Source: Sinomonas susongensis
GTDB lineage: Bacteria; Actinomycetota; Actinomycetes; Actinomycetales; Micrococcaceae
Assembly (NCBI RefSeq): GCF_005877005.1
Contig: NZ_SSNH01000008.1
Location: 62,001-126,000, forward strand
Reading direction: 5' to 3'
Length of the DNA: 64,000 nt
Shown: piece after piece, positions 1 through 64,000 of the stretch
Layout of the letters: each line of letters opens with the position of its first letter
Numbering within the stretch: the first letter of the stretch is position 1
Position numbers and translations under genes: made by a program
The notes under the pieces: generated by a model
The model's database searches: none
Told to the model about the DNA's origin: nothing
What the model saw: the letters and a program-made list of their open reading frames with translations, nothing else

Positions 1-130
1 CCGCGAGCAGCTCCTCGAACGCCGCCGGGTCCTCCGGGTTCTCCGTCATCGCCGCGTTCGCCGCGAGAAGCTCGGGCGAGCGGGGCAGGGAACCGGCGTG
101 CGTCGTCTGAATGGAGTCCGTGTTGTGCAT
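1..130 (-). CDS. MetE-like cobalamin-independent methionine synthase family protein (3' part outside window)
   Basis: Only the first 43 codons lie in the window; the gene runs off the left edge. The visible N-terminus contains TTHAGSLPRSPELL, which matches the opening of single-domain, MetE C-terminal-like methyltransferases (UROD/MetE superfamily), where this segment precedes the first barrel strand. The substrate cannot be told from this fragment. The ATG is preceded on the minus strand by CAGACT and then exactly 6 nt (137-142 on the plus strand). No Shine-Dalgarno sequence is visible, so a leaderless transcript is likely. The family assignment rests on this one motif. Confidence 0.7.
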   Translation of the reverse strand, partial: MHNTDSIQTTHAGSLPRSPELLAANAAMTENPEDPAAFEELLA

Positions 131-229
131 GGGGCCAGTCTGGCCCATCACGCCGACGGAATTCGCGGGTTACGGCGGGTTAAGCCAACCGGGCCCCTGG
201 ATCCCGCCCCGTCCCCCCCACAGGGCGGA

Positions 230-583
230 CTAGTCGCGGTCCTCGTCCCCGAAACCCGTCTGCGTGTGGCCGCCGCTCTCCGACGGGATGCCGGCGGCCC
301 CCGCCGTGCCGAGTCCGATCCCGCTGCCGCGCCGGCGCCGCTCGCGATGCGGCGGCTCCTTTGCCTCCCCGTTCGGGTGGGGGCTGTGCAGGAGCATCGA
401 CTCCTGGTTGTGGCCGTAGCCCTCGTCCTGGTTGTAGCCCTCGGCCAGTCCGGGGTCGTCGCCGTAGACGGGGGTGTCCGTGTCGGCCGGCTCGGCCGGG
501 GCGACGGGCTGGCCCGACGGATTGGGCTGGCTCGACGGATCGTGCTGGCTCGGCTGGGTCTCGGTCGCTTCGCTCGGGTCCAT
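230..583 (-). CDS. Small hypothetical protein, disordered, Q/P/E-rich
   Basis: The 117-aa product has no recognisable domain. It is rich in Pro, Gln, Glu, Asp and Gly, with a basic RERRRRG patch near residue 80 and an acidic end (GDEDRD), so it is predicted to be largely disordered and cytosolic. Competing ORFs in other frames are Arg/Ser/Pro-rich and look like shadows. The ATG at 583 is preceded by TACGGT plus 6 nt, a leaderless start signature shared with many genes here. That signature supports a real gene more than the protein sequence does. Function unknown. Confidence 0.55.
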   Translation of the reverse strand: MDPSEATETQPSQHDPSSQPNPSGQPVAPAEPADTDTPVYGDDPGLAEGYNQDEGYGHNQESMLLHSPHPNGEAKEPPHRERRRRGSGIGLGTAGAAGIPSESGGHTQTGFGDEDRD

Positions 584-662
584 AGGGGAACCGTAGGCAT
601 ACGACGCCGGAGGGCGCCAGCTCAGTCCGCCCTCGGCTGAGAGGGACGCAGCCGGGCGAGTC

Positions 663-1868
663 TCACACGAAGGCGGACTTCCCGGTCACAGCCCGCCCCA
701 CGATGAGCGAATTGATCTCGTAGCTGCCCTCGTACGTGTAGAGCACCTCGGCGTCCCCGAACAGCTTTGCCATCTCGAAGTCGCTCGAGATCCCGTTCCC
801 GCCGAGCAACGACCGTCCGAGGGCCACCGAGGCCCGGGCGAGGCGCGTCGTCGTCCCCTTCGCCATCGCCGCCTGCACCATCTCGAGGCGTCCCGCCTGC
901 TGGAGCCGCGCGATCTCGAGCATGAGCGAAAGCGAGGCCTGGGCGTTCCCCAGGATCTCGGAGAGCTGCTGCTGCACGAGCTGGAACGAGGCCAGCTCGC
1001 GGCCGAACTGCAGCCGGTCGAGAGCATACGCGCGCGCGACGTCGAACGCCGCGAGCTGGATGCCCGCCGCCTGCCAGCCCACCCAGGCACGCGAGTCGCG
1101 GAGGAGCTCGTTCGTCCGCGCGAACCGGGTGGCCCCGGGCAGCCGGTTCGCCTCGGGCACGCGCACCTCGTCGAGCGTGATGTCGGCGTTCTGGATGAGC
1201 CGCAGGCCGATCTTGTGCGCAATCTTCCGGGCACTGAAGCCCGTGCGCTCGGTCTCGACGATGAACCCCTTGATCTCGTGGTCCTCCACGTCGCGCGCCC
1301 ACACGAGCGCGAAATCGGCGATCGTCCCACTGCCGATCCAGCGCTTGGCCCCGTTGAGGACCCACTCCCCGCCGTCGTGCCGTGCCGTTGTCGCGAGTCC
1401 GCCCGCGATGTCCGAGCCGTGCTCCGGCTCGGTGAGCGCGAAGGCGCCGAGCGCCGTGAAGCTCTCGAGGGGGCCGATCCAGCGCCGCTTCTGCTCTTCG
1501 GACCCGAGGGAGGCGATCATGCCGAGGATCAGCTCGTTGTGGATGCCGACGAGCGCCGAGAGCGAGACATCCGCCCGGGCCACTTCCGTGTACATGAGGC
1601 CCTTGAAGAGCGCGGACGTGCCGTCCGTCTGGAGCCGCGCGAGGCCAGCGTCCGCGAGCCCGGGAAGAAACTCGTGGGGGAACTCCTCGTTGTTCCAGTA
1701 CTCGATGCTCGCTGGCCTGATGACGTTCTGGAGATAGTCGCGCGCGGCGTGATAGCGGCGCCGGTCCTCCGGAGGGAGGAGGTCGACGACGTGGAGGACG
1801 TCGGCGTCCGGGAACGGCGGGGCGGGCGGGCGAGTGGCGGCTTCAAGCGGTGATGGAGTCTCGAGCAT
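663..1868 (-). CDS. Acyl-CoA dehydrogenase, glutaryl-CoA dehydrogenase-like
   Basis: The 401-aa flavoprotein oxidises an acyl-CoA at the alpha-beta bond and passes electrons to electron-transfer flavoprotein. Family features in order are an N-terminal helical domain, the FAD-contact segment FALTEPEHGSD, the WIGSGTIADFALVWAR beta domain, and a C-terminal helical domain ending in YEGSYEINSLIVGRAVTG. That ending closely resembles glutaryl-CoA dehydrogenases, whose catalytic Glu lies in this YEG motif. The open frame extends upstream to 2147, but the start chosen at 1868 has GGAGAGG 7 nt upstream and a normal N-terminus. The gene is divergent from an acyl-CoA ligase and MarR regulator, suggesting a small acyl-CoA catabolic module. 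The substrate is uncertain. Confidence 0.88.
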   Translation of the reverse strand: MLETPSPLEAATRPPAPPFPDADVLHVVDLLPPEDRRRYHAARDYLQNVIRPASIEYWNNEEFPHEFLPGLADAGLARLQTDGTSALFKGLMYTEVARADVSLSALVGIHNELILGMIASLGSEEQKRRWIGPLESFTALGAFALTEPEHGSDIAGGLATTARHDGGEWVLNGAKRWIGSGTIADFALVWARDVEDHEIKGFIVETERTGFSARKIAHKIGLRLIQNADITLDEVRVPEANRLPGATRFARTNELLRDSRAWVGWQAAGIQLAAFDVARAYALDRLQFGRELASFQLVQQQLSEILGNAQASLSLMLEIARLQQAGRLEMVQAAMAKGTTTRLARASVALGRSLLGGNGISSDFEMAKLFGDAEVLYTYEGSYEINSLIVGRAVTGKSAFV

Positions 1869-1937
1869 GGGTGGCCCTCTCCGTGATCGGCTCCGGCCCT
1901 CGTGAGGCAGGGAGCAGTCTTCCGAACCGTTGGACGT

Positions 1938-1971
1938 CCTAGTATATTTCAAGGTGACGTGCATCACTAGG
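1938..1971. promoter_or_regulatory. Palindromic operator candidate in the divergent acyl-CoA dehydrogenase/ligase promoter
   Basis: CCTAGT (1938-1943) and ACTAGG (1966-1971) form a perfect inverted repeat. Inside it lies a second one, GTGA-N6-TCAC (1954-1967). An AT-rich TAGTATATT run overlaps the left arm. The site sits between two divergent genes, the second of which is followed by a MarR gene, so it is a reasonable MarR operator. That link is inferred. Confidence 0.4.
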
Positions 1972-2012
1972 CCGGGCCCGACGACGAGCCCGAGCGGGGC
2001 GAGAGGCGCAGC

Positions 2013-3734
2013 ATGACAGTCACCGACGACTTCCGGACGGCGCGAGACCGGCTCCTGGCCCTGCGCGAAGACTACGCGCGGGCCCACGACGAGTTCCGAT
2101 GGCCACGGCTTTCTCAATTCAACTTCGCGTCCGACTGGTTCGACCACCTCGCCGTCGATCCCGAGCGCGGCACTGCGCCAGCCCTCGTGATCGTCGAGCA
2201 GGACGGCACGTCAACACGGAGGACCTTCGCCGAGCTCTCGGAAAGCTCGCGTCGAGTCGCCTCCTGGCTTCGCGAGCAGGGCGTGCGGCGCGGCGACCAC
2301 ATGATCATCATGCTCGGCAATCAGGTCGAGCTGTGGGAGCTCATTCTCGCGTGCATCCGGCTTGGCGTCGTCATGATCCCGACCACGACCCTCATGGGGC
2401 CGCGGGACCTTCGCGACCGGGTCGAGCGCGGGGCCGCCCGGTGGGCCGCCGTCGGCTCCGCCCACGTCGGCAAGTTCGACGACATCGAGGGCGACTGCAC
2501 GCTCATCCGGGTTGGCCCTGCGGCGGTGGACGGCGGGGGGCCCCGCGTCCTCGACTACAGCGGGGCGGCGCAGGGGAGCCCGGACTTCGTTCCGGACGGT
2601 CCGACGGGCGGGGACGAGACCCTCCTGCTGTACTTCACGTCCGGTACCACGTCGAAGCCGAAGCTCGTCGAGCACACGCACACCTCGTACCCCGTCGGCC
2701 ACCTCTCGACGATGTACTGGATCGGGCTCGAGCCCGGCGACGTGCATCTCAACGTCGCCTCGCCGGGCTGGGCGAAGCACGCGTGGTCGAACGTGTTCGC
2801 GCCGTGGATCGCCGAGGCCACGGTCTTCATCTACAACTACGAGCGCTTCGACGCGGAGGCTCTCCTCGACAGCATGGGCCGGCACGGGGTCACGAGCTTC
2901 TGCGCGCCGCCGACCGTGTGGCGCATGCTGATCCAGTCCGACCTCGCGCGGCTCGCCACCCCACCCCGGAAGGCCGTCTCTGCAGGGGAGCCGCTCAACG
3001 CCGAGGTCATCGAGCAGGTCGAGCGGGCGTGGGGCCTCACGATCCGCGACGGCTTCGGCCAGACCGAGACCACCGTCCAGGTCGCCAACACGCCTGGCCA
3101 GCCCGTCACCGCCGGCGCAATGGGACGCCCGCTGCCCGGCTACGACGTCGTCCTCGTCGACCCCGCGACAGGCGAGGAGGGCGACGACGGCGAGATCTGC
3201 CTCCGCCTCGATCCTCGGCCCGTGGGGCTTATGGCCGGGTACCACGGCGACCCCGAGCGGACCGCGGAGGCGTTCCGCGGCGGCTACTACCACACGGGCG
3301 ATATGGCACGGAGGGACGCCGACGGCGTCATCACCTACGTGGGTCGCGGCGACGACGTCTTCAAGTCCTCGGACTACCGCCTCTCGCCGTTCGAGCTCGA
3401 GAGCGTGCTCATCGAGCATCCCGCCGTGGCGGAGGCCGCCGTCGTGCCGTCGCCGGACCCCGTCCGGCTCTCGGTGCCGAAGGCCTTCGTGGTGCTCGCA
3501 CCGGGGTATGCGGCCGCGCCGGAGCTCGCGGAGGAGATCCTGCGGTACTGCCGCGAACACCTCGCGCCGTTCAAGCGGATCCGCCGGATCGAGTTCCGCG
3601 AGCTGCCCAAGACCATCTCGGGGAAGATCCGCCGTGTCGAGCTCCGCCACAGCGAGGAGGCGCGGCACTCCGACGGCTCGGGTGCCACCGGTGTCGAGTA
3701 CTCCGAGGCCGACTTCCCCAGCCTGAAGGAGTGA
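2013..3734 (+). CDS. AMP-binding acyl-CoA synthetase (acetyl/medium-chain type)
   Basis: The 573-aa ANL-superfamily ligase activates a carboxylic acid to acyl-AMP and then acyl-CoA. All core motifs are present: phosphate loop YFTSGTTSKPK, GFGQTET, YYHTGDMARRDADG, hinge GRGDDVFKSSDYR, and the C-terminal catalytic lysine in LPKTISGKIRR. The N-terminal FNFASDWFD stretch resembles medium-chain and aryl-CoA ligases rather than Acs. The ATG follows GAGAGG at 7-8 nt. The stop codon overlaps the GTG of the following MarR gene (GTGA), so the pair is translationally coupled. Acid specificity cannot be read from the sequence; the neighbouring acyl-CoA dehydrogenase suggests the product is then beta-oxidised. 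Confidence 0.88.
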   Translation: MTVTDDFRTARDRLLALREDYARAHDEFRWPRLSQFNFASDWFDHLAVDPERGTAPALVIVEQDGTSTRRTFAELSESSRRVASWLREQGVRRGDHMIIMLGNQVELWELILACIRLGVVMIPTTTLMGPRDLRDRVERGAARWAAVGSAHVGKFDDIEGDCTLIRVGPAAVDGGGPRVLDYSGAAQGSPDFVPDGPTGGDETLLLYFTSGTTSKPKLVEHTHTSYPVGHLSTMYWIGLEPGDVHLNVASPGWAKHAWSNVFAPWIAEATVFIYNYERFDAEALLDSMGRHGVTSFCAPPTVWRMLIQSDLARLATPPRKAVSAGEPLNAEVIEQVERAWGLTIRDGFGQTETTVQVANTPGQPVTAGAMGRPLPGYDVVLVDPATGEEGDDGEICLRLDPRPVGLMAGYHGDPERTAEAFRGGYYHTGDMARRDADGVITYVGRGDDVFKSSDYRLSPFELESVLIEHPAVAEAAVVPSPDPVRLSVPKAFVVLAPGYAAAPELAEEILRYCREHLAPFKRIRRIEFRELPKTISGKIRRVELRHSEEARHSDGSGATGVEYSEADFPSLKE

Positions 3735-4249
3735 CGGTGGGCGCCCCGCTCCCGCGCGATCCCATCGCCGACGCACAGCGCAATTGGGAGCGCCGCGGAT
3801 GGGGCGAGGTCGCCGCGCCCATGGCCGCGATCACGGCCATCATGCGGACCCAGCAGATCCTGCTCGGCCGCATCGAAGAGGTGCTGAAGCCGTTCGGCCT
3901 CACGTTCGCCCGCTACGAGCTGCTCGCGCTCCTGAGCTTCGCGCGCGGAGGCGAGCTTCCGATGAGCCGGGCCAGCGCCCTCCTGCAGGTGCACCCGACT
4001 TCGGTGACCAACGCCGTCGACCGCCTCCAGGGTGCCCGGCTCGTCCAGCGCTCGCGGCACCCGACGGATGGGCGCACCACGCTCGTCCGGCTCACCACCG
4101 AAGGCCGCTCCCTCGTCCAGAAGGCGACGGCGGCACTCAACTCGGAGGTCTTCGCGCAGTCGGGCTTCACGGACGACGACGTCGAGCAGCTCATCCGGGT
4201 CCTGCGCGGCTTCCGGCGGCGGGCGGGAGACTTCGCCGACCCCACCTGA
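3731..4249 (+). CDS. MarR family transcriptional regulator
   Basis: The 172-aa winged-helix regulator shows LTFARYELLALLSF, the recognition region MSRASALLQVHPTSVTNAVDRLQ, and the wing RHPTDGRTTLVRLTTEGR, all typical of MarR. It presumably dimerises and represses until an acid or CoA ester binds. GTG at 3731 overlaps the ligase stop as GTGA; a second in-frame GTG lies at 3737. Co-transcription with the ligase and the palindrome at 1938-1971 suggest control of the divergent ligase and dehydrogenase promoters. A TTTCGGGTAC repeat begins 19 nt after the stop. Confidence 0.85.
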   Translation: MTVGAPLPRDPIADAQRNWERRGWGEVAAPMAAITAIMRTQQILLGRIEEVLKPFGLTFARYELLALLSFARGGELPMSRASALLQVHPTSVTNAVDRLQGARLVQRSRHPTDGRTTLVRLTTEGRSLVQKATAALNSEVFAQSGFTDDDVEQLIRVLRGFRRRAGDFADPT

Positions 4250-4268
4250 CGCGCCCGCGCCCCCAATC

Positions 4269-4341
4269 CGTTTCGGGTACAGCTAATCCCTCCCTGCGTC
4301 GTTTCGGGTACGGCTATGCCGGTCTGGGGTTGTTCGGGTAG
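4269..4341 (+). repeat. CGTTTCGGGTAC-type 3' repeat, locus A
   Basis: Two copies of CGTTTCGGGTAC (4269 and 4300), followed by a decayed TTCGGGTAG (4333-4341), start 19 nt after the MarR stop in the gene's orientation. The first copy continues as AGCTAATCCC, close to the AGATAATCCCC found after grpE. The same core occurs at 4499-4510 (reverse), 18544-18647 and 38297-38376. Confidence 0.75.
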
Positions 4342-4396
4342 GGCTACGGGGCGCCCACCAGAATCATCATTTTGTGCTGACTCTGTCGAGGTGGGG

Positions 4397-4510
4397 GTTG
4401 GTGTACCCGAGTTGGTTGGGGGTGGGGGGTTGGTGTACCCGAGTTGGTTGGGGGTGGGGGGTTGGTGTACCCGAGTTGGTTGGGGGTGGGGGGTTGGTGT
4501 ACCCGAAACG
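4397..4510 (-). repeat. Tandem 32-bp repeats ending in the CGTTTCGGGTAC core, locus B
   Basis: Three full 32-bp units, each starting GTTGGTGTACCCGAGTTGG and ending in a G-run, occupy 4397-4492. A partial fourth unit (4493-4510) reads GTTGGTGTACCCGAAACG. On the minus strand that partial unit is CGTTTCGGGTACACCAAC, starting 17 nt after the mmsB stop. The units are near identical without unique spacers, so this is not a CRISPR array. The rest of the 278-bp convergent gap 4250-4527 holds locus A and no gene. Confidence 0.8.
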
Positions 4511-4527
4511 TCGTGGAGGAGGGTTCG

Positions 4528-5457
4528 CTAGTCCTGTGACGAGCGGTCCCGGATATCGGTGATGATGCCCGAGAAGTCCCGCCGCGCGCCGTCGCCCGCA
4601 GCAAATTCGTCGTAGATCCTCGAGGCGAGCGGGCCCATCTGCGCGGCGACCCCAGTCTGTTCGATGGCCTGCAGTGCGAGCCGGAGGTCCTTGGCCATGA
4701 GCGTGCCGGCGAAGCCCGGCTGGTAGTCCCGGTTCGCAGGGCTCGTGGGCACAGGACCGGGGACCGGGCAGTTCGTCGTGAGGGCCCAGCACTGTCCCGA
4801 GGCATGGGCGGCGACGTCGAACAGCGCCTCATGGGTGAGGCCGAGCTTCTCTCCAAGCACGAACGCCTCGGACACCGCGATCATGGAGACGCCCAGGATC
4901 ATGTTGTTGCAGACCTTCGCCGCCTGGCCGAGGCCGTGCCCGCCGCAAGGCACAATCCGCTTGCCCATGAAGCCCAGAAGCGGCTCGACCTCGGCGAAGT
5001 CCTGGTCCTCGCCTCCGACCATGAACGTGAGAGTCGCGGCCTCGGCCCCGACGACGCCGCCCGAGACGGGCGCGTCGACGAACCGGTGCCCCGCGCGGAC
5101 CGCGGTCTCCGCGGCCTCACGGGCCTCGGCGACGTTGATCGTCGAGCAGTCGAGGAACAGCGTCCCCGGAGTTGCGTTCGCCAGCAGGCCGGGGTTTCCC
5201 TCACCGCCGCGGTAGACGTCCAGGACCTGTTGGCCGGTCTGCAGCATCGTGAGGACGACGGCGGCGCCCTCCGCCGCTTCGGCCGCGGACCCCGCGACCT
5301 CGACCCCCAGGGCGCGGGCAGCTTCGGCGGCCGCAGGGAACGGGTCGAAGCCGATCACCTTCTTCCCGGCCTTGACGAGGTTGGCCGCCATCGGGGCGCC
5401 CATGTGGCCGAGGCCGAGGAAGGCGATCCGCCCGCTCGCGACTCCGTTCTCGCTCAT
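4528..5457 (-). CDS. mmsB: 3-hydroxyisobutyrate dehydrogenase
   Basis: The 309-aa NAD(P)-dependent beta-hydroxyacid dehydrogenase oxidises 3-hydroxyisobutyrate to methylmalonate semialdehyde in valine degradation. The N-terminal Rossmann motif is GLGHMGAPMAANLVKAG. The substrate signature DAPVSGG follows near residue 130. The catalytic-lysine segment GLGQAAKVCNNMILG follows near residue 175. Length is typical. The ATG lies 1 nt after the mmsA stop on the same strand, so the two form an operon with consecutive pathway steps. The paralogue at 53093-54025 is tartronate-semialdehyde reductase by context; linkage to mmsA separates the two. Confidence 0.9.
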   Translation of the reverse strand: MSENGVASGRIAFLGLGHMGAPMAANLVKAGKKVIGFDPFPAAAEAARALGVEVAGSAAEAAEGAAVVLTMLQTGQQVLDVYRGGEGNPGLLANATPGTLFLDCSTINVAEAREAAETAVRAGHRFVDAPVSGGVVGAEAATLTFMVGGEDQDFAEVEPLLGFMGKRIVPCGGHGLGQAAKVCNNMILGVSMIAVSEAFVLGEKLGLTHEALFDVAAHASGQCWALTTNCPVPGPVPTSPANRDYQPGFAGTLMAKDLRLALQAIEQTGVAAQMGPLASRIYDEFAAGDGARRDFSGIITDIRDRSSQD

Positions 5458-5458
5458 G

Positions 5459-6979
5459 TCAGCTTCCTTCCGGCATCACGAAGTGGGCGCCCTGGCGGAT
5501 CCCGGAGGGCCAGCGGCTCGTCACGGTCTTGGTCTTCGTGTAGAAGCGGAAGGCGTCGGGCCCGTGCTGGTTGAGGTCCCCGAAGCCGGAGGCCTTCCAG
5601 CCGCCGAACGTGTAGTAGGCGATCGGCACAGGGATCGGAACGTTGACCCCGACCATCCCCACTTCGACGCGGCTCGCGAAGTCCCGGGCGGAGTCGCCGT
5701 CGCGCGTGAAGATGGCGACGCCGTTGCCGTACGGGTTCTCGCTGCAGAGCCGGAGGGCGTCCTCGTAGTCCTCGGCGCGGACGACGCTCAGCACGGGCCC
5801 GAAGATCTCGTCGCGGTAGATGCTCATTTCCGGCGTGACCCGGTCGAAGAGGGTTGCGCCGACCCAGAAGCCGTCTTCGAAGCCGTCCACCGCCGCGCCG
5901 CGGCCGTCGGCCACGAGGGTTGCGCCCTCCTCGACGCCCGCCGCGATGTAGTCCTCGATCCGCTCCTTGGCCGCGGGCGTCACGACAGGCCCGAAGTCGG
6001 AGCCCTTGTCGAGGCTCGGGCCCACGGTCAGGCCTTGGATGCGGCTTTCGAGTGCCGCGATGAGACGGTCGCCCGTCTCCTCTCCGACGGGCACCGCGAC
6101 AGAGATCGCCATGCAGCGCTCGCCGGCGGAGCCATACGCGGCACCGATGAGGGCGTCCGCGGCCATGTCGAGGTCCGCGTCCGGCATGATCACCATGTGG
6201 TTCTTGGCGCCGCCGAAGCACTGGGCCCGCTTGCCGTGCGCGGCGGCGGTCGCGTAGATGTACTGGGCGATCGGCGTGGAGCCCACGAAGCCGATGGCTT
6301 TGACGCGCGGGTCCTCGAGGAGCGTGTCCACGGCCTCTTTGTCGCCGTTCACCACGTTGAAGACGCCGTCGGGCAGCCCGGCCTCGGTGAAGAGCTCCGC
6401 GAGCCGCAGGGGCACCGAAGGGTCCCGTTCCGAGGGCTTGAGGATGAAGGCGTTGCCTGCGGCGAGCGCCGGGCCGCACTGCCACAGCGGAATCATCGCG
6501 GGGAAGTTGAACGGCGCGATGCCGGCGACGACGCCGAGGGGCTGGCGGAGCGAGTGGACGTCGAGGCCTTGGCCCACGCTGTCGGAGAACTCTCCCTTGA
6601 GGAGGTGCGGCGCGCCGGCCGAGAACTCGACGACCTCGATGCCGCGTTGGACGTCGCTCCGGGCATCGGCGAGGGTCTTGCCGTGCTCGCGTGAGAGCAG
6701 CTCGGCGAGCTCGTCGAGGTTGGCGTTGACGAGGTCGACGAACCTGAGGAGGATCCTGCCTCGCCGCTGCGGATTGAGCGCGGCCCATTCGGCCTGGCCC
6801 TTCTCGGCGCTCGCGATGGCGCCCCGGACCTCGTCCGCACTGGCCAGGGGGACCCTGCCCTGCACCCTGCCTCTGCACGGGTCGAAGATGTCCCCGAAGC
6901 GTCCTGAGGTGCCCTCGACTCGCTGCCCACCGACGTAGTGGGAAAGGTCGTAGACCGTGTTGGAGGACTCTTGCACCAT
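5459..6979 (-). CDS. mmsA: Methylmalonate-semialdehyde dehydrogenase (CoA-acylating)
   Basis: The 506-aa aldehyde dehydrogenase converts methylmalonate semialdehyde plus CoA and NAD to propionyl-CoA. Diagnostic features are FNFPAMIPLWQCGPAL in the NAD-binding half, FVGSTPIAQYIY, and the nucleophile segment GSAGERCMAIS. The family's Cys-Met pair in this segment distinguishes MmsA from ordinary aldehyde dehydrogenases. Length fits the family. The ATG at 6979 has GGAGCG upstream, and the gene is followed directly by mmsB. Upstream (6980-7120) lies an untranscribed gap shared with the converging end of pabC; no clear operator was seen there. Confidence 0.92.
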   Translation of the reverse strand: MVQESSNTVYDLSHYVGGQRVEGTSGRFGDIFDPCRGRVQGRVPLASADEVRGAIASAEKGQAEWAALNPQRRGRILLRFVDLVNANLDELAELLSREHGKTLADARSDVQRGIEVVEFSAGAPHLLKGEFSDSVGQGLDVHSLRQPLGVVAGIAPFNFPAMIPLWQCGPALAAGNAFILKPSERDPSVPLRLAELFTEAGLPDGVFNVVNGDKEAVDTLLEDPRVKAIGFVGSTPIAQYIYATAAAHGKRAQCFGGAKNHMVIMPDADLDMAADALIGAAYGSAGERCMAISVAVPVGEETGDRLIAALESRIQGLTVGPSLDKGSDFGPVVTPAAKERIEDYIAAGVEEGATLVADGRGAAVDGFEDGFWVGATLFDRVTPEMSIYRDEIFGPVLSVVRAEDYEDALRLCSENPYGNGVAIFTRDGDSARDFASRVEVGMVGVNVPIPVPIAYYTFGGWKASGFGDLNQHGPDAFRFYTKTKTVTSRWPSGIRQGAHFVMPEGS

Positions 6980-7120
6980 GACGGAACGCTCCTTTGCATC
7001 CGGTCCGGATTGTGATCCACGTCTCTTCGGGATCTAGGTTCGAAGATACTCGGACTTCCAACTAAGTTCCAGAGGCAGGGGGCGGGCCCGGGCGGGGGCC
7101 CGTCGGAGAGAGCGGACCGA

Positions 7121-8032
7121 CTACGCGATGGCGTCGAAGAGCCCCGCGAGTTCCTCGGTCAGGGCCTTGACGAGCGCAGGCTCGCCGATGGCCTTGCCGT
7201 CGAGGTGGTTCACCGGCGTGAGGAGCCGCACCGAGGAGATGAGCCAGAGGGCGTCGGCGTCGAACAGGTCCTCAGGCTCGAGCGGGCCGTAGCCGAGCTC
7301 CCACCCCGCCTCCTTCGCGGCGGCGAAGAGCGCCCCCTGCGAGGTGCCCGGGAGGATCCCGGAATCGAGCTGGGGGGTGACGAGCCTCTTGGCGGTGATG
7401 CGGCCGCCGTCGTCCGTTTCCGCGTGGGCGACCAGAACCGTCGAGGTGGGGCCCTCGAGCACCCGGCCGTCGGAGGAGGTGAAGATGACGTCGTCGGCGC
7501 CCTGGGCGTGCGCGTAGCGGAGCGCGGCCATGTTGACGGCGTAGCTGAGCGTCTTCGCGCCGAGCAGGAGCCAGGGCGCCCTTTCGGCAAGGTCGGAATC
7601 GTAGCCGCGGTCGAGGAGGATGGCGTCGACGCCCTCCTCGCGCTGCCGCCTCGCGGACTGCGCTGGGGCGAAGGCCGCAACCCAGCACGTCGGCACATGC
7701 TCGCCCTCCACGCCGCGCGTGGCCACGAGCCGCACGACGACCTCGTCGAGCACCCCCACCGTCCGCTGGTACTCCGCCAGCGCGGTAGCGATCGCGCGCT
7801 CCCAGGCCTCGTGCCCGGGGATCGCGAGCTCGAGCATGCGCGCGCTCGAGCCGAGCCGCGAGAGGTGCGCAGGGAGCTTGCGGACGTGGCCGTCGAGCAC
7901 GAGGAGCGTCTCGAAGATGCCGTCGCCGCGGGTCACCCCAAGATCGGTCGCAGAGAGCGTGGGCCTTCCGGCGTCCTCGACACGACCGTCGGGGTGGGTG
8001 GGGTCGAGGAAGACGAGCACGGTCTGAGTCAT
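7121..8032 (-). CDS. pabC: Aminodeoxychorismate lyase / class IV aminotransferase
   Basis: The 303-aa PLP enzyme of fold type IV probably cleaves 4-amino-4-deoxychorismate to p-aminobenzoate and pyruvate for folate synthesis. GVTRGDGIFETLLV near residue 33 and the Schiff-base lysine in LLGAKTLSYAVNMAALRYA near residue 165 are characteristic. VLEGPTSTVLV and a PQLDSGILPGTS loop follow. A branched-chain or D-amino-acid aminotransferase is possible by sequence alone, but the kinase-PabB fusion 1.5 kb away favours PabC. The ATG is preceded by TAAGCT plus 6 nt, indicating a leaderless message. Its -10 element overlaps that of the divergent cls gene. Confidence 0.8.
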   Translation of the reverse strand: MTQTVLVFLDPTHPDGRVEDAGRPTLSATDLGVTRGDGIFETLLVLDGHVRKLPAHLSRLGSSARMLELAIPGHEAWERAIATALAEYQRTVGVLDEVVVRLVATRGVEGEHVPTCWVAAFAPAQSARRQREEGVDAILLDRGYDSDLAERAPWLLLGAKTLSYAVNMAALRYAHAQGADDVIFTSSDGRVLEGPTSTVLVAHAETDDGGRITAKRLVTPQLDSGILPGTSQGALFAAAKEAGWELGYGPLEPEDLFDADALWLISSVRLLTPVNHLDGKAIGEPALVKALTEELAGLFDAIA

Positions 8033-8038
8033 GGGGAC

Positions 8039-8048
8039 AGCTTAGGCT
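8039..8048. promoter_or_regulatory. Overlapping divergent -10 elements of pabC and cls
   Basis: The 10-bp sequence AGCTTAGGCT contains TAAGCT on the minus strand (8044-8039) and TAGGCT on the plus strand (8043-8048), sharing the central TA. Each hexamer is followed by exactly 6 nt and an ATG (8032 minus, 8055 plus). Both messages are therefore expected to start at or next to the A of their ATG. Confidence 0.6.
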
Positions 8049-8054
8049 GTGCCC

Positions 8055-9524
8055 ATGCTCTTCCAGCTGCCTCTCATCGGCGTCCTGCCGGACTGGGCAA
8101 CGTTTTTCGTTGCGGTCATCGACCTCGTGATCCGGGTCGCCGTCCTCGGCATCATCCCCGGCAACCGGCGCCCGACGACCGCCATGGCGTGGCTGCTCGC
8201 CATCTTCGTCATCCCCACGGTCGGGCTCCTGCTGTTCCTCATGTTCGGCAACTTCCGGGTGTCCCGGAAGCGCCGTGAGCAGCAGCAGGAGGTCGACAAC
8301 CGGGTGCGCGCAACGCTTGCGAGGTCCGACGACGTCGACACTCGCTTCCCGGGGGCCGAGTGGCTTCATTCGGCGGCCGCGCTCAACCGGCACCTCGGTT
8401 CGCTGCCCATGGTCAACGGGAACACCGTCCGGCTCATCCCCGGCTACGAGGACGCGCTCGCCGAGATGGCGGAAGCCGTGCGGGGCGCCCAGCGGTTCGT
8501 CAACGCAGAGTTCTACATCATGAGCTCGGACGAGGTGACGGACGAGCTCTTCACTGCGCTCGAGGAGGCGGCGGAGCGAGGGGTCGAGGTCCGGCTGCTG
8601 TTCGACCACATCGGAACGGCACGGATCCACGGCTACCGTGGCCTGCTGCGGCGGTTGGGCGCCTCCAAGATCCAGTGGCAGCGGATGCTCCCGCTCCTTC
8701 CGCTCCTGGGCCACTGGCGGCGTCCGGATCTGCGCAACCACCGCAAGATCCTCGTGATCGACGGCGAGGTCGCTTTCACCGGATCGCTCAACCTCATCGA
8801 GCGCTCGTACCGGAACCCGCGGCACCGCCGGGTAGGCCGCAAGTGGGTCGAGCTCATGGCGCGGCTCGACGGACCGGCTGTGACGACCCTCAATGTCGTC
8901 TTCGCGACGGACTGGCTGAGCGAGACCGGCCAGCTCCTGGGCGAGCAGATGGAGCCGCCCGAGCCCGTCGGGGAGATGGCGGCGCAGGTCGTCCCGAGCG
9001 GCCCCGCCTTCGCGAACGAGAACAACCTCCGCCTCTTCAACACGCTCATCTACTCGGCGCAGCACCGGCTGTCCATCTGCAGCCCGTATTTCGTGCCCGA
9101 CGATTCGCTCCTCTACGCGGTGACGACGGCGGCGCAGCGCGGGGTCGACGTCGAGCTGTTCGTGTCCGAGCAGGGCGACCAGTTCCTCGTCCATCACGCC
9201 CAGCAGTCCTACTACGAGGTGCTGCTTGCCGCCGGGGTGAAGATCTACCGCTACCCGAAGCCGTACGTCCTCCACGCCAAGCACTTCACCGTCGACGACG
9301 ACGTCGCCGTCCTCGGCTCGTCCAACATGGACATGCGCTCGTTCTCCCTCAACATGGAGGTCTCGCTCATGCTGCCCGGGGCGAGCATCGTCGCGCAGAT
9401 GCGCCGGGTCGAGGACATGTACCGCAAGATCAGCCTGCCCGTCGACCTCCACACGTGGCGGCAGCGCTCGCTCCTCAGCCGCTACGTGGACAACGTCGCG
9501 CGCCTCACCGCAACGGTGCAGTGA
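8055..9524 (+). CDS. cls: Cardiolipin synthase, phospholipase D family
   Basis: The 489-aa membrane enzyme condenses phosphatidylglycerol units to cardiolipin. Two N-terminal transmembrane helices (about residues 10-30 and 45-65) precede two HKD phosphotransferase motifs, NHRKILVIDGEVAFTGSLN and LHAKHFTVDDDVAVLGSSNMD. YRYPKPYVLHAKHF and the C-terminal catalytic half are intact. GTG at 8049 is also in frame, but TAGGCT ends 6 nt before ATG 8055, which supports the later, leaderless start. The gene is convergent with the kinase-PabB gene, and their stop codons abut with no gap (9524/9525). Confidence 0.88.
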   Translation: MLFQLPLIGVLPDWATFFVAVIDLVIRVAVLGIIPGNRRPTTAMAWLLAIFVIPTVGLLLFLMFGNFRVSRKRREQQQEVDNRVRATLARSDDVDTRFPGAEWLHSAAALNRHLGSLPMVNGNTVRLIPGYEDALAEMAEAVRGAQRFVNAEFYIMSSDEVTDELFTALEEAAERGVEVRLLFDHIGTARIHGYRGLLRRLGASKIQWQRMLPLLPLLGHWRRPDLRNHRKILVIDGEVAFTGSLNLIERSYRNPRHRRVGRKWVELMARLDGPAVTTLNVVFATDWLSETGQLLGEQMEPPEPVGEMAAQVVPSGPAFANENNLRLFNTLIYSAQHRLSICSPYFVPDDSLLYAVTTAAQRGVDVELFVSEQGDQFLVHHAQQSYYEVLLAAGVKIYRYPKPYVLHAKHFTVDDDVAVLGSSNMDMRSFSLNMEVSLMLPGASIVAQMRRVEDMYRKISLPVDLHTWRQRSLLSRYVDNVARLTATVQ

Positions 9525-11630
9525 TCACTCGGGGAACGTCGCGCCGAGGGTGCTGAGGACCGCGAACGATTTGGCGCGGATCTCGTCGTGCTCGGCGTCT
9601 GGGTCGGAGTCGGCGACGACGGCGCCGCCCACCCCGAGCGAGAGCCTCGCGGTGCCGTCCTCGTTCGCCGCGACGATGAGGGTGCGGATCACGACGCTGA
9701 GGTCCGCCGCGCCCGTGCGCGAGAAGTAGCCGATCGCACCCGAGTAGACGCCGCGCGGCGCCCCTTCGAGCCGGTCAAGGATGTCCATGGTGCTGATCTT
9801 CGGCGCCCCGGTCATGGACCCGGGCGGGAAGGCGGCCGCGACGGCCTCGGCCCGGGAGGCGCCGGGGCGGAGCTTCGCCTCGACCGTGCTGACGAGCTGG
9901 TGGACCGTGGCGTAGGTTTCGACGGCGAAGAGCCGGGCCACCGTGACCGATCCGGGGACGGCGAAGTGGCTCAGGTCGTTGCGGAGCAGGTCCACGATCA
10001 TGAGGTTCTCGGCGCGGTCCTTGGCATTGCCCGCGAGTTCGGCGCGGACGAGGGCGTCCTCGTCAGGAAGCACTCCGGGCGCTCGGCGCCGGGTGCCCTT
10101 GATCGGCTCGGCGCGCAGCCCGCCGTCGTCCGCGATGCTCAGGAAGCGCTCGGGGGAGCTGCTCGCGATGGCGGCGGTACCGAAGCGGGCGAAGGCGGCG
10201 AACGGCGCGGGGCTCCGCCGCCGCAAGGCCTGGTACACGGCCCACGCGTCGAGCTCCGCGGCCGCCACGGTCGCCCGGAGGGCGGTCGTGAGGCAGACCT
10301 CGTAGGTTGTCCCCTCGGTGATCTCGGCCTTCGCGGCACGGACCCTGTCCCGGTACGCGGCGCCGTCGTCCCGTGCCGAGAAGGCGGGCGCGGCGGGGAG
10401 CCGAAGGGGCTTCTCGCGAGCCCCGGAGGCGGCGCCGCGCACGAGGCGCGCGGCTTCGTCGAGCCATGCGTCGGCGTCGGGCGCCGCGAGGGCGAGCAGC
10501 CACGCCTCCTCGCGCTCGTGGTCCAGGACGACGGCGCGGGCCGCGTGGACGAGCTGGGCGTCGGGCATGCCGAGGCCGTCCGCGGAGGCGGCGCTCACGT
10601 CATTGCCGCCGCATTCGCGCTTGAGCTCGTAGCCGAGGTAGCCGAGCCAGCCGAGCGCGAACCCGCACTCGAGGCCCGGGGGTGCAGGCTCCCCGCCGTG
10701 GGCCCACGAGCCGTCCAGCCAGCGGAAGAACGGCTGGTCGAAGCGTGCGGTCGCGGGCGTGGGTGTCTGGGGGCCGAACGTCACGCTCGTGACGCCGTCG
10801 CTGTGGGCCAGCCGGCGCCCGAGGAGGCCGCCGTCGTCGGCCATGATGCTGAAGCGGTTCCGGGCCCCCGCGCCGGGGGCCGAAGCACCGGGGGAACTGG
10901 GCCGGTCGGACGAGTCCAGCCAGACGGCGTGCGCCGCCTCGCCGTACATGGCGTCGAAGAGCGCGCTCGGCTCGGGAGCGGCGGTGATCCGCCTGACGAC
11001 GACGGCCGCGGAGTCACGCTCGGCACGTTCCGGGGCGAGCGCCTCGCGGAGGGCCGGGACCTCTGCCAGCGCGTCGAGCACGCGGCGGGTCGTCTGCTCG
11101 GGGCGGGGAGTCCCTGCGGAGGAGGCGACCGTGACCGCGGCGGCGGCAGCGACGTCGTCGGCCGCGAGCCACGCGTCCTCCTGCGCGGCCCAGCGCTCCC
11201 AGTGCGGCGCGTACGTCTCGCCGTCGCGCTCGAGCGCGCGACGGCGCCGCTCGCCGGCGGGGGCCTCGACCCAGACGACCGCGTCCCCGACGCCTCGGAG
11301 CTGCTTCGCACCAGCCCCGACGCCCTCGAGCACCACGATCTCGGCAGGCTCTGTCACCCGCTCTTCGCCTTCGGCCCCGGCGAGCCAGTCCCAGGCGCGC
11401 CAGCGGGCGGGCTCACCGCGCCGGAGCGGGGCGAGGACGTCGGCAGCACAGCGCTCGATCCCGCGCGCGAGCCCATCCCACCCCGGATACAGGTCTTCGA
11501 GGTGGACCAGTGCGACCGTGCGGTGCTCGCGCAGGGCCGCCGCGAGCTCGACGGCGAGGGACGTCTTTCCCGCGCCCGAGCGGCCGTCGACGGCGATCAC
11601 GCTCGGGCGGGCAATGCGCTGCTGGGTCAC
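9525..11630 (-). CDS. pabB: Fusion of a P-loop (uridine-kinase-like) domain with aminodeoxychorismate synthase component I
   Basis: The 701-aa protein has two parts. Residues 1 to about 200 form a P-loop NTPase with Walker A GRSGAGKT (16-23) and a nucleoside/uridine-kinase-like layout. The remaining ~490 residues are a chorismate-binding domain with TYEVCLTTAL, PIKGTRRRAPG, NAKDRAENLMIVDLLRNDLSH and GSMTGAPK. PIKGT is typical of PabB rather than TrpE. With a separate PabA-type amidotransferase this half would make aminodeoxychorismate. The GTG at 11630 overlaps the phosphatase stop (GTGA), so translation is coupled. The open frame continues to 12833, but that part is a shadow of the phosphatase and LysE genes. 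The role of the kinase domain is unknown. Confidence 0.85.
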   Translation of the reverse strand: MTQQRIARPSVIAVDGRSGAGKTSLAVELAAALREHRTVALVHLEDLYPGWDGLARGIERCAADVLAPLRRGEPARWRAWDWLAGAEGEERVTEPAEIVVLEGVGAGAKQLRGVGDAVVWVEAPAGERRRRALERDGETYAPHWERWAAQEDAWLAADDVAAAAAVTVASSAGTPRPEQTTRRVLDALAEVPALREALAPERAERDSAAVVVRRITAAPEPSALFDAMYGEAAHAVWLDSSDRPSSPGASAPGAGARNRFSIMADDGGLLGRRLAHSDGVTSVTFGPQTPTPATARFDQPFFRWLDGSWAHGGEPAPPGLECGFALGWLGYLGYELKRECGGNDVSAASADGLGMPDAQLVHAARAVVLDHEREEAWLLALAAPDADAWLDEAARLVRGAASGAREKPLRLPAAPAFSARDDGAAYRDRVRAAKAEITEGTTYEVCLTTALRATVAAAELDAWAVYQALRRRSPAPFAAFARFGTAAIASSSPERFLSIADDGGLRAEPIKGTRRRAPGVLPDEDALVRAELAGNAKDRAENLMIVDLLRNDLSHFAVPGSVTVARLFAVETYATVHQLVSTVEAKLRPGASRAEAVAAAFPPGSMTGAPKISTMDILDRLEGAPRGVYSGAIGYFSRTGAADLSVVIRTLIVAANEDGTARLSLGVGGAVVADSDPDAEHDEIRAKSFAVLSTLGATFPE

Positions 11631-12160
11631 GCCCCGGCGAGCAGAGGGGGTCGGCGCGTGAGCTCGTGCCGCACATGCTCGACGATGCCCGGGACGGCGG
11701 CGTTGACGAGCTGCCAAGTGGACTCGAAATCGCTCTGGTCGCCGAACCACGGGTCCTCGATGCCCTGGTCCATCGGATCGAGGTGGGCGACGGCGGGGTC
11801 GAAGGAGCGCAGCATGCGCACCTTCTCGGCCATGCCCTCGGGCGCGAATTCGCGGAGGTGGCCGTAGTGGTCGATGTCGAGCGCGAGGATGAGGTCGCGC
11901 TCGCCGTACCACTCGGGCTGGAACTGCCGGGCCACGTGCTTGCCCGGACGCAGCCCATGGGCGTCGAGGACGCGTGCAGCACGAGGATCGATCGGCCGGC
12001 CGGCCTCGTAGTTGGTGGTGCCCGCAGAGTCCACGACAGCACGATCCGCGAGGCCTGCCATACGCAGCGCGTCGGCGAGCATGAACTCGGCCATGGGGGA
12101 GCGGCAGATGTTCCCGGTGCAGACCGTGATGATCCGGTAGGGGCTCGCCGTCGAGTTCAT
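11627..12160 (-). CDS. Low-molecular-weight protein-tyrosine phosphatase
   Basis: The 177-aa cytosolic phosphatase carries the P-loop CTGNICRS at residues 14-21 (C-X5-R-S), with nucleophile Cys14 and Arg20. The general acid Asp is in DPWFGD near residue 138. Actinobacterial homologues act on tyrosine-phosphorylated proteins or arsenate; with no arsenic genes nearby the phosphatase role is preferred. The ATG at 12160 is preceded by TATGCT plus 6 nt and no Shine-Dalgarno, so it is probably leaderless. The stop overlaps the start of the kinase-PabB fusion, an odd but clear operon partner. Confidence 0.88.
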   Translation of the reverse strand: MNSTASPYRIITVCTGNICRSPMAEFMLADALRMAGLADRAVVDSAGTTNYEAGRPIDPRAARVLDAHGLRPGKHVARQFQPEWYGERDLILALDIDHYGHLREFAPEGMAEKVRMLRSFDPAVAHLDPMDQGIEDPWFGDQSDFESTWQLVNAAVPGIVEHVRHELTRRPPLLAGA

Positions 12161-12205
12161 GGATCAAGCATAGGGTGAGCCGCGCGCCCGCCCGGAATCG
12201 GGAGG

Positions 12206-12826
12206 CTAGATGGCCGCGAGCAGGATGCCGACGCCCACGAAGAGCAACCCGAAGATCCGGTCGAGCACCCTCTGCCCGCCCTCGTTGCGGGTGAAGCGCT
12301 GGAAGCTCTTGGCGGCGAGGGCGAAGAAGAACCACATCACCACGATGTCGACCCCAACGATCGTCGCTCCGATCACGAGGTACTGGCTCCACAGCGGGAG
12401 CTCGGGCTTCACGAAGCCTGGGATGAACGCGAGGAAGAAGACAATCGCCTTGGGGTTGAGCAGGTTGACCCAGAGTCCGCGCTGGGCCATCGACAGTGCG
12501 GACTCGTTGACGAGCGGCGCGCTGGCCGCGGCGGACGCGTCCGGCCGGCGGAGAATCTGCCGTATGCCCAGATAGACGAGGTAGGCCGCTCCGAGGTAGC
12601 GGATCACGTTGAACGCGATGGGCGAGCTCGCGACGAGCACCCCGATGCCTGCCGCGACGATCGCGAGGTGCACCACGAGGGCGGCCTGCTGGCCGAGAAT
12701 GCCCCAGAAGGCGCGGCGGAAGCCCGCATTCAGCGAGTTGCTCATCGTGTTGATGGCGCCAGCGCCGGGCGTGAAGCTGATGAGGAGGCAGGCACCGAGG
12801 AGGGCAGCCCAGATCGAGAAAGGCAC
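12206..12826 (-). CDS. LysE/RhtB family amino-acid exporter
   Basis: The 206-aa inner-membrane protein has about six hydrophobic segments. The LysE/RhtB signature TPGAGAINTMSNSL lies in the first loop, YLGAAYLVYLGIRQILRR follows TM3, and NPKAIVFFLAFIPGFV lies in TM4. This family exports amino acids such as lysine, threonine or homoserine lactone; the substrate is not deducible here. GTG at 12826 is preceded by TAATCT plus 6 nt, a leaderless arrangement. It lies upstream of the phosphatase on the same strand with a 45-bp gap containing that gene's own -10. Confidence 0.85.
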   Translation of the reverse strand: MPFSIWAALLGACLLISFTPGAGAINTMSNSLNAGFRRAFWGILGQQAALVVHLAIVAAGIGVLVASSPIAFNVIRYLGAAYLVYLGIRQILRRPDASAAASAPLVNESALSMAQRGLWVNLLNPKAIVFFLAFIPGFVKPELPLWSQYLVIGATIVGVDIVVMWFFFALAAKSFQRFTRNEGGQRVLDRIFGLLFVGVGILLAAI

Positions 12827-12855
12827 GTTTCAAGATTAGGGCTGTTCTCAGGGCG

Positions 12856-13677
12856 CTACGCCCGGCCGATGACCTCCCCGTTGGGGATCAGGAACCAGCC
12901 GTCCGTCGAGGAACCCCAGCGGTGCCAGCCCGCGGCGATCCGCTCGAGGTCCACGCGGTCGGCGAAGCCGTAGTCGAGGGCCTGCTCGGCGAAGGCCGAG
13001 TGCAGCACCCGCTCGCTCCACACGCGCGCCTGCCACGTGCGGAGCTGCGGCGTCGCATAGAGCCAGTTGCTGCTCGAGGGGGCGACGTCGGTGAAGCCGG
13101 CTTCCTGCATCCAGCTCACGAGCCGCCGCCCCGCGTCGGGCTCGGCGCCGTTGCGCCGGGCAATCCGCTGATACAGCTCCATCCATTCGGAGAGCTCGGG
13201 GATCTCGGGGTACCAGCTCATTCCGTGGAAGTCTGCGTCCCGGACCGCGACGACGCCGCCGGGCTTGGTCACGCGACGCATTTCGCGGACGGCGGCGACT
13301 GGATCCGTGAGGTGCTGGAGCACCTGGTGGGCGTGGACGACGTCGAACGTCTCATCCTCCAGGTCGAGGTCGTACACATTGCCCGCCTCGAACCTCACGT
13401 TGCCGATCCCGCGGTCCTCGCCGAGCGCACGCGCTTGGGCGATGACCTCCTCGGAGCGGTCGACGCCGACGACCTCACCCGGCGCGGCGAGCACCGCGAA
13501 GTCGCACGTGATGCTGCCGGGACCGCACCCGACGTCGAGCACCCGGGCTCCTGGGACGAGATGGGGGAGGACGAAGGCGGCCGAGTTCTCCGCCGTGCGG
13601 GCCGCATGGGCGCGCACCACGCTCTCGTGGTGGCCGTGGGTGTAGACGTCCTCGGGAGTGGTCTGCTGCCCTTCCAT
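12856..13677 (-). CDS. Class I SAM-dependent methyltransferase
   Basis: The 273-aa protein has the SAM-binding motif VLDVGCGPGSIT (about residues 46-57), the acidic strand VVGVDRSEE, and a VVHAHQVLQHLTDPVAAVREMRRVTKPGG post-I region as in UbiE/COQ5-type enzymes. The C-terminal half (GMSWYPEIPELSEW onward) is found in uncharacterised actinobacterial methyltransferases. The acceptor is unknown; menaquinone synthesis is not indicated by the neighbours. The ATG at 13677 has TAACGT plus 6 nt upstream, so it is likely leaderless and separately transcribed from lysE. Confidence 0.85.
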   Translation of the reverse strand: MEGQQTTPEDVYTHGHHESVVRAHAARTAENSAAFVLPHLVPGARVLDVGCGPGSITCDFAVLAAPGEVVGVDRSEEVIAQARALGEDRGIGNVRFEAGNVYDLDLEDETFDVVHAHQVLQHLTDPVAAVREMRRVTKPGGVVAVRDADFHGMSWYPEIPELSEWMELYQRIARRNGAEPDAGRRLVSWMQEAGFTDVAPSSSNWLYATPQLRTWQARVWSERVLHSAFAEQALDYGFADRVDLERIAAGWHRWGSSTDGWFLIPNGEVIGRA

Positions 13678-13858
13678 GGCACAACGTTACGCAAAATGCG
13701 CTCATCGCCGGTGACAGGCGCGACAGAGGCGGGTGATTTTGGCTACGAAAACCGCTTCCGGGGAAAAGACCCGAACACTGCCTGCCTACGCTTGAAAGGC
13801 AAAAGCAAACGCGGCGGGCAACGGTGCCCTTTCTGCAGACCGAGAGGAGCACCACGCC

Positions 13859-14272
13859 ATGTCCCTTCTGGACAGCCACACCCCGCGCCGCCGCAAGGGC
13901 CCGTTCGGCCGCCGTCCGATGCGCCTCGGCGAGGACATCCTGCTCGCCCGCCACGGCTCGCACATCAACCGCCTGACGCACGACCGGCGCAATCACCGCA
14001 TGGTCGCGGTCCTGGACAACGGCGCGGTCGACTACGCGTCGAACGTCCTCGTGGCCGCGCGCCCGACGCCGATCACGCGGCTCCAGCAGCAGATCGAGGA
14101 CGTCCGCGAAGGAGTCTCCCCGGTCACCAAGTCCGACCTCCGCGTGCTCGGCTGGTTCACGGCAGGATGGGCTCTCGTCTCCGCCCTGTTCGTGGTCGCC
14201 CTCGTCGCGATCGCGTCGTCGTCGGGTGCCGCGGCGTTCGCCCAGGCCGCGACGCTCTTCCCCAACTACTGA
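13859..14272 (+). CDS. Small single-pass membrane protein of unknown function
   Basis: The 137-aa protein has a basic N-terminus (HTPRRRKGPFGRRPMRLGEDILLARHGSH), a mixed middle part, and one hydrophobic helix near residues 98-122 (WALVSALFVVALVAIAS). It probably has a cytosolic N-domain and one C-terminal membrane anchor. No domain was recognised. The ATG is well supported by GAGAGGAGC about 10 nt upstream. A TACGCT hexamer near 13782 could be its -10. It stands alone between the divergent methyltransferase and a separately promoted MFS gene. Confidence 0.7.
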   Translation: MSLLDSHTPRRRKGPFGRRPMRLGEDILLARHGSHINRLTHDRRNHRMVAVLDNGAVDYASNVLVAARPTPITRLQQQIEDVREGVSPVTKSDLRVLGWFTAGWALVSALFVVALVAIASSSGAAAFAQAATLFPNY

Positions 14273-14332
14273 TCCGCCTCGCCCCCGGCTGCTGATCCAA
14301 TCTCGCCCCGCCTGCGAGCGTAGGCTGGATCG

Positions 14333-15799
14333 GTGACCCAGCCCACGGGCCGATCCGCCCATCCCGAGCCCTCGACGCCGTCGGAATCGACGTCGTCCGC
14401 TGCCGCTGCCGCGCCTTCTTCGTGGAGTCCTCGCCTCGCCCTGCTCGTCGCGGCGACGTACTTCATGGAGTTCCTCGACGGCACAGCGCTCTCGACGGCG
14501 TTGCCGGCGATCGGCTCGGACTTCCACGTCGTTCCGGCTGACGTGAACGTGGCGATGACGGCCTACCTCATCGCCGTTGCGATGGGCATTCCCTTCAGCT
14601 CCTGGCTCGCGGAGCGGTTCGGCCCGCGCCGTGTGTTCTGCACGGCCATTGCGGTCTTCACGATTGCCTCCCTCCTGTGCGCGATCAGCCCGAACCTCGC
14701 CGCCCTCACAGCGTTCAGGGCCCTGCAGGGCTTCGGGGGCGCGATGATGGTGCCGGTCGGTTCGCTCGTCGTGCTCCGGGGCACGCCGAAGGACCAGCTG
14801 CTCAAGGCGACCGCCTACCTCGTCTGGCCGGGCCTGCTCGCACCCGTGCTGGCTCCGCTCGTGGGCGGCGCGATCACCCAGTACCTGTCGTGGCACTGGA
14901 TCTTCCTCGTCAACCTTCCTCTCGGTGCGGCCGCGTTCGTGGCCGCGCTCCGGCTCGTCCCCTCGGGAGGGGCCGACCGGGGGCGGCGGCTCGACTGGCC
15001 CGGCCTTGCGCTCACGACGCTCGGGGTCGCCGCCGTCGTCGTCGGCCTCGAGCTGTTCAGCGAGGGGCGCCCCGCGGGGTGGGCCGCGGCGTCGCTCGTG
15101 GTGGGGCTCGCTGCGCTGGTCGGCGCCGTCGCCTGGATGCGCCGTGCGCCCCGCCCGCTCTTCGACTTCGCAGTCCTGCACGTGCGCACTTTCCGCGCTA
15201 CGCAGACCGGCGGCTTCGTCTACCGGCTCACCATCCAGTCCATCCCGTTCCTCCTCCCGCTGCTCTTCCAGGACGGCTTCGGGTGGGACCCCGTCCATGC
15301 GGGCCTGCTCGTCGCCGCGGTCTTCGTGGGCAACATCGGGATCAAGCCGGCGACGACGCCGCTCATCCGGCGCTTCGGATTCAAGCCCGTGCTCGTGACT
15401 GCCGCCGCCGCCTCGGCCGTTACCTTCGTCGGGTGCGCCGTCCTCGCCCCAAGCGTCCCCGATCTGCTCATCGCGCTGCTGCTCCTCGTCTCGGGTGCTT
15501 TCCGTTCGATCGGCTTCTCCGCCTACATGAACGTGCAGTACGCCGACGTCTCGGCTGAGCAGCTGCCGAGCGCCAACGCGATTGCGAACACCCTCGTCCA
15601 GCTTGCCGCTGCGCTCGGGGTGGCGCTCGCGGCCCTGCTCATCCGCGCGGGCATCGCCTTCCTTCCCGCGGGAACCGACCACGCCGGGCCCTACCGGGTC
15701 GCCTTCCTCGCCGTCGCCGTCCTCATGCTCGTGAGTGTCGTCGACAGCCTGCTCCTGCCGCGGCATGCGGGAACGCAGGTGAGCGGGCGCCGCGCCTGA
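14333..15799 (+). CDS. MFS transporter, DHA2 (EmrB/QacA) drug-exporter type
   Basis: The 488-aa integral membrane protein begins with a disordered Ser/Ala/Pro tail. Fourteen-helix DHA2 architecture follows: FLDGTALSTALPAIGSDF in TM1 (the D-x-T signature of 14-TMS exporters), WLAERFGPRRVF in the 2-3 loop, and GGAMMVPVGSLVVLR plus SWHWIFLVNLPLG in the antiporter region. It is expected to be a proton-drug antiporter; the substrate is unknown. The GTG at 14333 has TAGGCT plus 6 nt upstream and is probably leaderless. It ends just before the dnaK promoter region. Confidence 0.88.
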   Translation: MTQPTGRSAHPEPSTPSESTSSAAAAAPSSWSPRLALLVAATYFMEFLDGTALSTALPAIGSDFHVVPADVNVAMTAYLIAVAMGIPFSSWLAERFGPRRVFCTAIAVFTIASLLCAISPNLAALTAFRALQGFGGAMMVPVGSLVVLRGTPKDQLLKATAYLVWPGLLAPVLAPLVGGAITQYLSWHWIFLVNLPLGAAAFVAALRLVPSGGADRGRRLDWPGLALTTLGVAAVVVGLELFSEGRPAGWAAASLVVGLAALVGAVAWMRRAPRPLFDFAVLHVRTFRATQTGGFVYRLTIQSIPFLLPLLFQDGFGWDPVHAGLLVAAVFVGNIGIKPATTPLIRRFGFKPVLVTAAAASAVTFVGCAVLAPSVPDLLIALLLLVSGAFRSIGFSAYMNVQYADVSAEQLPSANAIANTLVQLAAALGVALAALLIRAGIAFLPAGTDHAGPYRVAFLAVAVLMLVSVVDSLLLPRHAGTQVSGRRA

Positions 15800-15800
15800 A

Positions 15801-15821
15801 CCTGAGTCCATCGGACTCAAG
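15801..15821. promoter_or_regulatory. HAIR element 1 (HspR operator) upstream of dnaK
   Basis: CCTGAGT-N7-ACTCAAG matches the HspR inverted repeat CTTGAGT-N7-ACTCAAG with one mismatch. It lies 6 bp upstream of the dnaK -35 box. The hspR gene is the last gene of this same operon. Confidence 0.88.
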
Positions 15822-15826
15822 TCCAT

Positions 15827-15854
15827 TTGACAGCGGGCGGAGACCGCGTAGAGT
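15827..15854 (+). promoter_or_regulatory. dnaK operon promoter
   Basis: TTGACA (15827-15832), a 16-bp spacer and TAGAGT (15849-15854) form a strong vegetative sigma-type promoter. The second HAIR element overlaps the -10 end, so HspR binding would block initiation. The predicted leader is about 90 nt. Confidence 0.8.
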
Positions 15855-15873
15855 TGAGTGCAGATCGCTCAAC
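15853..15873. promoter_or_regulatory. HAIR element 2 (HspR operator) upstream of dnaK
   Basis: GTTGAGT-N7-GCTCAAC keeps the inner TTGAGT and CTCAA of the HAIR consensus. It covers the transcription start just after the -10 box. It is 52 bp, about five helical turns, from element 1. Confidence 0.82.
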
Positions 15874-15877
15874 TTGA

Positions 15878-17821
<1,944 letters not shown>

Positions 17822-17824
17822 GCC

Positions 17825-18529
17825 ATGGCCCCCCACCACGGCAATGAAGAAGAGCACGAGGTCCGGGGCGAACCCCAGAAGCCTGTGATCCGGGACAACC
17901 GCAAGGTTGACCCGGTCACGGGCGGGGTCCGGCACCCGCAGGATCAGCCCGAGACGGCCCCCGAGGGCACTGCCGAGGCTGGTCCCGCCGGACCGGCGGA
18001 CGCGACCAACGCAGACCTGCCCGAGCACGAGGAGATTCGACCGGTGGACGATGCCCACGACTCGGAGGACGTCCTTGCCCAGGCCGAGCGGATTCTGACT
18101 GAGGCGGAGGGGGTCCAGAATGAGGCCGCCGAGCTCCGTGCGGATCTGCAGCGGCTCCAGGCCGAGTACGTCAACTACCGCAGGCGCGTCGACCGCGACC
18201 GGGCTGTTGCGGGTGAGGTCGCCGTCATGGGCGTCCTCTCCTCGATCCTGCCGGTCCTGGACGACATCGATGCGGCGCGGGCGCACGGCGACCTCACCGA
18301 AGGTCCGTTCGCGTCCATCGCGGCCAAGCTCGAGGGGATCCTCACGAGCCATGGCCTCGAGCGGATCGACGCGACGGGAGTGGAGTTCGACCCGAACATC
18401 CACGAGGCCCTCATCCAGCAGCCGGGCGAGGGGATCGAGGTCGACACCGTGCAGCAGGTCCTCCGGGCCGGCTACCGGACCCCGTCGCGCGTCCTCCGCG
18501 CGGCGCAGGTCATCGTCGCCGTTCCGTAA
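17825..18529 (+). CDS. grpE: GrpE nucleotide exchange factor
   Basis: The 234-aa co-chaperone releases ADP from DnaK. A long acidic, disordered N-terminus of about 75 residues is followed by the coiled-coil dimer helices (ADLQRLQAEYVNYRRRVDRDR) and the C-terminal beta-wing, with FDPNIHEALIQQPG and VQQVLRAGYRTPSRVLRAAQVIVA typical of the family. The ATG is 3 nt after the dnaK stop, so it is in the operon. A 118-bp nested inverted repeat of the CGTTTCGGGTAC family starts 14 nt after the stop, separating it from dnaJ. Confidence 0.96.
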   Translation: MAPHHGNEEEHEVRGEPQKPVIRDNRKVDPVTGGVRHPQDQPETAPEGTAEAGPAGPADATNADLPEHEEIRPVDDAHDSEDVLAQAERILTEAEGVQNEAAELRADLQRLQAEYVNYRRRVDRDRAVAGEVAVMGVLSSILPVLDDIDAARAHGDLTEGPFASIAAKLEGILTSHGLERIDATGVEFDPNIHEALIQQPGEGIEVDTVQQVLRAGYRTPSRVLRAAQVIVAVP

Positions 18530-18543
18530 GGCCCTGCAAGCTC

Positions 18544-18647
18544 CGTTTCGGGTACAGATAATCCCCTTCGGAGGCGTTTCGGGTACGCGAACTACACCGT
18601 CCGCGTACCCGAAACGAAGAATTTGGGGATTATCTGTACCCGAGACG
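18544..18647. repeat. Nested inverted repeat of the CGTTTCGGGTAC family between grpE and dnaJ, locus C
   Basis: The outer arms 18544-18566 and 18625-18647 are complementary at 22 of 23 positions. The inner arms 18575-18589 and 18602-18616 (CGTTTCGGGTACGCG) are perfectly complementary over 15 bp around a 12-nt loop. Each arm contains one copy of the TTTCGGGTAC core. Transcribed from the dnaK promoter it would fold into a long, nearly continuous hairpin ending 35 nt before the dnaJ start. Confidence 0.9.
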
Positions 18648-18681
18648 ATAAGAATGATGAAGGAACGAGAAGGAGGCCCCA

Positions 18682-19686
18682 GTGGCTAGTCAGGATTGGG
18701 TGGAGAAGGACTTCTACTCCATTCTCGGCGTGCCCAAGGACGCCTCCGAAGCCGACATCAAGAAGGCCTACCGAAAGCTTGCACGCAAGTACCATCCTGA
18801 CCAGAACCCGGGAGACCCCGAGGCAGAGAAGAAGTTCAAGGACATCACCGAGGCGAACTCGGTCCTGAGCGACCCCGAGGAGCGCCAGCAGTACGACGCC
18901 ATCCGCGCGATGGGCGGTGCCCGCTTCACGGCCGGCGGCCCAGGCGCGGCGGGGCAGGGAGCAGCTGGCTTCGAGGACCTCTTCGGAGGCCTGTTCGGCG
19001 GCGGAGCCGGCCGGCACTCCCGGGGATTCAACACGGGCAACCTCCCGCCGGAGTTCGCCGACCTGTTCGGCGGTTTCAGCACAGGGGGCGGCGGCTTCAG
19101 CACGGGAGGCGCCGGCTACCAGGCACCGCCCCAGCGCGGAGGCGACCGGCAGGCGACCACCACGATCTCGTTCGCGGGCTCGATCCGCGGCACGACTGTG
19201 GGCCTGCGCGAGCAGAACGGCGAGGTGATCGAGGTCCGCATCCCTGCCGGGATCCGCGACGGCCAGAAGGTCCGCGTTCGCGGCAAGGGAAGCCCCGGAT
19301 CCGGTGGTCCCGGCGACCTCATGGTCACGGTCCACGTGACCCCGCACGAGTTCTTCACGCGCGAGGGCGACAACATCCGGATCCACGTGCCCGTGAGCTT
19401 CGACGAGGCCGCGCTCGGCGCCCAGATCGAGGTCCCGACGCTCGACGGCCGCACCGTGCGGATGAAGATTCCCGCCGGCACGAACTCGGGGCGGACGCTC
19501 CGGGTCAAGGGCCAGGGCGTCAAGACGTCCAAGGGCACGGGGGACCTCCTCGTGACGGTCGACGTCGTCGTGCCGCAGAACCTCTCCAAGGAGGCGGAGG
19601 AGGCCGTGCGGGCCTTCGCGGCGGCGACCGCCAAGAACTCCGAGTCGAACCCGCGGACCGGCTTGGCCGCAAAGGCAAGGCTGTAG
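18682..19686 (+). CDS. dnaJ: DnaJ chaperone (Hsp40), zinc-finger-less type
   Basis: The 334-aa co-chaperone stimulates DnaK ATPase. The J domain (residues about 10-75) has the HPD motif in [17 protein letters not shown] and ends with QYDAIR. A Gly/Phe-rich linker follows ([21 protein letters not shown] and [15 protein letters not shown]). The two C-terminal beta domains follow directly. There are no CxxCxGxG repeats, so this is the CbpA-like type B protein usual for the hspR-linked actinobacterial gene. GTG at 18682 has AAGGAGG upstream. The long hairpin in front may set its expression relative to dnaK-grpE. Confidence 0.95.
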
Positions 19687-19689
19687 ACC

Positions 19690-20142
19690 ATGGCCATCGA
19701 TCCGTACGCTCCGATCTTCGTGATCTCCGTGGCGGCGGAGCTGGCCGAGATGCACCCTCAGACCCTCCGCCAATACGACCGTATGGGCCTCGTCTCGCCT
19801 TCGCGCCAGTCGGGCCGGCAGCGGCGCTATTCGCAGCACGACGTCGAACTCCTCCGGGAGGTCCAGCGCCTTTCGAAGGACGGTGTCTCCCTCGAGGGCA
19901 TCCGTCGCATCCTCGAGCTCGAGAACCAGGTGGCCGCACTCCGGGCTCGCGTGTCCGAACTCGAGCAGGAAGTCGCCGACGCGCGGCGGCGGGGTCCTGA
20001 CTCGCGCCGGGTGTTCGCCGCGGGCATGGCGGGCGACGTCGTGACCCTCACGCGAGGGCAGCGGCCCGAGCAGCGGTCGCAGGCCGTCGTCGTCTGGCGC
20101 CCGCGGCCGGCCGGCGCCTCGCCGAGGCCCATCCAGTTCTGA
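19690..20142 (+). CDS. hspR: Heat-shock repressor HspR (MerR family)
   Basis: The 150-aa repressor has a MerR-type winged helix-turn-helix with HPQTLRQYDRMGLVSPSRQSGRQRRYSQHDVELLREVQ. A dimerisation coiled coil follows (LELENQVAALRARVSELEQEVADAR), then a short basic tail. It binds HAIR inverted repeats, and three good matches occur in this window: two at dnaK and one at clpB. It closes the dnaK operon, 3 nt after dnaJ, giving negative autoregulation. The sequence after the stop contains a direct repeat of GGCCGGGCGCCC of unknown meaning. Confidence 0.96.
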   Translation: MAIDPYAPIFVISVAAELAEMHPQTLRQYDRMGLVSPSRQSGRQRRYSQHDVELLREVQRLSKDGVSLEGIRRILELENQVAALRARVSELEQEVADARRRGPDSRRVFAAGMAGDVVTLTRGQRPEQRSQAVVVWRPRPAGASPRPIQF

Positions 20143-20275
20143 GGCCGGGCGCCCTCACGTCGCCGGTGGCCGGGCGCCCACAGTTCTCCCAACGTTCACC
20201 TTGGCCTTTGCGAGCCGGGGAGGGCGGCCGTCGTACGGTCGAAGCGTGTCCGACCGCGCGAACCAGGAGGCCCCA

Positions 20276-21001
20276 GTGCCCGCGAACCAGCACCCCGTCG
20301 TCCTGCCCGCCGAGGCCCTTGAGGGCACCGACGCCGATCTCGTGGACGCCAACATCGACGTCGTCAACGCCATGTACGCCGAGCTGCTCGGCGAGGACGA
20401 GATCAGCCTCAACGCGCTGCGCAGCTACTACGTCGACTTCTACCTGACCGAGGCGCTCGAGGGCGGGTTCGCCCAGTACGTCGTGAGCGCGGGCGACCGC
20501 GAAGGGCTCGACGAGCTCATCCGCGACGGCCTGCGCGAGATGGGCGCCCTCCGCCACCTCGAGCTGTTCGACGCGGCAGCCGAGGCCTTCGACTCCCTGA
20601 GCGATGACGACGCCGAGGTGTACCTCGTGGGCGACGGCGAGGTCTCTGAGGCGGTCGCCGCCATCGAAGCGCTCGACGACGAATTCGAGGAGATCCTCGA
20701 GACCGAGGATCTCGTGGCGCTCAACGGCGCGTGGCTCCGCGCTCAGGAGGGCCTCCTCGCCCTCGACGACGACGGCATCGAGGACGAGATTGCCCGCCGC
20801 GTGGGCCTCATCCCCAACCTCGAGGAGCGCCGGGCCGAGGCCGAGGCGCTCGAGGACGGGTTCGACGACGCCTACGACGACGACTTCGAAGACGACGACG
20901 CCGACCTTGACGACCCTGAAGAGGCGGACGCCGACGAGGCCGAGGATGAGGGCCTCGACAAGGAGGACGCCCACGAGGCAGAGGGCGTCAAGCAGCGCTG
21001 A
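20276..21001 (+). CDS. DMP19/DUF4375-like acidic protein
   Basis: The 241-aa, strongly acidic protein has an N-terminal helical domain containing LNALRSYYVDFYLTEALEGGFAQYVVSAG, which resembles the DUF4375/DMP19 family (DNA-mimic protein 19 of Neisseria). The C-terminal ~60 residues are almost all Asp, Glu and Ala. In Neisseria DMP19 blocks a repressor by mimicking DNA; whether that applies here is inference. GTG at 20276 follows AGGAGG at 6 nt. An alternative in-frame GTG at 20246 has TACGGT 6 nt upstream and would be leaderless, adding 10 residues. It lies 133 bp after hspR. Confidence 0.7.
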   Translation: MPANQHPVVLPAEALEGTDADLVDANIDVVNAMYAELLGEDEISLNALRSYYVDFYLTEALEGGFAQYVVSAGDREGLDELIRDGLREMGALRHLELFDAAAEAFDSLSDDDAEVYLVGDGEVSEAVAAIEALDDEFEEILETEDLVALNGAWLRAQEGLLALDDDGIEDEIARRVGLIPNLEERRAEAEALEDGFDDAYDDDFEDDDADLDDPEEADADEAEDEGLDKEDAHEAEGVKQR

Positions 21002-21007
21002 CCGGCG

Positions 21008-21178
21008 TCACGCAGCCCTGAACTGCGGGCACGCCTCGTTGGAACACCCGCGATCGCGCGGGATCCAGCGTTCGCCCTCCTGGTTCCAGACGACGTGCCG
21101 GTGTTGCCCGCACAGCTCGCACGTCGGGGCGACGTAGCTGCGCTTTTCGTCTTCCGTGTAGCTGCGGAAGTCCGCCAT
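21008..21178 (-). CDS. Small zinc-ribbon-like protein
   Basis: The 56-aa protein contains CELC near residue 20 and CSNEAC near residue 46, a Cys4 pattern expected to bind one zinc ion. WNQEGERWIPRDRGC lies between the pairs. Nothing else is recognisable, so function is unknown. The frame extends to 21223, but ATG 21178 has GAGGAGGAG 3-4 nt upstream and gives a compact protein. The gene is convergent with the DMP19-like gene, with 6 bp between stops. Confidence 0.75.
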   Translation of the reverse strand: MADFRSYTEDEKRSYVAPTCELCGQHRHVVWNQEGERWIPRDRGCSNEACPQFRAA

Positions 21179-21239
21179 GACTCCTCCTCGCTTCGGGGTA
21201 ACCCAATCTACTCCGGCCCCCAAAGCAGCGGGGAGGGTC

Positions 21240-21836
21240 TCAGTAGCCCGACGTGCCGGAATTGTCGGAGGAGTTCGTCGGGCTCGACATGGTGGCCGTG
21301 AGCGGTGTCTGGACCAATGAGCCGTCGGCTCCCACGACGTACCACACGCCCGCTACGCCCTGCCCGTTGACCTGGCCTGCAGCCGTGTCCTTCGCGTAGT
21401 AGTAGATGGGCATCCCGTTGATCGTGACCTGCTGCCTCCCGTCGGAGGTGGTGATGGCGCCGATCTTGCCCGTCACTCCCTGGAGCTTCGGGGCGCTCGC
21501 GCTGATCACGGCCGGCCAGAGGGTCGCGCAGCCGCCCGTGCACGCGCTCGTGGTCGTGCCAGAGTGGTCGAGCGTGTAGAAGTAGACGGTCTTGCCCTCG
21601 CCGTCGACCACGATCGTCTGGCCGCCGACGGCAGCCGTCTTCAACGTCTCGGATTCCTCCGAGGGCGAGGACGCAGCCGACGACGAGGACGAGGACGACG
21701 ACGAGGACGACGACGAGGACGACGCTGCGGCGGTGCTCGACGCCGTCGTGCTGCTTCCGCCCCCGCCGCACCCGGCGAGTGCGAGGGCGGACACCGCCGA
21801 CGCGGCCGCGAAGAACAGGGCTGCTCGCTTGTTCAT
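21240..21836 (-). CDS. Secreted-repeat lipoprotein with poly-Ser linker
   Basis: The 198-aa exported lipoprotein has a signal peptide with lipobox LAGC (Cys about residue 23). A long Ser-rich linker follows, including 15 consecutive serines. Two related modules (TVYFYTLDHSGTTTSACTGGCATLWPAV and the later PIYYYAKDTAAGQVNGQGVAGVWYVV) follow, of the kind found in the 'secreted repeat of unknown function' lipoproteins. It should be anchored on the outer face of the membrane. The ECF-type promoter at 21879-21905 matches that of the divergent sigma gene, so it is a probable target of that sigma factor. Biochemical role unknown. Confidence 0.85.
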   Translation of the reverse strand: MNKRAALFFAAASAVSALALAGCGGGGSSTTASSTAAASSSSSSSSSSSSSSSAASSPSEESETLKTAAVGGQTIVVDGEGKTVYFYTLDHSGTTTSACTGGCATLWPAVISASAPKLQGVTGKIGAITTSDGRQQVTINGMPIYYYAKDTAAGQVNGQGVAGVWYVVGADGSLVQTPLTATMSSPTNSSDNSGTSGY

Positions 21837-21878
21837 GATGTGCCTTTCACTCTGAGGCGGCTCTCAGCCGTCGCTCTG

Positions 21879-21905
21879 GAGACGACGTCGGGTCCCGTTC
21901 GGTTC
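21879..21905 (-). promoter_or_regulatory. ECF-type promoter of the lipoprotein gene
   Basis: On the minus strand, GAACC (21905-21901), a 16-bp spacer and CGTCTC (21884-21879). The motif and spacing are identical to the promoter facing the sigma-factor gene. Confidence 0.65.
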
Positions 21906-21965
21906 AAGCCGAGCGCGTGGTGGTTCGGGCGAGGACAATTGGCGGCAGCAGGCTGTGGGAACAGT

Positions 21966-21992
21966 GAACCGTTCCGGGGCGCGCGTCGTCTT
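21966..21992 (+). promoter_or_regulatory. ECF-type promoter of the sigma/anti-sigma operon
   Basis: GAACC (21966-21970), a 16-bp spacer and CGTCTT (21987-21992) lie 36 bp before the sigma-factor ATG. The pattern is that of autoregulated ECF sigma factors. GGAAC (21958-21962) and GTTCC (21970-21974) also form an inverted repeat around the -35 box. Confidence 0.65.
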
Positions 21993-22027
21993 AGGGGCGG
22001 AAAGGTCAGCCGGGAGCCGGGAGCACC

Positions 22028-22534
22028 ATGCCTATGGACGAGGACGCGGTCGCGGCGATCTACCGCGACCACGGCGCGGCGCTCAGGCGCTTCGCCCGCG
22101 GGGCCGTGGGCAGCGAGGAGCAGGCTGAGGACATCGTGCAGGAAGCGATCGTGCGGGTGTGGCGGCAAGCACCGGAGACGACGGCGGGGCTCCGGCCGTA
22201 CCTCTACCGGACCGTGCGCAACCTCATCGTCGACCAGCACCGCGAGCGATCCCGCCGGCCGAAGACGGTGCCTTCGCAGGGGGCCGACGGTTTCGACACT
22301 GCCGTTGACGCCGAACGCATCGACGAGCTCCTGGACCGCGTCGTCATGGAGGAGGCACTCATGCGGCTCACCCGCGAGCATCGGGCCGCGCTTGTCGCGG
22401 TGCACTACCGCAGGCTCAGCGTGCAGGAAGCGGCGCGCGAGCTGGGCGTACCGGCCGGGACTGTGAAGTCGCGCTGCTTCTACGCCCTCAAGGCCCTCCG
22501 CGCTGCGCTCGATGAAATGGGGGTCGAAAGGTGA
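22028..22534 (+). CDS. ECF (group IV) RNA polymerase sigma factor
   Basis: The 168-aa protein has sigma region 2 (AIYRDHGAALRRFARGAVGSEEQAEDIVQEAIVRVWRQ, core-binding and -10 recognition) near residues 10-50. Region 4 follows with helix-turn-helix YRRLSVQEAARELGVPAGTVKSRCFYALKALR near residues 122-158. The intervening linker is short, as in ECF factors. ATG 22028 is followed by another ATG at 22034. The stop overlaps the GTG of the anti-sigma gene (GTGA). Matching GAACC-N16-CGTC promoters on both sides of the intergenic region suggest it drives its own operon and the lipoprotein. The inducing signal is unknown. Confidence 0.92.
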   Translation: MPMDEDAVAAIYRDHGAALRRFARGAVGSEEQAEDIVQEAIVRVWRQAPETTAGLRPYLYRTVRNLIVDQHRERSRRPKTVPSQGADGFDTAVDAERIDELLDRVVMEEALMRLTREHRAALVAVHYRRLSVQEAARELGVPAGTVKSRCFYALKALRAALDEMGVER

Positions 22535-23268
22535 CCCTCCATCATCACGAGGCGCGCCTCGCGCTCGGCGCCTACCTCCTCGGTGCCCTCGACCAAGAGG
22601 AAGCCCGCGCCGTCGAGGCCCACCTCTCCACGTGCCCCGACTGCCGAGCCGAAGTCGAAGGGCTCGAGACGCTGCCTGCCCTGCTGGACGCCGTCCCCCC
22701 GTCGCGCGCAGTGATGCTCGGGGATGCCCCCGTGCTCGCAGATGTCCCGACCGCGCTCGCGGACACCCCTGCGCCGCCGGCCCTTCTGGCGAGAGTGCGC
22801 GCCCGCCGTCGTGCGCTCCGCCTGCGGTGGACCGGAGCGCTTGCCGGCGCCGCCGCGGCGTCGCTCGCGCTCGGCGTTGCGCTCGGCCCGGTCGTGGAGG
22901 GGGCAGGCGAACAGCGCCCGGGCCCGACGGCGGCCCAGAGCCCGAGCACCTCGCCGGCCGCCTCCTATTCGCTCACGTCGTCCGACGGCGCGGAGGTCGA
23001 CCTGACGCTCGTCCGCAAGGGCTGGGGCACGGAGCTGGACCTGGTGTGCCGCGAGATGCCCTCGGCCGGCGTGTTCAGCGTCTGGGTCGTGGCTGACGAC
23101 GGCGCGCAGGAGCGGGCTGCGAGCTGGAGCTCGACAGGCTACGCGGGACGCGCGGTCGTGACCGGAGCGACGTCGTACCAGCTGGCCTCGATCCGTTCGA
23201 TCCAGATCCGCGACGATGCCCAGCACACCCTCGCGAGCGTCTCGGTCGCTGCCACGCCACCGGGCTGA
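22531..23268 (+). CDS. Membrane anti-sigma factor with zinc-finger (ZAS) domain
   Basis: The 245-aa protein has an N-terminal ZAS domain with HHHEARLALGAYLLGALD and HLSTCPDCRAEVEGL (His-x3-Cys-x2-Cys). A Pro/Ala linker and one transmembrane helix near residues 98-117 (WTGALAGAAAASLALGVALG) follow. The extracytoplasmic C-domain resembles RskA-type anti-sigma sensors. It should hold the preceding sigma factor at the membrane until the outer domain is triggered. Translation is coupled to the sigma gene by the GTGA overlap. The whole outer domain appears intact. Confidence 0.88.
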   Translation: MTLHHHEARLALGAYLLGALDQEEARAVEAHLSTCPDCRAEVEGLETLPALLDAVPPSRAVMLGDAPVLADVPTALADTPAPPALLARVRARRRALRLRWTGALAGAAAASLALGVALGPVVEGAGEQRPGPTAAQSPSTSPAASYSLTSSDGAEVDLTLVRKGWGTELDLVCREMPSAGVFSVWVVADDGAQERAASWSSTGYAGRAVVTGATSYQLASIRSIQIRDDAQHTLASVSVAATPPG

Positions 23269-23364
23269 GCCGTCCACCGACCGGCCATCGGCCACGATTC
23301 AGCCGGGGCCGCGATTTTCAGCCGAGCCCGTGACTGATCCGCCAACGGGGGGTAGCACTGGAAC

Positions 23365-26238
23365 ATGACGTCGACTGCACTGGGCCCCGGACAGGATCTC
23401 GCACAGAAGCGCCCCGGCCGGAGGGCCGTGCAGTCCCTCGTCGACGAACTCCGCGCTCGGATCGAGGGCGACGTCGACGATTCCTCCCTCGCCAGAGCCC
23501 TCTACTCCTCTGACGCCACCAACTACCGGGTGGTGCCGAGCGTCGTCGTGCTCCCGCGATCGCGGGACGACGTGCTCGTGGCGGTCGCGGCTGCGCGCGA
23601 GCGGCGCGTCCCTGTGACGGTGCGGGGCGCGGGCACTTCCATGGCCGGGAACGCCGTAGGGCCGGGGCTCGTGATCGACTTCTCCCGGTACCTCAACCGC
23701 ATCGTCTCGGTCGACCCGGAGGCGAGGACCGCCGTGGTAGAGCCTGGCGTGGTGCTCGCCGATCTGGAGGCTGCGTGCGCACCGCACGGCCTGCGGTTCG
23801 GCCCGGACCCCGCGAGCGGCAGCCGCTGCACGCTCGGCGGGATGATCGGAAACAACGCGTGCGGGGCGCACGCCATGTCGTACGGCAGGACGGCGGACAA
23901 CGTCCTGTCCCTGACATGGCTCACCGGCTCGGGCGAGGTCATCACGGCGTCGGCCGGCGCGGACGGGTTCGACGCGGTCCCGGGGCTCGCCGCGCTCGTC
24001 GACCGGCACCTCCCCGTCCTGCGGAAGGAGTTCGGCCGCTTCAGCCGCCAGGTCTCGGGCTACTCGCTCGAGCACCTCCTGCCGGAGAAGGGCCGCAACC
24101 TCGCGGCCACCCTCGTGGGCGTCGAAGGCACGTGCGGCGTGCTCCTCGACGCGACCCTCCGGCTCGTCCCCCGCGCTCAGGCGCCCGCGCTCGCCGTCCT
24201 CGGCTACTGCGACCTCGCCGCCGCGGCCGACGACGTCCCTAACCTCCTCCCATTCCATCCCCTCGCGCTCGAGGGGCTCGACACGAGGCTGCTCGACGCC
24301 CTCCGGCGGGCGAAGGGCCCGGCCAGCGTGCCCGACCTCCCTGAGGGCGGATGCCTCCTGCTCGCGGAGGTCCCGGGGGACACGCCCGAGGAGGCGGAGC
24401 AGGCCGCGCGGAGGCTCGCCGACGCCGCTGCCACGGACGAGACGCAGGTGTTGCCGGCGGGGGAGCGGAGCGCCCGGCTCTGGCGCATCCGCGAGGACGC
24501 AGCCGGGCTCGCCGGGCGGAACGAGAAGGACGACCAGGCATGGCCCGGTTGGGAGGACTCCGCGGTCCCGCCGGAGAAGCTCGGCGACTACCTCCGTGAT
24601 CTCGCCGCCATCCTGGACGACGAGGGCCTCACCGCCATGGCCTACGGCCACCTGGGCGACGGCTGCGTGCACATGCGCATCGACTTCCCGCTCGACCACG
24701 ACGGCGCGGCCATGCGCCGCTTCCTCGAACGGGCGGCGGCGCTCGTCGCCCGCTACGGGGGCTCGCTCTCCGGCGAGCACGGCGACGGACGGGCCCGCTC
24801 GGAGCTGCTGCCCGTCATGTACAGCGCGGAGGCCCTCGGCGCGATGGCCGAGTTCAAGGCCCTTTTCGATCCCGACGACTTCCTGAACCCCGGCGTCGTG
24901 GTGCATCCCGCGCCGCTCGATGCCGACCTGCGCCGTCCGCGGGCGACCGAGCTCCACGTCACCGGAGGCTTCGCTTTCGCGCACGACGGCGGGAGCGTCA
25001 CCAAGGCGGTCCACCGCTGCGTCGGCGTCGGCAAGTGCCGCGCGGATCCTCGCGGCCGGGGCGGCTTCATGTGTCCCTCGTACATCGCGACGCGGGAGGA
25101 GAAGGACTCGACGCGCGGCCGCGCCCGGACACTCCAGGAGATGCTCAACGGCGGTGTCGTGCAGCTCGGCTGGCGTTCGCCCGAGGTGCACGCGGCGCTC
25201 GACCTGTGCCTGAGCTGCAAGGCCTGCTCGACCGACTGCCCCACCGGGATCGACATGGCGATGTACAAGTCCCAGACGCTCTACGAGACGTATCGGGGAC
25301 GGCTCCGTCCGCGGAGCCATTACTCCCTCGGGCGCCTCCCGCAGTGGCTGCGGCTCGCGGCCCCGTTTGCGCCGCTCGCCAACGGGGTGGCACGCGTTCC
25401 GGCCGCGCGGAAGGCCATTCTCAGGCTCATGGGCGCGGACCCCAGGCGGTCGCTCCCGCGCCTTCCGAGGGCGCCTTTCCGCTGGGACCGGCGCTCGCGC
25501 CGCCGTCGTCCGGCCGTCGAGGGGGCCCCGAAGGCGCTGCTCTGGGTCGACACGTTCTCGGACGCGCTCGATCCCGAGATCCCGCGGGCGGCCCTCGAGG
25601 TGCTCGAGGCGGCGGGCTGCGACGTCGAAGTCGCAGGATCCGGCGCCTGCTGCGGGCTCACGTACATCTCGACCGGCCAGCTCGACGCCGCCAAGTCCCG
25701 CCTCCGCAACACCCTCGACGTGCTCGTCCCGCACGTCAGGGCCGGCCGGACCGTCGTCGGCCTCGAGCCGAGCTGCACCGCCGTCCTCCGCTCAGACCTT
25801 CTCGAACTCCTGCCGGACGACCCGCGGGCCAAGGAGCTCGCGGGCGCCGTCAGGACCGTCGCCGAGTACCTCACCTCGCTCGACTGGACCCCGCCGCGCG
25901 CCGCCGAGGAGCTCCTCGTCCAGCCCCACTGCCATCACTACTCGGTGATGGGCTACGGCGCGGACCGACGCCTGCTCGAGGCGATGGGCTGCGACGTCGA
26001 GGTCTCGGCGGGATGCTGCGGCCTCGCAGGGAACTTCGGCATGGAGCAAGGCCATTACGAGGTCTCGGAGACGATCGCGCGGGGCGGGATCCTCGCGAAG
26101 GCCGCGGCCTCGCCCGGCCGCACGATCCTCGCAGACGGGTTCTCGTGCCGCACCCAGGTCCGGGATCTCGCGGGCCTGGGCAGCCGTCACCTCGTCCAAG
26201 TGCTCGCGGAGGCGCTGCGGAAGGGTGGCGCCGAATGA
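23365..26238 (+). CDS. FAD-binding oxidase / iron-sulfur fusion (D-lactate or glycolate dehydrogenase type)
   Basis: The 957-aa two-module oxidoreductase begins with a PCMH-type FAD domain (PVTVRGAGTSMAGNAVGPGLVID, TLGGMIGNNACGAHAMSYGRT), followed by a GlcD-like cap. Around residue 550 begins a ferredoxin-like part with CVGVGKC...MCPS and CLSCKACSTDCP, which would hold two [4Fe-4S] clusters. Two CCG cysteine modules follow (GACCGLTY and GCCGLAGNFG). This is the GlcD-GlpC arrangement fused in one chain, as in actinobacterial D-lactate or D-2-hydroxyacid dehydrogenases feeding the quinone pool. The exact hydroxyacid is not deducible. TAGCAC lies 6 nt before the ATG. Confidence 0.87.
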   Translation: MTSTALGPGQDLAQKRPGRRAVQSLVDELRARIEGDVDDSSLARALYSSDATNYRVVPSVVVLPRSRDDVLVAVAAARERRVPVTVRGAGTSMAGNAVGPGLVIDFSRYLNRIVSVDPEARTAVVEPGVVLADLEAACAPHGLRFGPDPASGSRCTLGGMIGNNACGAHAMSYGRTADNVLSLTWLTGSGEVITASAGADGFDAVPGLAALVDRHLPVLRKEFGRFSRQVSGYSLEHLLPEKGRNLAATLVGVEGTCGVLLDATLRLVPRAQAPALAVLGYCDLAAAADDVPNLLPFHPLALEGLDTRLLDALRRAKGPASVPDLPEGGCLLLAEVPGDTPEEAEQAARRLADAAATDETQVLPAGERSARLWRIREDAAGLAGRNEKDDQAWPGWEDSAVPPEKLGDYLRDLAAILDDEGLTAMAYGHLGDGCVHMRIDFPLDHDGAAMRRFLERAAALVARYGGSLSGEHGDGRARSELLPVMYSAEALGAMAEFKALFDPDDFLNPGVVVHPAPLDADLRRPRATELHVTGGFAFAHDGGSVTKAVHRCVGVGKCRADPRGRGGFMCPSYIATREEKDSTRGRARTLQEMLNGGVVQLGWRSPEVHAALDLCLSCKACSTDCPTGIDMAMYKSQTLYETYRGRLRPRSHYSLGRLPQWLRLAAPFAPLANGVARVPAARKAILRLMGADPRRSLPRLPRAPFRWDRRSRRRRPAVEGAPKALLWVDTFSDALDPEIPRAALEVLEAAGCDVEVAGSGACCGLTYISTGQLDAAKSRLRNTLDVLVPHVRAGRTVVGLEPSCTAVLRSDLLELLPDDPRAKELAGAVRTVAEYLTSLDWTPPRAAEELLVQPHCHHYSVMGYGADRRLLEAMGCDVEVSAGCCGLAGNFGMEQGHYEVSETIARGGILAKAAASPGRTILADGFSCRTQVRDLAGLGSRHLVQVLAEALRKGGAE

Positions 26239-26250
26239 GGGCGTCCCGGT

Positions 26251-27234
26251 TCAGCGCGCTGAGAGCGCCGCGGACTCGTTCGGGGCGAGCGACTCCGCGG
26301 GGCGCCCGACTACCCGGACGGGCGGCTGGCGTCCGGCCCGGTGCGAGAGCACCACGCCGGCGATCACGACGAGGCAGCCGAGCGGCTGGTTCCAGCTCAG
26401 GCCCTCGCCGAGCACCGCGACCCCGAGCGAGACGCCGACGAGCGGGGTGAGGTACGTGACCGTCGAGGCCGTGACGGCGCCCCAGTGCGTCACGATGGCG
26501 GTGTTCCAGATGTACGCGATCCCCGTGCCGAAGACGCCGAGCAGCGCGAGCGCGGCGAGGGCAAGGGGAGCGGGCGTGGGCTGGGACGCGAACGGCGCCG
26601 CGAGGAACGGCGCGGCGGCCACGGCGACGGCCGCCGCCATCGTGAGCTGCACCGTCGAGACGGTCACGCTGTCGTACGTGTACCGGCCGACGACGAAGCG
26701 CCGCAGGTAGGCGAAGCCGAGCCCGTAGCAGGCTGTTGCGCCGAGGCACGCGAACTCGGCGGGTACGGAGGCGAGGAGGGCTGGATCACCGGCGAGGCTC
26801 CAGGGCCCTACGACGAGGACGACGCCGAGCCCGCCGATGGCGATGCCCGCGCCCTGCCGCGGTCGCATCCGCTCGGTCGGCACGACCGCGGCCGTCGCGA
26901 CAGCGGTCATGAGCGGCGTCGCCGCGTTGAGGATCGCGGACAAGCCGGATGGGAGGGACTCGCCCGCCCACGCGAAGAGACTGAAGGGGACCACGCAGAG
27001 CAGCAGCCCGACGACCGTCATGTGTCCCCAGAAGCGGGGCTCGCGCGGCCAGTGGCGGTCCGTGATGACCATGATGGTGCGCAGCGTGATGGCCCCGAGG
27101 ACAATCCGTCCGACTGCGACCTGTCCCGGCGCGAGGCCGATGAGGGACTCTTTGATGAGCAGGAAGCTCGACCCCCAGATGAGGGCCAGGGCCACGTAGG
27201 CGGCCGCGAGGCTCACGCGGCGGCGGGTTTTCAT
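26251..27234 (-). CDS. EamA/DMT family transporter
   Basis: The 327-aa membrane protein has ten predicted helices in two EamA repeats (LALIWGSSFLLIKESL at the start; GIAYIWNTAIVTHWGAVTASTVTYLTPLVGVSLGV in the second half). Family members export metabolites or amino acids; the substrate here is unknown. The last ~25 residues are polar and cytosolic. It is divergent from a LysR regulator with a 69-bp gap, the usual setting for local LysR control. It converges on the FAD/Fe-S oxidoreductase with a 12-bp gap between stops. Confidence 0.87.
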   Translation of the reverse strand: MKTRRRVSLAAAYVALALIWGSSFLLIKESLIGLAPGQVAVGRIVLGAITLRTIMVITDRHWPREPRFWGHMTVVGLLLCVVPFSLFAWAGESLPSGLSAILNAATPLMTAVATAAVVPTERMRPRQGAGIAIGGLGVVLVVGPWSLAGDPALLASVPAEFACLGATACYGLGFAYLRRFVVGRYTYDSVTVSTVQLTMAAAVAVAAAPFLAAPFASQPTPAPLALAALALLGVFGTGIAYIWNTAIVTHWGAVTASTVTYLTPLVGVSLGVAVLGEGLSWNQPLGCLVVIAGVVLSHRAGRQPPVRVVGRPAESLAPNESAALSAR

Positions 27235-27303
27235 ACCGATAATGTCGCGCCGAGCGGAACATGAATCAAATACATTCAGAGCAAGGAGCTATAGCATTGA
27301 TGC

Positions 27304-28173
27304 ATGGCTCCGACCGTTCCGCAGCTTCGCACTCTGCTTGCAGTCGTCGACTCGGGTTCCTTCACCGGCGCAGCCCAGGCGTTGGGCGTCAGCCAGTCCT
27401 CCGTGTCCCGCACGCTCCGCGCCCTCGAGGAGGACATCGGAGGAGCGCTCCTCGACCGTGAACGGGGCAACGCCCCGACGGCGCTCGCCGCCGAGGTCCT
27501 CCCGCATGCAAGGGCGGCCGTCGCCGCGCTCGAGGCCCTCGACGGCAGCGTCCGCGCACGCTCCGGCGTGCCCGAGGGGAGGGTGCGCGTGGGTGCCGTC
27601 CCGACGGTGATCCAGGGGCTGCTGCCCGGGCTGCTGAGCGTGTGGGCCGCCCGGCTGCCGAAGGTCGAAGTCAGCATCTTCGAGGGCGACGACGACGAGA
27701 TGTCCGAGTGGCTCGAGACCGGCATGGTGGACGCGGCCGTCCTCGTCGATCCGCATCCCGACCCCGCTGGTTCGGTGCTCATCGGCGAAGACGAGCACTG
27801 CGCCGTCGTCCGCCGTGACCACCCGCTCGCGGGGGAGAGGGTCATGCCCCTCCGCGAGCTGCTCGAGGACGGGCTGATCGTGAGCATGGGCGGCTGCGAG
27901 GCCCAGGTCCGCCGCATCCACGCGATCGCGGGCCTCCCGTTCGAGACGCGTCAGCGGGTGCGGGAGCTCGCGACGCTCATCACGATGGTGCAGGAGGGCG
28001 TTGGGGTGGCCATCATGCCCCGGCTCGGCGAAGGCCTCCTCCCGGCGACGCTCCGCATGCTCCCCCTCGAGCCGACCGTCGGGCGGAGGCTCGTGCTGAG
28101 CGGCCCGACGACCCGGGCGTGGAGCCCGCTGGCGACGGCCCTCGTGGGCGCGCTGCACGCGGACACCCCGTAG
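27304..28173 (+). CDS. LysR family transcriptional regulator
   Basis: The 289-aa regulator has the N-terminal winged helix LRTLLAVVDSGSFTGAAQALGVSQSSVSRTLRALEEDIGG (residues about 8-47) and a periplasmic-binding-like effector domain from about residue 90. The ATG at 27304 is preceded by TAGCAT plus 6 nt, so it is likely leaderless; an AAGGAG at 27283 is too far away. It probably controls the divergent EamA transporter. The effector is unknown. It ends 10 bp from the trmB stop, convergently. Confidence 0.9.
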   Translation: MAPTVPQLRTLLAVVDSGSFTGAAQALGVSQSSVSRTLRALEEDIGGALLDRERGNAPTALAAEVLPHARAAVAALEALDGSVRARSGVPEGRVRVGAVPTVIQGLLPGLLSVWAARLPKVEVSIFEGDDDEMSEWLETGMVDAAVLVDPHPDPAGSVLIGEDEHCAVVRRDHPLAGERVMPLRELLEDGLIVSMGGCEAQVRRIHAIAGLPFETRQRVRELATLITMVQEGVGVAIMPRLGEGLLPATLRMLPLEPTVGRRLVLSGPTTRAWSPLATALVGALHADTP

Positions 28174-28183
28174 TCACCCAGGG

Positions 28184-29059
28184 CTAGACCCGTACCGCCT
28201 CGAGGTCGAAGATCACTCGGCCGGCCTTGAGCGCCTTGTTCTCGAAGCTCGTGAGCACCCGGCCCTCGAAGCGCGGGGCCCAGCCGCCGGCGTCGTCCTT
28301 TTCGCCCGTCGGCTCGCAGTCGACGCCGGAGGCCCACGCCGCCGTGAGCGGACTCGCCGCGCCCGCCAGCTCGCCGTCGTGGGCGTTGCGGAAGTCGGGG
28401 GAGGAGGCGACGACGTCGCGCATCTGCTGCGCGTAGCCGGACCAGTCCGTGGCGAGCCGCCACACGCCCCCCGGGGCGAGCACACGGGCGGCGAGCTCGG
28501 CGAACGTGTCCTTCACGAGGCGGCGCTTGTGGTGCTTCGTCTTGTGCCAGGGATCCGGGAAGAAGACCCAGAGCTCGCTCACCGAGCCCTCGGGCAGCAT
28601 CCATCCGAGCACTTCGGGCGCGTTGGCCTGCGCCACCCGGACGTTCGTGAGACCACGCTGGCCGATCCGGAGAAGCGTGTTCGCGAGCCCCGGACGGTAG
28701 ACTTCGACGGCCAGGAAGTCGCGTTCCGGGCTCGCCTCGGCAGCGGCGACGATCGCCTCGCCGAGGCCCGAGCCGATCTCGACGACGAGGGGGGCCGTCC
28801 GCCCGAACTCGGCTTCGGCGTCGAACACGTAGTCGGGGTGCACGGAGGTGTCCGCCACGTGCCGCGGCACATCGACCACGAACGACGGCGCGTGCTCGTC
28901 CCACGCCTGCTGCCGGCGCCCCTGCAGCCTCGTCCCGCGGCGGACGAAGCTCACGGGCTGACGACGGTACGTCCCGAAGGAGGCCTGGCTGCCGGGCGTG
29001 ATCGGGTTCTCGGGGGAGGGTCGCGCCTCCGCGGAGGGGTCGGGGTGCTGCTCGCTCAT
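28184..29059 (-). CDS. trmB: tRNA (guanine-N7-)-methyltransferase TrmB
   Basis: The 291-aa enzyme makes m7G46 in tRNA. It has the SAM site VVEIGSGLGEAIVAAA, followed by AVEVYRPGLANTLLRIGQRGLTNVRV. The TrmB signature FFPDPWHKTKHHKRRLV contains the catalytic/tRNA-contact Asp and Lys residues. The C-terminal TSFENKALKAGR matches the family T-x-[FY]-E. A Pro-rich N-terminus of ~25 residues precedes SFGTYRRQPVSFVRRGTRL. The frame opens at 29101, but ATG 29059 has TAGGCT 7 nt upstream and is probably leaderless. Confidence 0.94.
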   Translation of the reverse strand: MSEQHPDPSAEARPSPENPITPGSQASFGTYRRQPVSFVRRGTRLQGRRQQAWDEHAPSFVVDVPRHVADTSVHPDYVFDAEAEFGRTAPLVVEIGSGLGEAIVAAAEASPERDFLAVEVYRPGLANTLLRIGQRGLTNVRVAQANAPEVLGWMLPEGSVSELWVFFPDPWHKTKHHKRRLVKDTFAELAARVLAPGGVWRLATDWSGYAQQMRDVVASSPDFRNAHDGELAGAASPLTAAWASGVDCEPTGEKDDAGGWAPRFEGRVLTSFENKALKAGRVIFDLEAVRV

Positions 29060-29112
29060 CGCCCCAAGCCTAGCGGCGAGGGCTGGCTGCCCGGTTGCCA
29101 CGCCGGCCCTGA

Positions 29113-29297
29113 TAGACTAGGAGGGTTGTTGCGCGCTTCGATGGCTCTCATTCAAGCCCAACAAGCGTCGATGAACGCGTTGACAGGCCCGCCCGCGCGC
29201 TGCTGCGCTGCGGAGTAGAGGCCCGGCTCCTTTCCTCGGCGAACCCGTGACGCCGACGTGGCCCATGGGACGATCCGATGATGGAGTTGCCTTACCC
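29113..29297 (+). promoter_or_regulatory. Promoter and long 5' leader of the DEAD-box helicase, with a possible 25-aa upstream ORF
   Basis: TAGACT (29113-29118) is a good -10; a start near 29125 would give a leader of about 170 nt. The leader contains an ATG ORF at 29141-29218 that would encode MALIQAQQASMNALTGPPAR plus five residues. It has no clear Shine-Dalgarno. G/C-rich complementary segments around it suggest secondary structure. Long leaders are common for cold-inducible helicases; regulation here is inference. Confidence 0.4.
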
Positions 29298-30899
29298 ATG
29301 CCTGCCGCCACCTTTGTCTCGCTCGGCGTCCCCGCCGTGCTCGACCGCACCCTCGCTGCCCAGGGCATCGAGTCCCCGTTCCCGATCCAGACGGCCACGC
29401 TGCCGGACACCCTCGCCGGCCGTGACGTCCTCGGCCGCGGACGCACGGGTTCCGGGAAGACGCTTGCCTTCGCGATCCCGCTCGTGGCCCGCCTCGACGC
29501 GGCCGGTGCCGCCAGCGCCCGCACGCCGCGCCGCCCGCTCGGGCTCGTGCTCGCCCCCACCCGCGAACTCGCGACCCAGATCAACGCGACGGTCGAGCCC
29601 CTGGCCCGCGCGGCCGGGCTGACGACGACGGTCATCTTCGGCGGCGTCTCCCAGATGCGCCAGGAGCGTGCGCTCAACGCGGGCGTGGACATCGTCATCG
29701 CGTGCCCGGGCCGCCTCGAGGACCTCGGGCGCCAGGGGCTCGTCGACCTCGGCCGCGTCAGGATCACGGTGCTCGACGAGGCCGACCACATGGCGGACCT
29801 CGGCTTCCTCCCGGTCGTCCGGCGCCTGCTCGACACGACTCCGAAGGACGCCCAGCGGCTCCTCTTCTCTGCGACGCTGGACAACGGCGTCGATGCGCTC
29901 GTGAAGCGCTACCTCCACAACCCGCGCACCCACTCGGTGGACGAGGCACGTGCGGCCGTGACCACGATGGAGCACCACGTCTTCGTCGCCGCCGACGCGG
30001 GCGCCAAGAAGAACCTCGTCCACGCGCTCGCCTCGGGCCAGGGCCGTCGCGTCCTCTTCATGCGCACCAAGCACCACGCGAAGCGCCTTGCCAAGCAGCT
30101 CACGCAGGCCGGGATCCCCGCCGTCGACCTCCACGGCAACCTCTCCCAGAATGCGCGCGACCGCAACCTCGCCGACTTCTCGTCAGGGTCCGTGCGCGTG
30201 CTCGTTGCGACCGACGTCGCCGCCCGCGGCGTGCACGTCGATGACGTCGAACTCGTGGTGCACGTCGACCCGCCGGCCGAGCACAAGTCGTATCTGCACC
30301 GCTCCGGACGCACCGCCCGCGCGGGCTCCGAAGGCGCCGTCGTGACGGTTGCCCTCCCCGAACAGCAGCACGAGGTGCGCCAGCTCCTGCGCAACGCGGG
30401 AGTCAAGGTGGAATTCCAGCCCGTGACGTCGTCGTCGGCCGCCGTGACCGAGCTCGTCGGCGAGCCCGCCGAGTACGTCGACCCGGCGGAGCGCGAGGCG
30501 GCCGTCGCGGCCAAGCAGCCGCGGCAGGGCGGTGGGACGTCGACCGGCGCGAATGCGCAGCGCAAGCGTTCCCGGCGCGGACGCCCCGGCTCGGGTGCTG
30601 CGGCAGAGAGCCGCGGCACGGGTGAGCGGACGAGGGCGCGCGGCGCGACAACGCAGGGCAGGACGCCGACCCAGGGCAAGACTGCGCAGGCAAAGGCTCC
30701 TACGCAGGGCAGGACCCCCGGCTCGGCCGTCCAGGGTTCGGCGCAGAAGTCGGCCGCCGGGACGTCCAGGGGCAAGGCCGGGCGTGCTGCGGCGCCTCAG
30801 GCACCCGCCCGGGCGGGGCAGGGTGCTCCGACTTCGGCGCCGGGCCGTCGCGGCCCCCGACGCGCAGGGGCGCCTGCCTCGAACACTCGGCGGGGCTGA
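29298..30899 (+). CDS. DEAD-box ATP-dependent RNA helicase
   Basis: The 533-aa helicase has Q motif FPIQTATLPD, Walker A GRTGSGKTLAF, PTRELA, the DEAD box in VLDEADHMADLGF, SAT in LLFSATLD, and the C-terminal motifs VLVATDVAARGVHVDDVELVVH and HRSGRTARAG. The ~160-residue tail is basic and low-complexity with repeated TQG(R/K)TP units, suited to non-specific RNA binding. The frame opens at 29247. ATG 29298, giving MPAATFVSLGVP, was chosen because it matches the family N-terminus; GGAG lies ~11 nt upstream. Upstream starts at 29247 or 29265 cannot be excluded. Likely role is RNA remodelling, ribosome assembly or cold adaptation. Confidence 0.9.
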   Translation: MPAATFVSLGVPAVLDRTLAAQGIESPFPIQTATLPDTLAGRDVLGRGRTGSGKTLAFAIPLVARLDAAGAASARTPRRPLGLVLAPTRELATQINATVEPLARAAGLTTTVIFGGVSQMRQERALNAGVDIVIACPGRLEDLGRQGLVDLGRVRITVLDEADHMADLGFLPVVRRLLDTTPKDAQRLLFSATLDNGVDALVKRYLHNPRTHSVDEARAAVTTMEHHVFVAADAGAKKNLVHALASGQGRRVLFMRTKHHAKRLAKQLTQAGIPAVDLHGNLSQNARDRNLADFSSGSVRVLVATDVAARGVHVDDVELVVHVDPPAEHKSYLHRSGRTARAGSEGAVVTVALPEQQHEVRQLLRNAGVKVEFQPVTSSSAAVTELVGEPAEYVDPAEREAAVAAKQPRQGGGTSTGANAQRKRSRRGRPGSGAAAESRGTGERTRARGATTQGRTPTQGKTAQAKAPTQGRTPGSAVQGSAQKSAAGTSRGKAGRAAAPQAPARAGQGAPTSAPGRRGPRRAGAPASNTRRG

Positions 30900-30950
30900 G
30901 CCCGCCCCGGGGGTGACGACAAACCCGGCGAGGGCGGGCAGACTGGACCC

Positions 30951-31352
30951 ATGAAGACCCTGCTCAACCTCATCTGGTTCGTCTTCGGCGGCTTCGTGCT
31001 CGCCCTCGGCTACTTCCTGGCAGGCATCGTCTGCTGTCTCCTCATCGTCACGATCCCGTGGGGCATCGCCTCGTTCCGGATCGGCGCCTACGCCCTGTGG
31101 CCGTTCGGCCGCACGGTGGTGGACCGCCACGAGCACACGGGCGTCGCGACTGGTCTCGGCAACATCATCTGGCTCCTCGTCGCGGGCATCTGGATCGCCA
31201 TCGGCCACGTCGCCACCGCGATCGCCATGGCCGCCACGATCGTCGGGCTCCCGCTCGCCCTCGCGAACATCAAGCTCATCCCCGTCTCGCTGTTCCCCCT
31301 CGGCAAGCGGATCGTGCCTTCGAACAGCCTCCTGCCCAGCTACAGCCACTGA
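30951..31352 (+). CDS. YccF-domain inner membrane protein
   Basis: The 133-aa membrane protein has two YccF repeats: an N-terminal hairpin (LLNLIWFVFGGFVLALGYFLAGIVCCLLIVTIPWGIASFRI) and a second one starting GLGNIIWLLVAGIWIAIGHVATAIAMAATIVGLPLALANIKL. Each repeat ends in the characteristic IPxGxAxF/K-type turn. Function is not established for the family. The ATG is preceded by CAGACT plus 6 nt and is probably leaderless. Confidence 0.88.
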   Translation: MKTLLNLIWFVFGGFVLALGYFLAGIVCCLLIVTIPWGIASFRIGAYALWPFGRTVVDRHEHTGVATGLGNIIWLLVAGIWIAIGHVATAIAMAATIVGLPLALANIKLIPVSLFPLGKRIVPSNSLLPSYSH

Positions 31353-31360
31353 ACGCCAGG

Positions 31361-31407
31361 GAGTTCCTGGAACTCACAGGTACTACCACAACTGTGTTCC
31401 AGAACAC
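31361..31407. promoter_or_regulatory. Tandem palindromes upstream of the YceI gene
   Basis: GAGTTCC-T-GGAACTC (31361-31375) and GTGTTC-CA-GAACAC (31394-31407) share GTTC...GAAC arms. Their centres are about 32 bp, or three helical turns, apart. The second ends 1 bp before the YceI -35 box. Paired operators for a repressor or activator are likely; they could also form a hairpin after yccF. Confidence 0.5.
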
Positions 31408-31408
31408 T

Positions 31409-31437
31409 TTGTGACAGCGCGCCTCTGCGGCTATAAG
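31409..31437 (+). promoter_or_regulatory. Promoter of the YceI gene
   Basis: TTGTGA (31409-31414), a 17-bp spacer and TATAAG (31432-31437). The overlapping palindrome AGTTG-GGTA-CAACT (31436-31449) covers the predicted start site and is a second operator candidate. Confidence 0.6.
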
Positions 31438-31460
31438 TTGGGTACAACTAAGGAGGCCAC

Positions 31461-32024
31461 ATGCCGGAAATCGATCCTTCGTACGCGGGGGAATGGCGCT
31501 TCGACCCCGCCCACACGCGCCTTGGATTCTCAACCCGCCACGCGATGGTCACGAAGGTCCGTGGATCCTTCAACGATGTCGAAGGTGTCATCAACGTCGA
31601 CCCCGAGGACCCGACCGCCTCCAGTGTCAACGTGACGATCAAGGTCGCGAGCATCGATACGCGCAACGCCCAGCGTGACGAGCACCTTCGCACCAACGAC
31701 TTCTTCGATGCCCCGCATTATCCAGAGATCACGTTCGTGAGCAAGCGGATCGACCAGGTGGAGGAGAACAGCTTCATCGTGAGCGGCGATCTCACCATCC
31801 GCGGCGTCACGAAGGAGATCGCGATCCCGCTCGAGTTCATCGGGGTCGAACGCGACCCGATGGGCAACCTCCGCGCCGGCTTCGAGGGCTCCCGCCGGAT
31901 CGACCGCAAGGACTTCGGGGTCAACTGGAACGCGGCCCTCGACTCGGGCGGTGTGCTCGTCTCCGACCGCATCCTGCTCGAGTTCGAGATCTCGGCGGTC
32001 AAGACCGAGGCGTCACAGAACTAG
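31461..32024 (+). CDS. YceI family lipocalin-like protein
   Basis: The 187-aa protein has the YceI core: WRFDPAHTRLGFSTRHAMVTKVRGSFNDVEG at the start, IDTRNAQRDEHLRTNDFFDAPHYPEITFVSKRI in the middle, and DLTIRGVTKEIAIPLEF near residue 110. It ends DFGVNWNAALDSGGVLVSDRILLEFEI. YceI proteins bind isoprenoid or amphiphilic ligands in a beta barrel. No signal peptide is visible, so this one is probably cytosolic. ATG 31461 follows AAGGAGG at 4-5 nt. It has its own promoter with palindromes on both sides, implying specific control. Confidence 0.9.
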   Translation: MPEIDPSYAGEWRFDPAHTRLGFSTRHAMVTKVRGSFNDVEGVINVDPEDPTASSVNVTIKVASIDTRNAQRDEHLRTNDFFDAPHYPEITFVSKRIDQVEENSFIVSGDLTIRGVTKEIAIPLEFIGVERDPMGNLRAGFEGSRRIDRKDFGVNWNAALDSGGVLVSDRILLEFEISAVKTEASQN

Positions 32025-32027
32025 TCC

Positions 32028-32579
32028 ATGGACGCGAACGAGGCGCCCGGGGGGCCGGCTCAGGCCGACCCGCTGGGCGCCTTCGTCGTCGTCGCGTGGA
32101 TCGAACCCGCGGGGGTCGGCGTCCCGTTCAGCAAGCGCGAGTGGCCACTCCATGTGACGCTCCTGCGGTTCGACGCGCCCCGAGTTCCCGCGCTCGACGC
32201 CGTGGGTCGCGCGATCGCCGTCGACGACGGCCCGATACCGGTCGTCGTCGCGGGCGACGCCGACTTCGGCTTCCGCGGCCGCGTCCGGGTTTCCCTTGTG
32301 CAACCGGAGCCCAGGCTGCAGGCGCTGCACGACCGGATCGTCGCCGAGGTGGCGGAAGCGGTCGAGGCAGGGGGCGGACGCATCCACAGCCCCCAGCACA
32401 CCGGCGCGGGCTTCCGGCCGCATATCAGCGTTCAGGGCGAGCGGCGGGTCCATCGCGGGGAGAGGCTGATCCTCGACACCTTTGCGCTCGTCGACATGGC
32501 GCCCGACGGCGACTCGTCCATCCGGGTCCCCGTGGCGGCATGGGGAGAAGGCGCTGGGCGGGCGGCTCGGCGGGCGTAG
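32028..32579 (+). CDS. 2'-5' RNA ligase / cyclic phosphodiesterase-like protein
   Basis: The 183-aa member of the 2H phosphoesterase superfamily has its two His motifs as WPLHVTLLRF (near residue 42) and RPHISVQ (near residue 129), the second with Ser instead of the usual Thr. This fold processes 2'-5' or cyclic phosphodiester bonds in RNA; the physiological substrate is unknown. It lies 3 nt after the YceI stop and probably belongs to its transcript. An Ala/Arg-rich tail ends the protein. Confidence 0.72.
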   Translation: MDANEAPGGPAQADPLGAFVVVAWIEPAGVGVPFSKREWPLHVTLLRFDAPRVPALDAVGRAIAVDDGPIPVVVAGDADFGFRGRVRVSLVQPEPRLQALHDRIVAEVAEAVEAGGGRIHSPQHTGAGFRPHISVQGERRVHRGERLILDTFALVDMAPDGDSSIRVPVAAWGEGAGRAARRA

Positions 32580-32597
32580 CTCACCGGTCCCCGTGGA

Positions 32598-33518
32598 TCA
32601 GTCCGTGGGGAGCGGCTCTCGCTCGAGGCCTGACGGATCAGCCCGGAGCTGCTCCAGCTCGGTCCGGAGGTTCGTGTGGGCCCGCGCGAGCCACAGTTCG
32701 CGGCCGCGCGGCGTGTGGAAGAGCGGGTCGAGGTCGAGGAGCTGGCTGAGGACGGCTGCCCGCCCTGCGCGGAAGAGCTCGTCCGGAACGTGAGCGTACT
32801 CGTCCCGCACCTGCTCGGTGTACCGGCGGTAGCCTGCCGGCTCGCGGCCCAGCACGGAAAGGTCGGCGTCGCACAGGAGCTGGCCGGCGTCGTCGTCCGC
32901 GGAGGGCCGGTGGTCCGCGGTGAGACGGACGAGCCGCGCCACCTCGTCGACGTCCTCGGGCGGGAGGCCCGCGGCGCGCAGCCGCGCCTCCGCGAGCAGC
33001 GCGGATTCCTCCTCGTCGCGCCCGGCTGTGCCAGTGTGCACTGCGTCGTGGAACCACGCGGCGAGCTCGACGGCGCGCGGTACGGCGGCGTCGTCGGCCA
33101 GCGTTTCGAGCGCCGTGAGGACGGCGAAGAGGTGGGCCCGCGTGTGATACCGCCGGTGCGGCTCGGACCAGCGCTCGAGGAGCTCGCTGCCGAGGGCCGT
33201 GCGGCCGGGGAGGAGCCGCTCCCACCGCTGCGCGAGCGGAGTGGTGAGTGCCTTGGCCCGCTCGCGCGCCCGGATCCGGAGCCCCGATGCGATGAGTGCC
33301 CGCGTGAGCGTGCGGCCGTCGACGGGAACGGCCCCCCTTCGCACCAGGTCTGCGTGCCGCCGCTCCGAGACGTCGTAGTGGTCTTCGTCGAAGGCCCGTT
33401 CGGGGACCTCGGCGGCCGCAGCGAAGGCGTGCAGCTCGGCGAGGGATGTGTCCGAGACGAGGTGGGCGAAGACAGTCCCGTGCGCGGGCCACATCGGGGT
33501 GTCGATGAGGATCGTCAT
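32598..33518 (-). CDS. DUF4031-HD domain protein
   Basis: The 306-aa two-domain protein begins with ILIDTPMWPAHGTVFAHLVSD, typical of DUF4031, and covers about residues 1-85. From about residue 110 there is an HD-superfamily metal phosphohydrolase-like domain with RRYHTRAHLFAVLTALE, AAWFHDAVHTG and LTADHRPSADDDAGQLLCDADLSVLG. The His/Asp pattern is intact, so hydrolase activity is plausible; the substrate is unknown. ATG 33518 has CACAAT 7 nt upstream and was preferred over the ATG at 33527. It is divergent from clpB and convergent with the RNA-ligase-like gene. Confidence 0.8.
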   Translation of the reverse strand: MTILIDTPMWPAHGTVFAHLVSDTSLAELHAFAAAAEVPERAFDEDHYDVSERRHADLVRRGAVPVDGRTLTRALIASGLRIRARERAKALTTPLAQRWERLLPGRTALGSELLERWSEPHRRYHTRAHLFAVLTALETLADDAAVPRAVELAAWFHDAVHTGTAGRDEEESALLAEARLRAAGLPPEDVDEVARLVRLTADHRPSADDDAGQLLCDADLSVLGREPAGYRRYTEQVRDEYAHVPDELFRAGRAAVLSQLLDLDPLFHTPRGRELWLARAHTNLRTELEQLRADPSGLEREPLPTD

Positions 33519-33566
33519 GGGCTCCATTGTGGCCCGAAAAGGAGGCCGCCTGAGTTGCCCCCCATA

Positions 33567-33587
33567 CTTGAGTGGAATACACTCAAC
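33567..33587. promoter_or_regulatory. HAIR element (HspR operator) upstream of clpB
   Basis: CTTGAGT-N7-ACTCAAC matches the HspR consensus at all but the last base, the best of the three sites here. It ends 10 bp before a TTGACC -35-like box (33597-33602) that pairs at 17 bp with TTCAGT (33620-33625). Confidence 0.9.
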
Positions 33588-33607
33588 TTAGGTGCGTTGA
33601 CCTAAGT
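33586..33607. promoter_or_regulatory. Second palindrome overlapping the clpB -35 region
   Basis: ACTTAGGT-N6-ACCTAAGT is a perfect 8-bp inverted repeat abutting the HAIR element. It does not match HAIR, CIRCE or the ClgR motif. It could bind a further regulator of clpB. Confidence 0.5.
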
Positions 33608-33670
33608 AAGAACTTGCCCTTCAGTAACGAAGTGCGCTTTCAGTCCGGTAGCAGGGGGAAGGAGCTCGCA

Positions 33671-36310
33671 TTGGACGTCAAATTCACCACCAAGAGCCAG
33701 GAGGCGCTCTCCGCTGCGGCGATGAACGCCTCGACGGCAGGAAATCCGCAGGTCGAGCCTGCCCACCTCCTCAAGGCGCTCCTGGACCAGCGGGACGGCG
33801 TCGCCGTCGCCCTCCTCCGGGCGACCGGAGCGGACCCCGACGCCGTGAGCCTCGCCGCGAGCACGGCGATCAAGGCGATGCCCTCGAGCTCGGGGAGCAC
33901 CGTCGCCCAGGCCCAGCTGAGCCGCCAGGGACTGCAGGTCATCCACGTCGCGCAGCAGGAGTCCGAGCAGATGGGGGACAGCTTCGTCTCGACGGAGCAC
34001 CTCCTGCTCGGGCTGGCGGCCGACGGCGGGGCGGCCGGCAAGGCGCTCCGCGACGCCGGGGCGACCCTCGAGTCGCTCAAGGCCGCACTCCCCGGGGTGC
34101 GCGGCGACCGCAAGGTCGACAGCCCCGACCCGGAGAACACGTTCCAGGCCCTCGAGAAATACGGCACAGACCTCACCTCCATCGCGCGTTCCGGCAAGCT
34201 CGACCCCGTCATCGGCCGCGACTCGGAGATCCGCCGCGTCATCCAGGTCCTCTCCCGCCGCACCAAGAACAACCCTGTCCTGATCGGCGAACCCGGCGTC
34301 GGCAAGACCGCCGTCGTCGAGGGCCTCGCCCAGCGGATCGTGGCGGGCGACGTGCCCGAGAGCCTGCGCGGGAAGACCCTCATCGCGCTCGACCTCGGAT
34401 CGATGGTCGCGGGCGCGAAGTACCGCGGCGAATTCGAGGAGCGGCTCAAGGCCGTCCTCGAGGAGATCCGCAGCTCAGAAGGGCAGATCGTCACGTTCAT
34501 CGACGAGATCCACACGGTCGTCGGTGCCGGCGCTACCGGCGATTCCTCCATGGACGCGGGCAACATGCTCAAGCCCATGCTCGCCCGCGGCGAGCTGCGG
34601 CTCATCGGTGCCACGACGCTCGACGAGTACCGCGAGAACATCGAGAAGGATGCTGCCCTCGAACGGCGCTTCCAGCAGGTCTTCGTGGGCGAGCCGAGCG
34701 TCGAGGACACGATCGCGATCCTCCGTGGCCTCAAGGAGCGCTACGAGGCCCACCACAAGGTGGCCATTGCGGACTCGGCGCTCGTCGCCGCCGCATCGCT
34801 CTCGAACCGGTACATCTCGGGCCGACAGCTTCCGGACAAGGCGATCGACCTCGTGGACGAAGCGGCGTCACGGCTCCGCATGGAGATCGACTCGGCGCCG
34901 GAGGAGATCGACCAGCTGCGCCGCGCCGTCGACCGCCTCACGATGGAGGAGCTCGCCCTCGAGGGCGAGACCGACGAGGGATCGATCGAGCGGCTCGCCG
35001 CTATCCGTGAGGACATGGCCAACAAGAAGGAAGAGCTGGCCGCCCTCAACGCCCGCTGGGAGGCTGAGAAGGCCGGGCTCAACCGGGTCGGCGAGCTCAA
35101 GGCGAAGCTCGACGAGCTGCGTTCGCTCGCCGACAAGGCCCAGCGCGAGGGCGACCTCGCGGAAGCGTCCCGCATCCTGTACGGCGAGATCCCGACCCTC
35201 GAGCGTGAGCTCAAGGAGGCCTCGGCTGCCGAGGAGCATTTGAGCGGCAAGTCGAAGATGGTCGCCGAGGAGGTCACGGCCGACGATATCGCCGAGGTCA
35301 TCTCGGCGTGGACCGGGATTCCCGCGGGACGCATGCTCCGAGGCGAGAGCCAGAAGCTCCTCCACATGGAAGAGGAGCTCGGCAAGCGCCTCATCGGCCA
35401 GACGAAGGCCGTCCAGGCGGTCTCGGATGCGGTCCGCCGCGCCCGCGCCGGGATCAGCGACCCCAACCGGCCCACTGGTTCCTTCCTGTTCCTGGGGCCG
35501 ACCGGCGTCGGCAAGACCGAGCTCGCCAAGGCCCTCGCGGACTTCCTCTTCGACGACGAGCGCGCCATGGTGCGCATCGACATGAGCGAGTACTCCGAGA
35601 AGCACGCGGTGGCCCGCCTCGTCGGGGCGCCTCCCGGATACGTCGGCTACGAGGAGGGCGGGCAGCTCACCGAGGCAGTGCGGCGCCGGCCCTACTCGGT
35701 GATCCTGCTCGACGAGGTGGAGAAGGCCCATCCCGAGGTGTTCGACATCCTGTTGCAGGTGCTCGACGACGGCCGCCTCACCGACGGCCAGGGGCGGACC
35801 GTGGACTTCCGCAACACGATACTGGTGCTGACCTCGAACCTCGGCAGCCAGTTCCTCGTCGACCCCGAGCTGAGCGAGGCCACGAAGCGCGACGCGGTCA
35901 TGGGCGTGGTGCACTCGTCGTTCAAGCCCGAGTTCCTCAACCGGCTCGACGATGTCATCATCTTCGACCCGCTCTCGGTCGAGGAGCTCGCGAGGATCGT
36001 CCAGCTGCAGGTCGATTCGCTCCAGCGCCGGCTGCACGAGCGGCGTCTCACGCTCGATGTCACCGACGGCGCCCGGGCATGGCTTGCGATGACGGGCTAC
36101 GACGCCGCCTACGGCGCGCGGCCGCTGCGCCGGCTGGTCCAGCGCGAGATCGGCGACCGCCTTGCGAGGGAGCTCCTCTCGGGGGAGATCACCGACGGCG
36201 ACACTGTTCTGGTCGACGTCGCGGACGTCTCGGTGGACCTTCAGGACCTCACGGGCGCCACGAGCGGGCTGAGCGTTACCCGGAAGGCGCCCGCCTCCCA
36301 AGAGGCCTAG
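33671..36310 (+). CDS. clpB: ATP-dependent disaggregase ClpB
   Basis: The 879-aa Hsp100 hexamer unfolds aggregated protein together with DnaK. It shows the Clp N-domain ([30 protein letters not shown]), AAA-1 with Walker A GEPGVGKT and [11 protein letters not shown], the middle coiled coil (about residues 400-530), and AAA-2 with GPTGVGKT and [24 protein letters not shown]. The start chosen is TTG 33671, preceded by AAGGAG at about 7 nt and giving the normal [14 protein letters not shown]-terminus; the frame opens earlier at 33572. The HAIR site upstream places it in the HspR regulon with dnaK. Its stop overlaps the stop of the convergent gene. Confidence 0.96.
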
Positions 36311-36894
36311 GGGAGGAGCGAGGCAGTGAGCGTGTTGCCCTTGGTGCTCTCCACGAAGCAGTCGACGCGCCGGTCCCCGGCAGACCAGCTGCTCTGGCTC
36401 GGGAAGGCGTTCCGCTGCCGGAGCGTGCTCGTGTCCTGAGGGAGAGTGAGCTGGGTCTGTCGGCACAGGTCAGAGGCACGCTGCTCGAGCGCGTCCTTGC
36501 CTGGGTAGGAGCCACCGGCCCCGTACATTGCCGTCGCGACGAGCTGGGCCGAGTGGGCCTGCGTGCAGGGCACGACCCGGTTCGCCTGCGCGCTCGCGTC
36601 GAAGTTCGAGAAGCAGTCGCCGCTCTTGTAGCTCGCGGAAGGGGTCAGCCCCTCCGCCGCGGGGGCCGTCGCCGTCGTGTCGGTTTTCGCGCTTAGCGAA
36701 GCGATGATCGCCCACAGGATGAGGAGGACGACGACGGCGCCGCTCGCTCCGAGCACCTTGCCCCATACGGTGGCCGGGAGCCGAGGACCACGTGGCGCCC
36801 GCCGCGGACGCTCGGGAATCCGGTACTGGCGGCGAGTCATGGGCCTGCCCGGATCCCCCACTGGGCTGCCGTACTGACCCTGCGCGCTCTCCAT
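36307..36894 (-). CDS. Septum-formation-like membrane protein
   Basis: The 195-aa protein has a basic, Pro-rich cytosolic N-terminus (RRQYRIPERPRRAPRGPRL) and one transmembrane helix near residues 48-68 (VLGASGAVVVLLILWAIIAS). The exported domain has SYKSGDCFSNFDASAQANRVVPCTQAHSAQLVAT. The GDCF...VPC...H pattern is that of actinobacterial 'septum formation' domains (DUF4190-associated). ATG 36894 was chosen; the frame extends to 37002. Its stop codon overlaps that of clpB by 3 bp in convergent orientation. Exact role unknown. Confidence 0.78.
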   Translation of the reverse strand: MESAQGQYGSPVGDPGRPMTRRQYRIPERPRRAPRGPRLPATVWGKVLGASGAVVVLLILWAIIASLSAKTDTTATAPAAEGLTPSASYKSGDCFSNFDASAQANRVVPCTQAHSAQLVATAMYGAGGSYPGKDALEQRASDLCRQTQLTLPQDTSTLRQRNAFPSQSSWSAGDRRVDCFVESTKGNTLTASLLP

Positions 36895-37106
36895 GCCGGA
36901 TAGTGCCCCTTCTGCCGTGCTCTCGAGGACTGGGGCACAGCCTCTGGCTGGCCCTCGCATGCCGTTTGGCCGCACACCTCGCGAATGCGCAGGCGGCCGC
37001 AATTACATGTAGTCTAGACCTACGACAAATTGATCAATGACTCCGGGGCCTCGCGAGCCTGCCTTCGCGACTACCTCCGGGACGAGGCAAAAGAGGGGGT
37101 CACGCC

Positions 37107-37325
37107 ATGGGGCGCGGCCGTCAAAAGGCTAAGGCAACCAAGCAGGCTCGTGACATCAAGTACTACAGTCCGAGCACCGACTATGCAGCCCTCGAGCGCG
37201 AGCTCAGTGGGTCGAGCGGTCACTCTGCGCACCATGACGCCGACCTCGAGCCGGATTACTCCGACTACGAGGACAAATACGCCGATCAGTTTGACGACGA
37301 CGAGGACTCCCGCCGGATCGGCTGA
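37107..37325 (+). CDS. DUF3073 small protein
   Basis: The 72-aa protein begins MGRGRQKAKATKQARDIKYYSP, the hallmark of actinobacterial DUF3073, followed by an acidic tail (DYEDKYADQFDDDEDS). The family is small, cytosolic and uncharacterised. ATG 37107 follows GAGGGG. A promoter may lie in the AT-rich TACATGTAGTCTAGACC stretch near 37010. The sirtuin gene follows after 9 bp, so co-transcription is likely. In many actinobacteria this gene neighbours purM/purF, as here. Confidence 0.92.
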   Translation: MGRGRQKAKATKQARDIKYYSPSTDYAALERELSGSSGHSAHHDADLEPDYSDYEDKYADQFDDDEDSRRIG

Positions 37326-37334
37326 TCCGCTCCC

Positions 37335-38276
37335 ATGAGCGAGATCGTCGGAAGCGGAAATGACCCGTCGGTTATGCGCGCCCACGCGGCAGCGCTGCGC
37401 TCGATAGCCCGAGAGGTCGTTGAGACAGCCGAGCTGCAGGATCCTTCCTGTGCTCGCGCTGGGCTGCTCAGCATGCTGCAGGACGGGGCCGTCATGGCTC
37501 TCACCGGCGCTGGCGTCTCCACCGCGTCCGGCATTCCTGACTACCGCGGGCCTCAGGGGTCCTGGCGCAAGCATCGGCCCATGACGTACCAGGAGTTCCG
37601 CCACGATCCGGCCGCGCGGCACCGGTACTGGGCGCGGAGCTTCGTGGGCTGGCGGCACATCGACCGGGCAAGGCCCAACGCCGCCCACCGGGTGCTCGCG
37701 CAGCTGGAGGCGCGCGGCGTCGTGCTCGGAGTCGTCACGCAGAACGTGGACGGTCTCCACGCGGCCGCCGGCTCCCGCAACCTCGTGGCGCTTCACGGCG
37801 ACCTCGACAAGGTCGTGTGCCTCAACTGCGGCAACGTCGAGGGGCGCGCCAATCTCGACGAGCGGCTGGCTCAGGCCAACCCGGGATACGCCGAGGCTGT
37901 GCGCCTCGATCCCCGGACGGTGAACCCCGACGGCGACGTCGAGCTGCCGCAGGGTTGGGTGGACAGGTTCCGCATGGTCGGATGCCTTGTGTGCGGCTCG
38001 GTCGAGCTCAAGCCCGATGTGGTCTACTTCGGCGAGAGCGTCCCGATCGAGCGCAAGGAGCGGGCGACGGCGATGCTCGCCCAGGCGCGGAGCCTCCTGG
38101 TCCTCGGGTCCTCGCTGGCCGTCATGAGCGGCTTCCGGTTCGTGCTGGACGCCGTCCGCGACGGCAAGCCCGTGGGGATCGTGAACGCCGGGCCGACCCG
38201 CGGGGACAGCCGGGCTCACTGGCGCTGGCGGTCCGACGTCGGCGAGGCGCTCGAGGACCTGGCCTCAGCCCTCTGA
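37335..38276 (+). CDS. NAD-dependent protein deacylase (sirtuin)
   Basis: The 313-aa Sir2 family enzyme removes acyl groups from lysines using NAD. The NAD-binding GAGVSTASGIPDYRG is near residue 58, followed by TQNVDGLHAAAG and the catalytic His in VALHGDLDKVVCLNC. Zinc is held by CLNC and CLVC, and DVVYFGESVP and LVLGSSLAVMSG complete the fold. A helical ~45-residue N-terminal extension precedes the core. The gene follows DUF3073 closely. A triple copy of the CGTTTCGGGTACACCAAC repeat starts 20 nt after the stop. Confidence 0.93.
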   Translation: MSEIVGSGNDPSVMRAHAAALRSIAREVVETAELQDPSCARAGLLSMLQDGAVMALTGAGVSTASGIPDYRGPQGSWRKHRPMTYQEFRHDPAARHRYWARSFVGWRHIDRARPNAAHRVLAQLEARGVVLGVVTQNVDGLHAAAGSRNLVALHGDLDKVVCLNCGNVEGRANLDERLAQANPGYAEAVRLDPRTVNPDGDVELPQGWVDRFRMVGCLVCGSVELKPDVVYFGESVPIERKERATAMLAQARSLLVLGSSLAVMSGFRFVLDAVRDGKPVGIVNAGPTRGDSRAHWRWRSDVGEALEDLASAL

Positions 38277-38289
38277 GCCCAACTCACCT

Positions 38290-38376
38290 CAGACGTCGTT
38301 TCGGGTACACCAACGCGCGCCAGACGTCGTTTCGGGTACACCAACGCGCGCCAGACGTCGTTTCGGGTACACCAAC
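38290..38376 (+). repeat. 31-bp tandem repeats with CGTTTCGGGTACACCAAC core, locus D
   Basis: Three units start at 38290, 38321 and 38352 (period 31 bp; the third lacks its last 6 bp). Each reads CAGACGTCGTTTCGGGTAC followed by ACCAACGCGCGC. The core starts 20 nt after the sirtuin stop in the same orientation. The region otherwise separates convergent sirtuin and purM genes and has no ORF. Confidence 0.88.
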
Positions 38377-38400
38377 TACCCTCCGGAGAGGCCGGGACGG

Positions 38401-39585
38401 TCAGGCGTAGGTGTTGACGAGGCGGACAGACCCGCCGTCAACACCCTTCGCGCCCTGCACGTAGTCGGGATCGCCGGAGGCGGCAGACGAGGAGGCCCCG
38501 GCGTCGTCCGTCCCCACGGTGCCCATCGCCCAAGCCGCCACTCCGCGCTCGGCGAGCCGGGCGAGCGCCGTGTCGGCGGCGTCGGCGGCGACGATCGCCA
38601 CCATCCCGACCCCGAGGTTGAGCGTCCGCTCGAGATCGGCCTGCGGGACCCCACCGAGTTCGGCAACGAGCTTGAAGATGGCGGGGAGCTCCCACGTCGA
38701 CCGGTCGACGGTCGCGAGCAGGCCCTTGGGCAGCACGCGGGCGAGGTTCGCGGCAAGTCCTCCGCCGGTGACGTGACTGAACCCGCGCAGCGGGAGGTCG
38801 GCCCCGCCGGCGGTGCCGTTGAGGGTCCGGACGAGGTCGAGGCAGTCGCCCGCGTACACGCGGGTGGGCTCGAGAAGCTCCTCGCCGAGAGTACGTCCGA
38901 GCTCGGAGACCTGGCGGTCCAGGGCCCAACCGGCGTGGTTGATGACCCGGCGCACGAGCGAGTATCCGTTCGAGTGGATGCCCGAGGACGCCATGCCGAG
39001 GACGACGTCGCCCGGCTTGACCCGCTCAGGGCCGAGAAGGGCATCGGCTTCGACGACGCCCGTTGCGGCGCCCGCGACGTCGTACTCGTTCTGGCCGAGC
39101 AGGCCGGGGTGCTCAGCCGTCTCGCCGCCCACCAGTGCCGTGCCCGCCTGAGCGCAGGCCGCGGCAATTCCGCGAACGATGTCCGCGATCCGCTCGGGGA
39201 CGACCTTCCCGCACGCAATGTAGTCGGTCATGTAGAGCGGCTCGGCGCCGACCACGACGATGTCGTCCACGACCATGCCGACGAGGTCGAAGCCGATCGT
39301 GTCGTGGACGTCCATGGCCTGCGCGATGGCAACCTTCGTGCCGACGCCATCCGTCGAGGTCGCGAGCAGCGGCCGGCGGTAGGCCAGGAGGCGGCTCACG
39401 TCGAACAGTCCGGCAAAGCCGCCGACGCCGCCCAGAACCGAGGCGTTGTGCGTCGCCTTGACGGCGTCCTTCATCAGTTCGACAGCCCGGTCCCCGGCTT
39501 CGACGTCGACGCCGGCGGCGGCGTAGGTGATGCCGGTTCCGGCAGCGGAGGGGGCAGCCGTGGGCTGGGGGGCGGAGTTCGTCAT
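38401..39585 (-). CDS. purM: Phosphoribosylformylglycinamidine cyclo-ligase (AIR synthetase)
   Basis: The 394-aa ATP-dependent enzyme makes aminoimidazole ribonucleotide in de novo purine synthesis. It has TYAAAGVDVEAGDRAVELMK at the start, ATSTDGVGTKVAIAQ, GFDLVGMVVDDIVVVGAEPLYMTDYIACGK, LVGGETAEHPG and LPLRGFSHVTGGGLAANLARVLP. The C-terminus carries a Ser/Ala-rich extension (GTDDAGASSSAASGDPDYVQG). Its ATG overlaps the purF stop as ATGA, so purF-purM are coupled. Together they oppose the purine catabolic region further right. Confidence 0.96.
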   Translation of the reverse strand: MTNSAPQPTAAPSAAGTGITYAAAGVDVEAGDRAVELMKDAVKATHNASVLGGVGGFAGLFDVSRLLAYRRPLLATSTDGVGTKVAIAQAMDVHDTIGFDLVGMVVDDIVVVGAEPLYMTDYIACGKVVPERIADIVRGIAAACAQAGTALVGGETAEHPGLLGQNEYDVAGAATGVVEADALLGPERVKPGDVVLGMASSGIHSNGYSLVRRVINHAGWALDRQVSELGRTLGEELLEPTRVYAGDCLDLVRTLNGTAGGADLPLRGFSHVTGGGLAANLARVLPKGLLATVDRSTWELPAIFKLVAELGGVPQADLERTLNLGVGMVAIVAADAADTALARLAERGVAAWAMGTVGTDDAGASSSAASGDPDYVQGAKGVDGGSVRLVNTYA

Positions 39586-41180
39586 ACGTTGGCCTCGTCG
39601 CGGTCGGCGGGGGTCAGGAGCGGTTCGAGTTCGGAGTCGGGGCCGGGGTCGCAGCCGGCTGCGCCCGGCCGGTCGGCGGGGTCGTCGGTGGCCCCTTCCT
39701 CTGTCGCCTCGGACGTCACTTCACGCTCGAGGAGGTTCTTGCCGAGCTTGTCAGCGCTCGGGAGCTCGATCGGGTACACCCCCGTAAAGCACGCCGTGCA
39801 GAGCCGCTCGCGGGGCTGCTGGGTTGCGTTGATCATCCCGTCCTCCGAGATGTAGCCGAGGGAGTCCGCCCCGATGGCCTGGGAGATCTCCTCCACGGTG
39901 GCACCGTTCGCAATGAGCTCGGCGCGTGAGGCGAAGTCGATGCCGTAGAAGCAGGGCCATTTGACCGGCGGGGACGAGATCTTCACGTGGACCTCTTTGG
40001 CGCCGGCCTCCCGCAGCATGCGGACGATCGCCCGCTGCGTGTTGCCGCGCACGATCGAGTCGTCGACGACCACGACGCGCTTGCCCCGGATGACCGACTC
40101 GAGGGCGTTGAGCTTGAGCCGGATGCCGAGCTGTCGCAGCGTCTGGGACGGCTGGATGAACGTGCGCCCCACATAGGAATTCTTGACGAAGCCGTGCGCG
40201 AAGGGGATTCCCGACTCCTCGGCGTAGCCGACCGCCGCGGGCGTTCCCGACTCGGGCACCGGAATGACGATGTCGGCCTCGTGCGTGTTCTCCCGCGCGA
40301 GCTGGCGGCCCATCTCCACGCGCGATTCGTAGACAGACCGGCCGGCGATGCTCGCGTCGGGGCGTGCTAGGTAGACGTACTCGAACACGCACCCGGCAGG
40401 CGTGGGCTTGCCGAAGTGCTGGGAACGGACGCCCTTCTCGTCGATCGCGATGAACTCGCCGGGCTCGATCTCCCGGATGAAGCTCGCACCGACGGTGGCC
40501 AGAGCCGACTGCTCGGACGCGACGACCCAGCCCCGCTCCAACCGGCCGAGGCAGAGGGGGCGGACGCCGTACGTGTCCCGCGCGGCGTAGAGGGTTCCCT
40601 CGTTCATGAACACGAAGCAGAACCCGCCGCGGATCTTGGGCAGGAGCGCCATCGCCGTCTCCTCGAGCGTCTGGCCCTTCTCGCCTGCGAGCAGAGCGGT
40701 GACGAGCGCCGTGTCCGACGTGTTGCCCTGCTTCATCTCGCCCGTGAGCTGGCCGCCCGTGAGCTCTTCGATCATGTCCCGCAGCTCGGCGGTGTTCGTC
40801 AGGTTGCCGTTGTGCGCGAGCGCAACCGTTCCGTTGGCCGTGGCCCCGAGGGTCGGCTGGGCGTTGGCCCAGTGGCTCGCTCCGGTCGTCGAGTAGCGGC
40901 AGTGGCCGACGGCGATGTGCCCGGTGAGAGTGTTGAGGGTCGACTCGTCGAAGACCTGCGAAACGAGGCCCATGTCCTTGTAGACGCTGATCCGCGTCCC
41001 ATCGCTCGCGGCGATCCCCGCGGATTCCTGTCCGCGATGCTGCAGGGCGTAGAGGCCGTAGTAAGTGAGCTTTGCGACCTCTTCGCCGGGTGCCCAGACA
41101 CCGAAGACGCCACAAGCGTCCTTCGGGCCTTTGTCGACTGGGTCTAGGTCAAGTGAGAGGAGTCCGTCACCGCGTACCAC
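39582..41180 (-). CDS. purF: Amidophosphoribosyltransferase
   Basis: The 532-aa enzyme carries out the first committed step of purine synthesis (PRPP plus glutamine to phosphoribosylamine). The N-terminal nucleophile is Cys23 in DACGVFG, exposed after propeptide removal. GHCRYSTTGASHWANAQP and AHNGNLTN form the glutaminase. VVVVDDSIVRGNT is the PRPP loop, and CTACFTGVYP near the end belongs to the iron-sulfur type. An acidic ~60-residue tail follows. GTG 41180 is preceded by GACAAT plus 6 nt and is probably leaderless. Confidence 0.96.
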   Translation of the reverse strand: MVRGDGLLSLDLDPVDKGPKDACGVFGVWAPGEEVAKLTYYGLYALQHRGQESAGIAASDGTRISVYKDMGLVSQVFDESTLNTLTGHIAVGHCRYSTTGASHWANAQPTLGATANGTVALAHNGNLTNTAELRDMIEELTGGQLTGEMKQGNTSDTALVTALLAGEKGQTLEETAMALLPKIRGGFCFVFMNEGTLYAARDTYGVRPLCLGRLERGWVVASEQSALATVGASFIREIEPGEFIAIDEKGVRSQHFGKPTPAGCVFEYVYLARPDASIAGRSVYESRVEMGRQLARENTHEADIVIPVPESGTPAAVGYAEESGIPFAHGFVKNSYVGRTFIQPSQTLRQLGIRLKLNALESVIRGKRVVVVDDSIVRGNTQRAIVRMLREAGAKEVHVKISSPPVKWPCFYGIDFASRAELIANGATVEEISQAIGADSLGYISEDGMINATQQPRERLCTACFTGVYPIELPSADKLGKNLLEREVTSEATEEGATDDPADRPGAAGCDPGPDSELEPLLTPADRDEANV

Positions 41181-41216
41181 TGACCAATTGTCTCATGGCC
41201 CGGGGCAGGCCCCGTT

Positions 41217-41513
41217 TCAGGACTCCTCGCCGTCCTCTTCGTCCCATTCGGGCAGTTCCTCCACGGTCGCACGGCGAGCGCGCTTGACGCTCACCCGGTC
41301 CACGATGAGCACCGTCAGGCCACCGGCCAGGACTCCGGCGGCCACGAACAGGATCAGGAAATACCCGAACGCAGACGTGTTCGTGTAGCCGTCCGGCAGG
41401 TCGCCCCCCGAACCGAAGATGACGGCCGCGAGGGCACCCAGAAGCCCACCCGTCACGAGGAAGGGGACGAACTTCGGGGCACGGCGGACGGTGATCTGGC
41501 GCTGCGAGGGCAT
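41217..41513 (-). CDS. Small two-helix membrane protein
   Basis: The 98-aa protein has two hydrophobic helices (FLVTGGLLGALAAVIFG and FGYFLILFVAAGVLAGGLTVLIV) and an acidic tail (EELPEWDEEDGEES). The pattern RQITVRRAPKFVPFL before TM1 and VDRVSVKRARRATV after TM2 recurs in conserved actinobacterial membrane proteins next to purF. Function unknown. ATG 41513 has TACCCT plus 6 nt upstream and no Shine-Dalgarno, so it is leaderless; longer in-frame starts (to 41606) are disfavoured. The gap 41514-41642 shows only a weak G/C hairpin near 41550-41580. Confidence 0.82.
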   Translation of the reverse strand: MPSQRQITVRRAPKFVPFLVTGGLLGALAAVIFGSGGDLPDGYTNTSAFGYFLILFVAAGVLAGGLTVLIVDRVSVKRARRATVEELPEWDEEDGEES

Positions 41514-41642
41514 GTATCTAGGGTACCGACATCCAGGTCGCCGGGGTCGCCCCGCCCCAGAATCGATCCCCGGGGTGGGCGCCGTGACAGTCCGCCCGGC
41601 ATCCACCTTGCCGCTCAGCTGGTCGGCCTGCCTTCGGATCGG

Positions 41643-43265
41643 CTACCTCCGGGCGAAGACTCCACCGTGGCTGTTCGGGAAGAAGCCGGCAGCCACAACG
41701 GGAACACCCGGAGCTGTGAGCGCCCGGACGGGGCGGGTGAGGTAGACCGCCGTCCTGCCGTTGGCTCCTTGGCCGAAGGCCCCATAGCCCCAGTTCCACA
41801 CCGAGCCGTCGGCGAGACGGACGTGCGTGCCGTAGTAGCTGAGCGCCATCTCGGTGATGGTGCCGGCGGGCAGGGTGCCTGCATAGGGCGCGGCGTACAG
41901 CCGGCTCGCCTCACTTGACGGCGAGTGGACGAAGTACGAACCGTAGCCCCACGTGTACACCGTGTTGTCGCTCCTGAGCGCGGCGCAGTGATACGCCTCG
42001 TGGTAGAACTTCGGCAGCTGCGCCACCCCCGTGAGCGGCGTGCCCGGCCCGGTGAGCACCGGCGCGGCGTAGTTCTGGTTCGTGCTGCTTCCGTTCGCAT
42101 TCATCCCGCCGGCGCCGTACCCCCAGCTGTAGACGGTCCCGCCGCGCAGGGCGAGACCGCCCTTGAAGCGCCCACGGATCTGGCTCACCCCCGTGATCGG
42201 CGTCCCGTCCTGGAGGATGACGGGCTTCATGACGGACTGGTTGCCACGGAGCCCCGCACCCAGGTCCGACTGGTCGTTGATGCCCCAGGCCCAGACCCGT
42301 CCCTTCGTGTCGAGCGCGATGCCGCCCGTGTACGCCGCGGAGATCGCCGTGATGAAGACGTCGGGGTCAGGGTTGATGACGAGCTTCGGCATGTTGGTGT
42401 CCGGCCCGAACGCGCCGTTGCCCAAGGAGCCGGTGGAAGTGTTGAAGCCCCAGGCGAAGATGCGCCCGTGCGTCGTGAGGACGTAGCCGCCTCCCGTGAA
42501 GGCGACGGTGTCCACGAACCTTTCGCCGGGAAGGAGCGCTGAGGGGCCGGCGAACCCGAAGATGCCCGCCGTCGTGGGGGTCGTGCCCGGGGCGCAGGCG
42601 TTGGACCCGGCGCCGTGGCTCCAGAGGGTGTTGTCGCTCAGGATGACGTAGCTGCTGTGGTCGCGGTAGCCGCCCGCGAGCGCGATGATCGACTTGGCTC
42701 CGAGAGTCCCCGTGCCGTTGAGGTTGTCGGGGACCACCGCGTAGGGCTGGAACGTGGCTCCGGTGCGGTAGAGCGTCGTCGCAAGGTTCTCGCCCCAGAC
42801 GATCCCGTCGGATGCGGCTGGCACCGGGTTCATCGCGACGGCGAGGGTGGTCGTACCGGGGGTGAATCGGGCCGAGTTCGCCACGAGCGGGCCACTGCCC
42901 ACCGCAGAGGGGGCTGCGACGCCGTTGACCGTGAAGGTCCCGGTGACCGGGTTCACGGTCGCCGTCGCGGGGCCGCCCCACCCGGCCGGGTAGGTCAGCG
43001 TCACCGTGGCGGGAAGCGACGTCCCCACGTTGGGCACGACCTTGCCCGCGATCGAGCCGTAGGTCATGCCGGGGCCGACGATGTATTCGGGGTAGTCGAA
43101 CAGGATGACGCCGCCGGTCGGTGAAGCAGCCGCAAACGGTGTCGAAACCACTGCGAGAGCGAGGGGTACGGACCAGGCCGCCGTACGGGTGACGGCCCGG
43201 CGCGGAACGCCGTCTTGTGCGGCGTTCTCGCTGCTCGGGGGAGTGGGGACAGTGGGCTCGGGCAT
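41643..43265 (-). CDS. Secreted RCC1-repeat protein
   Basis: The 540-aa exported protein has a twin-arginine-like signal region (PRRAVTRTAAWSVPLALAVVSTPFAAAS). An Ig-like segment of about 90 residues follows (VPNVGTSLPATVTLTYPAGWGGPATATVNPVTGTF). At least five RCC1-type beta-propeller blades follow, recognisable by GRIFAWGFN, GRVWAWGIN, GTVYSWGYG, NTVYTWGYG and GSVWNWGYG. The C-terminus has no sortase motif or anchor. A ligand-binding or adhesive role outside the cell is plausible but unproven. ATG 43265 has GAGGAAG upstream. An AraC regulator gene is divergent from it. Confidence 0.85.
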   Translation of the reverse strand: MPEPTVPTPPSSENAAQDGVPRRAVTRTAAWSVPLALAVVSTPFAAASPTGGVILFDYPEYIVGPGMTYGSIAGKVVPNVGTSLPATVTLTYPAGWGGPATATVNPVTGTFTVNGVAAPSAVGSGPLVANSARFTPGTTTLAVAMNPVPAASDGIVWGENLATTLYRTGATFQPYAVVPDNLNGTGTLGAKSIIALAGGYRDHSSYVILSDNTLWSHGAGSNACAPGTTPTTAGIFGFAGPSALLPGERFVDTVAFTGGGYVLTTHGRIFAWGFNTSTGSLGNGAFGPDTNMPKLVINPDPDVFITAISAAYTGGIALDTKGRVWAWGINDQSDLGAGLRGNQSVMKPVILQDGTPITGVSQIRGRFKGGLALRGGTVYSWGYGAGGMNANGSSTNQNYAAPVLTGPGTPLTGVAQLPKFYHEAYHCAALRSDNTVYTWGYGSYFVHSPSSEASRLYAAPYAGTLPAGTITEMALSYYGTHVRLADGSVWNWGYGAFGQGANGRTAVYLTRPVRALTAPGVPVVAAGFFPNSHGGVFARR

Positions 43266-43297
43266 GCTGGCTCTTCCTCACAGGAATTGGTGGATGG

Positions 43298-43316
43298 CGG
43301 CTTCCGAAGGAAGCCG
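43298..43316. promoter_or_regulatory. Perfect inverted repeat upstream of the RCC1-repeat gene
   Basis: CGGCTTCC-GAA-GGAAGCCG lies 33 bp upstream of the RCC1-protein ATG, in the region shared with the divergent AraC gene. It may be an operator or a leader hairpin. The rest of the gap 43266-43511 shows no ORF. Confidence 0.4.
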
Positions 43317-43511
43317 GACATTCTGAACCGTAGAGGTGGACGGCGTGGAATACGGCGCCGACGGCAATTCCGCGCCAAGGGGCCAGCACTATGCGTCTAG
43401 GTGGTGAGAAGTGCCGTTTATCGTGTGGGAAAGTCTCGCCCACAACGGTTCACGAGGGCCGGCAGGGCGTTGGCGCAATTGTGGATTGCAGGGCGCACAG
43501 GGGGACGTGTG

Positions 43512-44396
43512 ATGAAGAGATGGGTCGATGGGAACCAGCATGACTTCCTCGGGGAGTCCGGCCTCGGCGAGCTCGGCGGCCTGGTGGAACCGCTTACCGG
43601 AGCAGGATCCTTCGCCCTGCGGCTGAGGGCCGTCCGCGCCGGGGAGATGGTCCTGACCTATCTGGCGCTGACCGAATGCCGCTTCAGGGGAGCGAAAGTC
43701 TTCCCCTCGAGGAAGGACTGCGTCCACCTCGTGCTTCCGTTCGACACCCAGTTCCAGGCCGAGGGGTCCAGCGTCCCAGCGGGGGGCATGGTCGCCTTCC
43801 GCGAGGCGACGCCGGTCGAGCTCCGCCTGGAGGCGCCCGGGCGGGCGCTCGTGGTGAGCCTGACGAAGGGGGTGGGCCCGGCCGACGCGGCCTTCTCCGT
43901 GGATGCGCCATACCTTCTCCGTGCTGCATCGACGAGCATGGCGGCGGTTCGGGCAGTCGCGGAGGTGGTCTTCCGCTCTCCCGGGAGGGACGCGGGAGTC
44001 GCCGAACTCCTTCTCGCCCTTTCTACTGCCGTCCTCGTCGAGGCCTCGATCACGGCCGCCGCCTCTCGCGACCGGGACGAGCGGTTGGCCGTGGAGGCAT
44101 TGAAGGTCATCGCGAGCGAGTTCCGAAGCCGGGAGCTGTCGGCGAAACAGCTCGCCGCCCGGGTCGGCGTCTCGGTGAGGGCGCTCCAGCGAGCGTTCTC
44201 GGCCCGCGGCGGCCTCGGCCATGTGATCCGTTCCTATCGGACCCAGGAGGCGATCAGGCTGCTGGGCCTGCGCGATATGCACAGCGCTACTTTCGAGACG
44301 GTCGCCCGAATGAGCGGATTCCTGGATGCCCGCGCCATGCGGAAGGCCATCATCGGGACGACGGGAATGCTCCCGTCGCATTATCGGAGAAATTGA
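43512..44396 (+). CDS. AraC family transcriptional regulator
   Basis: The 294-aa protein has an N-terminal effector/dimerisation half containing ALRLRAVRAGEMVLTYLALTECRFRG and VHLVLPF. A C-terminal double helix-turn-helix follows (LSAKQLAARVGVSVRALQRAFSARGGLGHVIRSYRTQEAIRLL; FETVARMSGFLDARAMRKAIIGTTGMLPSHYRR). The second helix-turn-helix is slightly degenerate compared with AraC consensus. ATG 43512 has GGGGGA at 6 nt; longer GTG starts to 43401 are less likely. It probably controls the divergent RCC1-repeat gene and is isolated from the permease by a strong bidirectional terminator. Confidence 0.88.
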   Translation: MKRWVDGNQHDFLGESGLGELGGLVEPLTGAGSFALRLRAVRAGEMVLTYLALTECRFRGAKVFPSRKDCVHLVLPFDTQFQAEGSSVPAGGMVAFREATPVELRLEAPGRALVVSLTKGVGPADAAFSVDAPYLLRAASTSMAAVRAVAEVVFRSPGRDAGVAELLLALSTAVLVEASITAAASRDRDERLAVEALKVIASEFRSRELSAKQLAARVGVSVRALQRAFSARGGLGHVIRSYRTQEAIRLLGLRDMHSATFETVARMSGFLDARAMRKAIIGTTGMLPSHYRRN

Positions 44397-44430
44397 AGTG
44401 CAATTCAGGCAATGAAAATCATAACTATAT

Positions 44431-44470
44431 AGGTGTGTCCCGCTCCCTCAGTGGAGAGCGGGACACACCT
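44431..44470. terminator. Bidirectional terminator between the AraC and purine permease genes
   Basis: A perfect 15-bp stem (AGGTGTGTCCCGCTC, 44431-44445, with its complement at 44456-44470) encloses a 10-nt loop. AT-rich flanks lie on both sides (TATAT and AAGTATTT). It lies between convergent genes and can serve both. Confidence 0.9.
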
Positions 44471-44500
44471 AAGTATTTGGCTCAGTGCGCAGACTCAGTG

Positions 44501-46000
44501 TCAGTGGATACCGTGCGACGTCTCGACCTGAACCTCGTTTCCGTCCTTGTCGAGGATCTTGCCGTTCTCGCAGCGGTCGCCCTCTTCGAGTGCGTCGAGG
44601 ACCACGATGGGGACCATGCGGGTCGGCGCTGCCGCGAACACCGAGGGGTTGTCCTTCGGGTTGCCGCGCTTGATCACGTTGAAGAGGATGTTCAGCACGA
44701 CTGCCATGAGGGCCGCGGAGCTGATGCCCGAGTCGAAGATGACCTGGATCCACGTCGGGAACTTGGCATAGAACGTCGGGCTCACGACCGGGACGAGGCC
44801 GAACGCGATCGACGTCGCCACGATGATGAGGTTCATGTTGTTCTTGTAGTCGACCTTGGAGAGCGTCCGGATGCCTGAGGCCGCGACGGTGCCGAAGAGG
44901 ACGATCCCGGCCCCGCCGAGCACCGGCATCGGGACGGCGGCGACGACGCGCCCCAGCACCGGGAACAGGCCGAGGAGCATGAGGACGACGCCGCCGGCCG
45001 CCACCGCGAAGCGGCTCTTGATGCCCGTGACGGCCACAAGGCCCACGTTCTGGGCGAACGCGCTCTGGGTGAACCCGTTGAAGACCGGGGACACGGCCGA
45101 GGACAGCATGTCTGCACGGAGCCCGTTCGCGATGCGCTTCGAGTCGACTTTGGCGCCCGTGACCTCGGCGACGGCGAGGATGTCCGCCGTCGTCTCGGTC
45201 AGGATCACCAGGACGACGATGACCATCGAGATGATGGCGGCCGGCTCGAAGGTCGGGAGGCCGAAGTGGAAGGGCTGCGGGAACGCGAAGATCGGGCCGT
45301 TGAGTACCTGCGAGAAGTCCGCCATGCCGAGGAACACCGAGATGACCGTGCCGATGACGATGGACAGGAGAATCGAAAGCCTCGAGATGACCCCGCTCCC
45401 GAGCTTGCTCAGGAGCATGACGATGACGAGGGTCAGGACCGTGAGGCCGATGTTCGCCGGGCTCCCGTAGCCGGGTGCGTTCGGAGTGCCGCCCATGGCC
45501 CAGCCCGCGGCGACGGGGACGAGGGAGAGGCCGATCGTGGTGATGACGACGCCCGTCACCACTGGCGGGAAGAAGTGGATGATCTGAGCGAAGAACGGTG
45601 CGACGAGCAGGCCGATGACCGAGGCAGCCATGACTGCCCCGAACACGGCGGGCAGCCCGCCGCCCCCGCTCACGATCGCGAGCAGAGTGGCTACCGAGGC
45701 GAACGAGGTGCCCTGCACGAGCGGGAGGCGTGAGCCGAACCACTTGATGCCGAGGGTCTGCAGCAGGGTCGCGAGGCCGCCGATGAAGAGGCAGGCCGTG
45801 ATCAGCAGGGCGAGATCGGGCCCCTTGAGCCCTGCCGCCGAACCGATGATGAGCGGCGGAGCGATGATGCCGCCGTACATCGTGAGCACGTGCTGGATTC
45901 CGTAGGCGAAGGCCGTGGAAACCGGCAGCTTCTGGTCCTCCGGGCTGGGCGTCTCTGTGCTGGGAACAGCAGTGGGGACAGGCGCCGTCTTTCGGGACAT
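44501..46000 (-). CDS. NCS2 family xanthine/urate permease
   Basis: The 499-aa membrane carrier of the nucleobase-ascorbate/uracil-xanthine family has YGIQHVLTMYGGIIAPPLIIG in TM1, LPLVQGTSFASVATLLAI (the QG motif of purine carriers), TETTADILAVAEVTG in TM8 and NGFTQSAFAQNVGLVAVTG in TM10. TETTAD with QNVGL fits xanthine/urate rather than uracil transport. The polar C-terminus is hydrophilic. ATG 46000 follows AAGGAGG; a start at 46021 is in frame but lacks a site. It is the last gene of the uraD-uricase-permease run, which fits urate or xanthine import. Confidence 0.9.
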   Translation of the reverse strand: MSRKTAPVPTAVPSTETPSPEDQKLPVSTAFAYGIQHVLTMYGGIIAPPLIIGSAAGLKGPDLALLITACLFIGGLATLLQTLGIKWFGSRLPLVQGTSFASVATLLAIVSGGGGLPAVFGAVMAASVIGLLVAPFFAQIIHFFPPVVTGVVITTIGLSLVPVAAGWAMGGTPNAPGYGSPANIGLTVLTLVIVMLLSKLGSGVISRLSILLSIVIGTVISVFLGMADFSQVLNGPIFAFPQPFHFGLPTFEPAAIISMVIVVLVILTETTADILAVAEVTGAKVDSKRIANGLRADMLSSAVSPVFNGFTQSAFAQNVGLVAVTGIKSRFAVAAGGVVLMLLGLFPVLGRVVAAVPMPVLGGAGIVLFGTVAASGIRTLSKVDYKNNMNLIIVATSIAFGLVPVVSPTFYAKFPTWIQVIFDSGISSAALMAVVLNILFNVIKRGNPKDNPSVFAAAPTRMVPIVVLDALEEGDRCENGKILDKDGNEVQVETSHGIH

Positions 46001-46091
46001 AGCAGACCTCCTTGTCAGCATGGATTCCGAGTGCGCAACTGAGGGGTGGTGACGTTAGGTGATGGGTGGACGGGAGGGCGCGGGCCCAGGG

Positions 46092-47030
46092 TCAGCAGAA
46101 GCCCGCGATCCCGTCCCAGGCGTTTCCGGGGTCGGAGATGGTCTCACGCTCGAAGTTCGCCTCGATGAGGCCATACGGGCGGTCGGCCGCGTAGAAGACC
46201 TCATTCGGGTTGTCGAGGCCGAACGGGGTCAGGTCGACGACGAAGTGGTGCTTGTTGGGCGTCGAGAACCGGACCTCGTCGATCTCGGGGTGTGCGTCCA
46301 GGACCTTCTGGGCCATCTGGAACAGCGTCTGCTGGAGTGCGTACGAGTAGCCCTCGGTGAAGCCCTCGAGCAGGAGGGCCCGCACGTCGTCGTACGTCTT
46401 GTTGAAGTCGATGGAGCGGCTGCCGCCGTTGGCGATCGCATCGTTGTTGTAGCGCCAGCGGGCGGAGACGTCGGTCGCGAGGATCCTGTCGGTGGTCTCC
46501 TGGAGGGTCGTGAAGCGGTCCTTCGGGTAGCCGACGAAGCCGGACTCGGTCGACTTGAGGACCGTGAGGTCGTTGAGGCCCGAGATGACGTACAGGTTGT
46601 CGCCGTCCTTCGTCACGACGGCGTTCCGGACCTCCTGGCCCTTCCGCACGAACGAGTGGTCGTGGCCCTCGCCGTGGGCGAGGATGCGCTCCCACGCGTA
46701 CTGTTCGGCCGCCCAGCGGCCGCCCGTGACCCACGCGAACTCCGACGTGAAGTGGTTCGCGAGCCGGATGAGGAACTCTTCGGGCGAACCGATGCCCTCG
46801 CGGGCGAAGCCGTACACCGTGTTCTTCTGGGTGTCGGTCGGGACGACGTGGGCGTTGTCGCCGTCGAGGTGGGCCGCGGTGAAGTCTCCGCGGAGCTGGG
46901 AGGTGACGCTGAGGTCCTCGATCTCATGCCGCCCGGTGTCCCGCGTGATCTTGACGACCCGGACCTCGGCCTTGCCGTACTGGTTCTTGCCCAGGACGAT
47001 CTTGCTGTTCTCAGTGGTGTTCTCCGTCAT
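46092..47030 (-). CDS. pucL: Urate oxidase (uricase)
   Basis: The 312-aa cofactor-free oxidase converts urate and O2 to 5-hydroxyisourate and H2O2. It shows two T-fold halves: KNQYGKAEVRVVKITRD, VVPTDTQKNTVYGFAREG (with the active-site Thr) and FVRKGQEVRN in the first, then STESGFVGYPKDRFTTLQETTDRILATD and NKHHFVVDL in the second. The family's C-terminal NPNEVFYAADRPYGLIEAN is present. Length is typical of stand-alone uricases. It starts 7 nt after the decarboxylase-hydrolase fusion, so the next two pathway steps are co-produced. Confidence 0.95.
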   Translation of the reverse strand: MTENTTENSKIVLGKNQYGKAEVRVVKITRDTGRHEIEDLSVTSQLRGDFTAAHLDGDNAHVVPTDTQKNTVYGFAREGIGSPEEFLIRLANHFTSEFAWVTGGRWAAEQYAWERILAHGEGHDHSFVRKGQEVRNAVVTKDGDNLYVISGLNDLTVLKSTESGFVGYPKDRFTTLQETTDRILATDVSARWRYNNDAIANGGSRSIDFNKTYDDVRALLLEGFTEGYSYALQQTLFQMAQKVLDAHPEIDEVRFSTPNKHHFVVDLTPFGLDNPNEVFYAADRPYGLIEANFERETISDPGNAWDGIAGFC

Positions 47031-47036
47031 GACGGG

Positions 47037-47927
47037 TCAGCTCCCTCGGTAAGTAGAAAAGGCGAAAGGACTCAGCAGGAGCGGCACGTGGTAGTGCGAC
47101 TCGTTCTCGTCGACCGTGAAGGTCAGAGAAACCTCCGGGAAGAAGGTCTCCTGCCCGATGCCGGCGAAGTAGGCTCCGGTGGCGAACTGCAGCCGGTATG
47201 AACCGCTCTGCAGACGCTCCGGGCCGAGGTCCTTCACCCGCCCGTCGGCATCGGTGGTGCCCGTTCCAATCTGGGACCATGCCTCGCCGTCGCGGGCGTA
47301 GAGTTCGACGGCGACACCTGCGGCCGGCTTGCCGGCTGCGGTATCCAGAATGTGGGTGGTGACATGGGAGACGCTCATGCGCTCATGCTCCTCTGGGGAC
47401 AGTCTCTGCTCCAGACGGAGCGTCGCGATCTCGCGCAGCTGCTCCGCTACGACGGGCTCCTCCTGCTCGGGCGTGTGGCCCAGACGCTGGCGGAGGGCCG
47501 TGAGCATCTCTTCGGCCGAACGGCCTGCGGCTCGGATCAGGAAGACCCTTCCGAATTTCTCCTCGTATGCCCGGTTCCCCTCCGCCAGCGCGGCGACCGT
47601 GTCCGGGTCCTGCTGGTCCACCCCCGACTGTTCGCTGCGCGACATCGAAGCCTCGGCCGAACGGCCTGTGGCTTTCTCGCCGATGCGCGGGTGGTGGGAG
47701 AGGGCGCCCTCGAGCTCGGCCGGTGTGAAGGGATCGGCCGCCCCTCGCGCAGTTGCCAGGAGCGAGTCCAGGCTTGCGAAAGGGCGCGCGGCGATGATCT
47801 CTTCGATCCAGCGGGGCACGTCGAGGCAGGGCTTCAAGAACTCGCGAACCTCAGGGGCGGGGGCGGCGTTGAACTGTTCAAGCAACATGGCTTGTCGGGT
47901 CCTCAACTGCTCAATGCTGGCATCCAC
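47037..47927 (-). CDS. Bifunctional OHCU decarboxylase / 5-hydroxyisourate hydrolase
   Basis: The 296-aa fusion converts 5-hydroxyisourate to OHCU and then to S-allantoin. Residues 1-175 are the UraD-type decarboxylase (FNAAPAPEVREFLKPCLDVPRWIEEIIAARPF; catalytic-loop SHHPRIGEK; RSEQSGV). Residues 184-296 are the transthyretin-like hydrolase (HVTTHILDTAAGKPAAGV ... ending YRGS). An in-frame ATG at 47378 with AGAGGAG about 9 nt upstream could also give a free 113-aa hydrolase. GTG 47927 is preceded by TATAGC plus 7 nt, so the main start may be leaderless. An inverted repeat overlaps this promoter. Confidence 0.93.
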   Translation of the reverse strand: MDASIEQLRTRQAMLLEQFNAAPAPEVREFLKPCLDVPRWIEEIIAARPFASLDSLLATARGAADPFTPAELEGALSHHPRIGEKATGRSAEASMSRSEQSGVDQQDPDTVAALAEGNRAYEEKFGRVFLIRAAGRSAEEMLTALRQRLGHTPEQEEPVVAEQLREIATLRLEQRLSPEEHERMSVSHVTTHILDTAAGKPAAGVAVELYARDGEAWSQIGTGTTDADGRVKDLGPERLQSGSYRLQFATGAYFAGIGQETFFPEVSLTFTVDENESHYHVPLLLSPFAFSTYRGS

Positions 47928-47937
47928 GGTGACGGCT

Positions 47938-47968
47938 ATACGGAACGTCGGTTTCTTGGGTTCCGTAT
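47938..47968. promoter_or_regulatory. Operator candidate at the uraD-uricase promoter
   Basis: ATACGGAAC-N13-GTTCCGTAT is a perfect 9-bp inverted repeat whose left arm overlaps the TATAGC -10 (47940-47935). Its CGGAA/TTCCG half-sites recur at 61341-61353 (malic-enzyme promoter) and 62306-62338 (before guaD). The IclR-family regulator at 61491 is the likely ligand. Confidence 0.65.
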
Positions 47969-47998
47969 CGTGGAACTGTTATTTCAGCATGTGTAAAT

Positions 47999-48040
47999 AG
48001 TTTGAGGGAGCGGGGTGTGATTGTCAACACCTCAAGGTGT
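47999..48040 (-). promoter_or_regulatory. Upstream promoter of the uraD-uricase operon
   Basis: On the minus strand, TTGACA (48027-48022), a 17-bp spacer and CAAACT (48004-47999). The palindrome ACACCT-CA-AGGTGT (48027-48040) touches the -35 box. The 307-bp gap 47928-48234 therefore holds two promoter-like sites, two palindromes and the bcp hairpin, with no ORF. Confidence 0.5.
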
Positions 48041-48163
48041 GACGGGCTTCGCTTCCCCCTCCAGCCCATTTCTCGGGGACGAGAGCCCGTGTTCCCTCGA
48101 AACACGCGGCGGCGAGACCGATTGGGAAAGTACAACCGGGCGGGAAGGCGGCGCGAGGCAGCA

Positions 48164-48199
48164 GAGAGGGCCCCGGACACGAGTGTCCGGAGCCCTCTC
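48164..48199 (-). terminator. Hairpin downstream of bcp
   Basis: GAGAGGGCCCCGGACAC (48164-48180) and GTGTCCGGAGCCCTCTC (48183-48199) pair almost fully, with one mismatch. There is no T-run. It lies 36 bp after the bcp stop and separates it from the uraD promoter region. Confidence 0.75.
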
Positions 48200-48234
48200 T
48201 GGAGACTGCGCCTCAGATTCAGCAGAGACTGGGC

Positions 48235-48708
48235 TCAGACGCCCAGATTCTCCCGCAGCGCGGCCACATGGCCGTCCGGGTTCACGTTGTAGTCGATCGA
48301 CTCGATCGAACCGTCGGGGGCGACGACGGCCGTCGAACGCAGGATGCCCTCGACCACCTCTCCATTGCGGATCCGCTCGCCCCACGCGCCCCAGGCCTTG
48401 GCGACGGCGGCGCCGTCGTCCGCGAGGAGCGGGAAGGTGAGGCTGAAGTCGTCGGCGAACGAGGCGATCGCCTCCACCGGGTCGGGCGAGATGCCCACAA
48501 CGCTGACACCCGCCGCGTTGAGCGAGTCGAGGCTGTCGCGGAAGTCGCAGGCCTCGGTCGTGCAGCCGGGGGTGGCGGCCTTCGGGTAGAAGTACACGAC
48601 CACGCGGCGGCCGCGGTAGTCCTGGAGCGAGACGTCCTTCCCGGAGGCGTCCGGGAGCGTGAAGTCCGGGGCCTGCTGGCCCGGGCTGAGCTTCGTGGTG
48701 GTTGTCAT
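48235..48708 (-). CDS. bcp: Thioredoxin-dependent thiol peroxidase (BCP/PrxQ)
   Basis: The 157-aa cytosolic peroxiredoxin reduces H2O2 and organic peroxides. The peroxidatic Cys49 and resolving Cys54 occur in ATPGCTTEACDFRDS, the atypical 2-Cys PrxQ arrangement. FTLPDASGKDVSLQDYRGRRVVVYFYPKA precedes it. It lies between allB and the uricase operon. Urate oxidase generates H2O2, so local detoxification is a reasonable inference, although bcp genes are also housekeeping. ATG 48708 has AGGAGGA upstream. Confidence 0.94.
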   Translation of the reverse strand: MTTTTKLSPGQQAPDFTLPDASGKDVSLQDYRGRRVVVYFYPKAATPGCTTEACDFRDSLDSLNAAGVSVVGISPDPVEAIASFADDFSLTFPLLADDGAAVAKAWGAWGERIRNGEVVEGILRSTAVVAPDGSIESIDYNVNPDGHVAALRENLGV

Positions 48709-48730
48709 GGTTCCTCCTGAGGGAGTTCGG

Positions 48731-50074
48731 TCAGGCCGTTCCTCGGCGGATCAGCTGGCCCCTAGGCTCGCTGAAGTCCACCTCGGTGCCGCGCACGAAC
48801 GTGCGGCGTACCACTCCGGACAGGGTCTTTCCCTGATACGGCGTGATGTGGTTCTTGTGGTACAGCTTGTCCGCATCGACGACGAACGCCTCGTCCGCCG
48901 CGAAGATCGCAAGGTCAGCATCGTACCCCGGGGCGAGGGTCCCCTTGCGCTGGAGCCGGGCGAGCTCGGCCGGCTTGCGGCCCATCCATTCGACCACGCG
49001 GTCGAGGGGGATGCCACGGCGCCGGGCCTCGGTCCAGATGATCGGGAGGCCGAGCTGGAGCGATGCTACGCCGCCCCAGGCAACCCCGAAGTCGCCGTTC
49101 TCGAGATCCTTGAGGTCCACCGTGCTCGGGGAGTGGTCCGAGACGATGCAGTCGATGACTCCGCTTTCGAGGCCCTGCCACAGCAGTTCGCGGTTGGAGG
49201 CCTCGCGGATGGGCGGGCAGCACTTGAAGGCCGTCGCGCCGTTGGGGATCTCCTCCGCGAGCAGCGTCAGGTAGTGCGGGCACGTCTCGACCGTCAGCCT
49301 GACGCCGTCGCGCTTCGCCGTCGCGATCATCGCGAGGGCGTCCGACGACGAGAGGTGCAGGATGTGGGCGCGCGCACCCGTCCAGCGGGCCCGTTCGATG
49401 ACCTCGGCGATGGCGACATTCTCCGCGCCGCGCGGACGCGAGTGGAGGAAGCTCTCGTACACGTCGCCTTCTGGGTTGGGCGCATGGTCGATGGCCCGCG
49501 AGTCCTCGGCGTGGACGATCATGAGCCCGTCGAACGAGGCGATTTCCGCGAGGTCCTTCTCGAGCTCGTCCACGTCCAGGTGCGGGAACTCGTCGACTCC
49601 CGAGTGCAGCAGGAAGCACTTGAACCCGAACACGCCCTCGTCGTGGAGCGCGCGCAGGTCGCCCGTGTTGCCCGGGATCGCTCCGCCCCAGAATCCGACG
49701 TCGACGAACGACTGCGTCTCGGCAGCAGACCGCTTGATCCGGAGCGCGTCGACATTGACGGTCGGCGGGATGCTGTTGAGCGGCATGTCGATGATGGTCG
49801 TGACTCCGCCCGCAGCGGCCGCGCGGGTCGCCGAGGCGAAGCCCTCCCACTCGGTCCGGCCGGGCTCGTTCACGTGCACGTGGCTGTCCACGAGGCCCGG
49901 GATGAGCGTCTCGTCGTCGGCGAGATCGATGACCTCCCGCCCCGAGAGCGCATTGCCGAGCGGCTCGAGCGCGACGATGCGCCCGTCCGTGATGCCCACT
50001 TCGCGCGGCGCGATCCCCGCCGTCGTGAGGACACGCTGCCCGCGGATGACCAGATCGAATCCGGTGTCAGTCAT
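48731..50074 (-). CDS. allB: Allantoinase
   Basis: The 447-aa amidohydrolase opens allantoin to allantoate. The metal-binding HxH is in DSHVHVNEPGRTEWEG near residue 61. The carboxylated-lysine position is in GVFGFKCFLLHSG. Later metal ligands are HAEDSRAIDHAPN and HILHLSSSDAL, and SDHSPSTVDLK carries the catalytic Asp. The EWEG sequence after HVHVNEPGRT is the usual allantoinase form, distinguishing it from dihydropyrimidinase. Its ATG overlaps the glycerate kinase stop, so it belongs to the hyi-glxR-gcl-glxK-allB operon. Confidence 0.95.
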   Translation of the reverse strand: MTDTGFDLVIRGQRVLTTAGIAPREVGITDGRIVALEPLGNALSGREVIDLADDETLIPGLVDSHVHVNEPGRTEWEGFASATRAAAAGGVTTIIDMPLNSIPPTVNVDALRIKRSAAETQSFVDVGFWGGAIPGNTGDLRALHDEGVFGFKCFLLHSGVDEFPHLDVDELEKDLAEIASFDGLMIVHAEDSRAIDHAPNPEGDVYESFLHSRPRGAENVAIAEVIERARWTGARAHILHLSSSDALAMIATAKRDGVRLTVETCPHYLTLLAEEIPNGATAFKCCPPIREASNRELLWQGLESGVIDCIVSDHSPSTVDLKDLENGDFGVAWGGVASLQLGLPIIWTEARRRGIPLDRVVEWMGRKPAELARLQRKGTLAPGYDADLAIFAADEAFVVDADKLYHKNHITPYQGKTLSGVVRRTFVRGTEVDFSEPRGQLIRRGTA

Positions 50075-51276
50075 CGCACAGATTCCTTCCTGCTGTCAGT
50101 GTCAACGATGGTGGGGCCCTCCGACGTTCCCGCGAGGTCCTTCGCGAGGTCCGTCGCGATGATGCGTCCCGTCTCGCGCACCAGGCGCCGGGCGTCGCGG
50201 AGGCAGACGTCGACGTCGTCCTCGAGGTCCGTGAGGGCGTGCACGGCTGCGAACCCGGCCGCGCGCCGGGTCGGGTCGTCGAGCTGGTTGCGGCCGCAGA
50301 CGGCGACGACCTGAATCCCCTGTGCGCGGGCCTCCGCCGCGACGCCCACGGGCGCCTTGCCCGAGAGCGACTGGGCGTCGAGGCTGCCCTCGCCCGTGAC
50401 GACGAGGTCCGCGCCTTCGAGCTTGGAACGGAGCCCCGTGAATTCGACGACGACGTCGATGCCCCGCCGCCGGCGGGCGCCGAGGGCCAGGGCCGCGTAT
50501 CCGACGCCGCCGGCGGCGCCCGCCCCCGGGGCGTCCTTGGCGACCGCGGCGCCGCGCCCCATGGTGCCCCCGAGGACTTCGGCGAACCGCGCCAGGGCGG
50601 CGTCGAGCACGGCGACGTCCGACGGCGTCGCCCCCTTCTGGGGGCCGAACACGGCAGCAGCGCCGCGTTCGCCGAGGAGGGGGTTGTCGACGTCGGCGGC
50701 GAGGACGAGGGCGACGTGGTCCAGGCGCGCGTCGAGCCCGCCCAGATCAGCCTCGGCGATGCGAGCGAGGGCCGCGCCGCCGAGCGGAAGCTCGTTGCCG
50801 GCGTCGTCCGTGAAGCGCGCGCCCAGGCCTTGGAGCATGCCCGCGCCGCCGTCCGTGCACGCGCTGCCGCCGACGCCGAGGACGACCTCCCGGGCGCCGG
50901 CGTCGAGCGCGGCCCGGACGAGCTCGCCCGTGCCGAGGCTCGAGGCGTTGCGGGGGTCCTTGACGCCGCCCGGGAGGACGTCGAGGCCGGAGGCGGCAGC
51001 CATCTCGACGACGGCGCGTCCGCTCGCCGGGTCGAGGGCGAACTCGGCCGTCAGCGACTGGCCGGTGGGGCCCGAGACGGCCGCTCGGCGCGGGGAGAAC
51101 CCCGCGCCGAGCGCTGCAGCCACAGTGCCCTCGCCGCCGTCCGCCACCGGGACGAGGACCAGTTCCGACTCCGGCAGCACTTCGCGGATGCCTTCAGCGA
51201 GTGCTGCCGCCACCTCGGGCGCCGTGAGCGTGCCCTTGAACTTGTCCGGGGCGAGGACGATCCTGGTGGGCTTCAT
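50071..51276 (-). CDS. glxK: Glycerate kinase
   Basis: The 401-aa kinase of the GarK/GlxK family phosphorylates glycerate from the glyoxylate-tartronate semialdehyde route. It has IVLAPDKFKGTLTAPEVAAALAEGI at the N-terminus, VPVADGGEGTVAAAL near residue 45, GVGGSACTDGGAGMLQGLGARF near residue 130, and DLVVTGEGSLDAQSLSGKAPVGVA near residue 285. The family's C-terminus is followed by a ~40-residue polar extension. It is 12 nt after gcl and overlaps allB by 4 nt. Confidence 0.95.
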   Translation of the reverse strand: MKPTRIVLAPDKFKGTLTAPEVAAALAEGIREVLPESELVLVPVADGGEGTVAAALGAGFSPRRAAVSGPTGQSLTAEFALDPASGRAVVEMAAASGLDVLPGGVKDPRNASSLGTGELVRAALDAGAREVVLGVGGSACTDGGAGMLQGLGARFTDDAGNELPLGGAALARIAEADLGGLDARLDHVALVLAADVDNPLLGERGAAAVFGPQKGATPSDVAVLDAALARFAEVLGGTMGRGAAVAKDAPGAGAAGGVGYAALALGARRRRGIDVVVEFTGLRSKLEGADLVVTGEGSLDAQSLSGKAPVGVAAEARAQGIQVVAVCGRNQLDDPTRRAAGFAAVHALTDLEDDVDVCLRDARRLVRETGRIIATDLAKDLAGTSEGPTIVDTDSRKESVR

Positions 51277-51288
51277 GGGACGGATCGC

Positions 51289-53079
51289 CTAGTCGAGGAG
51301 TGCCACGACGGCGGTCGGGGCGTCCTCGCGGCGCTCCGCAAGGGCCTCGAACTCCACGACGTTGTCCAGCTCCGTGCCCATCGCGATGTTCGTCACGCGC
51401 TCGAGGATGGCCTCGACGACCACAGGCACCTTGTACTCGGCCATGAGGGCCCGGGCCTTCTCGAAGGCGGGGGCGAGATCGTCCGGGTGCTCGACGCGGA
51501 TCGCCTTGCAGCCCAGGCCCTCGGCGACCTTGACATGGTCGACGCCGTAGCCCTGGGTCGTCTCGGAGAGGCCCGCGGAGTTCACGTTCTCGAACGCGAG
51601 GGAGACGTGGTAGTCCATCTCGAAGCCCCGCTGCGACTGGCGGATGAGGCCGAGGTAGGAGTTGTTCACGACGACGTGGATGTACGGCAGCTGGTGCTGC
51701 GCGCCCACGGCGAGTTCCTCGACCATGAACTGGAAGTCGTAGTCGCCCGAGAGTGCTACAACCGTCTCGCCCGGCTTCCCGCGCACGACGCCGAGAGCCG
51801 CGGGGCCGGTCCAGCCGAGGGGCCCGGCCTGGCCGGCGTTGATCCACCTGCGGGGGCCGAAGACATGCAGCATCTGTGCTCCGGCGATCTGGGAGAGGCC
51901 GATCGTCGTCACGTACGTCGTCTCGGGGCCGAACGCCTTGTTCATCTCCTCGTAGACGCGGAACGGCTTCATCGGCACGTTGTCGTAGTGCGTCTTGCGC
52001 TGCATCCGGCCGCGCTTCTCCTGAGCCGACGCAGCCCACGCCGAGTAGTCGGGCAGCGTGCCCTGGGCCCTGCGCTCCTCCGCGACCTCGATGAGGGCGT
52101 CGAGGGCGAGGCCGGCGTCGGAGACGATGCCGAAGTCGGGGGAGAAGACGCGGCCGATCTGGGTCGGCTCGATGTCCACGTGCACGAACTTCCGGCCCGC
52201 GGTGTACTTCTCGATCGAGCCAGTGTGGCGGTTGGCCCAGCGGTTGCCGATGCCGATCACGAAGTCGGACTCGAGGAACGTCGCGTTGCCGTACTTGTGG
52301 CTCGTCTGGAGGCCCACCATGCCGGCGGCGAGGCGGTGGTCGTCCGGGATGGCTCCCCAGCCCATGAGCGTCGGCACCACGGGGACGTTCAGCAGTTCCG
52401 CGAACTCGACGAGCTTCGCCGACGCGTCGGCGTTGATGATGCCGCCGCCGGCGACAATGAGTGGCTTCTCTGCTGCGACCAGCATGTCGAGCGCCTTCTC
52501 GGCCTGCTTGCGCGTGGCGCGCGGCTTCTCGACGGAGAGCGGCTCGTAGGCGTCGACGTCGAACTCGATCTGCGCCATCTGCACGTCGAACGGCAGGTCG
52601 AGCAGCACCGGGCCGGGACGGCCTGTGCGCATGAGCTGAAACGCCTTCTGCACGGCGCCGGGCACCTGCCCCGGCTCGAGGATGGTCATGGCCATCTTGG
52701 TGAGCGGCTTCGCGATCGACTCGATGTCGACTGCCTGGAAGTCCTCCTTGTGCAGCTTCGCCACCGGTGCCTGGCCCGTGAAGCACAGGATCGGGACTGA
52801 GTCGGCCTGCGCGGCGTAGAGGCCTGTGATCATGTCGGTTCCGGCCGGGCCCGACGTCCCGAGGCAGACCCCGATGTTGCCGGCCTTCGCGCGGGAATAG
52901 CCGTCGGCCATGTGCGAGGCGCCCTCCACGTGGCGGGCCAGCGTGTGGCGGATGCCCCCGTGGGCCTTCATCGCCGAGTACAGCGGGTTGATTGCGGCAC
53001 CTGGCAGGCCGAACGCCTCCGTGGCGCCCTCCTTCTCCAGGATGGCCACGATCACGTCGACAGTGCGCATCTTCGCCAT
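51289..53079 (-). CDS. gcl: Glyoxylate carboligase (tartronate-semialdehyde synthase)
   Basis: The 596-aa ThDP-dependent enzyme joins two glyoxylates with loss of CO2. [20 protein letters not shown] is the N-terminal ThDP region; Gcl lacks the usual catalytic Glu there, and a hydrophobic residue is seen here too. [15 protein letters not shown] follows, then [37 protein letters not shown] for the Mg/ThDP site. It is the central gene of the hyi-glxR-gcl-glxK-allB operon, linking allantoin-derived glyoxylate to glycerate. ATG 53079 has AAGGAG upstream. Confidence 0.97.
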
Positions 53080-53092
53080 TGTCGGTGCTCCT

Positions 53093-54025
53093 TTACTTCT
53101 TGCCTGAGAGTTGGTCTTTGCCGGAGAGCCGGTCTTTGCCGGAGAGCTCGGCGGTTAGCTTGAAGAGGCCCGAGTGGTCCAGGCCGCCGTCGCCGCGGGC
53201 GACGAGGGCGGAGACGAGTTGGGCGACTGCCGCACCCAGAGGGACGACGACGCCGGCCTCCCGGGCTGCGGAGGTGACGATGCCGAGGTCCTTGTTGTGG
53301 AGGGCGAGCCGGAAGCCGGGGTCGAAGTTGCGGCTGAGCATCTTCTGGCCCTTCTGGTCCAGGACCTTGGAACCGGCGAGGCCGCCGCCGAGGACCTTCA
53401 GGGCCGCGTCGGTGTCGACACCGTAGGCCTCGAGGAAGACGATCGCCTCGGAGAGGGCCTGGATGTTGACCGCGACGATGAGCTGGTTGGCGGCCTTGAC
53501 CGTCTGGCCGGAGCCGGAAGGCCCGACATGCACGATGGTCTTCCCGACGGCTTCCAGGACCGGCTGGGCCGCTTCGAAGTCCTCGGGTGCGCCGCCGACC
53601 ATGATGGACAGGACGCCGTCGATCGCTCCCTGCTCGCCGCCGGAGACCGGGGCGTCGAGGGGGCGGAGGCCCGCGGTGCGGGCATCCTCGGCGAGGCGGG
53701 CCGCGACGTCGGGACGGATGGAGGAGGCGTCGATCCAGAGGGCGCCCTTCCTCGCGTTCGCGAAGACGCCGTCCTCGCCTGTCGTGACGGCCTCCACGTC
53801 CGGGGAGTCCGGGACCATCGTGATGACGACGTCCGCGTCCCTGACAGCCTCTGCGACGCTGGCAGCGGCCTTGCCCCCGTTGCTTGCGAGCTTGGCGGCC
53901 TTGTCAGGGCTGCGGTTGTAGCCGGTGACGTGGAATCCGGCCTTGACGAGGTTGACGGCCATGGGGAGGCCCATGATGCCGAGGCCGATGACCGCGATCT
54001 CGGTCTTCTTCTCTGCGTTGCTCAT
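53093..54025 (-). CDS. glxR: Tartronate-semialdehyde reductase
   Basis: The 310-aa beta-hydroxyacid dehydrogenase reduces tartronate semialdehyde to glycerate. It has [17 protein letters not shown], the signature [11 protein letters not shown], and the catalytic Lys in [13 protein letters not shown]. It lies between gcl and hyi, so the substrate is set by context. The C-terminus carries three tandem copies of an LSGKD-type heptad ending LSGKK, mirrored by DNA repeats at 53100-53150. This short expansion is not part of the fold. Confidence 0.93.
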
Positions 54026-54071
54026 TGCTGTGTCTCCTTCGAAAGCCTGTGCGGGTCGCTGAGGGCGAGGG

Positions 54072-54875
54072 TCAGCCGGCGACGGGGCGGATGGCCCAGG
54101 TGAAGGCCTCTTCTTGGGGGGCTTTGTATTCGAGGCCGATGTAGCCGTCGTAGCCGAGTTCGCGGGAGCGGGTGATCCATTCGCCCAGGGGAAGGCTGCC
54201 GGTGCCGGGGGCCCCGCGCCCGGGGTTGTCCGCGATCTGGATGTGCCCGAAGTCCTTGGCGTGGTCCTCGATGACCGCGGGGACGTCGTCGCCGTTCACG
54301 GCGAGGTGATAGAAGTCGGCCAGGAGCTTGAGGTTCTCGACGCCTGCTCCTGCATACTCTGCGGTCTTGGCGATGACGGCCAGAGCATCGGCGGCAGTCT
54401 TGAGGGGGTAGGCCGGGGTGCCGGAGACGGGCTCGAGCAGGACGGTGCCGCCGATCTCGGCGATTCCCTTGGCTGCGGCCGCGAGGTTCTCAACGGCCAG
54501 CTCGTCCTGGGCCTCGGGGCTGGCGCCTTCGAGCCGATTGCCGTAGAGGGCGTTGAAGGCCCGGGTGCCGAGGCGCTCGCCGATAGCGGCGACCACGGCG
54601 ATGTTGGCCTTGAACTCGCTCTCTCGGCCGGTCCACGAGACCAGGCCGCGGTCGCCGCCGGGCATGTCGCCGGCGAAGAAGTTCAGTCCGCTCAGCTGCA
54701 CCCCGGCGTCACGGACGGCCGCGACGAACGCGTCGACGTCCTTGTCCGCGGGGACGGACTCGGGGAAGGGCCACCAGAACTCGACGGCGTCGAAGCCCGC
54801 AGCCTTGGCCGCGGCCGGGCGCTCGAGCAGCGGCAGCTCGGTAAGGAGGATGGAGCAGTTCACCGTGTACGTCAT
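54072..54875 (-). CDS. hyi: Hydroxypyruvate isomerase
   Basis: The 267-aa TIM-barrel isomerase interconverts hydroxypyruvate and tartronate semialdehyde. Sequence in order: YTVNCSILLTELPLLERPAAAKAAGFDAVEFWWPF, GLNFFAGDMPGGDRGLVSW, LLEPVSGTPAYPLKTAADA, LADFYHLAVNGDDV and HIQIADNPGRGAPGTGSL, all typical of Hyi. ATG 54875 follows AGGAAGG and gives MTYTVNCS; the frame opens earlier at 55034. It heads the operon hyi-glxR-gcl-glxK-allB behind a good promoter at 54932-54961. Confidence 0.95.
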   Translation of the reverse strand: MTYTVNCSILLTELPLLERPAAAKAAGFDAVEFWWPFPESVPADKDVDAFVAAVRDAGVQLSGLNFFAGDMPGGDRGLVSWTGRESEFKANIAVVAAIGERLGTRAFNALYGNRLEGASPEAQDELAVENLAAAAKGIAEIGGTVLLEPVSGTPAYPLKTAADALAVIAKTAEYAGAGVENLKLLADFYHLAVNGDDVPAVIEDHAKDFGHIQIADNPGRGAPGTGSLPLGEWITRSRELGYDGYIGLEYKAPQEEAFTWAIRPVAG

Positions 54876-54907
54876 TGTCGGACCTTCCTGCTTTGCTTTC
54901 GCAATGT

Positions 54908-54921
54908 GGAATAAGAATTCC
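54908..54921. promoter_or_regulatory. Inverted repeat in the hyi leader
   Basis: GGAAT-N4-ATTCC lies just downstream of the predicted hyi transcription start. GGAATTC/GAATTCC arms also frame the element at 62306-62338. It may be an operator of the same regulator; the match is partial. Confidence 0.4.
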
Positions 54922-54931
54922 TCTTGATGAA

Positions 54932-54961
54932 AGTGTAGGGCCGCGCTCTGACCGCGGTCAA
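54932..54961 (-). promoter_or_regulatory. Promoter of the hyi-glxR-gcl-glxK-allB operon
   Basis: On the minus strand, TTGACC (54961-54956), an 18-bp spacer and TACACT (54937-54932). The perfect palindrome TGACCGCGGTCA (54949-54960) overlaps the -35 box and is a candidate repressor or activator site. Confidence 0.65.
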
Positions 54962-55032
54962 CCCAGGCCTGCGGGTCCCGCCGGGCCCCGGGCCACTGGC
55001 GTTTCTGGTCAAGCGCGGTGAACAATGGCCAC

Positions 55033-55305
55033 ATGGCCAGTTACGTTGGCGCGGAACGCGCTTCAAGTACAGACCCCCGTGACTGGGGCAGGGCTCTCGC
55101 GGTCGCTCTCGAGCGGCTTCTGGAAGCAGCACGACTCGACGGACGCTACGCGCAGCACGAGCATCTGTGCGGGGTGGACCTCGTACTCCGGATCGAAGAG
55201 GACGGCGACGGCGCCAAGGTCACGGTTCGGTGGGTCCCCGAGGACGGCGGCGAGCAGAACGGCGGCGAGCAGGACGGCGGCGAGAAGGAGAAGCTCGCCA
55301 GCTGA
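55033..55305 (+). CDS. Small hypothetical protein
   Basis: The 90-aa protein has a helical first half (WGRALAVALERLLEAARLDGRYA), a short beta stretch (GVDLVLRIEEDGDGAKVTVRWVPEDG) and an acidic Gly/Glu/Asn tail with three GGEQ-type repeats. No known domain. GTG 55018 is in frame, but AACAAT followed by 6 nt precedes ATG 55033, favouring that start. It is divergent from hyi and convergent with the SRPBCC gene, with 4 bp between stops. Function unknown. Confidence 0.6.
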   Translation: MASYVGAERASSTDPRDWGRALAVALERLLEAARLDGRYAQHEHLCGVDLVLRIEEDGDGAKVTVRWVPEDGGEQNGGEQDGGEKEKLAS

Positions 55306-55309
55306 ACCC

Positions 55310-55792
55310 CTAGCCTGTTGCGGGGCCGCCGTCGGACACTTCGGTACGGGCCCCGGACTGACCTTCCTCGACGAGTCGTTTGATATCTTCCAGAATTGGC
55401 ATCCACGACTTCTTGGCCATGCTCTCGGCCTCGGACCGGGTCGGACTGTTGCCGTGGGTCAGCGTGAGGTTCGTCGCTCCGCCGACTTCAGAGAGCTCGT
55501 AGGTGACGTGGTGGTAGTTCTCCGGGCTGTCCGCGGTACCCGCCATCGGACTCCAGTGGGTCGTCTTGAGGAGCCTGCCCGGTTCGTAGGCCAACACCGT
55601 CCCCTTGTCGACGTACCGCTGCCCTTTCCATTCGCCTGACCAAGTGATCTGTCCACCAGGGCGCCAGTCTGCCTCAACTGTCGTTCCGTGGAGGTACTGG
55701 GCGACGAGTTCGGGGACCACGAGGGCGTCCCAGACCCGCTCCGCCGGAGCCTCGATCGCAACGGAGACCTGAGCCGAATAGGTTTCAGCCAT
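55310..55792 (-). CDS. SRPBCC/AHSA1-like protein
   Basis: The 160-aa START-like fold protein has VSVAIEAPAERVWDALVVPELVAQYLHGTTVEADWRPGG at the N-terminus, ITWSGEWKGQRYVDKGTVLAYEPGRLLKTTHWSP in the middle and a long C-terminal helix (SWMPILEDIKRLVE). These match the 'activator of Hsp90 ATPase homologue 1-like' group. Ligand and role are unknown; there is no evident link to purine catabolism. ATG 55792 is preceded by TAAAGT plus 6 nt, another probable leaderless start. Confidence 0.85.
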   Translation of the reverse strand: MAETYSAQVSVAIEAPAERVWDALVVPELVAQYLHGTTVEADWRPGGQITWSGEWKGQRYVDKGTVLAYEPGRLLKTTHWSPMAGTADSPENYHHVTYELSEVGGATNLTLTHGNSPTRSEAESMAKKSWMPILEDIKRLVEEGQSGARTEVSDGGPATG

Positions 55793-55818
55793 GCCGGGAC
55801 TTTACACCCGCCGACAGA

Positions 55819-55854
55819 CCTCCGCCCCCGGCGTTGCGCGACCGGGGGCGGAGG
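55819..55854. terminator. Strong G/C hairpin after the maeB-allE operon
   Basis: CCTCCGCCCCCGG (55819-55831) and CCGGGGGCGGAGG (55842-55854) form a perfect 13-bp stem with a 10-nt loop and no T-run. It separates allE from the SRPBCC gene. The rest of 55793-56028 has no ORF. Confidence 0.7.
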
Positions 55855-55988
55855 GGCTCGGCCGCGCGGGCCCGCTTGCGGCAGCAGGGGAGCTGCAGCA
55901 CAGGCGCGCGGCAGGTGGGTACGACGGCGCGGAGCGGCTCAGCGCCAGTCCGGCCCCGCGCCGTCGTGCTTGGGGGCCCGCAACGCCA

Positions 55989-56027
55989 GCCCCGCCCAGC
56001 AGAGGAGGGATGCGGTTGGGGCGGGGC
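55989..56027 (-). terminator. Hairpin immediately after allE
   Basis: GCCCCGCCC (55989-55997) and GGGCGGGGC (56019-56027) form a perfect 9-bp stem, beginning 1 bp after the allE stop on the minus strand. Confidence 0.5.
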
Positions 56028-56028
56028 G

Positions 56029-56838
56029 TCAGGTGAGGCGGATCTGCCGGTTGACGTCCTTGTAGAGGAGATAGCGGAAGCGGCCGGGGCCGCCCGCGTA
56101 GCACGCCTGGGGGCAGAACGCGCGGAGCCACATGAAATCGCCGGCCTCGACCTCGACCCAGTCGTCGTTCAGGCGGTACACGGCCTTGCCCTCGAGGACG
56201 AAGAGCCCGTGCTCCATGACGTGGGTCTCGGCGAACGGGATCACGCCCCCGGGCTCGAACGTCACGATGTTGACGTGCATGTCGTGCGCGAGATCGTCCG
56301 GGTCGGCGAAGCGCGTCGTGGACCAGACGCCGTTCACATTGGGCATAGGGGTGGGCGCGACGTCCTTGTCGCTCGTCACGAAGCTCTTGGCCTCGTAGCC
56401 CTCGAGCCGCTCGTACGCCTTGCGGATCCACTGGAACGAGGCGATGTCGGTTGATTCGTTGGCGAGCGACCAGTCCGCCCCCGCCGCTAGGTAGGCGTAG
56501 CCGCCCTCCTCGAGATGGTGGGTCTCGCCGTCGAGCGTGAGCGTGATCTTCCCCTTCGTCAGGAAGACGACGCCCTCGACGCCAGCCTCCGGCTCCGGCT
56601 TCTTCGAGCCGCCGCCGGGGCCGACCTCGACGATGAGCTGCGAGAAGGTTGTCGCGAAGCCCGCGATGGGCCGCGCGAGGATCCACGAGCGCGTGTTCTC
56701 CCAGCCCGGGAGCCGGCTCGTGACGATGTCGCGCAGCACGCCCTTGGGGATGACCGTGTAGGCCTCCTTGACGATCGCGCGGTCCGTGAGGAGCTGCGTC
56801 TGCGGAGGCAGGCCGCCCTCGGGGTAGAAGTAGCTCAT
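56029..56838 (-). CDS. allE: (S)-Ureidoglycine aminohydrolase
   Basis: The 269-aa bicupin manganese enzyme releases ammonia from ureidoglycine to give ureidoglycolate, after allantoate hydrolysis. [21 protein letters not shown] opens the chain. The first cupin includes FLTKGKITLTLDGETHHLEEGGYAYL. The second carries the metal site in PFAETHVMEHGLFVLEGKAVYRLNDDWVEVEAGDFMWLRAFCPQACYAGG. It ends KDVNRQIRL, all close to AllE. ATG 56838 overlaps the stop of the preceding gene as ATGA, so it is the last gene of the maeB-aceB-DUF6986-allE run. Confidence 0.95.
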   Translation of the reverse strand: MSYFYPEGGLPPQTQLLTDRAIVKEAYTVIPKGVLRDIVTSRLPGWENTRSWILARPIAGFATTFSQLIVEVGPGGGSKKPEPEAGVEGVVFLTKGKITLTLDGETHHLEEGGYAYLAAGADWSLANESTDIASFQWIRKAYERLEGYEAKSFVTSDKDVAPTPMPNVNGVWSTTRFADPDDLAHDMHVNIVTFEPGGVIPFAETHVMEHGLFVLEGKAVYRLNDDWVEVEAGDFMWLRAFCPQACYAGGPGRFRYLLYKDVNRQIRLT

Positions 56839-58244
56839 CGTGACGCTCCTTGGGGTTCTGCAGCCGGAGCCGCAACGGTGCTCGCAGGGGTCTGTTCCGC
56901 CGCGCGCGAGTGGGCCGGGCGTGGTTGGGCCAGGCGGGGTTGGGCCAGGCGGGGGTGTGCGAGGTGGGTGAGGTCGAGCTCGGACAGGCCGGTCGAGGCG
57001 TGGACCTCGTCGGCTCCCACCGCGCCGCACTGGACTCCCCGGAGCACGAAGGCCGCGAGGGCGCGGGCGGTCGCGGGCTCGTCGAGGACGGCCCCCGCCG
57101 TCTGCCGGACGTAGTTGCCAAGCCGCTCGGCGGCCTTCGGCAGGCCTTCCCGGTAGAACGCATACGTCGCGATGTAGCGCGTGGGGAGCTGGTGGGCGTG
57201 GAGGTCCCAGCCCTGGTAGAAGCCGCGCTCGAGGGAACGGCGAACGAGCCGAGCGTGGAGCTTCCACGCCTCCTCGCGTTGGTCGGCGTCGCCCACGGGA
57301 AGGACGTTGGTCGAGCCGTCGGAGAGGCGGATCCCCGTCCCCGCGACTGCGAGCTGCATGACCTCCTTGGCGAAGTCCGCCGCAGGGTGTTCCATCGACT
57401 GGTACGCGGCGGCGATCTGGAGCGAGGCCGAATAGTCGTACGTGCCGTAGTGGAGCGCCGTGATCCGGCCGTCGGCCTGATGGGGGAGCTGGGCCACGGG
57501 GTGGCTGCCGTCCGCGCCGATGATGATCTGCGGCGTCTCCACTTGGACCTCGAAGCCGAGGCGCCCCGGTCGGAGGCCTAGCGAAGATTCAAGGCGTTCG
57601 ACGGCGTAGACCATCGCCTTGACCTGGTCGACCGTGCTCACCTTGGGCAGCGTGAGGACGAGCCCCTCAGGCACGCCGCCCGACTGCACGAGCCGCGAGA
57701 CGAACAGCTCGAGCGTCCGGAGCCCGCGCCGGCGGGTGGCCTCCTCGAGGCACTTGAAGCGGATGCCGATGAACGGCGTCGCCGTCCCGGACGCGATCGC
57801 GGCGGTGACTTGGTCCGCCGCCCGGATGGCCTCGGCGTCCTCCGTCGCGTCGGGATCCTGGGACCTGCCCGCGGCGAGATAGCCATCCTCGAAGTCGATC
57901 CGCAGGTCCTCGATCGGCTCGTCCCTCAGCTTCGCCTCGACGCGCGGGGCGATCTCCGCGGCTAGCCCGGGGGCGAGGCCGACGAGTTCGGCCAGACGCC
58001 GGATCCCGCCCGCCTCGGCCGCCGCGGCGAGAGCCTGCTGGCCCCAATCCGCGGCGAGCGACGGCGAGTAGCGGTCCGCGGGCACGTACACCGTGTGCAC
58101 GGGCTGGCGGGTGCCGGCGTCTCCGGGGTAGCTGTCGGCGAGGAGCCGGTCGGTGTCGGCGAGGCCTGCGTCGATCCGCTCGTAGTCGCCGTCGTCGAAC
58201 ACCCGCGGCGGCAGTTCGGGCGGGTTGGAGGGGAGGCTCATCAT
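56835..58244 (-). CDS. DUF6986 aldolase/citrate-lyase-like protein
   Basis: The 469-aa protein resembles the HpcH/HpaI aldolase and citrate-lyase beta barrel: [13 protein letters not shown] near residue 120, [50 protein letters not shown], and [12 protein letters not shown] with a catalytic-type Glu. [12 protein letters not shown] follows. Homologues of this uncharacterised family occur in allantoin/ureide clusters beside malate synthase. The C-terminus has degenerate (R)LAQPR repeats followed by an Ala/Pro tail that are not part of the barrel. ATG ATG at 58244/58241 overlaps the aceB stop. The reaction is unknown; action on a glyoxylate-derived acid is inferred from neighbours. Confidence 0.8.
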
Positions 58245-59839
58245 CCCACCAGCTCGTAGGCGGGGGTGGTCAGGAAGTCCGTGTAGTCCTCGGAAAGGCA
58301 GATGTCCGCGATGAGGCGGCTCGCCGGCTCGTAGAAGTCGGCGAACTGCCGCGGAGCCACCTCGCCGCGCAGGCGCTCCGTCTCCTCTGCGAGGATGCGC
58401 TCGACGAGCTCGCGCGTCACGGTGTTCCCGGTGTCGGCGAGGACGACCTTGTTGCGGATCTGCTGCCACACCTGCGAGCGGGAGATCTCCGCGGTGGCCG
58501 CGTCTTCCATGAGGTTGTGGATCGCCACGGCGCCGTTGCCCGAGAGCCACACGGCCGTGTAGGCGATGGCGACGTAGAGGTTGAGGTGCAGGCCCTCCTC
58601 CGTCGCGACCCCCTCGGTCGATGCGATGTCGAGCAGCTGCTCCGCGGTCACGTGGACTTCGGGACGCTGGCGGCCCACCTGGTTCGGCTTGTCGCCGAGG
58701 ACCCGGTCGAAGACCTCCTGGCACGTCCCGACGAGGTCGGGGTGCGCGACCCACGAACCGTCGAAGCCGTCGGTGGCCTCGCGGGTCTTGTCGGCGCGGA
58801 CCTTCTCGATGGCGGCGGCTGTGGTCTCGGGCTCCCTGCGGTTCGGGATGAACGCCGCCATCCCGCCCATCGCGAAGGCGCCGCGCTTGTGGCACGTCTG
58901 GACGAGGAGCTCCGTGTAGGCCCGCATGAACGGCGCCGTCATCACGACCGACGCGCGGTCCGGAAGGGTGAACTGCTCGCCCGCGTCCCGGAAGTACTTG
59001 ATGATGCTGAAGAGGTAGTCCCAACGGCCAGCGTTGAGGCCCGACGCGTGGTCGCGGAGCTCGTACAGGATCTCGTCCATCTCGAACGCGGCCGGGATCG
59101 TCTCGATGAGCACAGTCGCCCGGATCGTGCCCTGCGCGATCCCCAGGTAGTCCTGGGCGAACACGAAGATCTCGTTCCAGAGGCGCGCCTCGAGGTGGCT
59201 CTCCATCTTGGGGAGGTAGTAGTACGGCCCGCGGCCGGAGTCGAGGAGGAGCTTGGCCACGTGGAAGAAGTGCAGGCCGAAGTCCACGAGCGCACCCGAG
59301 GCGGGTTCGCCGTCGACGAGGACGTGCCGCTCATCCATGTGCCACCCGCGCGGTCGGGTGACGACGACGGCCAGCGGGGCATCGGTGCGGAGGCGGTACT
59401 CCTTGCCCTCGGGCGAGGTGTAGGAGAGGGTCCCCCTGGCCGCGTCGCGCAGGTTCAGGACTGAGTCGACGACGTTGCTCCAGTGGGGGCTCGAGGCGTC
59501 CTCCATGTCGGCAAGCCAGACCTTCGCACCCGAGTTGAGGGCGTTGATGGCCATCTTGGCCGGGCTCGCGGGCCCGGTCATCTCGACGCGACGGTCCTGG
59601 AGCGGCGCCGGCGCCTCCGCGACCTTCCAGTCGGCCGCCCGGATCTCCGCCGTCTCCGGCAGGAAGTCGAGCCTGCCCGTGGAGGCCGCCTCCGCGCGTC
59701 GTGCCTTGCGTGCCTCGAGGCGGGCCCTGCGCTCGCCGGCGAAGCGGCGGTGCAGTTCCTCGACGAAGGCGAGTGCCTCGTCGGTGAGGACCTCCTCGGC
59801 GCGGTCGACGGGGTGGTTGTCGGTCACAGTGATGGCCAT
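58241..59839 (-). CDS. aceB: Malate synthase A
   Basis: The 532-aa enzyme condenses glyoxylate with acetyl-CoA to malate. Family features are [64 protein letters not shown], the active-site segment [29 protein letters not shown] and [13 protein letters not shown]. Length is that of form A, not G. It is 74 nt downstream of malic enzyme and overlaps the DUF6986 gene, giving a route glyoxylate-malate-pyruvate. Isocitrate lyase is absent, so the glyoxylate here most likely comes from ureidoglycolate. Confidence 0.96.
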
Positions 59840-59913
59840 TGCGTACTTTCCTTCTCCCTGGTCTGAAGTCTTGGCCTGGAGCCCTGGCCCCGGAGGGCGC
59901 GGGCCTCGAAGAG

Positions 59914-61296
<1,383 letters not shown>

Positions 61297-61340
61297 TGAA
61301 TCGTCCTTCGGTCGGGGGAGGCATCAGCCTCGGTTCGTTT

Positions 61341-61353
61341 TCCGTAGTACGGA
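61341..61353. promoter_or_regulatory. Palindromic operator candidate at the malic-enzyme promoter
   Basis: TCCGTA-G-TACGGA is a perfect palindrome adjoining the malic-enzyme -10 box and the predicted start. It shares TTCCGTA/TACGGA half-sites with 47938-47968. Its position suits repression by the divergent IclR protein. Confidence 0.6.
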
Positions 61354-61381
61354 TATTATTGTCTGTATCTTGGAAAAACAA
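61353..61381 (-). promoter_or_regulatory. Promoter of the malic enzyme-aceB-DUF6986-allE operon
   Basis: On the minus strand, TTGTTT (61381-61376), a 17-bp spacer and TAATAT (61358-61353). A plausible IclR-gene promoter (TTGACG near 61400) lies on the other strand. Confidence 0.65.
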
Positions 61382-61490
61382 GTCCCGCTGGCTTGCCTTG
61401 ACGGGCACGGTATCGTGAGATAGCCGCAGAGTTTCCGGGATGCGGATAATATTTGCCGGAGATCACCGGCGGCTACCCCACGGAGGAGAC

Positions 61491-62246
61491 ATGGCCGAGA
61501 AGGCCTCAGGCGGCGTCCAGTCGGTCGAGCGGGTTTTCGAACTCCTCGAACTCATCACGGACGCGGGCGGGGACGTGACGCTGAGCGAGCTGTCGGCGTC
61601 GACCGAGCTCCCGCTCCCCACCATCCACCGGCTGCTGCGGACACTCGTCGCCTTGGGCTACGTCCGGCAGCTGCCCAACCGCCGCTATGCGCTCGGCCCC
61701 CGGCTCATCCGCCTGGGCGAGGGTGCCAACAAGCAGCTCGGCGCCCTCGCGCAGCCCGAGCTCAAGACCCTCGTCGAGACCCTCGGCGAGACGGCGAACA
61801 TGGCCGTGCTCGATTCGGACATGGTCATCTACGTTGCCCAGGTCCCTTCGCTGCACTCGATGCGCATGTTCACCGAGGTCGGCCGCCGGGCCCACATGCA
61901 CGACACCGGCGTCGGCAAGGCGATCCTTGCCCAACTCGACGACGAGCAGGTTCGGGCGATCGTCGCCCGGCAGGGAATGCCGACCCCCACGACGTACAGC
62001 ATCGGCGATGTGGAGACCCTCCTCGCCGACCTCGACAAGATCCGCGCGCGCGGATATGCGATCGACGAGCAGGAGCAGGAGATCGGCGTCCGGTGCTTCT
62101 CCATGGCCGTCCCGAACGCGCCGACGCCCTCGGCGATCTCCGTCTCGGGCCCCGTCTCCCGGGTCGACGAGACCTTCGGGGAGCGCGCCGTGCCGGCGCT
62201 CCGTGCCGCGGCGGAGCGCATCTCGGCCGAGCTCAACAGGGCGTAG
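61491..62246 (+). CDS. IclR family transcriptional regulator (AllR-like by context)
   Basis: The 251-aa regulator has an N-terminal winged helix (VQSVERVFELLELITDAGGDVTLSELSASTELPLPTIHRLLRTLVALGYVRQ). The C-terminal effector domain contains MAVLDSDMVIYVAQVPS, MHDTGVGKAILAQLDD and RGYAIDEQEQEIGVRCFSMAVPN, all canonical IclR. Effectors of the AllR branch include glyoxylate and allantoin products; assignment here is by neighbourhood. ATG 61491 follows GGAGGAG; the frame opens earlier at 61440. It lies between the malic-enzyme operon and guaD, flanked by related palindromes. Confidence 0.93.
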   Translation: MAEKASGGVQSVERVFELLELITDAGGDVTLSELSASTELPLPTIHRLLRTLVALGYVRQLPNRRYALGPRLIRLGEGANKQLGALAQPELKTLVETLGETANMAVLDSDMVIYVAQVPSLHSMRMFTEVGRRAHMHDTGVGKAILAQLDDEQVRAIVARQGMPTPTTYSIGDVETLLADLDKIRARGYAIDEQEQEIGVRCFSMAVPNAPTPSAISVSGPVSRVDETFGERAVPALRAAAERISAELNRA

Positions 62247-62252
62247 CCGCCA

Positions 62253-62278
62253 CGGGCCGAACCGCTCCGGTCGGCCCG
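62253..62278 (+). terminator. Hairpin after the IclR gene
   Basis: CGGGCCGA (62253-62260) and TCGGCCCG (62271-62278) form a perfect 8-bp stem with a 10-nt loop, 6 bp after the stop. There is no T-run. Confidence 0.55.
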
Positions 62279-62305
62279 CGACCGGCTTCCGATGCCGAGA
62301 AAGTG

Positions 62306-62338
62306 GGAATTCCTTCCGAGTGGCGGAAGTCGAATTCC
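62306..62338. promoter_or_regulatory. Nested inverted repeat upstream of guaD
   Basis: The outer arms GGAATTC (62306-62312) and GAATTCC (62332-62338) enclose inner arms TTCCG (62314-62318) and CGGAA (62324-62328). The inner TTCCG-N5-CGGAA resembles the palindromes at 47938 and 61341, so it is a candidate IclR operator for guaD and the permease. Confidence 0.6.
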
Positions 62339-62405
62339 AAAAATATGTCGGAAACTATGGTGCGCATCACCATCTGCCGCTACCGTTGAAGGGTCACGGC
62401 GGGCC

Positions 62406-62507
62406 GCCGGGCGATCTGGGAGCAGATCCCCGAGGGCTATCTACCAGGCAACCTCAATTCAGAGCTTTCGAAGTCTGGTCAGGCCTGGACTGCACGGATA
62501 TCCCGGC
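62406..62507 (+). promoter_or_regulatory. Branched-stem RNA leader candidate before guaD
   Basis: A closing stem GCCGGG/CCCGGC (62406-62411 with 62502-62507) encloses hairpin GATCTG-GGAG-CAGATC (62413-62428) and stem CCAGGC/GCCTGG (62444-62449 with 62483-62488) around a 33-nt loop. The layout suggests a structured leader or riboswitch-like element. The 303-bp gap 62247-62549 contains no ORF with a plausible protein. Confidence 0.35.
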
Positions 62508-62549
62508 TACTCGGCGAGGCCAGACTTCCCCCAAGCGAGGGAGTCTCCC

Positions 62550-63053
62550 ATGACCACCACCCCCAGCCGCACGTCCGCCCAAGCCGACAGACTCTTCCTG
62601 AGCCGGGCAGTAGAGCTGGCTGCGCAGAATGTCCTCGACCACGGTGGCCCCTTCGGCGCCGTCGTCGTCACGGCAGACGGCCGGGCCTTCGACGGCGTCA
62701 ACCGCGTCACCGCGAGCAACGACCCGACCGCCCACGCCGAAGTCACCGCCATCCGCACCGCCTGTAGGGAGCTCGGGACCTTCGACCTCACTGGCGCGAC
62801 GCTGTATTCGAGCTGCGAGCCCTGCCCGATGTGCCTCGCGTCCGCGCTGTGGGCCCGGATCGCCTGCGTCCAGTTCGCAGCGGACCGGCACGATGCCGCG
62901 AGCGCCGGCTTCGACGACGCCGTCTTCTACGACTACTTCGACACCCCTGTCGAAGAGCGGTCGATGCCCGTGCTGCACACCGAGCCCGAGGGAGTCAGCC
63001 GCATGGCCCCCTTCGAGCAGTGGGCGGCCTTCGCGCAGCGCGTCGAATACTGA
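62550..63053 (+). CDS. guaD: Guanine deaminase-like nucleoside/tRNA-type deaminase
   Basis: The 167-aa zinc deaminase of the cytidine deaminase-like fold has its active-site His62-Ala-Glu64 in PTAHAEVTAIR, with zinc ligands Cys92 and Cys95 in SSCEPCPMCLA. The C-terminal MPVLHTEPEGVSRMAPFEQW region is longer than in TadA and resembles Bacillus-type guanine deaminase, which forms xanthine. The adjacent purine permease and purine operons support this over tRNA deamination. ATG 62550 follows GAGGGAG. The frame opens earlier at 62292, but that part is the leader. Confidence 0.88.
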   Translation: MTTTPSRTSAQADRLFLSRAVELAAQNVLDHGGPFGAVVVTADGRAFDGVNRVTASNDPTAHAEVTAIRTACRELGTFDLTGATLYSSCEPCPMCLASALWARIACVQFAADRHDAASAGFDDAVFYDYFDTPVEERSMPVLHTEPEGVSRMAPFEQWAAFAQRVEY

Positions 63054-63062
63054 GGCGCCGCC

Positions 63063-64000
63063 ATGAGCATCGGAACCAGCTCCGAGACAAGCACCGACGA
63101 GTTCGAGCCCGGGCCGGGCGCCCAGCGCACCGGGGCAACCGAGCTGACGACGGCGTCGCCCGCCACCCGAGCGAGCGGGGCGAAGGTATTCCTCGACCGG
63201 ATCTTCAGCATCACGCTGCGCGGCTCCACAGTCTCCCGCGAGATCCGCGGCGGCCTCGTCACCTTCTTCACGATGGCCTACATCGTGATCCTCAACCCGC
63301 TCATCCTGGGCGGCTTCAACGCCTCGAGCGCACCCCTGGACGTCACGGGCGCGTTCCTGCCCGCGGCGCAGGTCGGCGCCGTCACGGGCCTCACGGCCGG
63401 AGTGCTGACGATCCTGTTCGGCATCTTCGCCAACCTCCCGTTCGGCCTCGCGGCAGGGCTCGGCATCAACTCGTTCCTCGCCGTCGCCGTCGTCAAGGAC
63501 GTCTCGTGGCCAGAGGCCATGGGGCTCGTGGTGATCAACGGCGTCCTCATCGTCCTCTTCGGGGTGACCGGTGCCCGGACGGCGATCTTCAGGGCGGTCC
63601 CGCGCGAGCTCAAGGCCGCCATCACCGTCGGGATCGGCCTGTTCATCGCGTTCATCGGCTTCGTCGACTCGGGCTTCGTCCGAGGGACTCAGGCCGGACC
63701 ACCCGTGCAGCTGGGCGACAACGGTTCCATCACTACACTCCCGACCCTCGTGTTCGTGATCGGGCTGGTCCTCATGGGTATTCTCGTTGCGCGGAAGATC
63801 CAGGGCGGCCTCCTCATCGGCATTGTCGCGACGACGGCTCTCGCCATGCTCGTCGAGGCCATCTGGCACATCGGCCCGTCAGGGCCCAAGAACCCGGGCG
63901 GCTGGCACCTCAACACGCCCGTCCTCTCGGGCCGGCTCGTGTCGATCCCGGACCTCAGCCTCGTGGGCCACTTCGACCTCTTCGGTGCGTTCAGCCGGAT
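63063..64000 (+). CDS. NCS2 adenine/guanine/hypoxanthine permease, AzgA type (truncated by window)
   Basis: The open frame runs off the right edge; 312 codons are visible. After a polar N-terminus of about 40 residues comes FLDRIFSITLRGSTVSREIRGGLVTFFTMAYIVILNPLIL, the AzgA-like opening of the NCS2 family. PFGLAAGLGINSFLAVAVVKD and ELKAAITVGIGLFIAFIGFVDSGFVR follow. These are purine-nucleobase:proton symporters of the GhxP/AzgA branch. It starts 9 nt after guaD with GAGGCG upstream, so import of guanine and its deamination are co-produced. Confidence 0.93.
   Translation, partial: MSIGTSSETSTDEFEPGPGAQRTGATELTTASPATRASGAKVFLDRIFSITLRGSTVSREIRGGLVTFFTMAYIVILNPLILGGFNASSAPLDVTGAFLPAAQVGAVTGLTAGVLTILFGIFANLPFGLAAGLGINSFLAVAVVKDVSWPEAMGLVVINGVLIVLFGVTGARTAIFRAVPRELKAAITVGIGLFIAFIGFVDSGFVRGTQAGPPVQLGDNGSITTLPTLVFVIGLVLMGILVARKIQGGLLIGIVATTALAMLVEAIWHIGPSGPKNPGGWHLNTPVLSGRLVSIPDLSLVGHFDLFGAFSR

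Follow-up and report, generated by a model that had tools for sequence, protein, structure and literature searches.

Two mechanisms, RNA hairpins and Rho, are generally credited with ending bacterial transcription units. Termination by a protein roadblock is the mode of TTF-I and, reportedly, of Reb1 in yeast. Whole-turn spacing reportedly matters at short range in Lac-type looping between operators, and SlmA and Noc are each said to have scattered chromosomal sites for one sequence-specific protein. DNA-bound roadblock proteins are described as halting RNA polymerase, in yeast past transcription units (PMC10310618). REP/BIME elements are described as short extragenic repeats that follow genes, with proposed roles in termination and supercoiling, and as binding IHF or gyrase (PMC2817692, PMC3733652). 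The CGTC and GTAG REP families are mainly reported from Proteobacteria, and the words 'Actinobacteria' and 'Arthrobacter' do not appear in the main text of that account (PMC3733652).

Repeat units and arrays in Sinomonas

The window, by which we mean the whole 64-kb stretch of Sinomonas susongensis DNA that was analysed, contains nine exact copies of a 12-mer, and 14 copies at up to two mismatches compared with 4.04 expected from dinucleotide shuffles (at most 10 in any shuffle). Across the 3.77 Mb genome to which the window belongs, there are 54 exact copies and a single copy of the reversed control. This 12-mer is the core of an asymmetric unit of about 19 bp, approximately CGTyTCGGGTACrsMWAMT, whose consensus shows no internal inverted repeat by eye; palindromes arise only from facing pairs. 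The initial annotation placed the core after four genes, at 4269, 4510, 18544 and 38297, and all of these positions and the distances to stop codons (19, 17, 14 and 20 nt) are correct. The observation is real, but is a corner of a larger system, which in the window comprises the following arrays.

4269..4311, plus strand: array of two exact units, period 31, 19 nt past the stop ending at 4249
4403..4510, minus strand: facing array of four units, period 32, 17 nt from the mmsB stop (4528)
18544..18586, plus strand: array of two units, period 31, 14 nt past the grpE stop (18529)
18605..18647, minus strand: facing array of two units, period 31, antisense to grpE and dnaJ
38297..38370, plus strand: solo array of three units, period 31, 20 nt past the sirtuin stop (38276), before the convergent purM

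The gene with its stop at 4249 was originally called MarR, and its protein has no NCBIfam match; a degenerate third unit (TTCGGGTAG) follows its array at 4333. Three units of the array beside mmsB, the 3-hydroxyisobutyrate dehydrogenase gene, read ...ACTCGGGTAC. The two flank types described earlier are both seen, but belong to a wider tail consensus, approximately TCGGGTAC(A/G)(G/C)(A/C)(A/T)A(A/C)T. Measured between outer ends, the innermost facing cores span 107 bp at the 4269/mmsB locus, which falls on the 10.5-bp ladder considered below, and 34 bp at the grpE-dnaJ locus. Nine of 12 segments in the cluster of this locus retain the latter span, and 35, 46 and 88 bp occur in one each. The view that every copy follows its upstream gene is contradicted by two units, at 18605 and 18636, which face the grpE array and are antisense to that gene as well as to dnaJ. 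The counterpart of the sirtuin-purM gap in genome G014 has five units facing five. The initial annotation mentioned neither the 31/32-bp period nor the inward pairing, nor did it include the fourfold array of mmsB with period 32.

Among 353 unit spacings below 150 bp, 227 are 31 bp and 101 are 32 bp, with two at 30 and three at 33. A site scan of 119 array regions finds 79 inward-facing pairs, one outward-facing pair and 37 solo arrays, some of the last being arrays split by doubtful small gene calls. The spacing counts, together with the ladder and the orientation of arrays within gaps considered below, take in loci L129-L154.

Arrays are restricted to Sinomonas, where they occur in 13 of 15 species; three of 380 other Micrococcaceae genomes have one chance-like place each, two of these being short-period repeats. 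The reversed control pattern of the palindrome search is present in 5/395 genomes, again at one place each. Copy number varies from 0 to 265 places across species, with two Sinomonas species having no tandem pair and two others having 2 to 4. These four species, together with arrays missing at single loci from array-bearing species (G003 and G004 at gltA; G006 and G009 at ndk), indicate that the system is dispensable. A search for the factor could exploit the natural contrast with G010-G013, whose arrays are few or eroded. At least 20 of 24 array regions have counterparts next to related genes elsewhere in the genus, where sharing means one flanking protein at least 55% identical under single linkage, which may join paralogues; these counts rest on the first places listed for G014 and are lower bounds. 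The contig scan for sites lists 80 of 106 stretches.

The initial annotation knew of no named element with this core, consistent with our literature searches, which returned the exact core in one unrelated Streptococcus paper and no paper on such arrays, and with Rfam covariance models, none of which matches window positions 4100-4700, the stretch tried, at E up to 1. A phage or plasmid origin was rejected, as one viral contig carries two unlike units in a chance-like manner, and the one array compared with plasmids (window 38280-38380) has no match.

Placement at gene ends and helical phasing

For the 93 arrays whose upstream gene is on the same strand, the distance to the stop codon ranges from -28 to 611 nt with a median of 15 nt; genes were called by a home-made codon-score caller, and distances near array ends may be off. 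The placement at 3' ends proposed earlier holds across the genus, but the distance is not fixed. The array regions fall into 64 convergent, 50 tandem and five divergent gaps, compared with 39, 132 and 42 among 213 control gaps from random stretches of one species. A role at the 3' ends of genes is likely because arrays are enriched in convergent gaps, depleted in divergent gaps and positioned after stops genus-wide. The proposal that all copies share the orientation of the upstream gene stands for convergent gaps throughout the genus and fails for tandem gaps, where the facing array is often antisense, with no obvious transcript there to stop.

In a check, run in part, of whether copies are as common inside coding sequence, none of 124 arrays of at least two units is intragenic, defined as a gene extending 60 nt past both array ends. 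Single copies do occur within called genes: L046, among the 54 exact ones, and a few that are inexact. Control DNA from G014 (20 stretches of 16 kb) contains three sites, all coding, and 0/213 intergenic gaps contain any; because of this, and with arrays at few gene ends, the system is no general terminator. A link to highly expressed genes was also rejected: codon-bias scores of 39 array-side genes of G000 are not above those of 52 window genes (p=0.26), with a reference set that included some array-side genes and would favour these if anything.

The distances between facing arrays, measured between innermost exact TCGGGTAC cores, form a ladder. Inward gaps cluster at 24-25, 34-35, 45-46, 55-56, 66-67, 77-78, 87-88, 97-98 and 107-108 bp, with some off the ladder (for example 39, 59, 95 and 100 bp). 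The best period for gaps up to 130 bp is 10.45 (R=0.69, n=71), and 0/5000 jittered sets reach this R, in a scan whose grid was finer for the data than for the jittered sets. A repeat with one locus per orthology cluster, using one grid for both, gives R=0.71 (n=37), reached by none of 2000 jittered sets. Mean R over one-per-cluster draws is 0.73 at 10.5, 0.48 at 11.0, 0.32 at 11.2 and 0.17 at 31.4; the helical repeat of B-DNA (10.5 bp) thus fits better than A-form RNA periods (11.0 and 11.2). The ladder gaps use the three base classes 25, 23 and 18 times.

Later loci, for which period and phase were fixed beforehand, give p=1.0e-3 (n=16, up to 130 bp), p=4.6e-5 (n=23, up to 170 bp) and p=1.2e-4 (n=26, up to 400 bp); they are partly orthologous to the earlier ones, with differing gap sequences. 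The ladder is weaker past about 170 bp. Among subsets, it is weakest in the one-per-cluster set of gaps up to 60 bp (n=15), which 25 of 5000 jittered sets match. The distance from stop codon to first core has R=0.19 (n=76). It is unusual for natural sequence to record selection on DNA helical phase as cleanly as this 10.5-base ladder does. Site, period, orientation, phasing, placement and recurrence at related loci are all directly visible in the genomes. The arrays look like DNA-level, same-face protein sites rather than REP hairpins.

A candidate protein barrier and its rivals

We infer protein binding, a single kind of protein and the stopping of transcription from this arrangement. Each unit of about 19 bp would be an asymmetric binding site for one putative sequence-specific DNA-binding protein, and stacking at 31-32 bp would place bound copies on the same helix face, three turns apart. 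An array after a stop codon usually has a facing partner at a whole-turn distance, and the two rows could then make contact or span the intergenic DNA between them, which in some cases contains a strong hairpin followed by a poor U-tract. The array pair would most likely act as a bidirectional, protein-dependent barrier, either a roadblock terminator or an insulator, and would prevent elongating RNA polymerase from entering the neighbouring gene. That the arrays are predicted sites of one DNA-binding protein forming such a barrier at gene ends is, judged from sequence, a reading to which we give roughly even chances. By analogy, we propose more tentatively that the protein is a dedicated terminator or insulator acting through a phased, facing two-row bridge, as a possible bacterial counterpart of Reb1/TTF-I roadblock termination. 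Bridging would fail in the 37/119 regions that are solo, where a roadblock could still work. A stem of at least 11 occurs in 16 of 53 array-pair centres of at least 30 nt, and in 0/53 after shuffles that preserve base composition only; of the 16, nine lack four Ts in the next 8 nt and seven have at least four. At three loci, grpE-dnaJ, gltA and ndk, species without arrays there also have a hairpin, which the element encloses or takes the place of (the grpE-dnaJ gap was recovered at 14/15 loci, G007 being missed). With hairpins in only 16 of the 53 centres, they are not a constant part of the element. Among the flanking proteins of G000, 32 of 46 distinct ones were scanned (30 against NCBIfam, 10 against Pfam, two new), revealing ordinary mixed functions and no cognate protein. 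The barrier reading predicts that one protein is captured by a three-unit array and that a 5-bp insertion abolishes function.

Somewhat doubtful, in our view, is that the arrays are chromosome-organising or topological sites that load a nucleoid protein or gyrase-like enzyme, placed at gene ends since these tolerate inserted DNA and collect supercoils. The same helical phasing counts in favour of this, arrays are not biased to genes of high codon bias, and BIME-2 and BIME-1 are described as binding gyrase and IHF, respectively (PMC2817692). Two of the 26 listed G014 clusters lie in the quarter opposite the contig 1 start, near apparent dnaA; this replichore bias among the listed clusters is, however, weak, and core genes may show the same. 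Moreover, a median of 15 nt past stops and rarity in divergent gaps are tighter than a chromosome site needs, and arrays are absent from some species and share space with hairpins.

We consider it unlikely that the arrays are REP/BIME-like mobile palindromes working as RNA hairpins in mRNA stability or termination. Extragenic inverted pairs after genes, very stable predicted folds and the range of 0 to 265 places among species fit this. Comparison with partners permuted within species shows no excess likeness between the 12-nt tails of facing arms: convergent arms match at 5.88 of 12 positions vs 6.16 permuted (1909/2000 permutations reach this), and tandem arms at 6.16 vs 5.97 (261/2000). Since arm tails are not co-selected and the period is 10.5 rather than 11, we reject an RNA hairpin as the sole function, and the mRNA-stability role suggested earlier is disfavoured by the B-DNA phasing and the lack of surplus pairing between arms. 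The suggested REP-like mobile origin finds no support either: the single unit is not palindromic, arrays recur beside related genes, and a PF01797 (Y1/RAYT) search is positive in 0/15 Sinomonas genomes and 5/14 control genomes. This absence excludes only the GTAG/RAYT kind, as CGTC REPs are likewise described as having no dedicated RAYT (PMC3733652). A dispersed conserved terminator hairpin was rejected separately; its exact arm is in 2/90 family genomes, a sample with only four Sinomonas, and the arm is absent from the window at up to three mismatches.

It is very improbable that the arrays are kept or domesticated remnants of multi-site transposon ends. IS21-, Mu- and Tn7-like ends face inward with several asymmetric transposase sites, a likeness to the layout here, and short elements would presumably need phased ends; against this stand the variable gap, solo arrays, related loci in several species and constrained spacing, and no transposase is named among the 32 flanking G000 proteins scanned.

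On the array strand, C makes up 51% and G 21% of the 311 distinct spacers, and their mean C-over-G skew is 0.41 vs 0.02 in 121 control 80-nt post-stop stretches of G014 (p=3.7e-25), which would suit Rho loading sites past the stop. Rho-dependent termination can be dismissed as the least probable reading, since the skew, though real, is the same on doubly antisense (0.43, n=22) and sense arrays (0.43, n=35) of five high-array species (p=0.80), is weak in two S. atrocyanea genomes (0.12, 0.22) and missing in S. mesophila (-0.24, four spacers), and leaves the exact core and helical phasing unexplained.

Comparison with known systems

The Sinomonas arrays resemble REP/BIME elements (GTAG and CGTC; BIME-1 and BIME-2 of E. 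coli) in being short, extragenic, many in copy, positioned after genes and next to inverted neighbours. Unlike the REP unit, an imperfect palindrome forming a 20-40 bp hairpin, the Sinomonas unit is no palindrome, and differs further in its inward tandem 31-32-bp arrays, 10.5-bp arm phasing, recurrence at related loci and the lack of any Y1/RAYT found. SlmA/Noc sites are palindromes depleted at the terminus; the Sinomonas units are also dispersed, putatively for one protein, whereas SlmA/Noc sites are not known to have their tandem three-turn arrays and 3'-end orientation. Whole-turn spacing is shared with Lac-type looping, but the Sinomonas sites lie at gene ends rather than promoters, in rows and at dozens of loci.

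Predicted protein sites just past transcription units, with a defined polarity and inward order, are what the arrays have in common with roadblock termination by yeast Reb1, TTF-I or LacI roadblocks in E. coli. Here, however, both the factor and termination are putative, and the arrays are bacterial and built as phased multi-site facing pairs. If gene ends across the genus are indeed marked by helix-phased, facing protein sites at the DNA level, transcription units or chromosome domains would be delimited there in a different manner from RNA hairpins or Rho.

Architecture, range and recurrence of the arrays

The sites and stop-codon distances reported in the initial annotation for the 12-mer CGTTTCGGGTAC were confirmed on the window sequence, which holds nine exact copies and, at up to two mismatches, 14 copies against 4.04 expected (maximum in any shuffle, 10). 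In the 3.77-Mb genome of the window (G000) the exact core occurs 54 times and its reversed pattern once. The core is part of a unit some 19 bp long, in which CGTyTCGGGTAC precedes the less strict (A/G)(G/C)(A/C)(A/T)A(A/C)T; S. atrocyanea has a clade-specific unit tail, GCATCTCGTCGC. Among 353 distinct neighbour spacings below 150 bp, units lie 31 bp apart in 227 cases and 32 bp apart in 101, with 30 bp (two), 33 bp (three) and 62-64 bp (seven) much rarer, and spacer sequences vary between loci despite this constant 31/32-bp period. Two cores 30-33 bp apart are matched at 98 places in G000 (59 forward, 39 reverse), and the reversed control at none.

Within the family survey, this double-core pattern is found in 13 of 15 Sinomonas genomes, at 2 to 265 places each, and is absent from G010 and G013; among non-Sinomonas genomes it occurs in three of 380, at a single place in each. 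A wider contig search for the spaced double core returned at least 106 stretches. Sinomonas accounts for 73 of the 80 stretches listed, and the remaining seven do not exceed chance expectation for 257 billion bases, which we estimate at some 15 if base composition is even. An exact palindrome, TTCGGGTAC-N(4-34)-GTACCCGAA, is present in 12 of 395 genomes, every one Sinomonas, and its reversed control in five. We further note a double-core match on a single viral contig (L274:9552-9592), whose units are otherwise unlike each other and which looks like chance.

Twenty of the 24 array regions of G000 fall into a cluster in which a second sampled species also carries arrays, the criterion being one flanking protein at least 55% identical, and at least 13 G000 clusters are common to the Sinomonas genome G014. 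Cluster members vary in unit number, tails and gap length. Neighbouring genes named by NCBIfam include menD, glmS, citrate synthase/galE, ndk, panC, iolB, mfd, sirtuin/purM and groEL; CRP-like and RNase H-like genes scored under the curated cut-offs, and grpE, dnaJ and rpsQ/rplN were given their names by translation. No difference in codon-bias score separates array-side genes from the other window genes (p=0.26). On contig 1 of G014, whose start adjoins a gene reading like dnaA, arrays are seemingly depleted in the quarter opposite that start (two of 26 clusters among the matches listed).

Placement at gene ends and relation to hairpins

Genes were called with a simple caller, and an array was counted as inside a gene that extends 60 nt past both its ends. 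The intergenic placement first proposed holds for arrays, none of 124 being inside genes; of the 54 exact copies of the core in G000, at least one (L046) lies within a called gene. For the 93 arrays with a same-strand upstream gene, the median stop-to-core distance is 15 nt. By flanking gene order, 119 array regions divide into 64 convergent, 50 tandem and five divergent, versus 39, 132 and 42 of 213 control gaps sampled from G014 in 20 stretches of 16 kb at even intervals; none of these gaps contains an array site.

Arrays mostly face each other. With exact cores, 59 of the 60 two-sided regions among 115 have the inward order > < (three of the 59 contain several > arrays), and a position-weight scan of the 119 regions gives 79 simple inward pairs, one outward pair, two > < > < arrangements and 37 solo arrays. 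In tandem gaps the suggestion that orientation follows the upstream gene holds only in part, the facing array being antisense (for example window 18605-18647). One 588-bp gap with facing arrays (L032:2177-2766) separates apparent rpsQ and rplN genes; the corresponding gap in G014 (L203) is 668 bp.

The centre between paired arrays is at least 30 nt long in 53 of 81 pairs, and 16 of these 53 centres, against none of 53 shuffled ones, contain a hairpin with a stem of at least 11; seven of the 16 hairpins have at least four T among the next eight nt. In the gltA gap, facing arrays surround a hairpin in nine genomes, with a second hairpin within the left array of G007; in G003, G004, G010, G011, G012 and G013 no site was found in this gap and hairpins are retained. 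The ndk gap has hairpins without sites in G006, G009 and G013, one site only in G010, and weak inward-facing units, still spaced 32 bp, in G011 (L269) and G012 (L268), which are likely array relics in few-copy species; the G008 and G004 loci in this comparison are cut or lack a called next gene. In the grpE-dnaJ gap, 16 of 28 genomes from other Micrococcaceae genera have a strict hairpin and none of the 28 an array-type site. Of 14 such gaps recovered from Sinomonas, 12 carry the element, as a single, simple palindrome in G010, G011 and G012, as an outer pair plus an inner pair that is degenerate in G009, and as two nested tiers in the remaining bearers; G005 and G013 have long hairpins unrelated to it. 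Outside those 14, G007 has a palindrome beside dnaJ by coordinates. These patterns at gltA, ndk and grpE-dnaJ indicate that arrays surround or replace unit-end hairpins. The strong grpE-dnaJ hairpin of those 16 genomes from other genera (compare window 18530-18699 and the other grpE-dnaJ gaps) suggests attenuation within the dnaK operon.

The central hairpins of L034, L056 and L205 have a common base, GACGACG...CGTCGTC, abutted by an innermost core; L034 and L205 are the gltA locus in two species, and ndk hairpins have similar bases. Citrate synthase occurs twice in tandem in G013 (L247 and L258; C23:402124-403404 and 405506-406786) with an N run beside the second copy, reflecting either a real duplication or an assembly fault.

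Helical phasing of facing arrays

Measured from the outer end of each innermost core to that of its facing partner, gaps cluster at 24-25, 34-35, 45-46, 55-56, 66-67, 77-78, 87-88, 97-98 and 107-108 bp, with others (e.g. 39, 59, 95 and 100 bp) falling off these values. Across 71 distinct segments no longer than 130 bp, a scan of periods from 5 to 20 peaks at 10.45 (R=0.69; reached by 0 of 5000 jittered sets). Taking one segment per orthology cluster within the same length limit (n=37) gives R=0.71 at 10.5 (0 of 2000 same-grid jittered sets). The subset that performs least well, with a single segment from each cluster and a limit of 60 bp (n=15), was matched by 25 of 5000 jittered sets. With period and phase fixed beforehand, later loci gave p=1.0e-3 (up to 130 bp, n=16), 4.6e-5 (up to 170 bp, n=23) and 1.2e-4 (up to 400 bp, n=26).

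Since losing one inner unit would by itself add 31.5 bp, we asked whether the ladder reflects a single starting distance from which units were lost; it does not, as mean R is 0.17 at 31.4 and the distinct cases divide over three base classes (25, 23 and 18). Mean R is also lower at RNA-like periods (0.48 at 11.0; 0.32 at 11.2, A-form RNA), and the stop-to-first-core distance is weakly phased at most (R=0.19, n=76). Related regions have gaps about whole turns apart in two clusters (25/109 and 54/74/116); those off this fit mainly involve long gaps (261/282 in the first cluster, 53/100 in a third). The tandem period of 31-32 bp is three helical turns, and the phasing matches what would be expected for the sites of a protein that acts on a single face of the B-DNA helix.

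Candidate roles and known systems

With the sites, their period, facing order and phase, their 3'-end placement and their recurrence at related loci established, we propose that each unit may be bound by one DNA-binding protein, all on the same helix face, that facing rows would contact each other, and that paired rows could form a barrier to RNA polymerase arriving from either side. Bacterial transcription can be ended by DNA-bound protein roadblocks, with Mfd aiding release (PMC10310618). The chief rival retains the protein and would give it a chromosome-organising or topological role, modelled on BIME repeats, which bind IHF or gyrase (PMC2817692).

Because spacers on the array strand are C-rich (51% C, 21% G; skew 0.41 vs 0.02 downstream of 121 control stops), Rho was considered. 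This reading is countered by antisense arrays in tandem gaps, whose skew equals that of sense arrays (0.43 and 0.43; five high-array species, p=0.80), so the skew is a property of the site and not of a gene's transcript. Paired regions have very stable predicted folds; an RNA-only role is disfavoured, as arm tails of the same locus are no more alike than in within-species shuffles (5.88 vs 6.16 of 12 for 46 convergent pairs; 6.16 vs 5.97 for 35 tandem pairs).

The arrays share their placement with REP/BIME elements and differ from them in defining features, in that the unit is non-palindromic, no Y1/RAYT gene was found and the arms are not co-selected, which argues against the REP-like origin raised in the initial annotation. 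CGTC- and GTAG-tagged repeat families are described mainly from Proteobacteria (PMC3733652), and our literature searches found no publication describing phased arrays of this type. We class the arrays as a novel form of putatively protein-binding extragenic repeats; should the barrier role prove true, they would represent a type of terminator new to bacteria.
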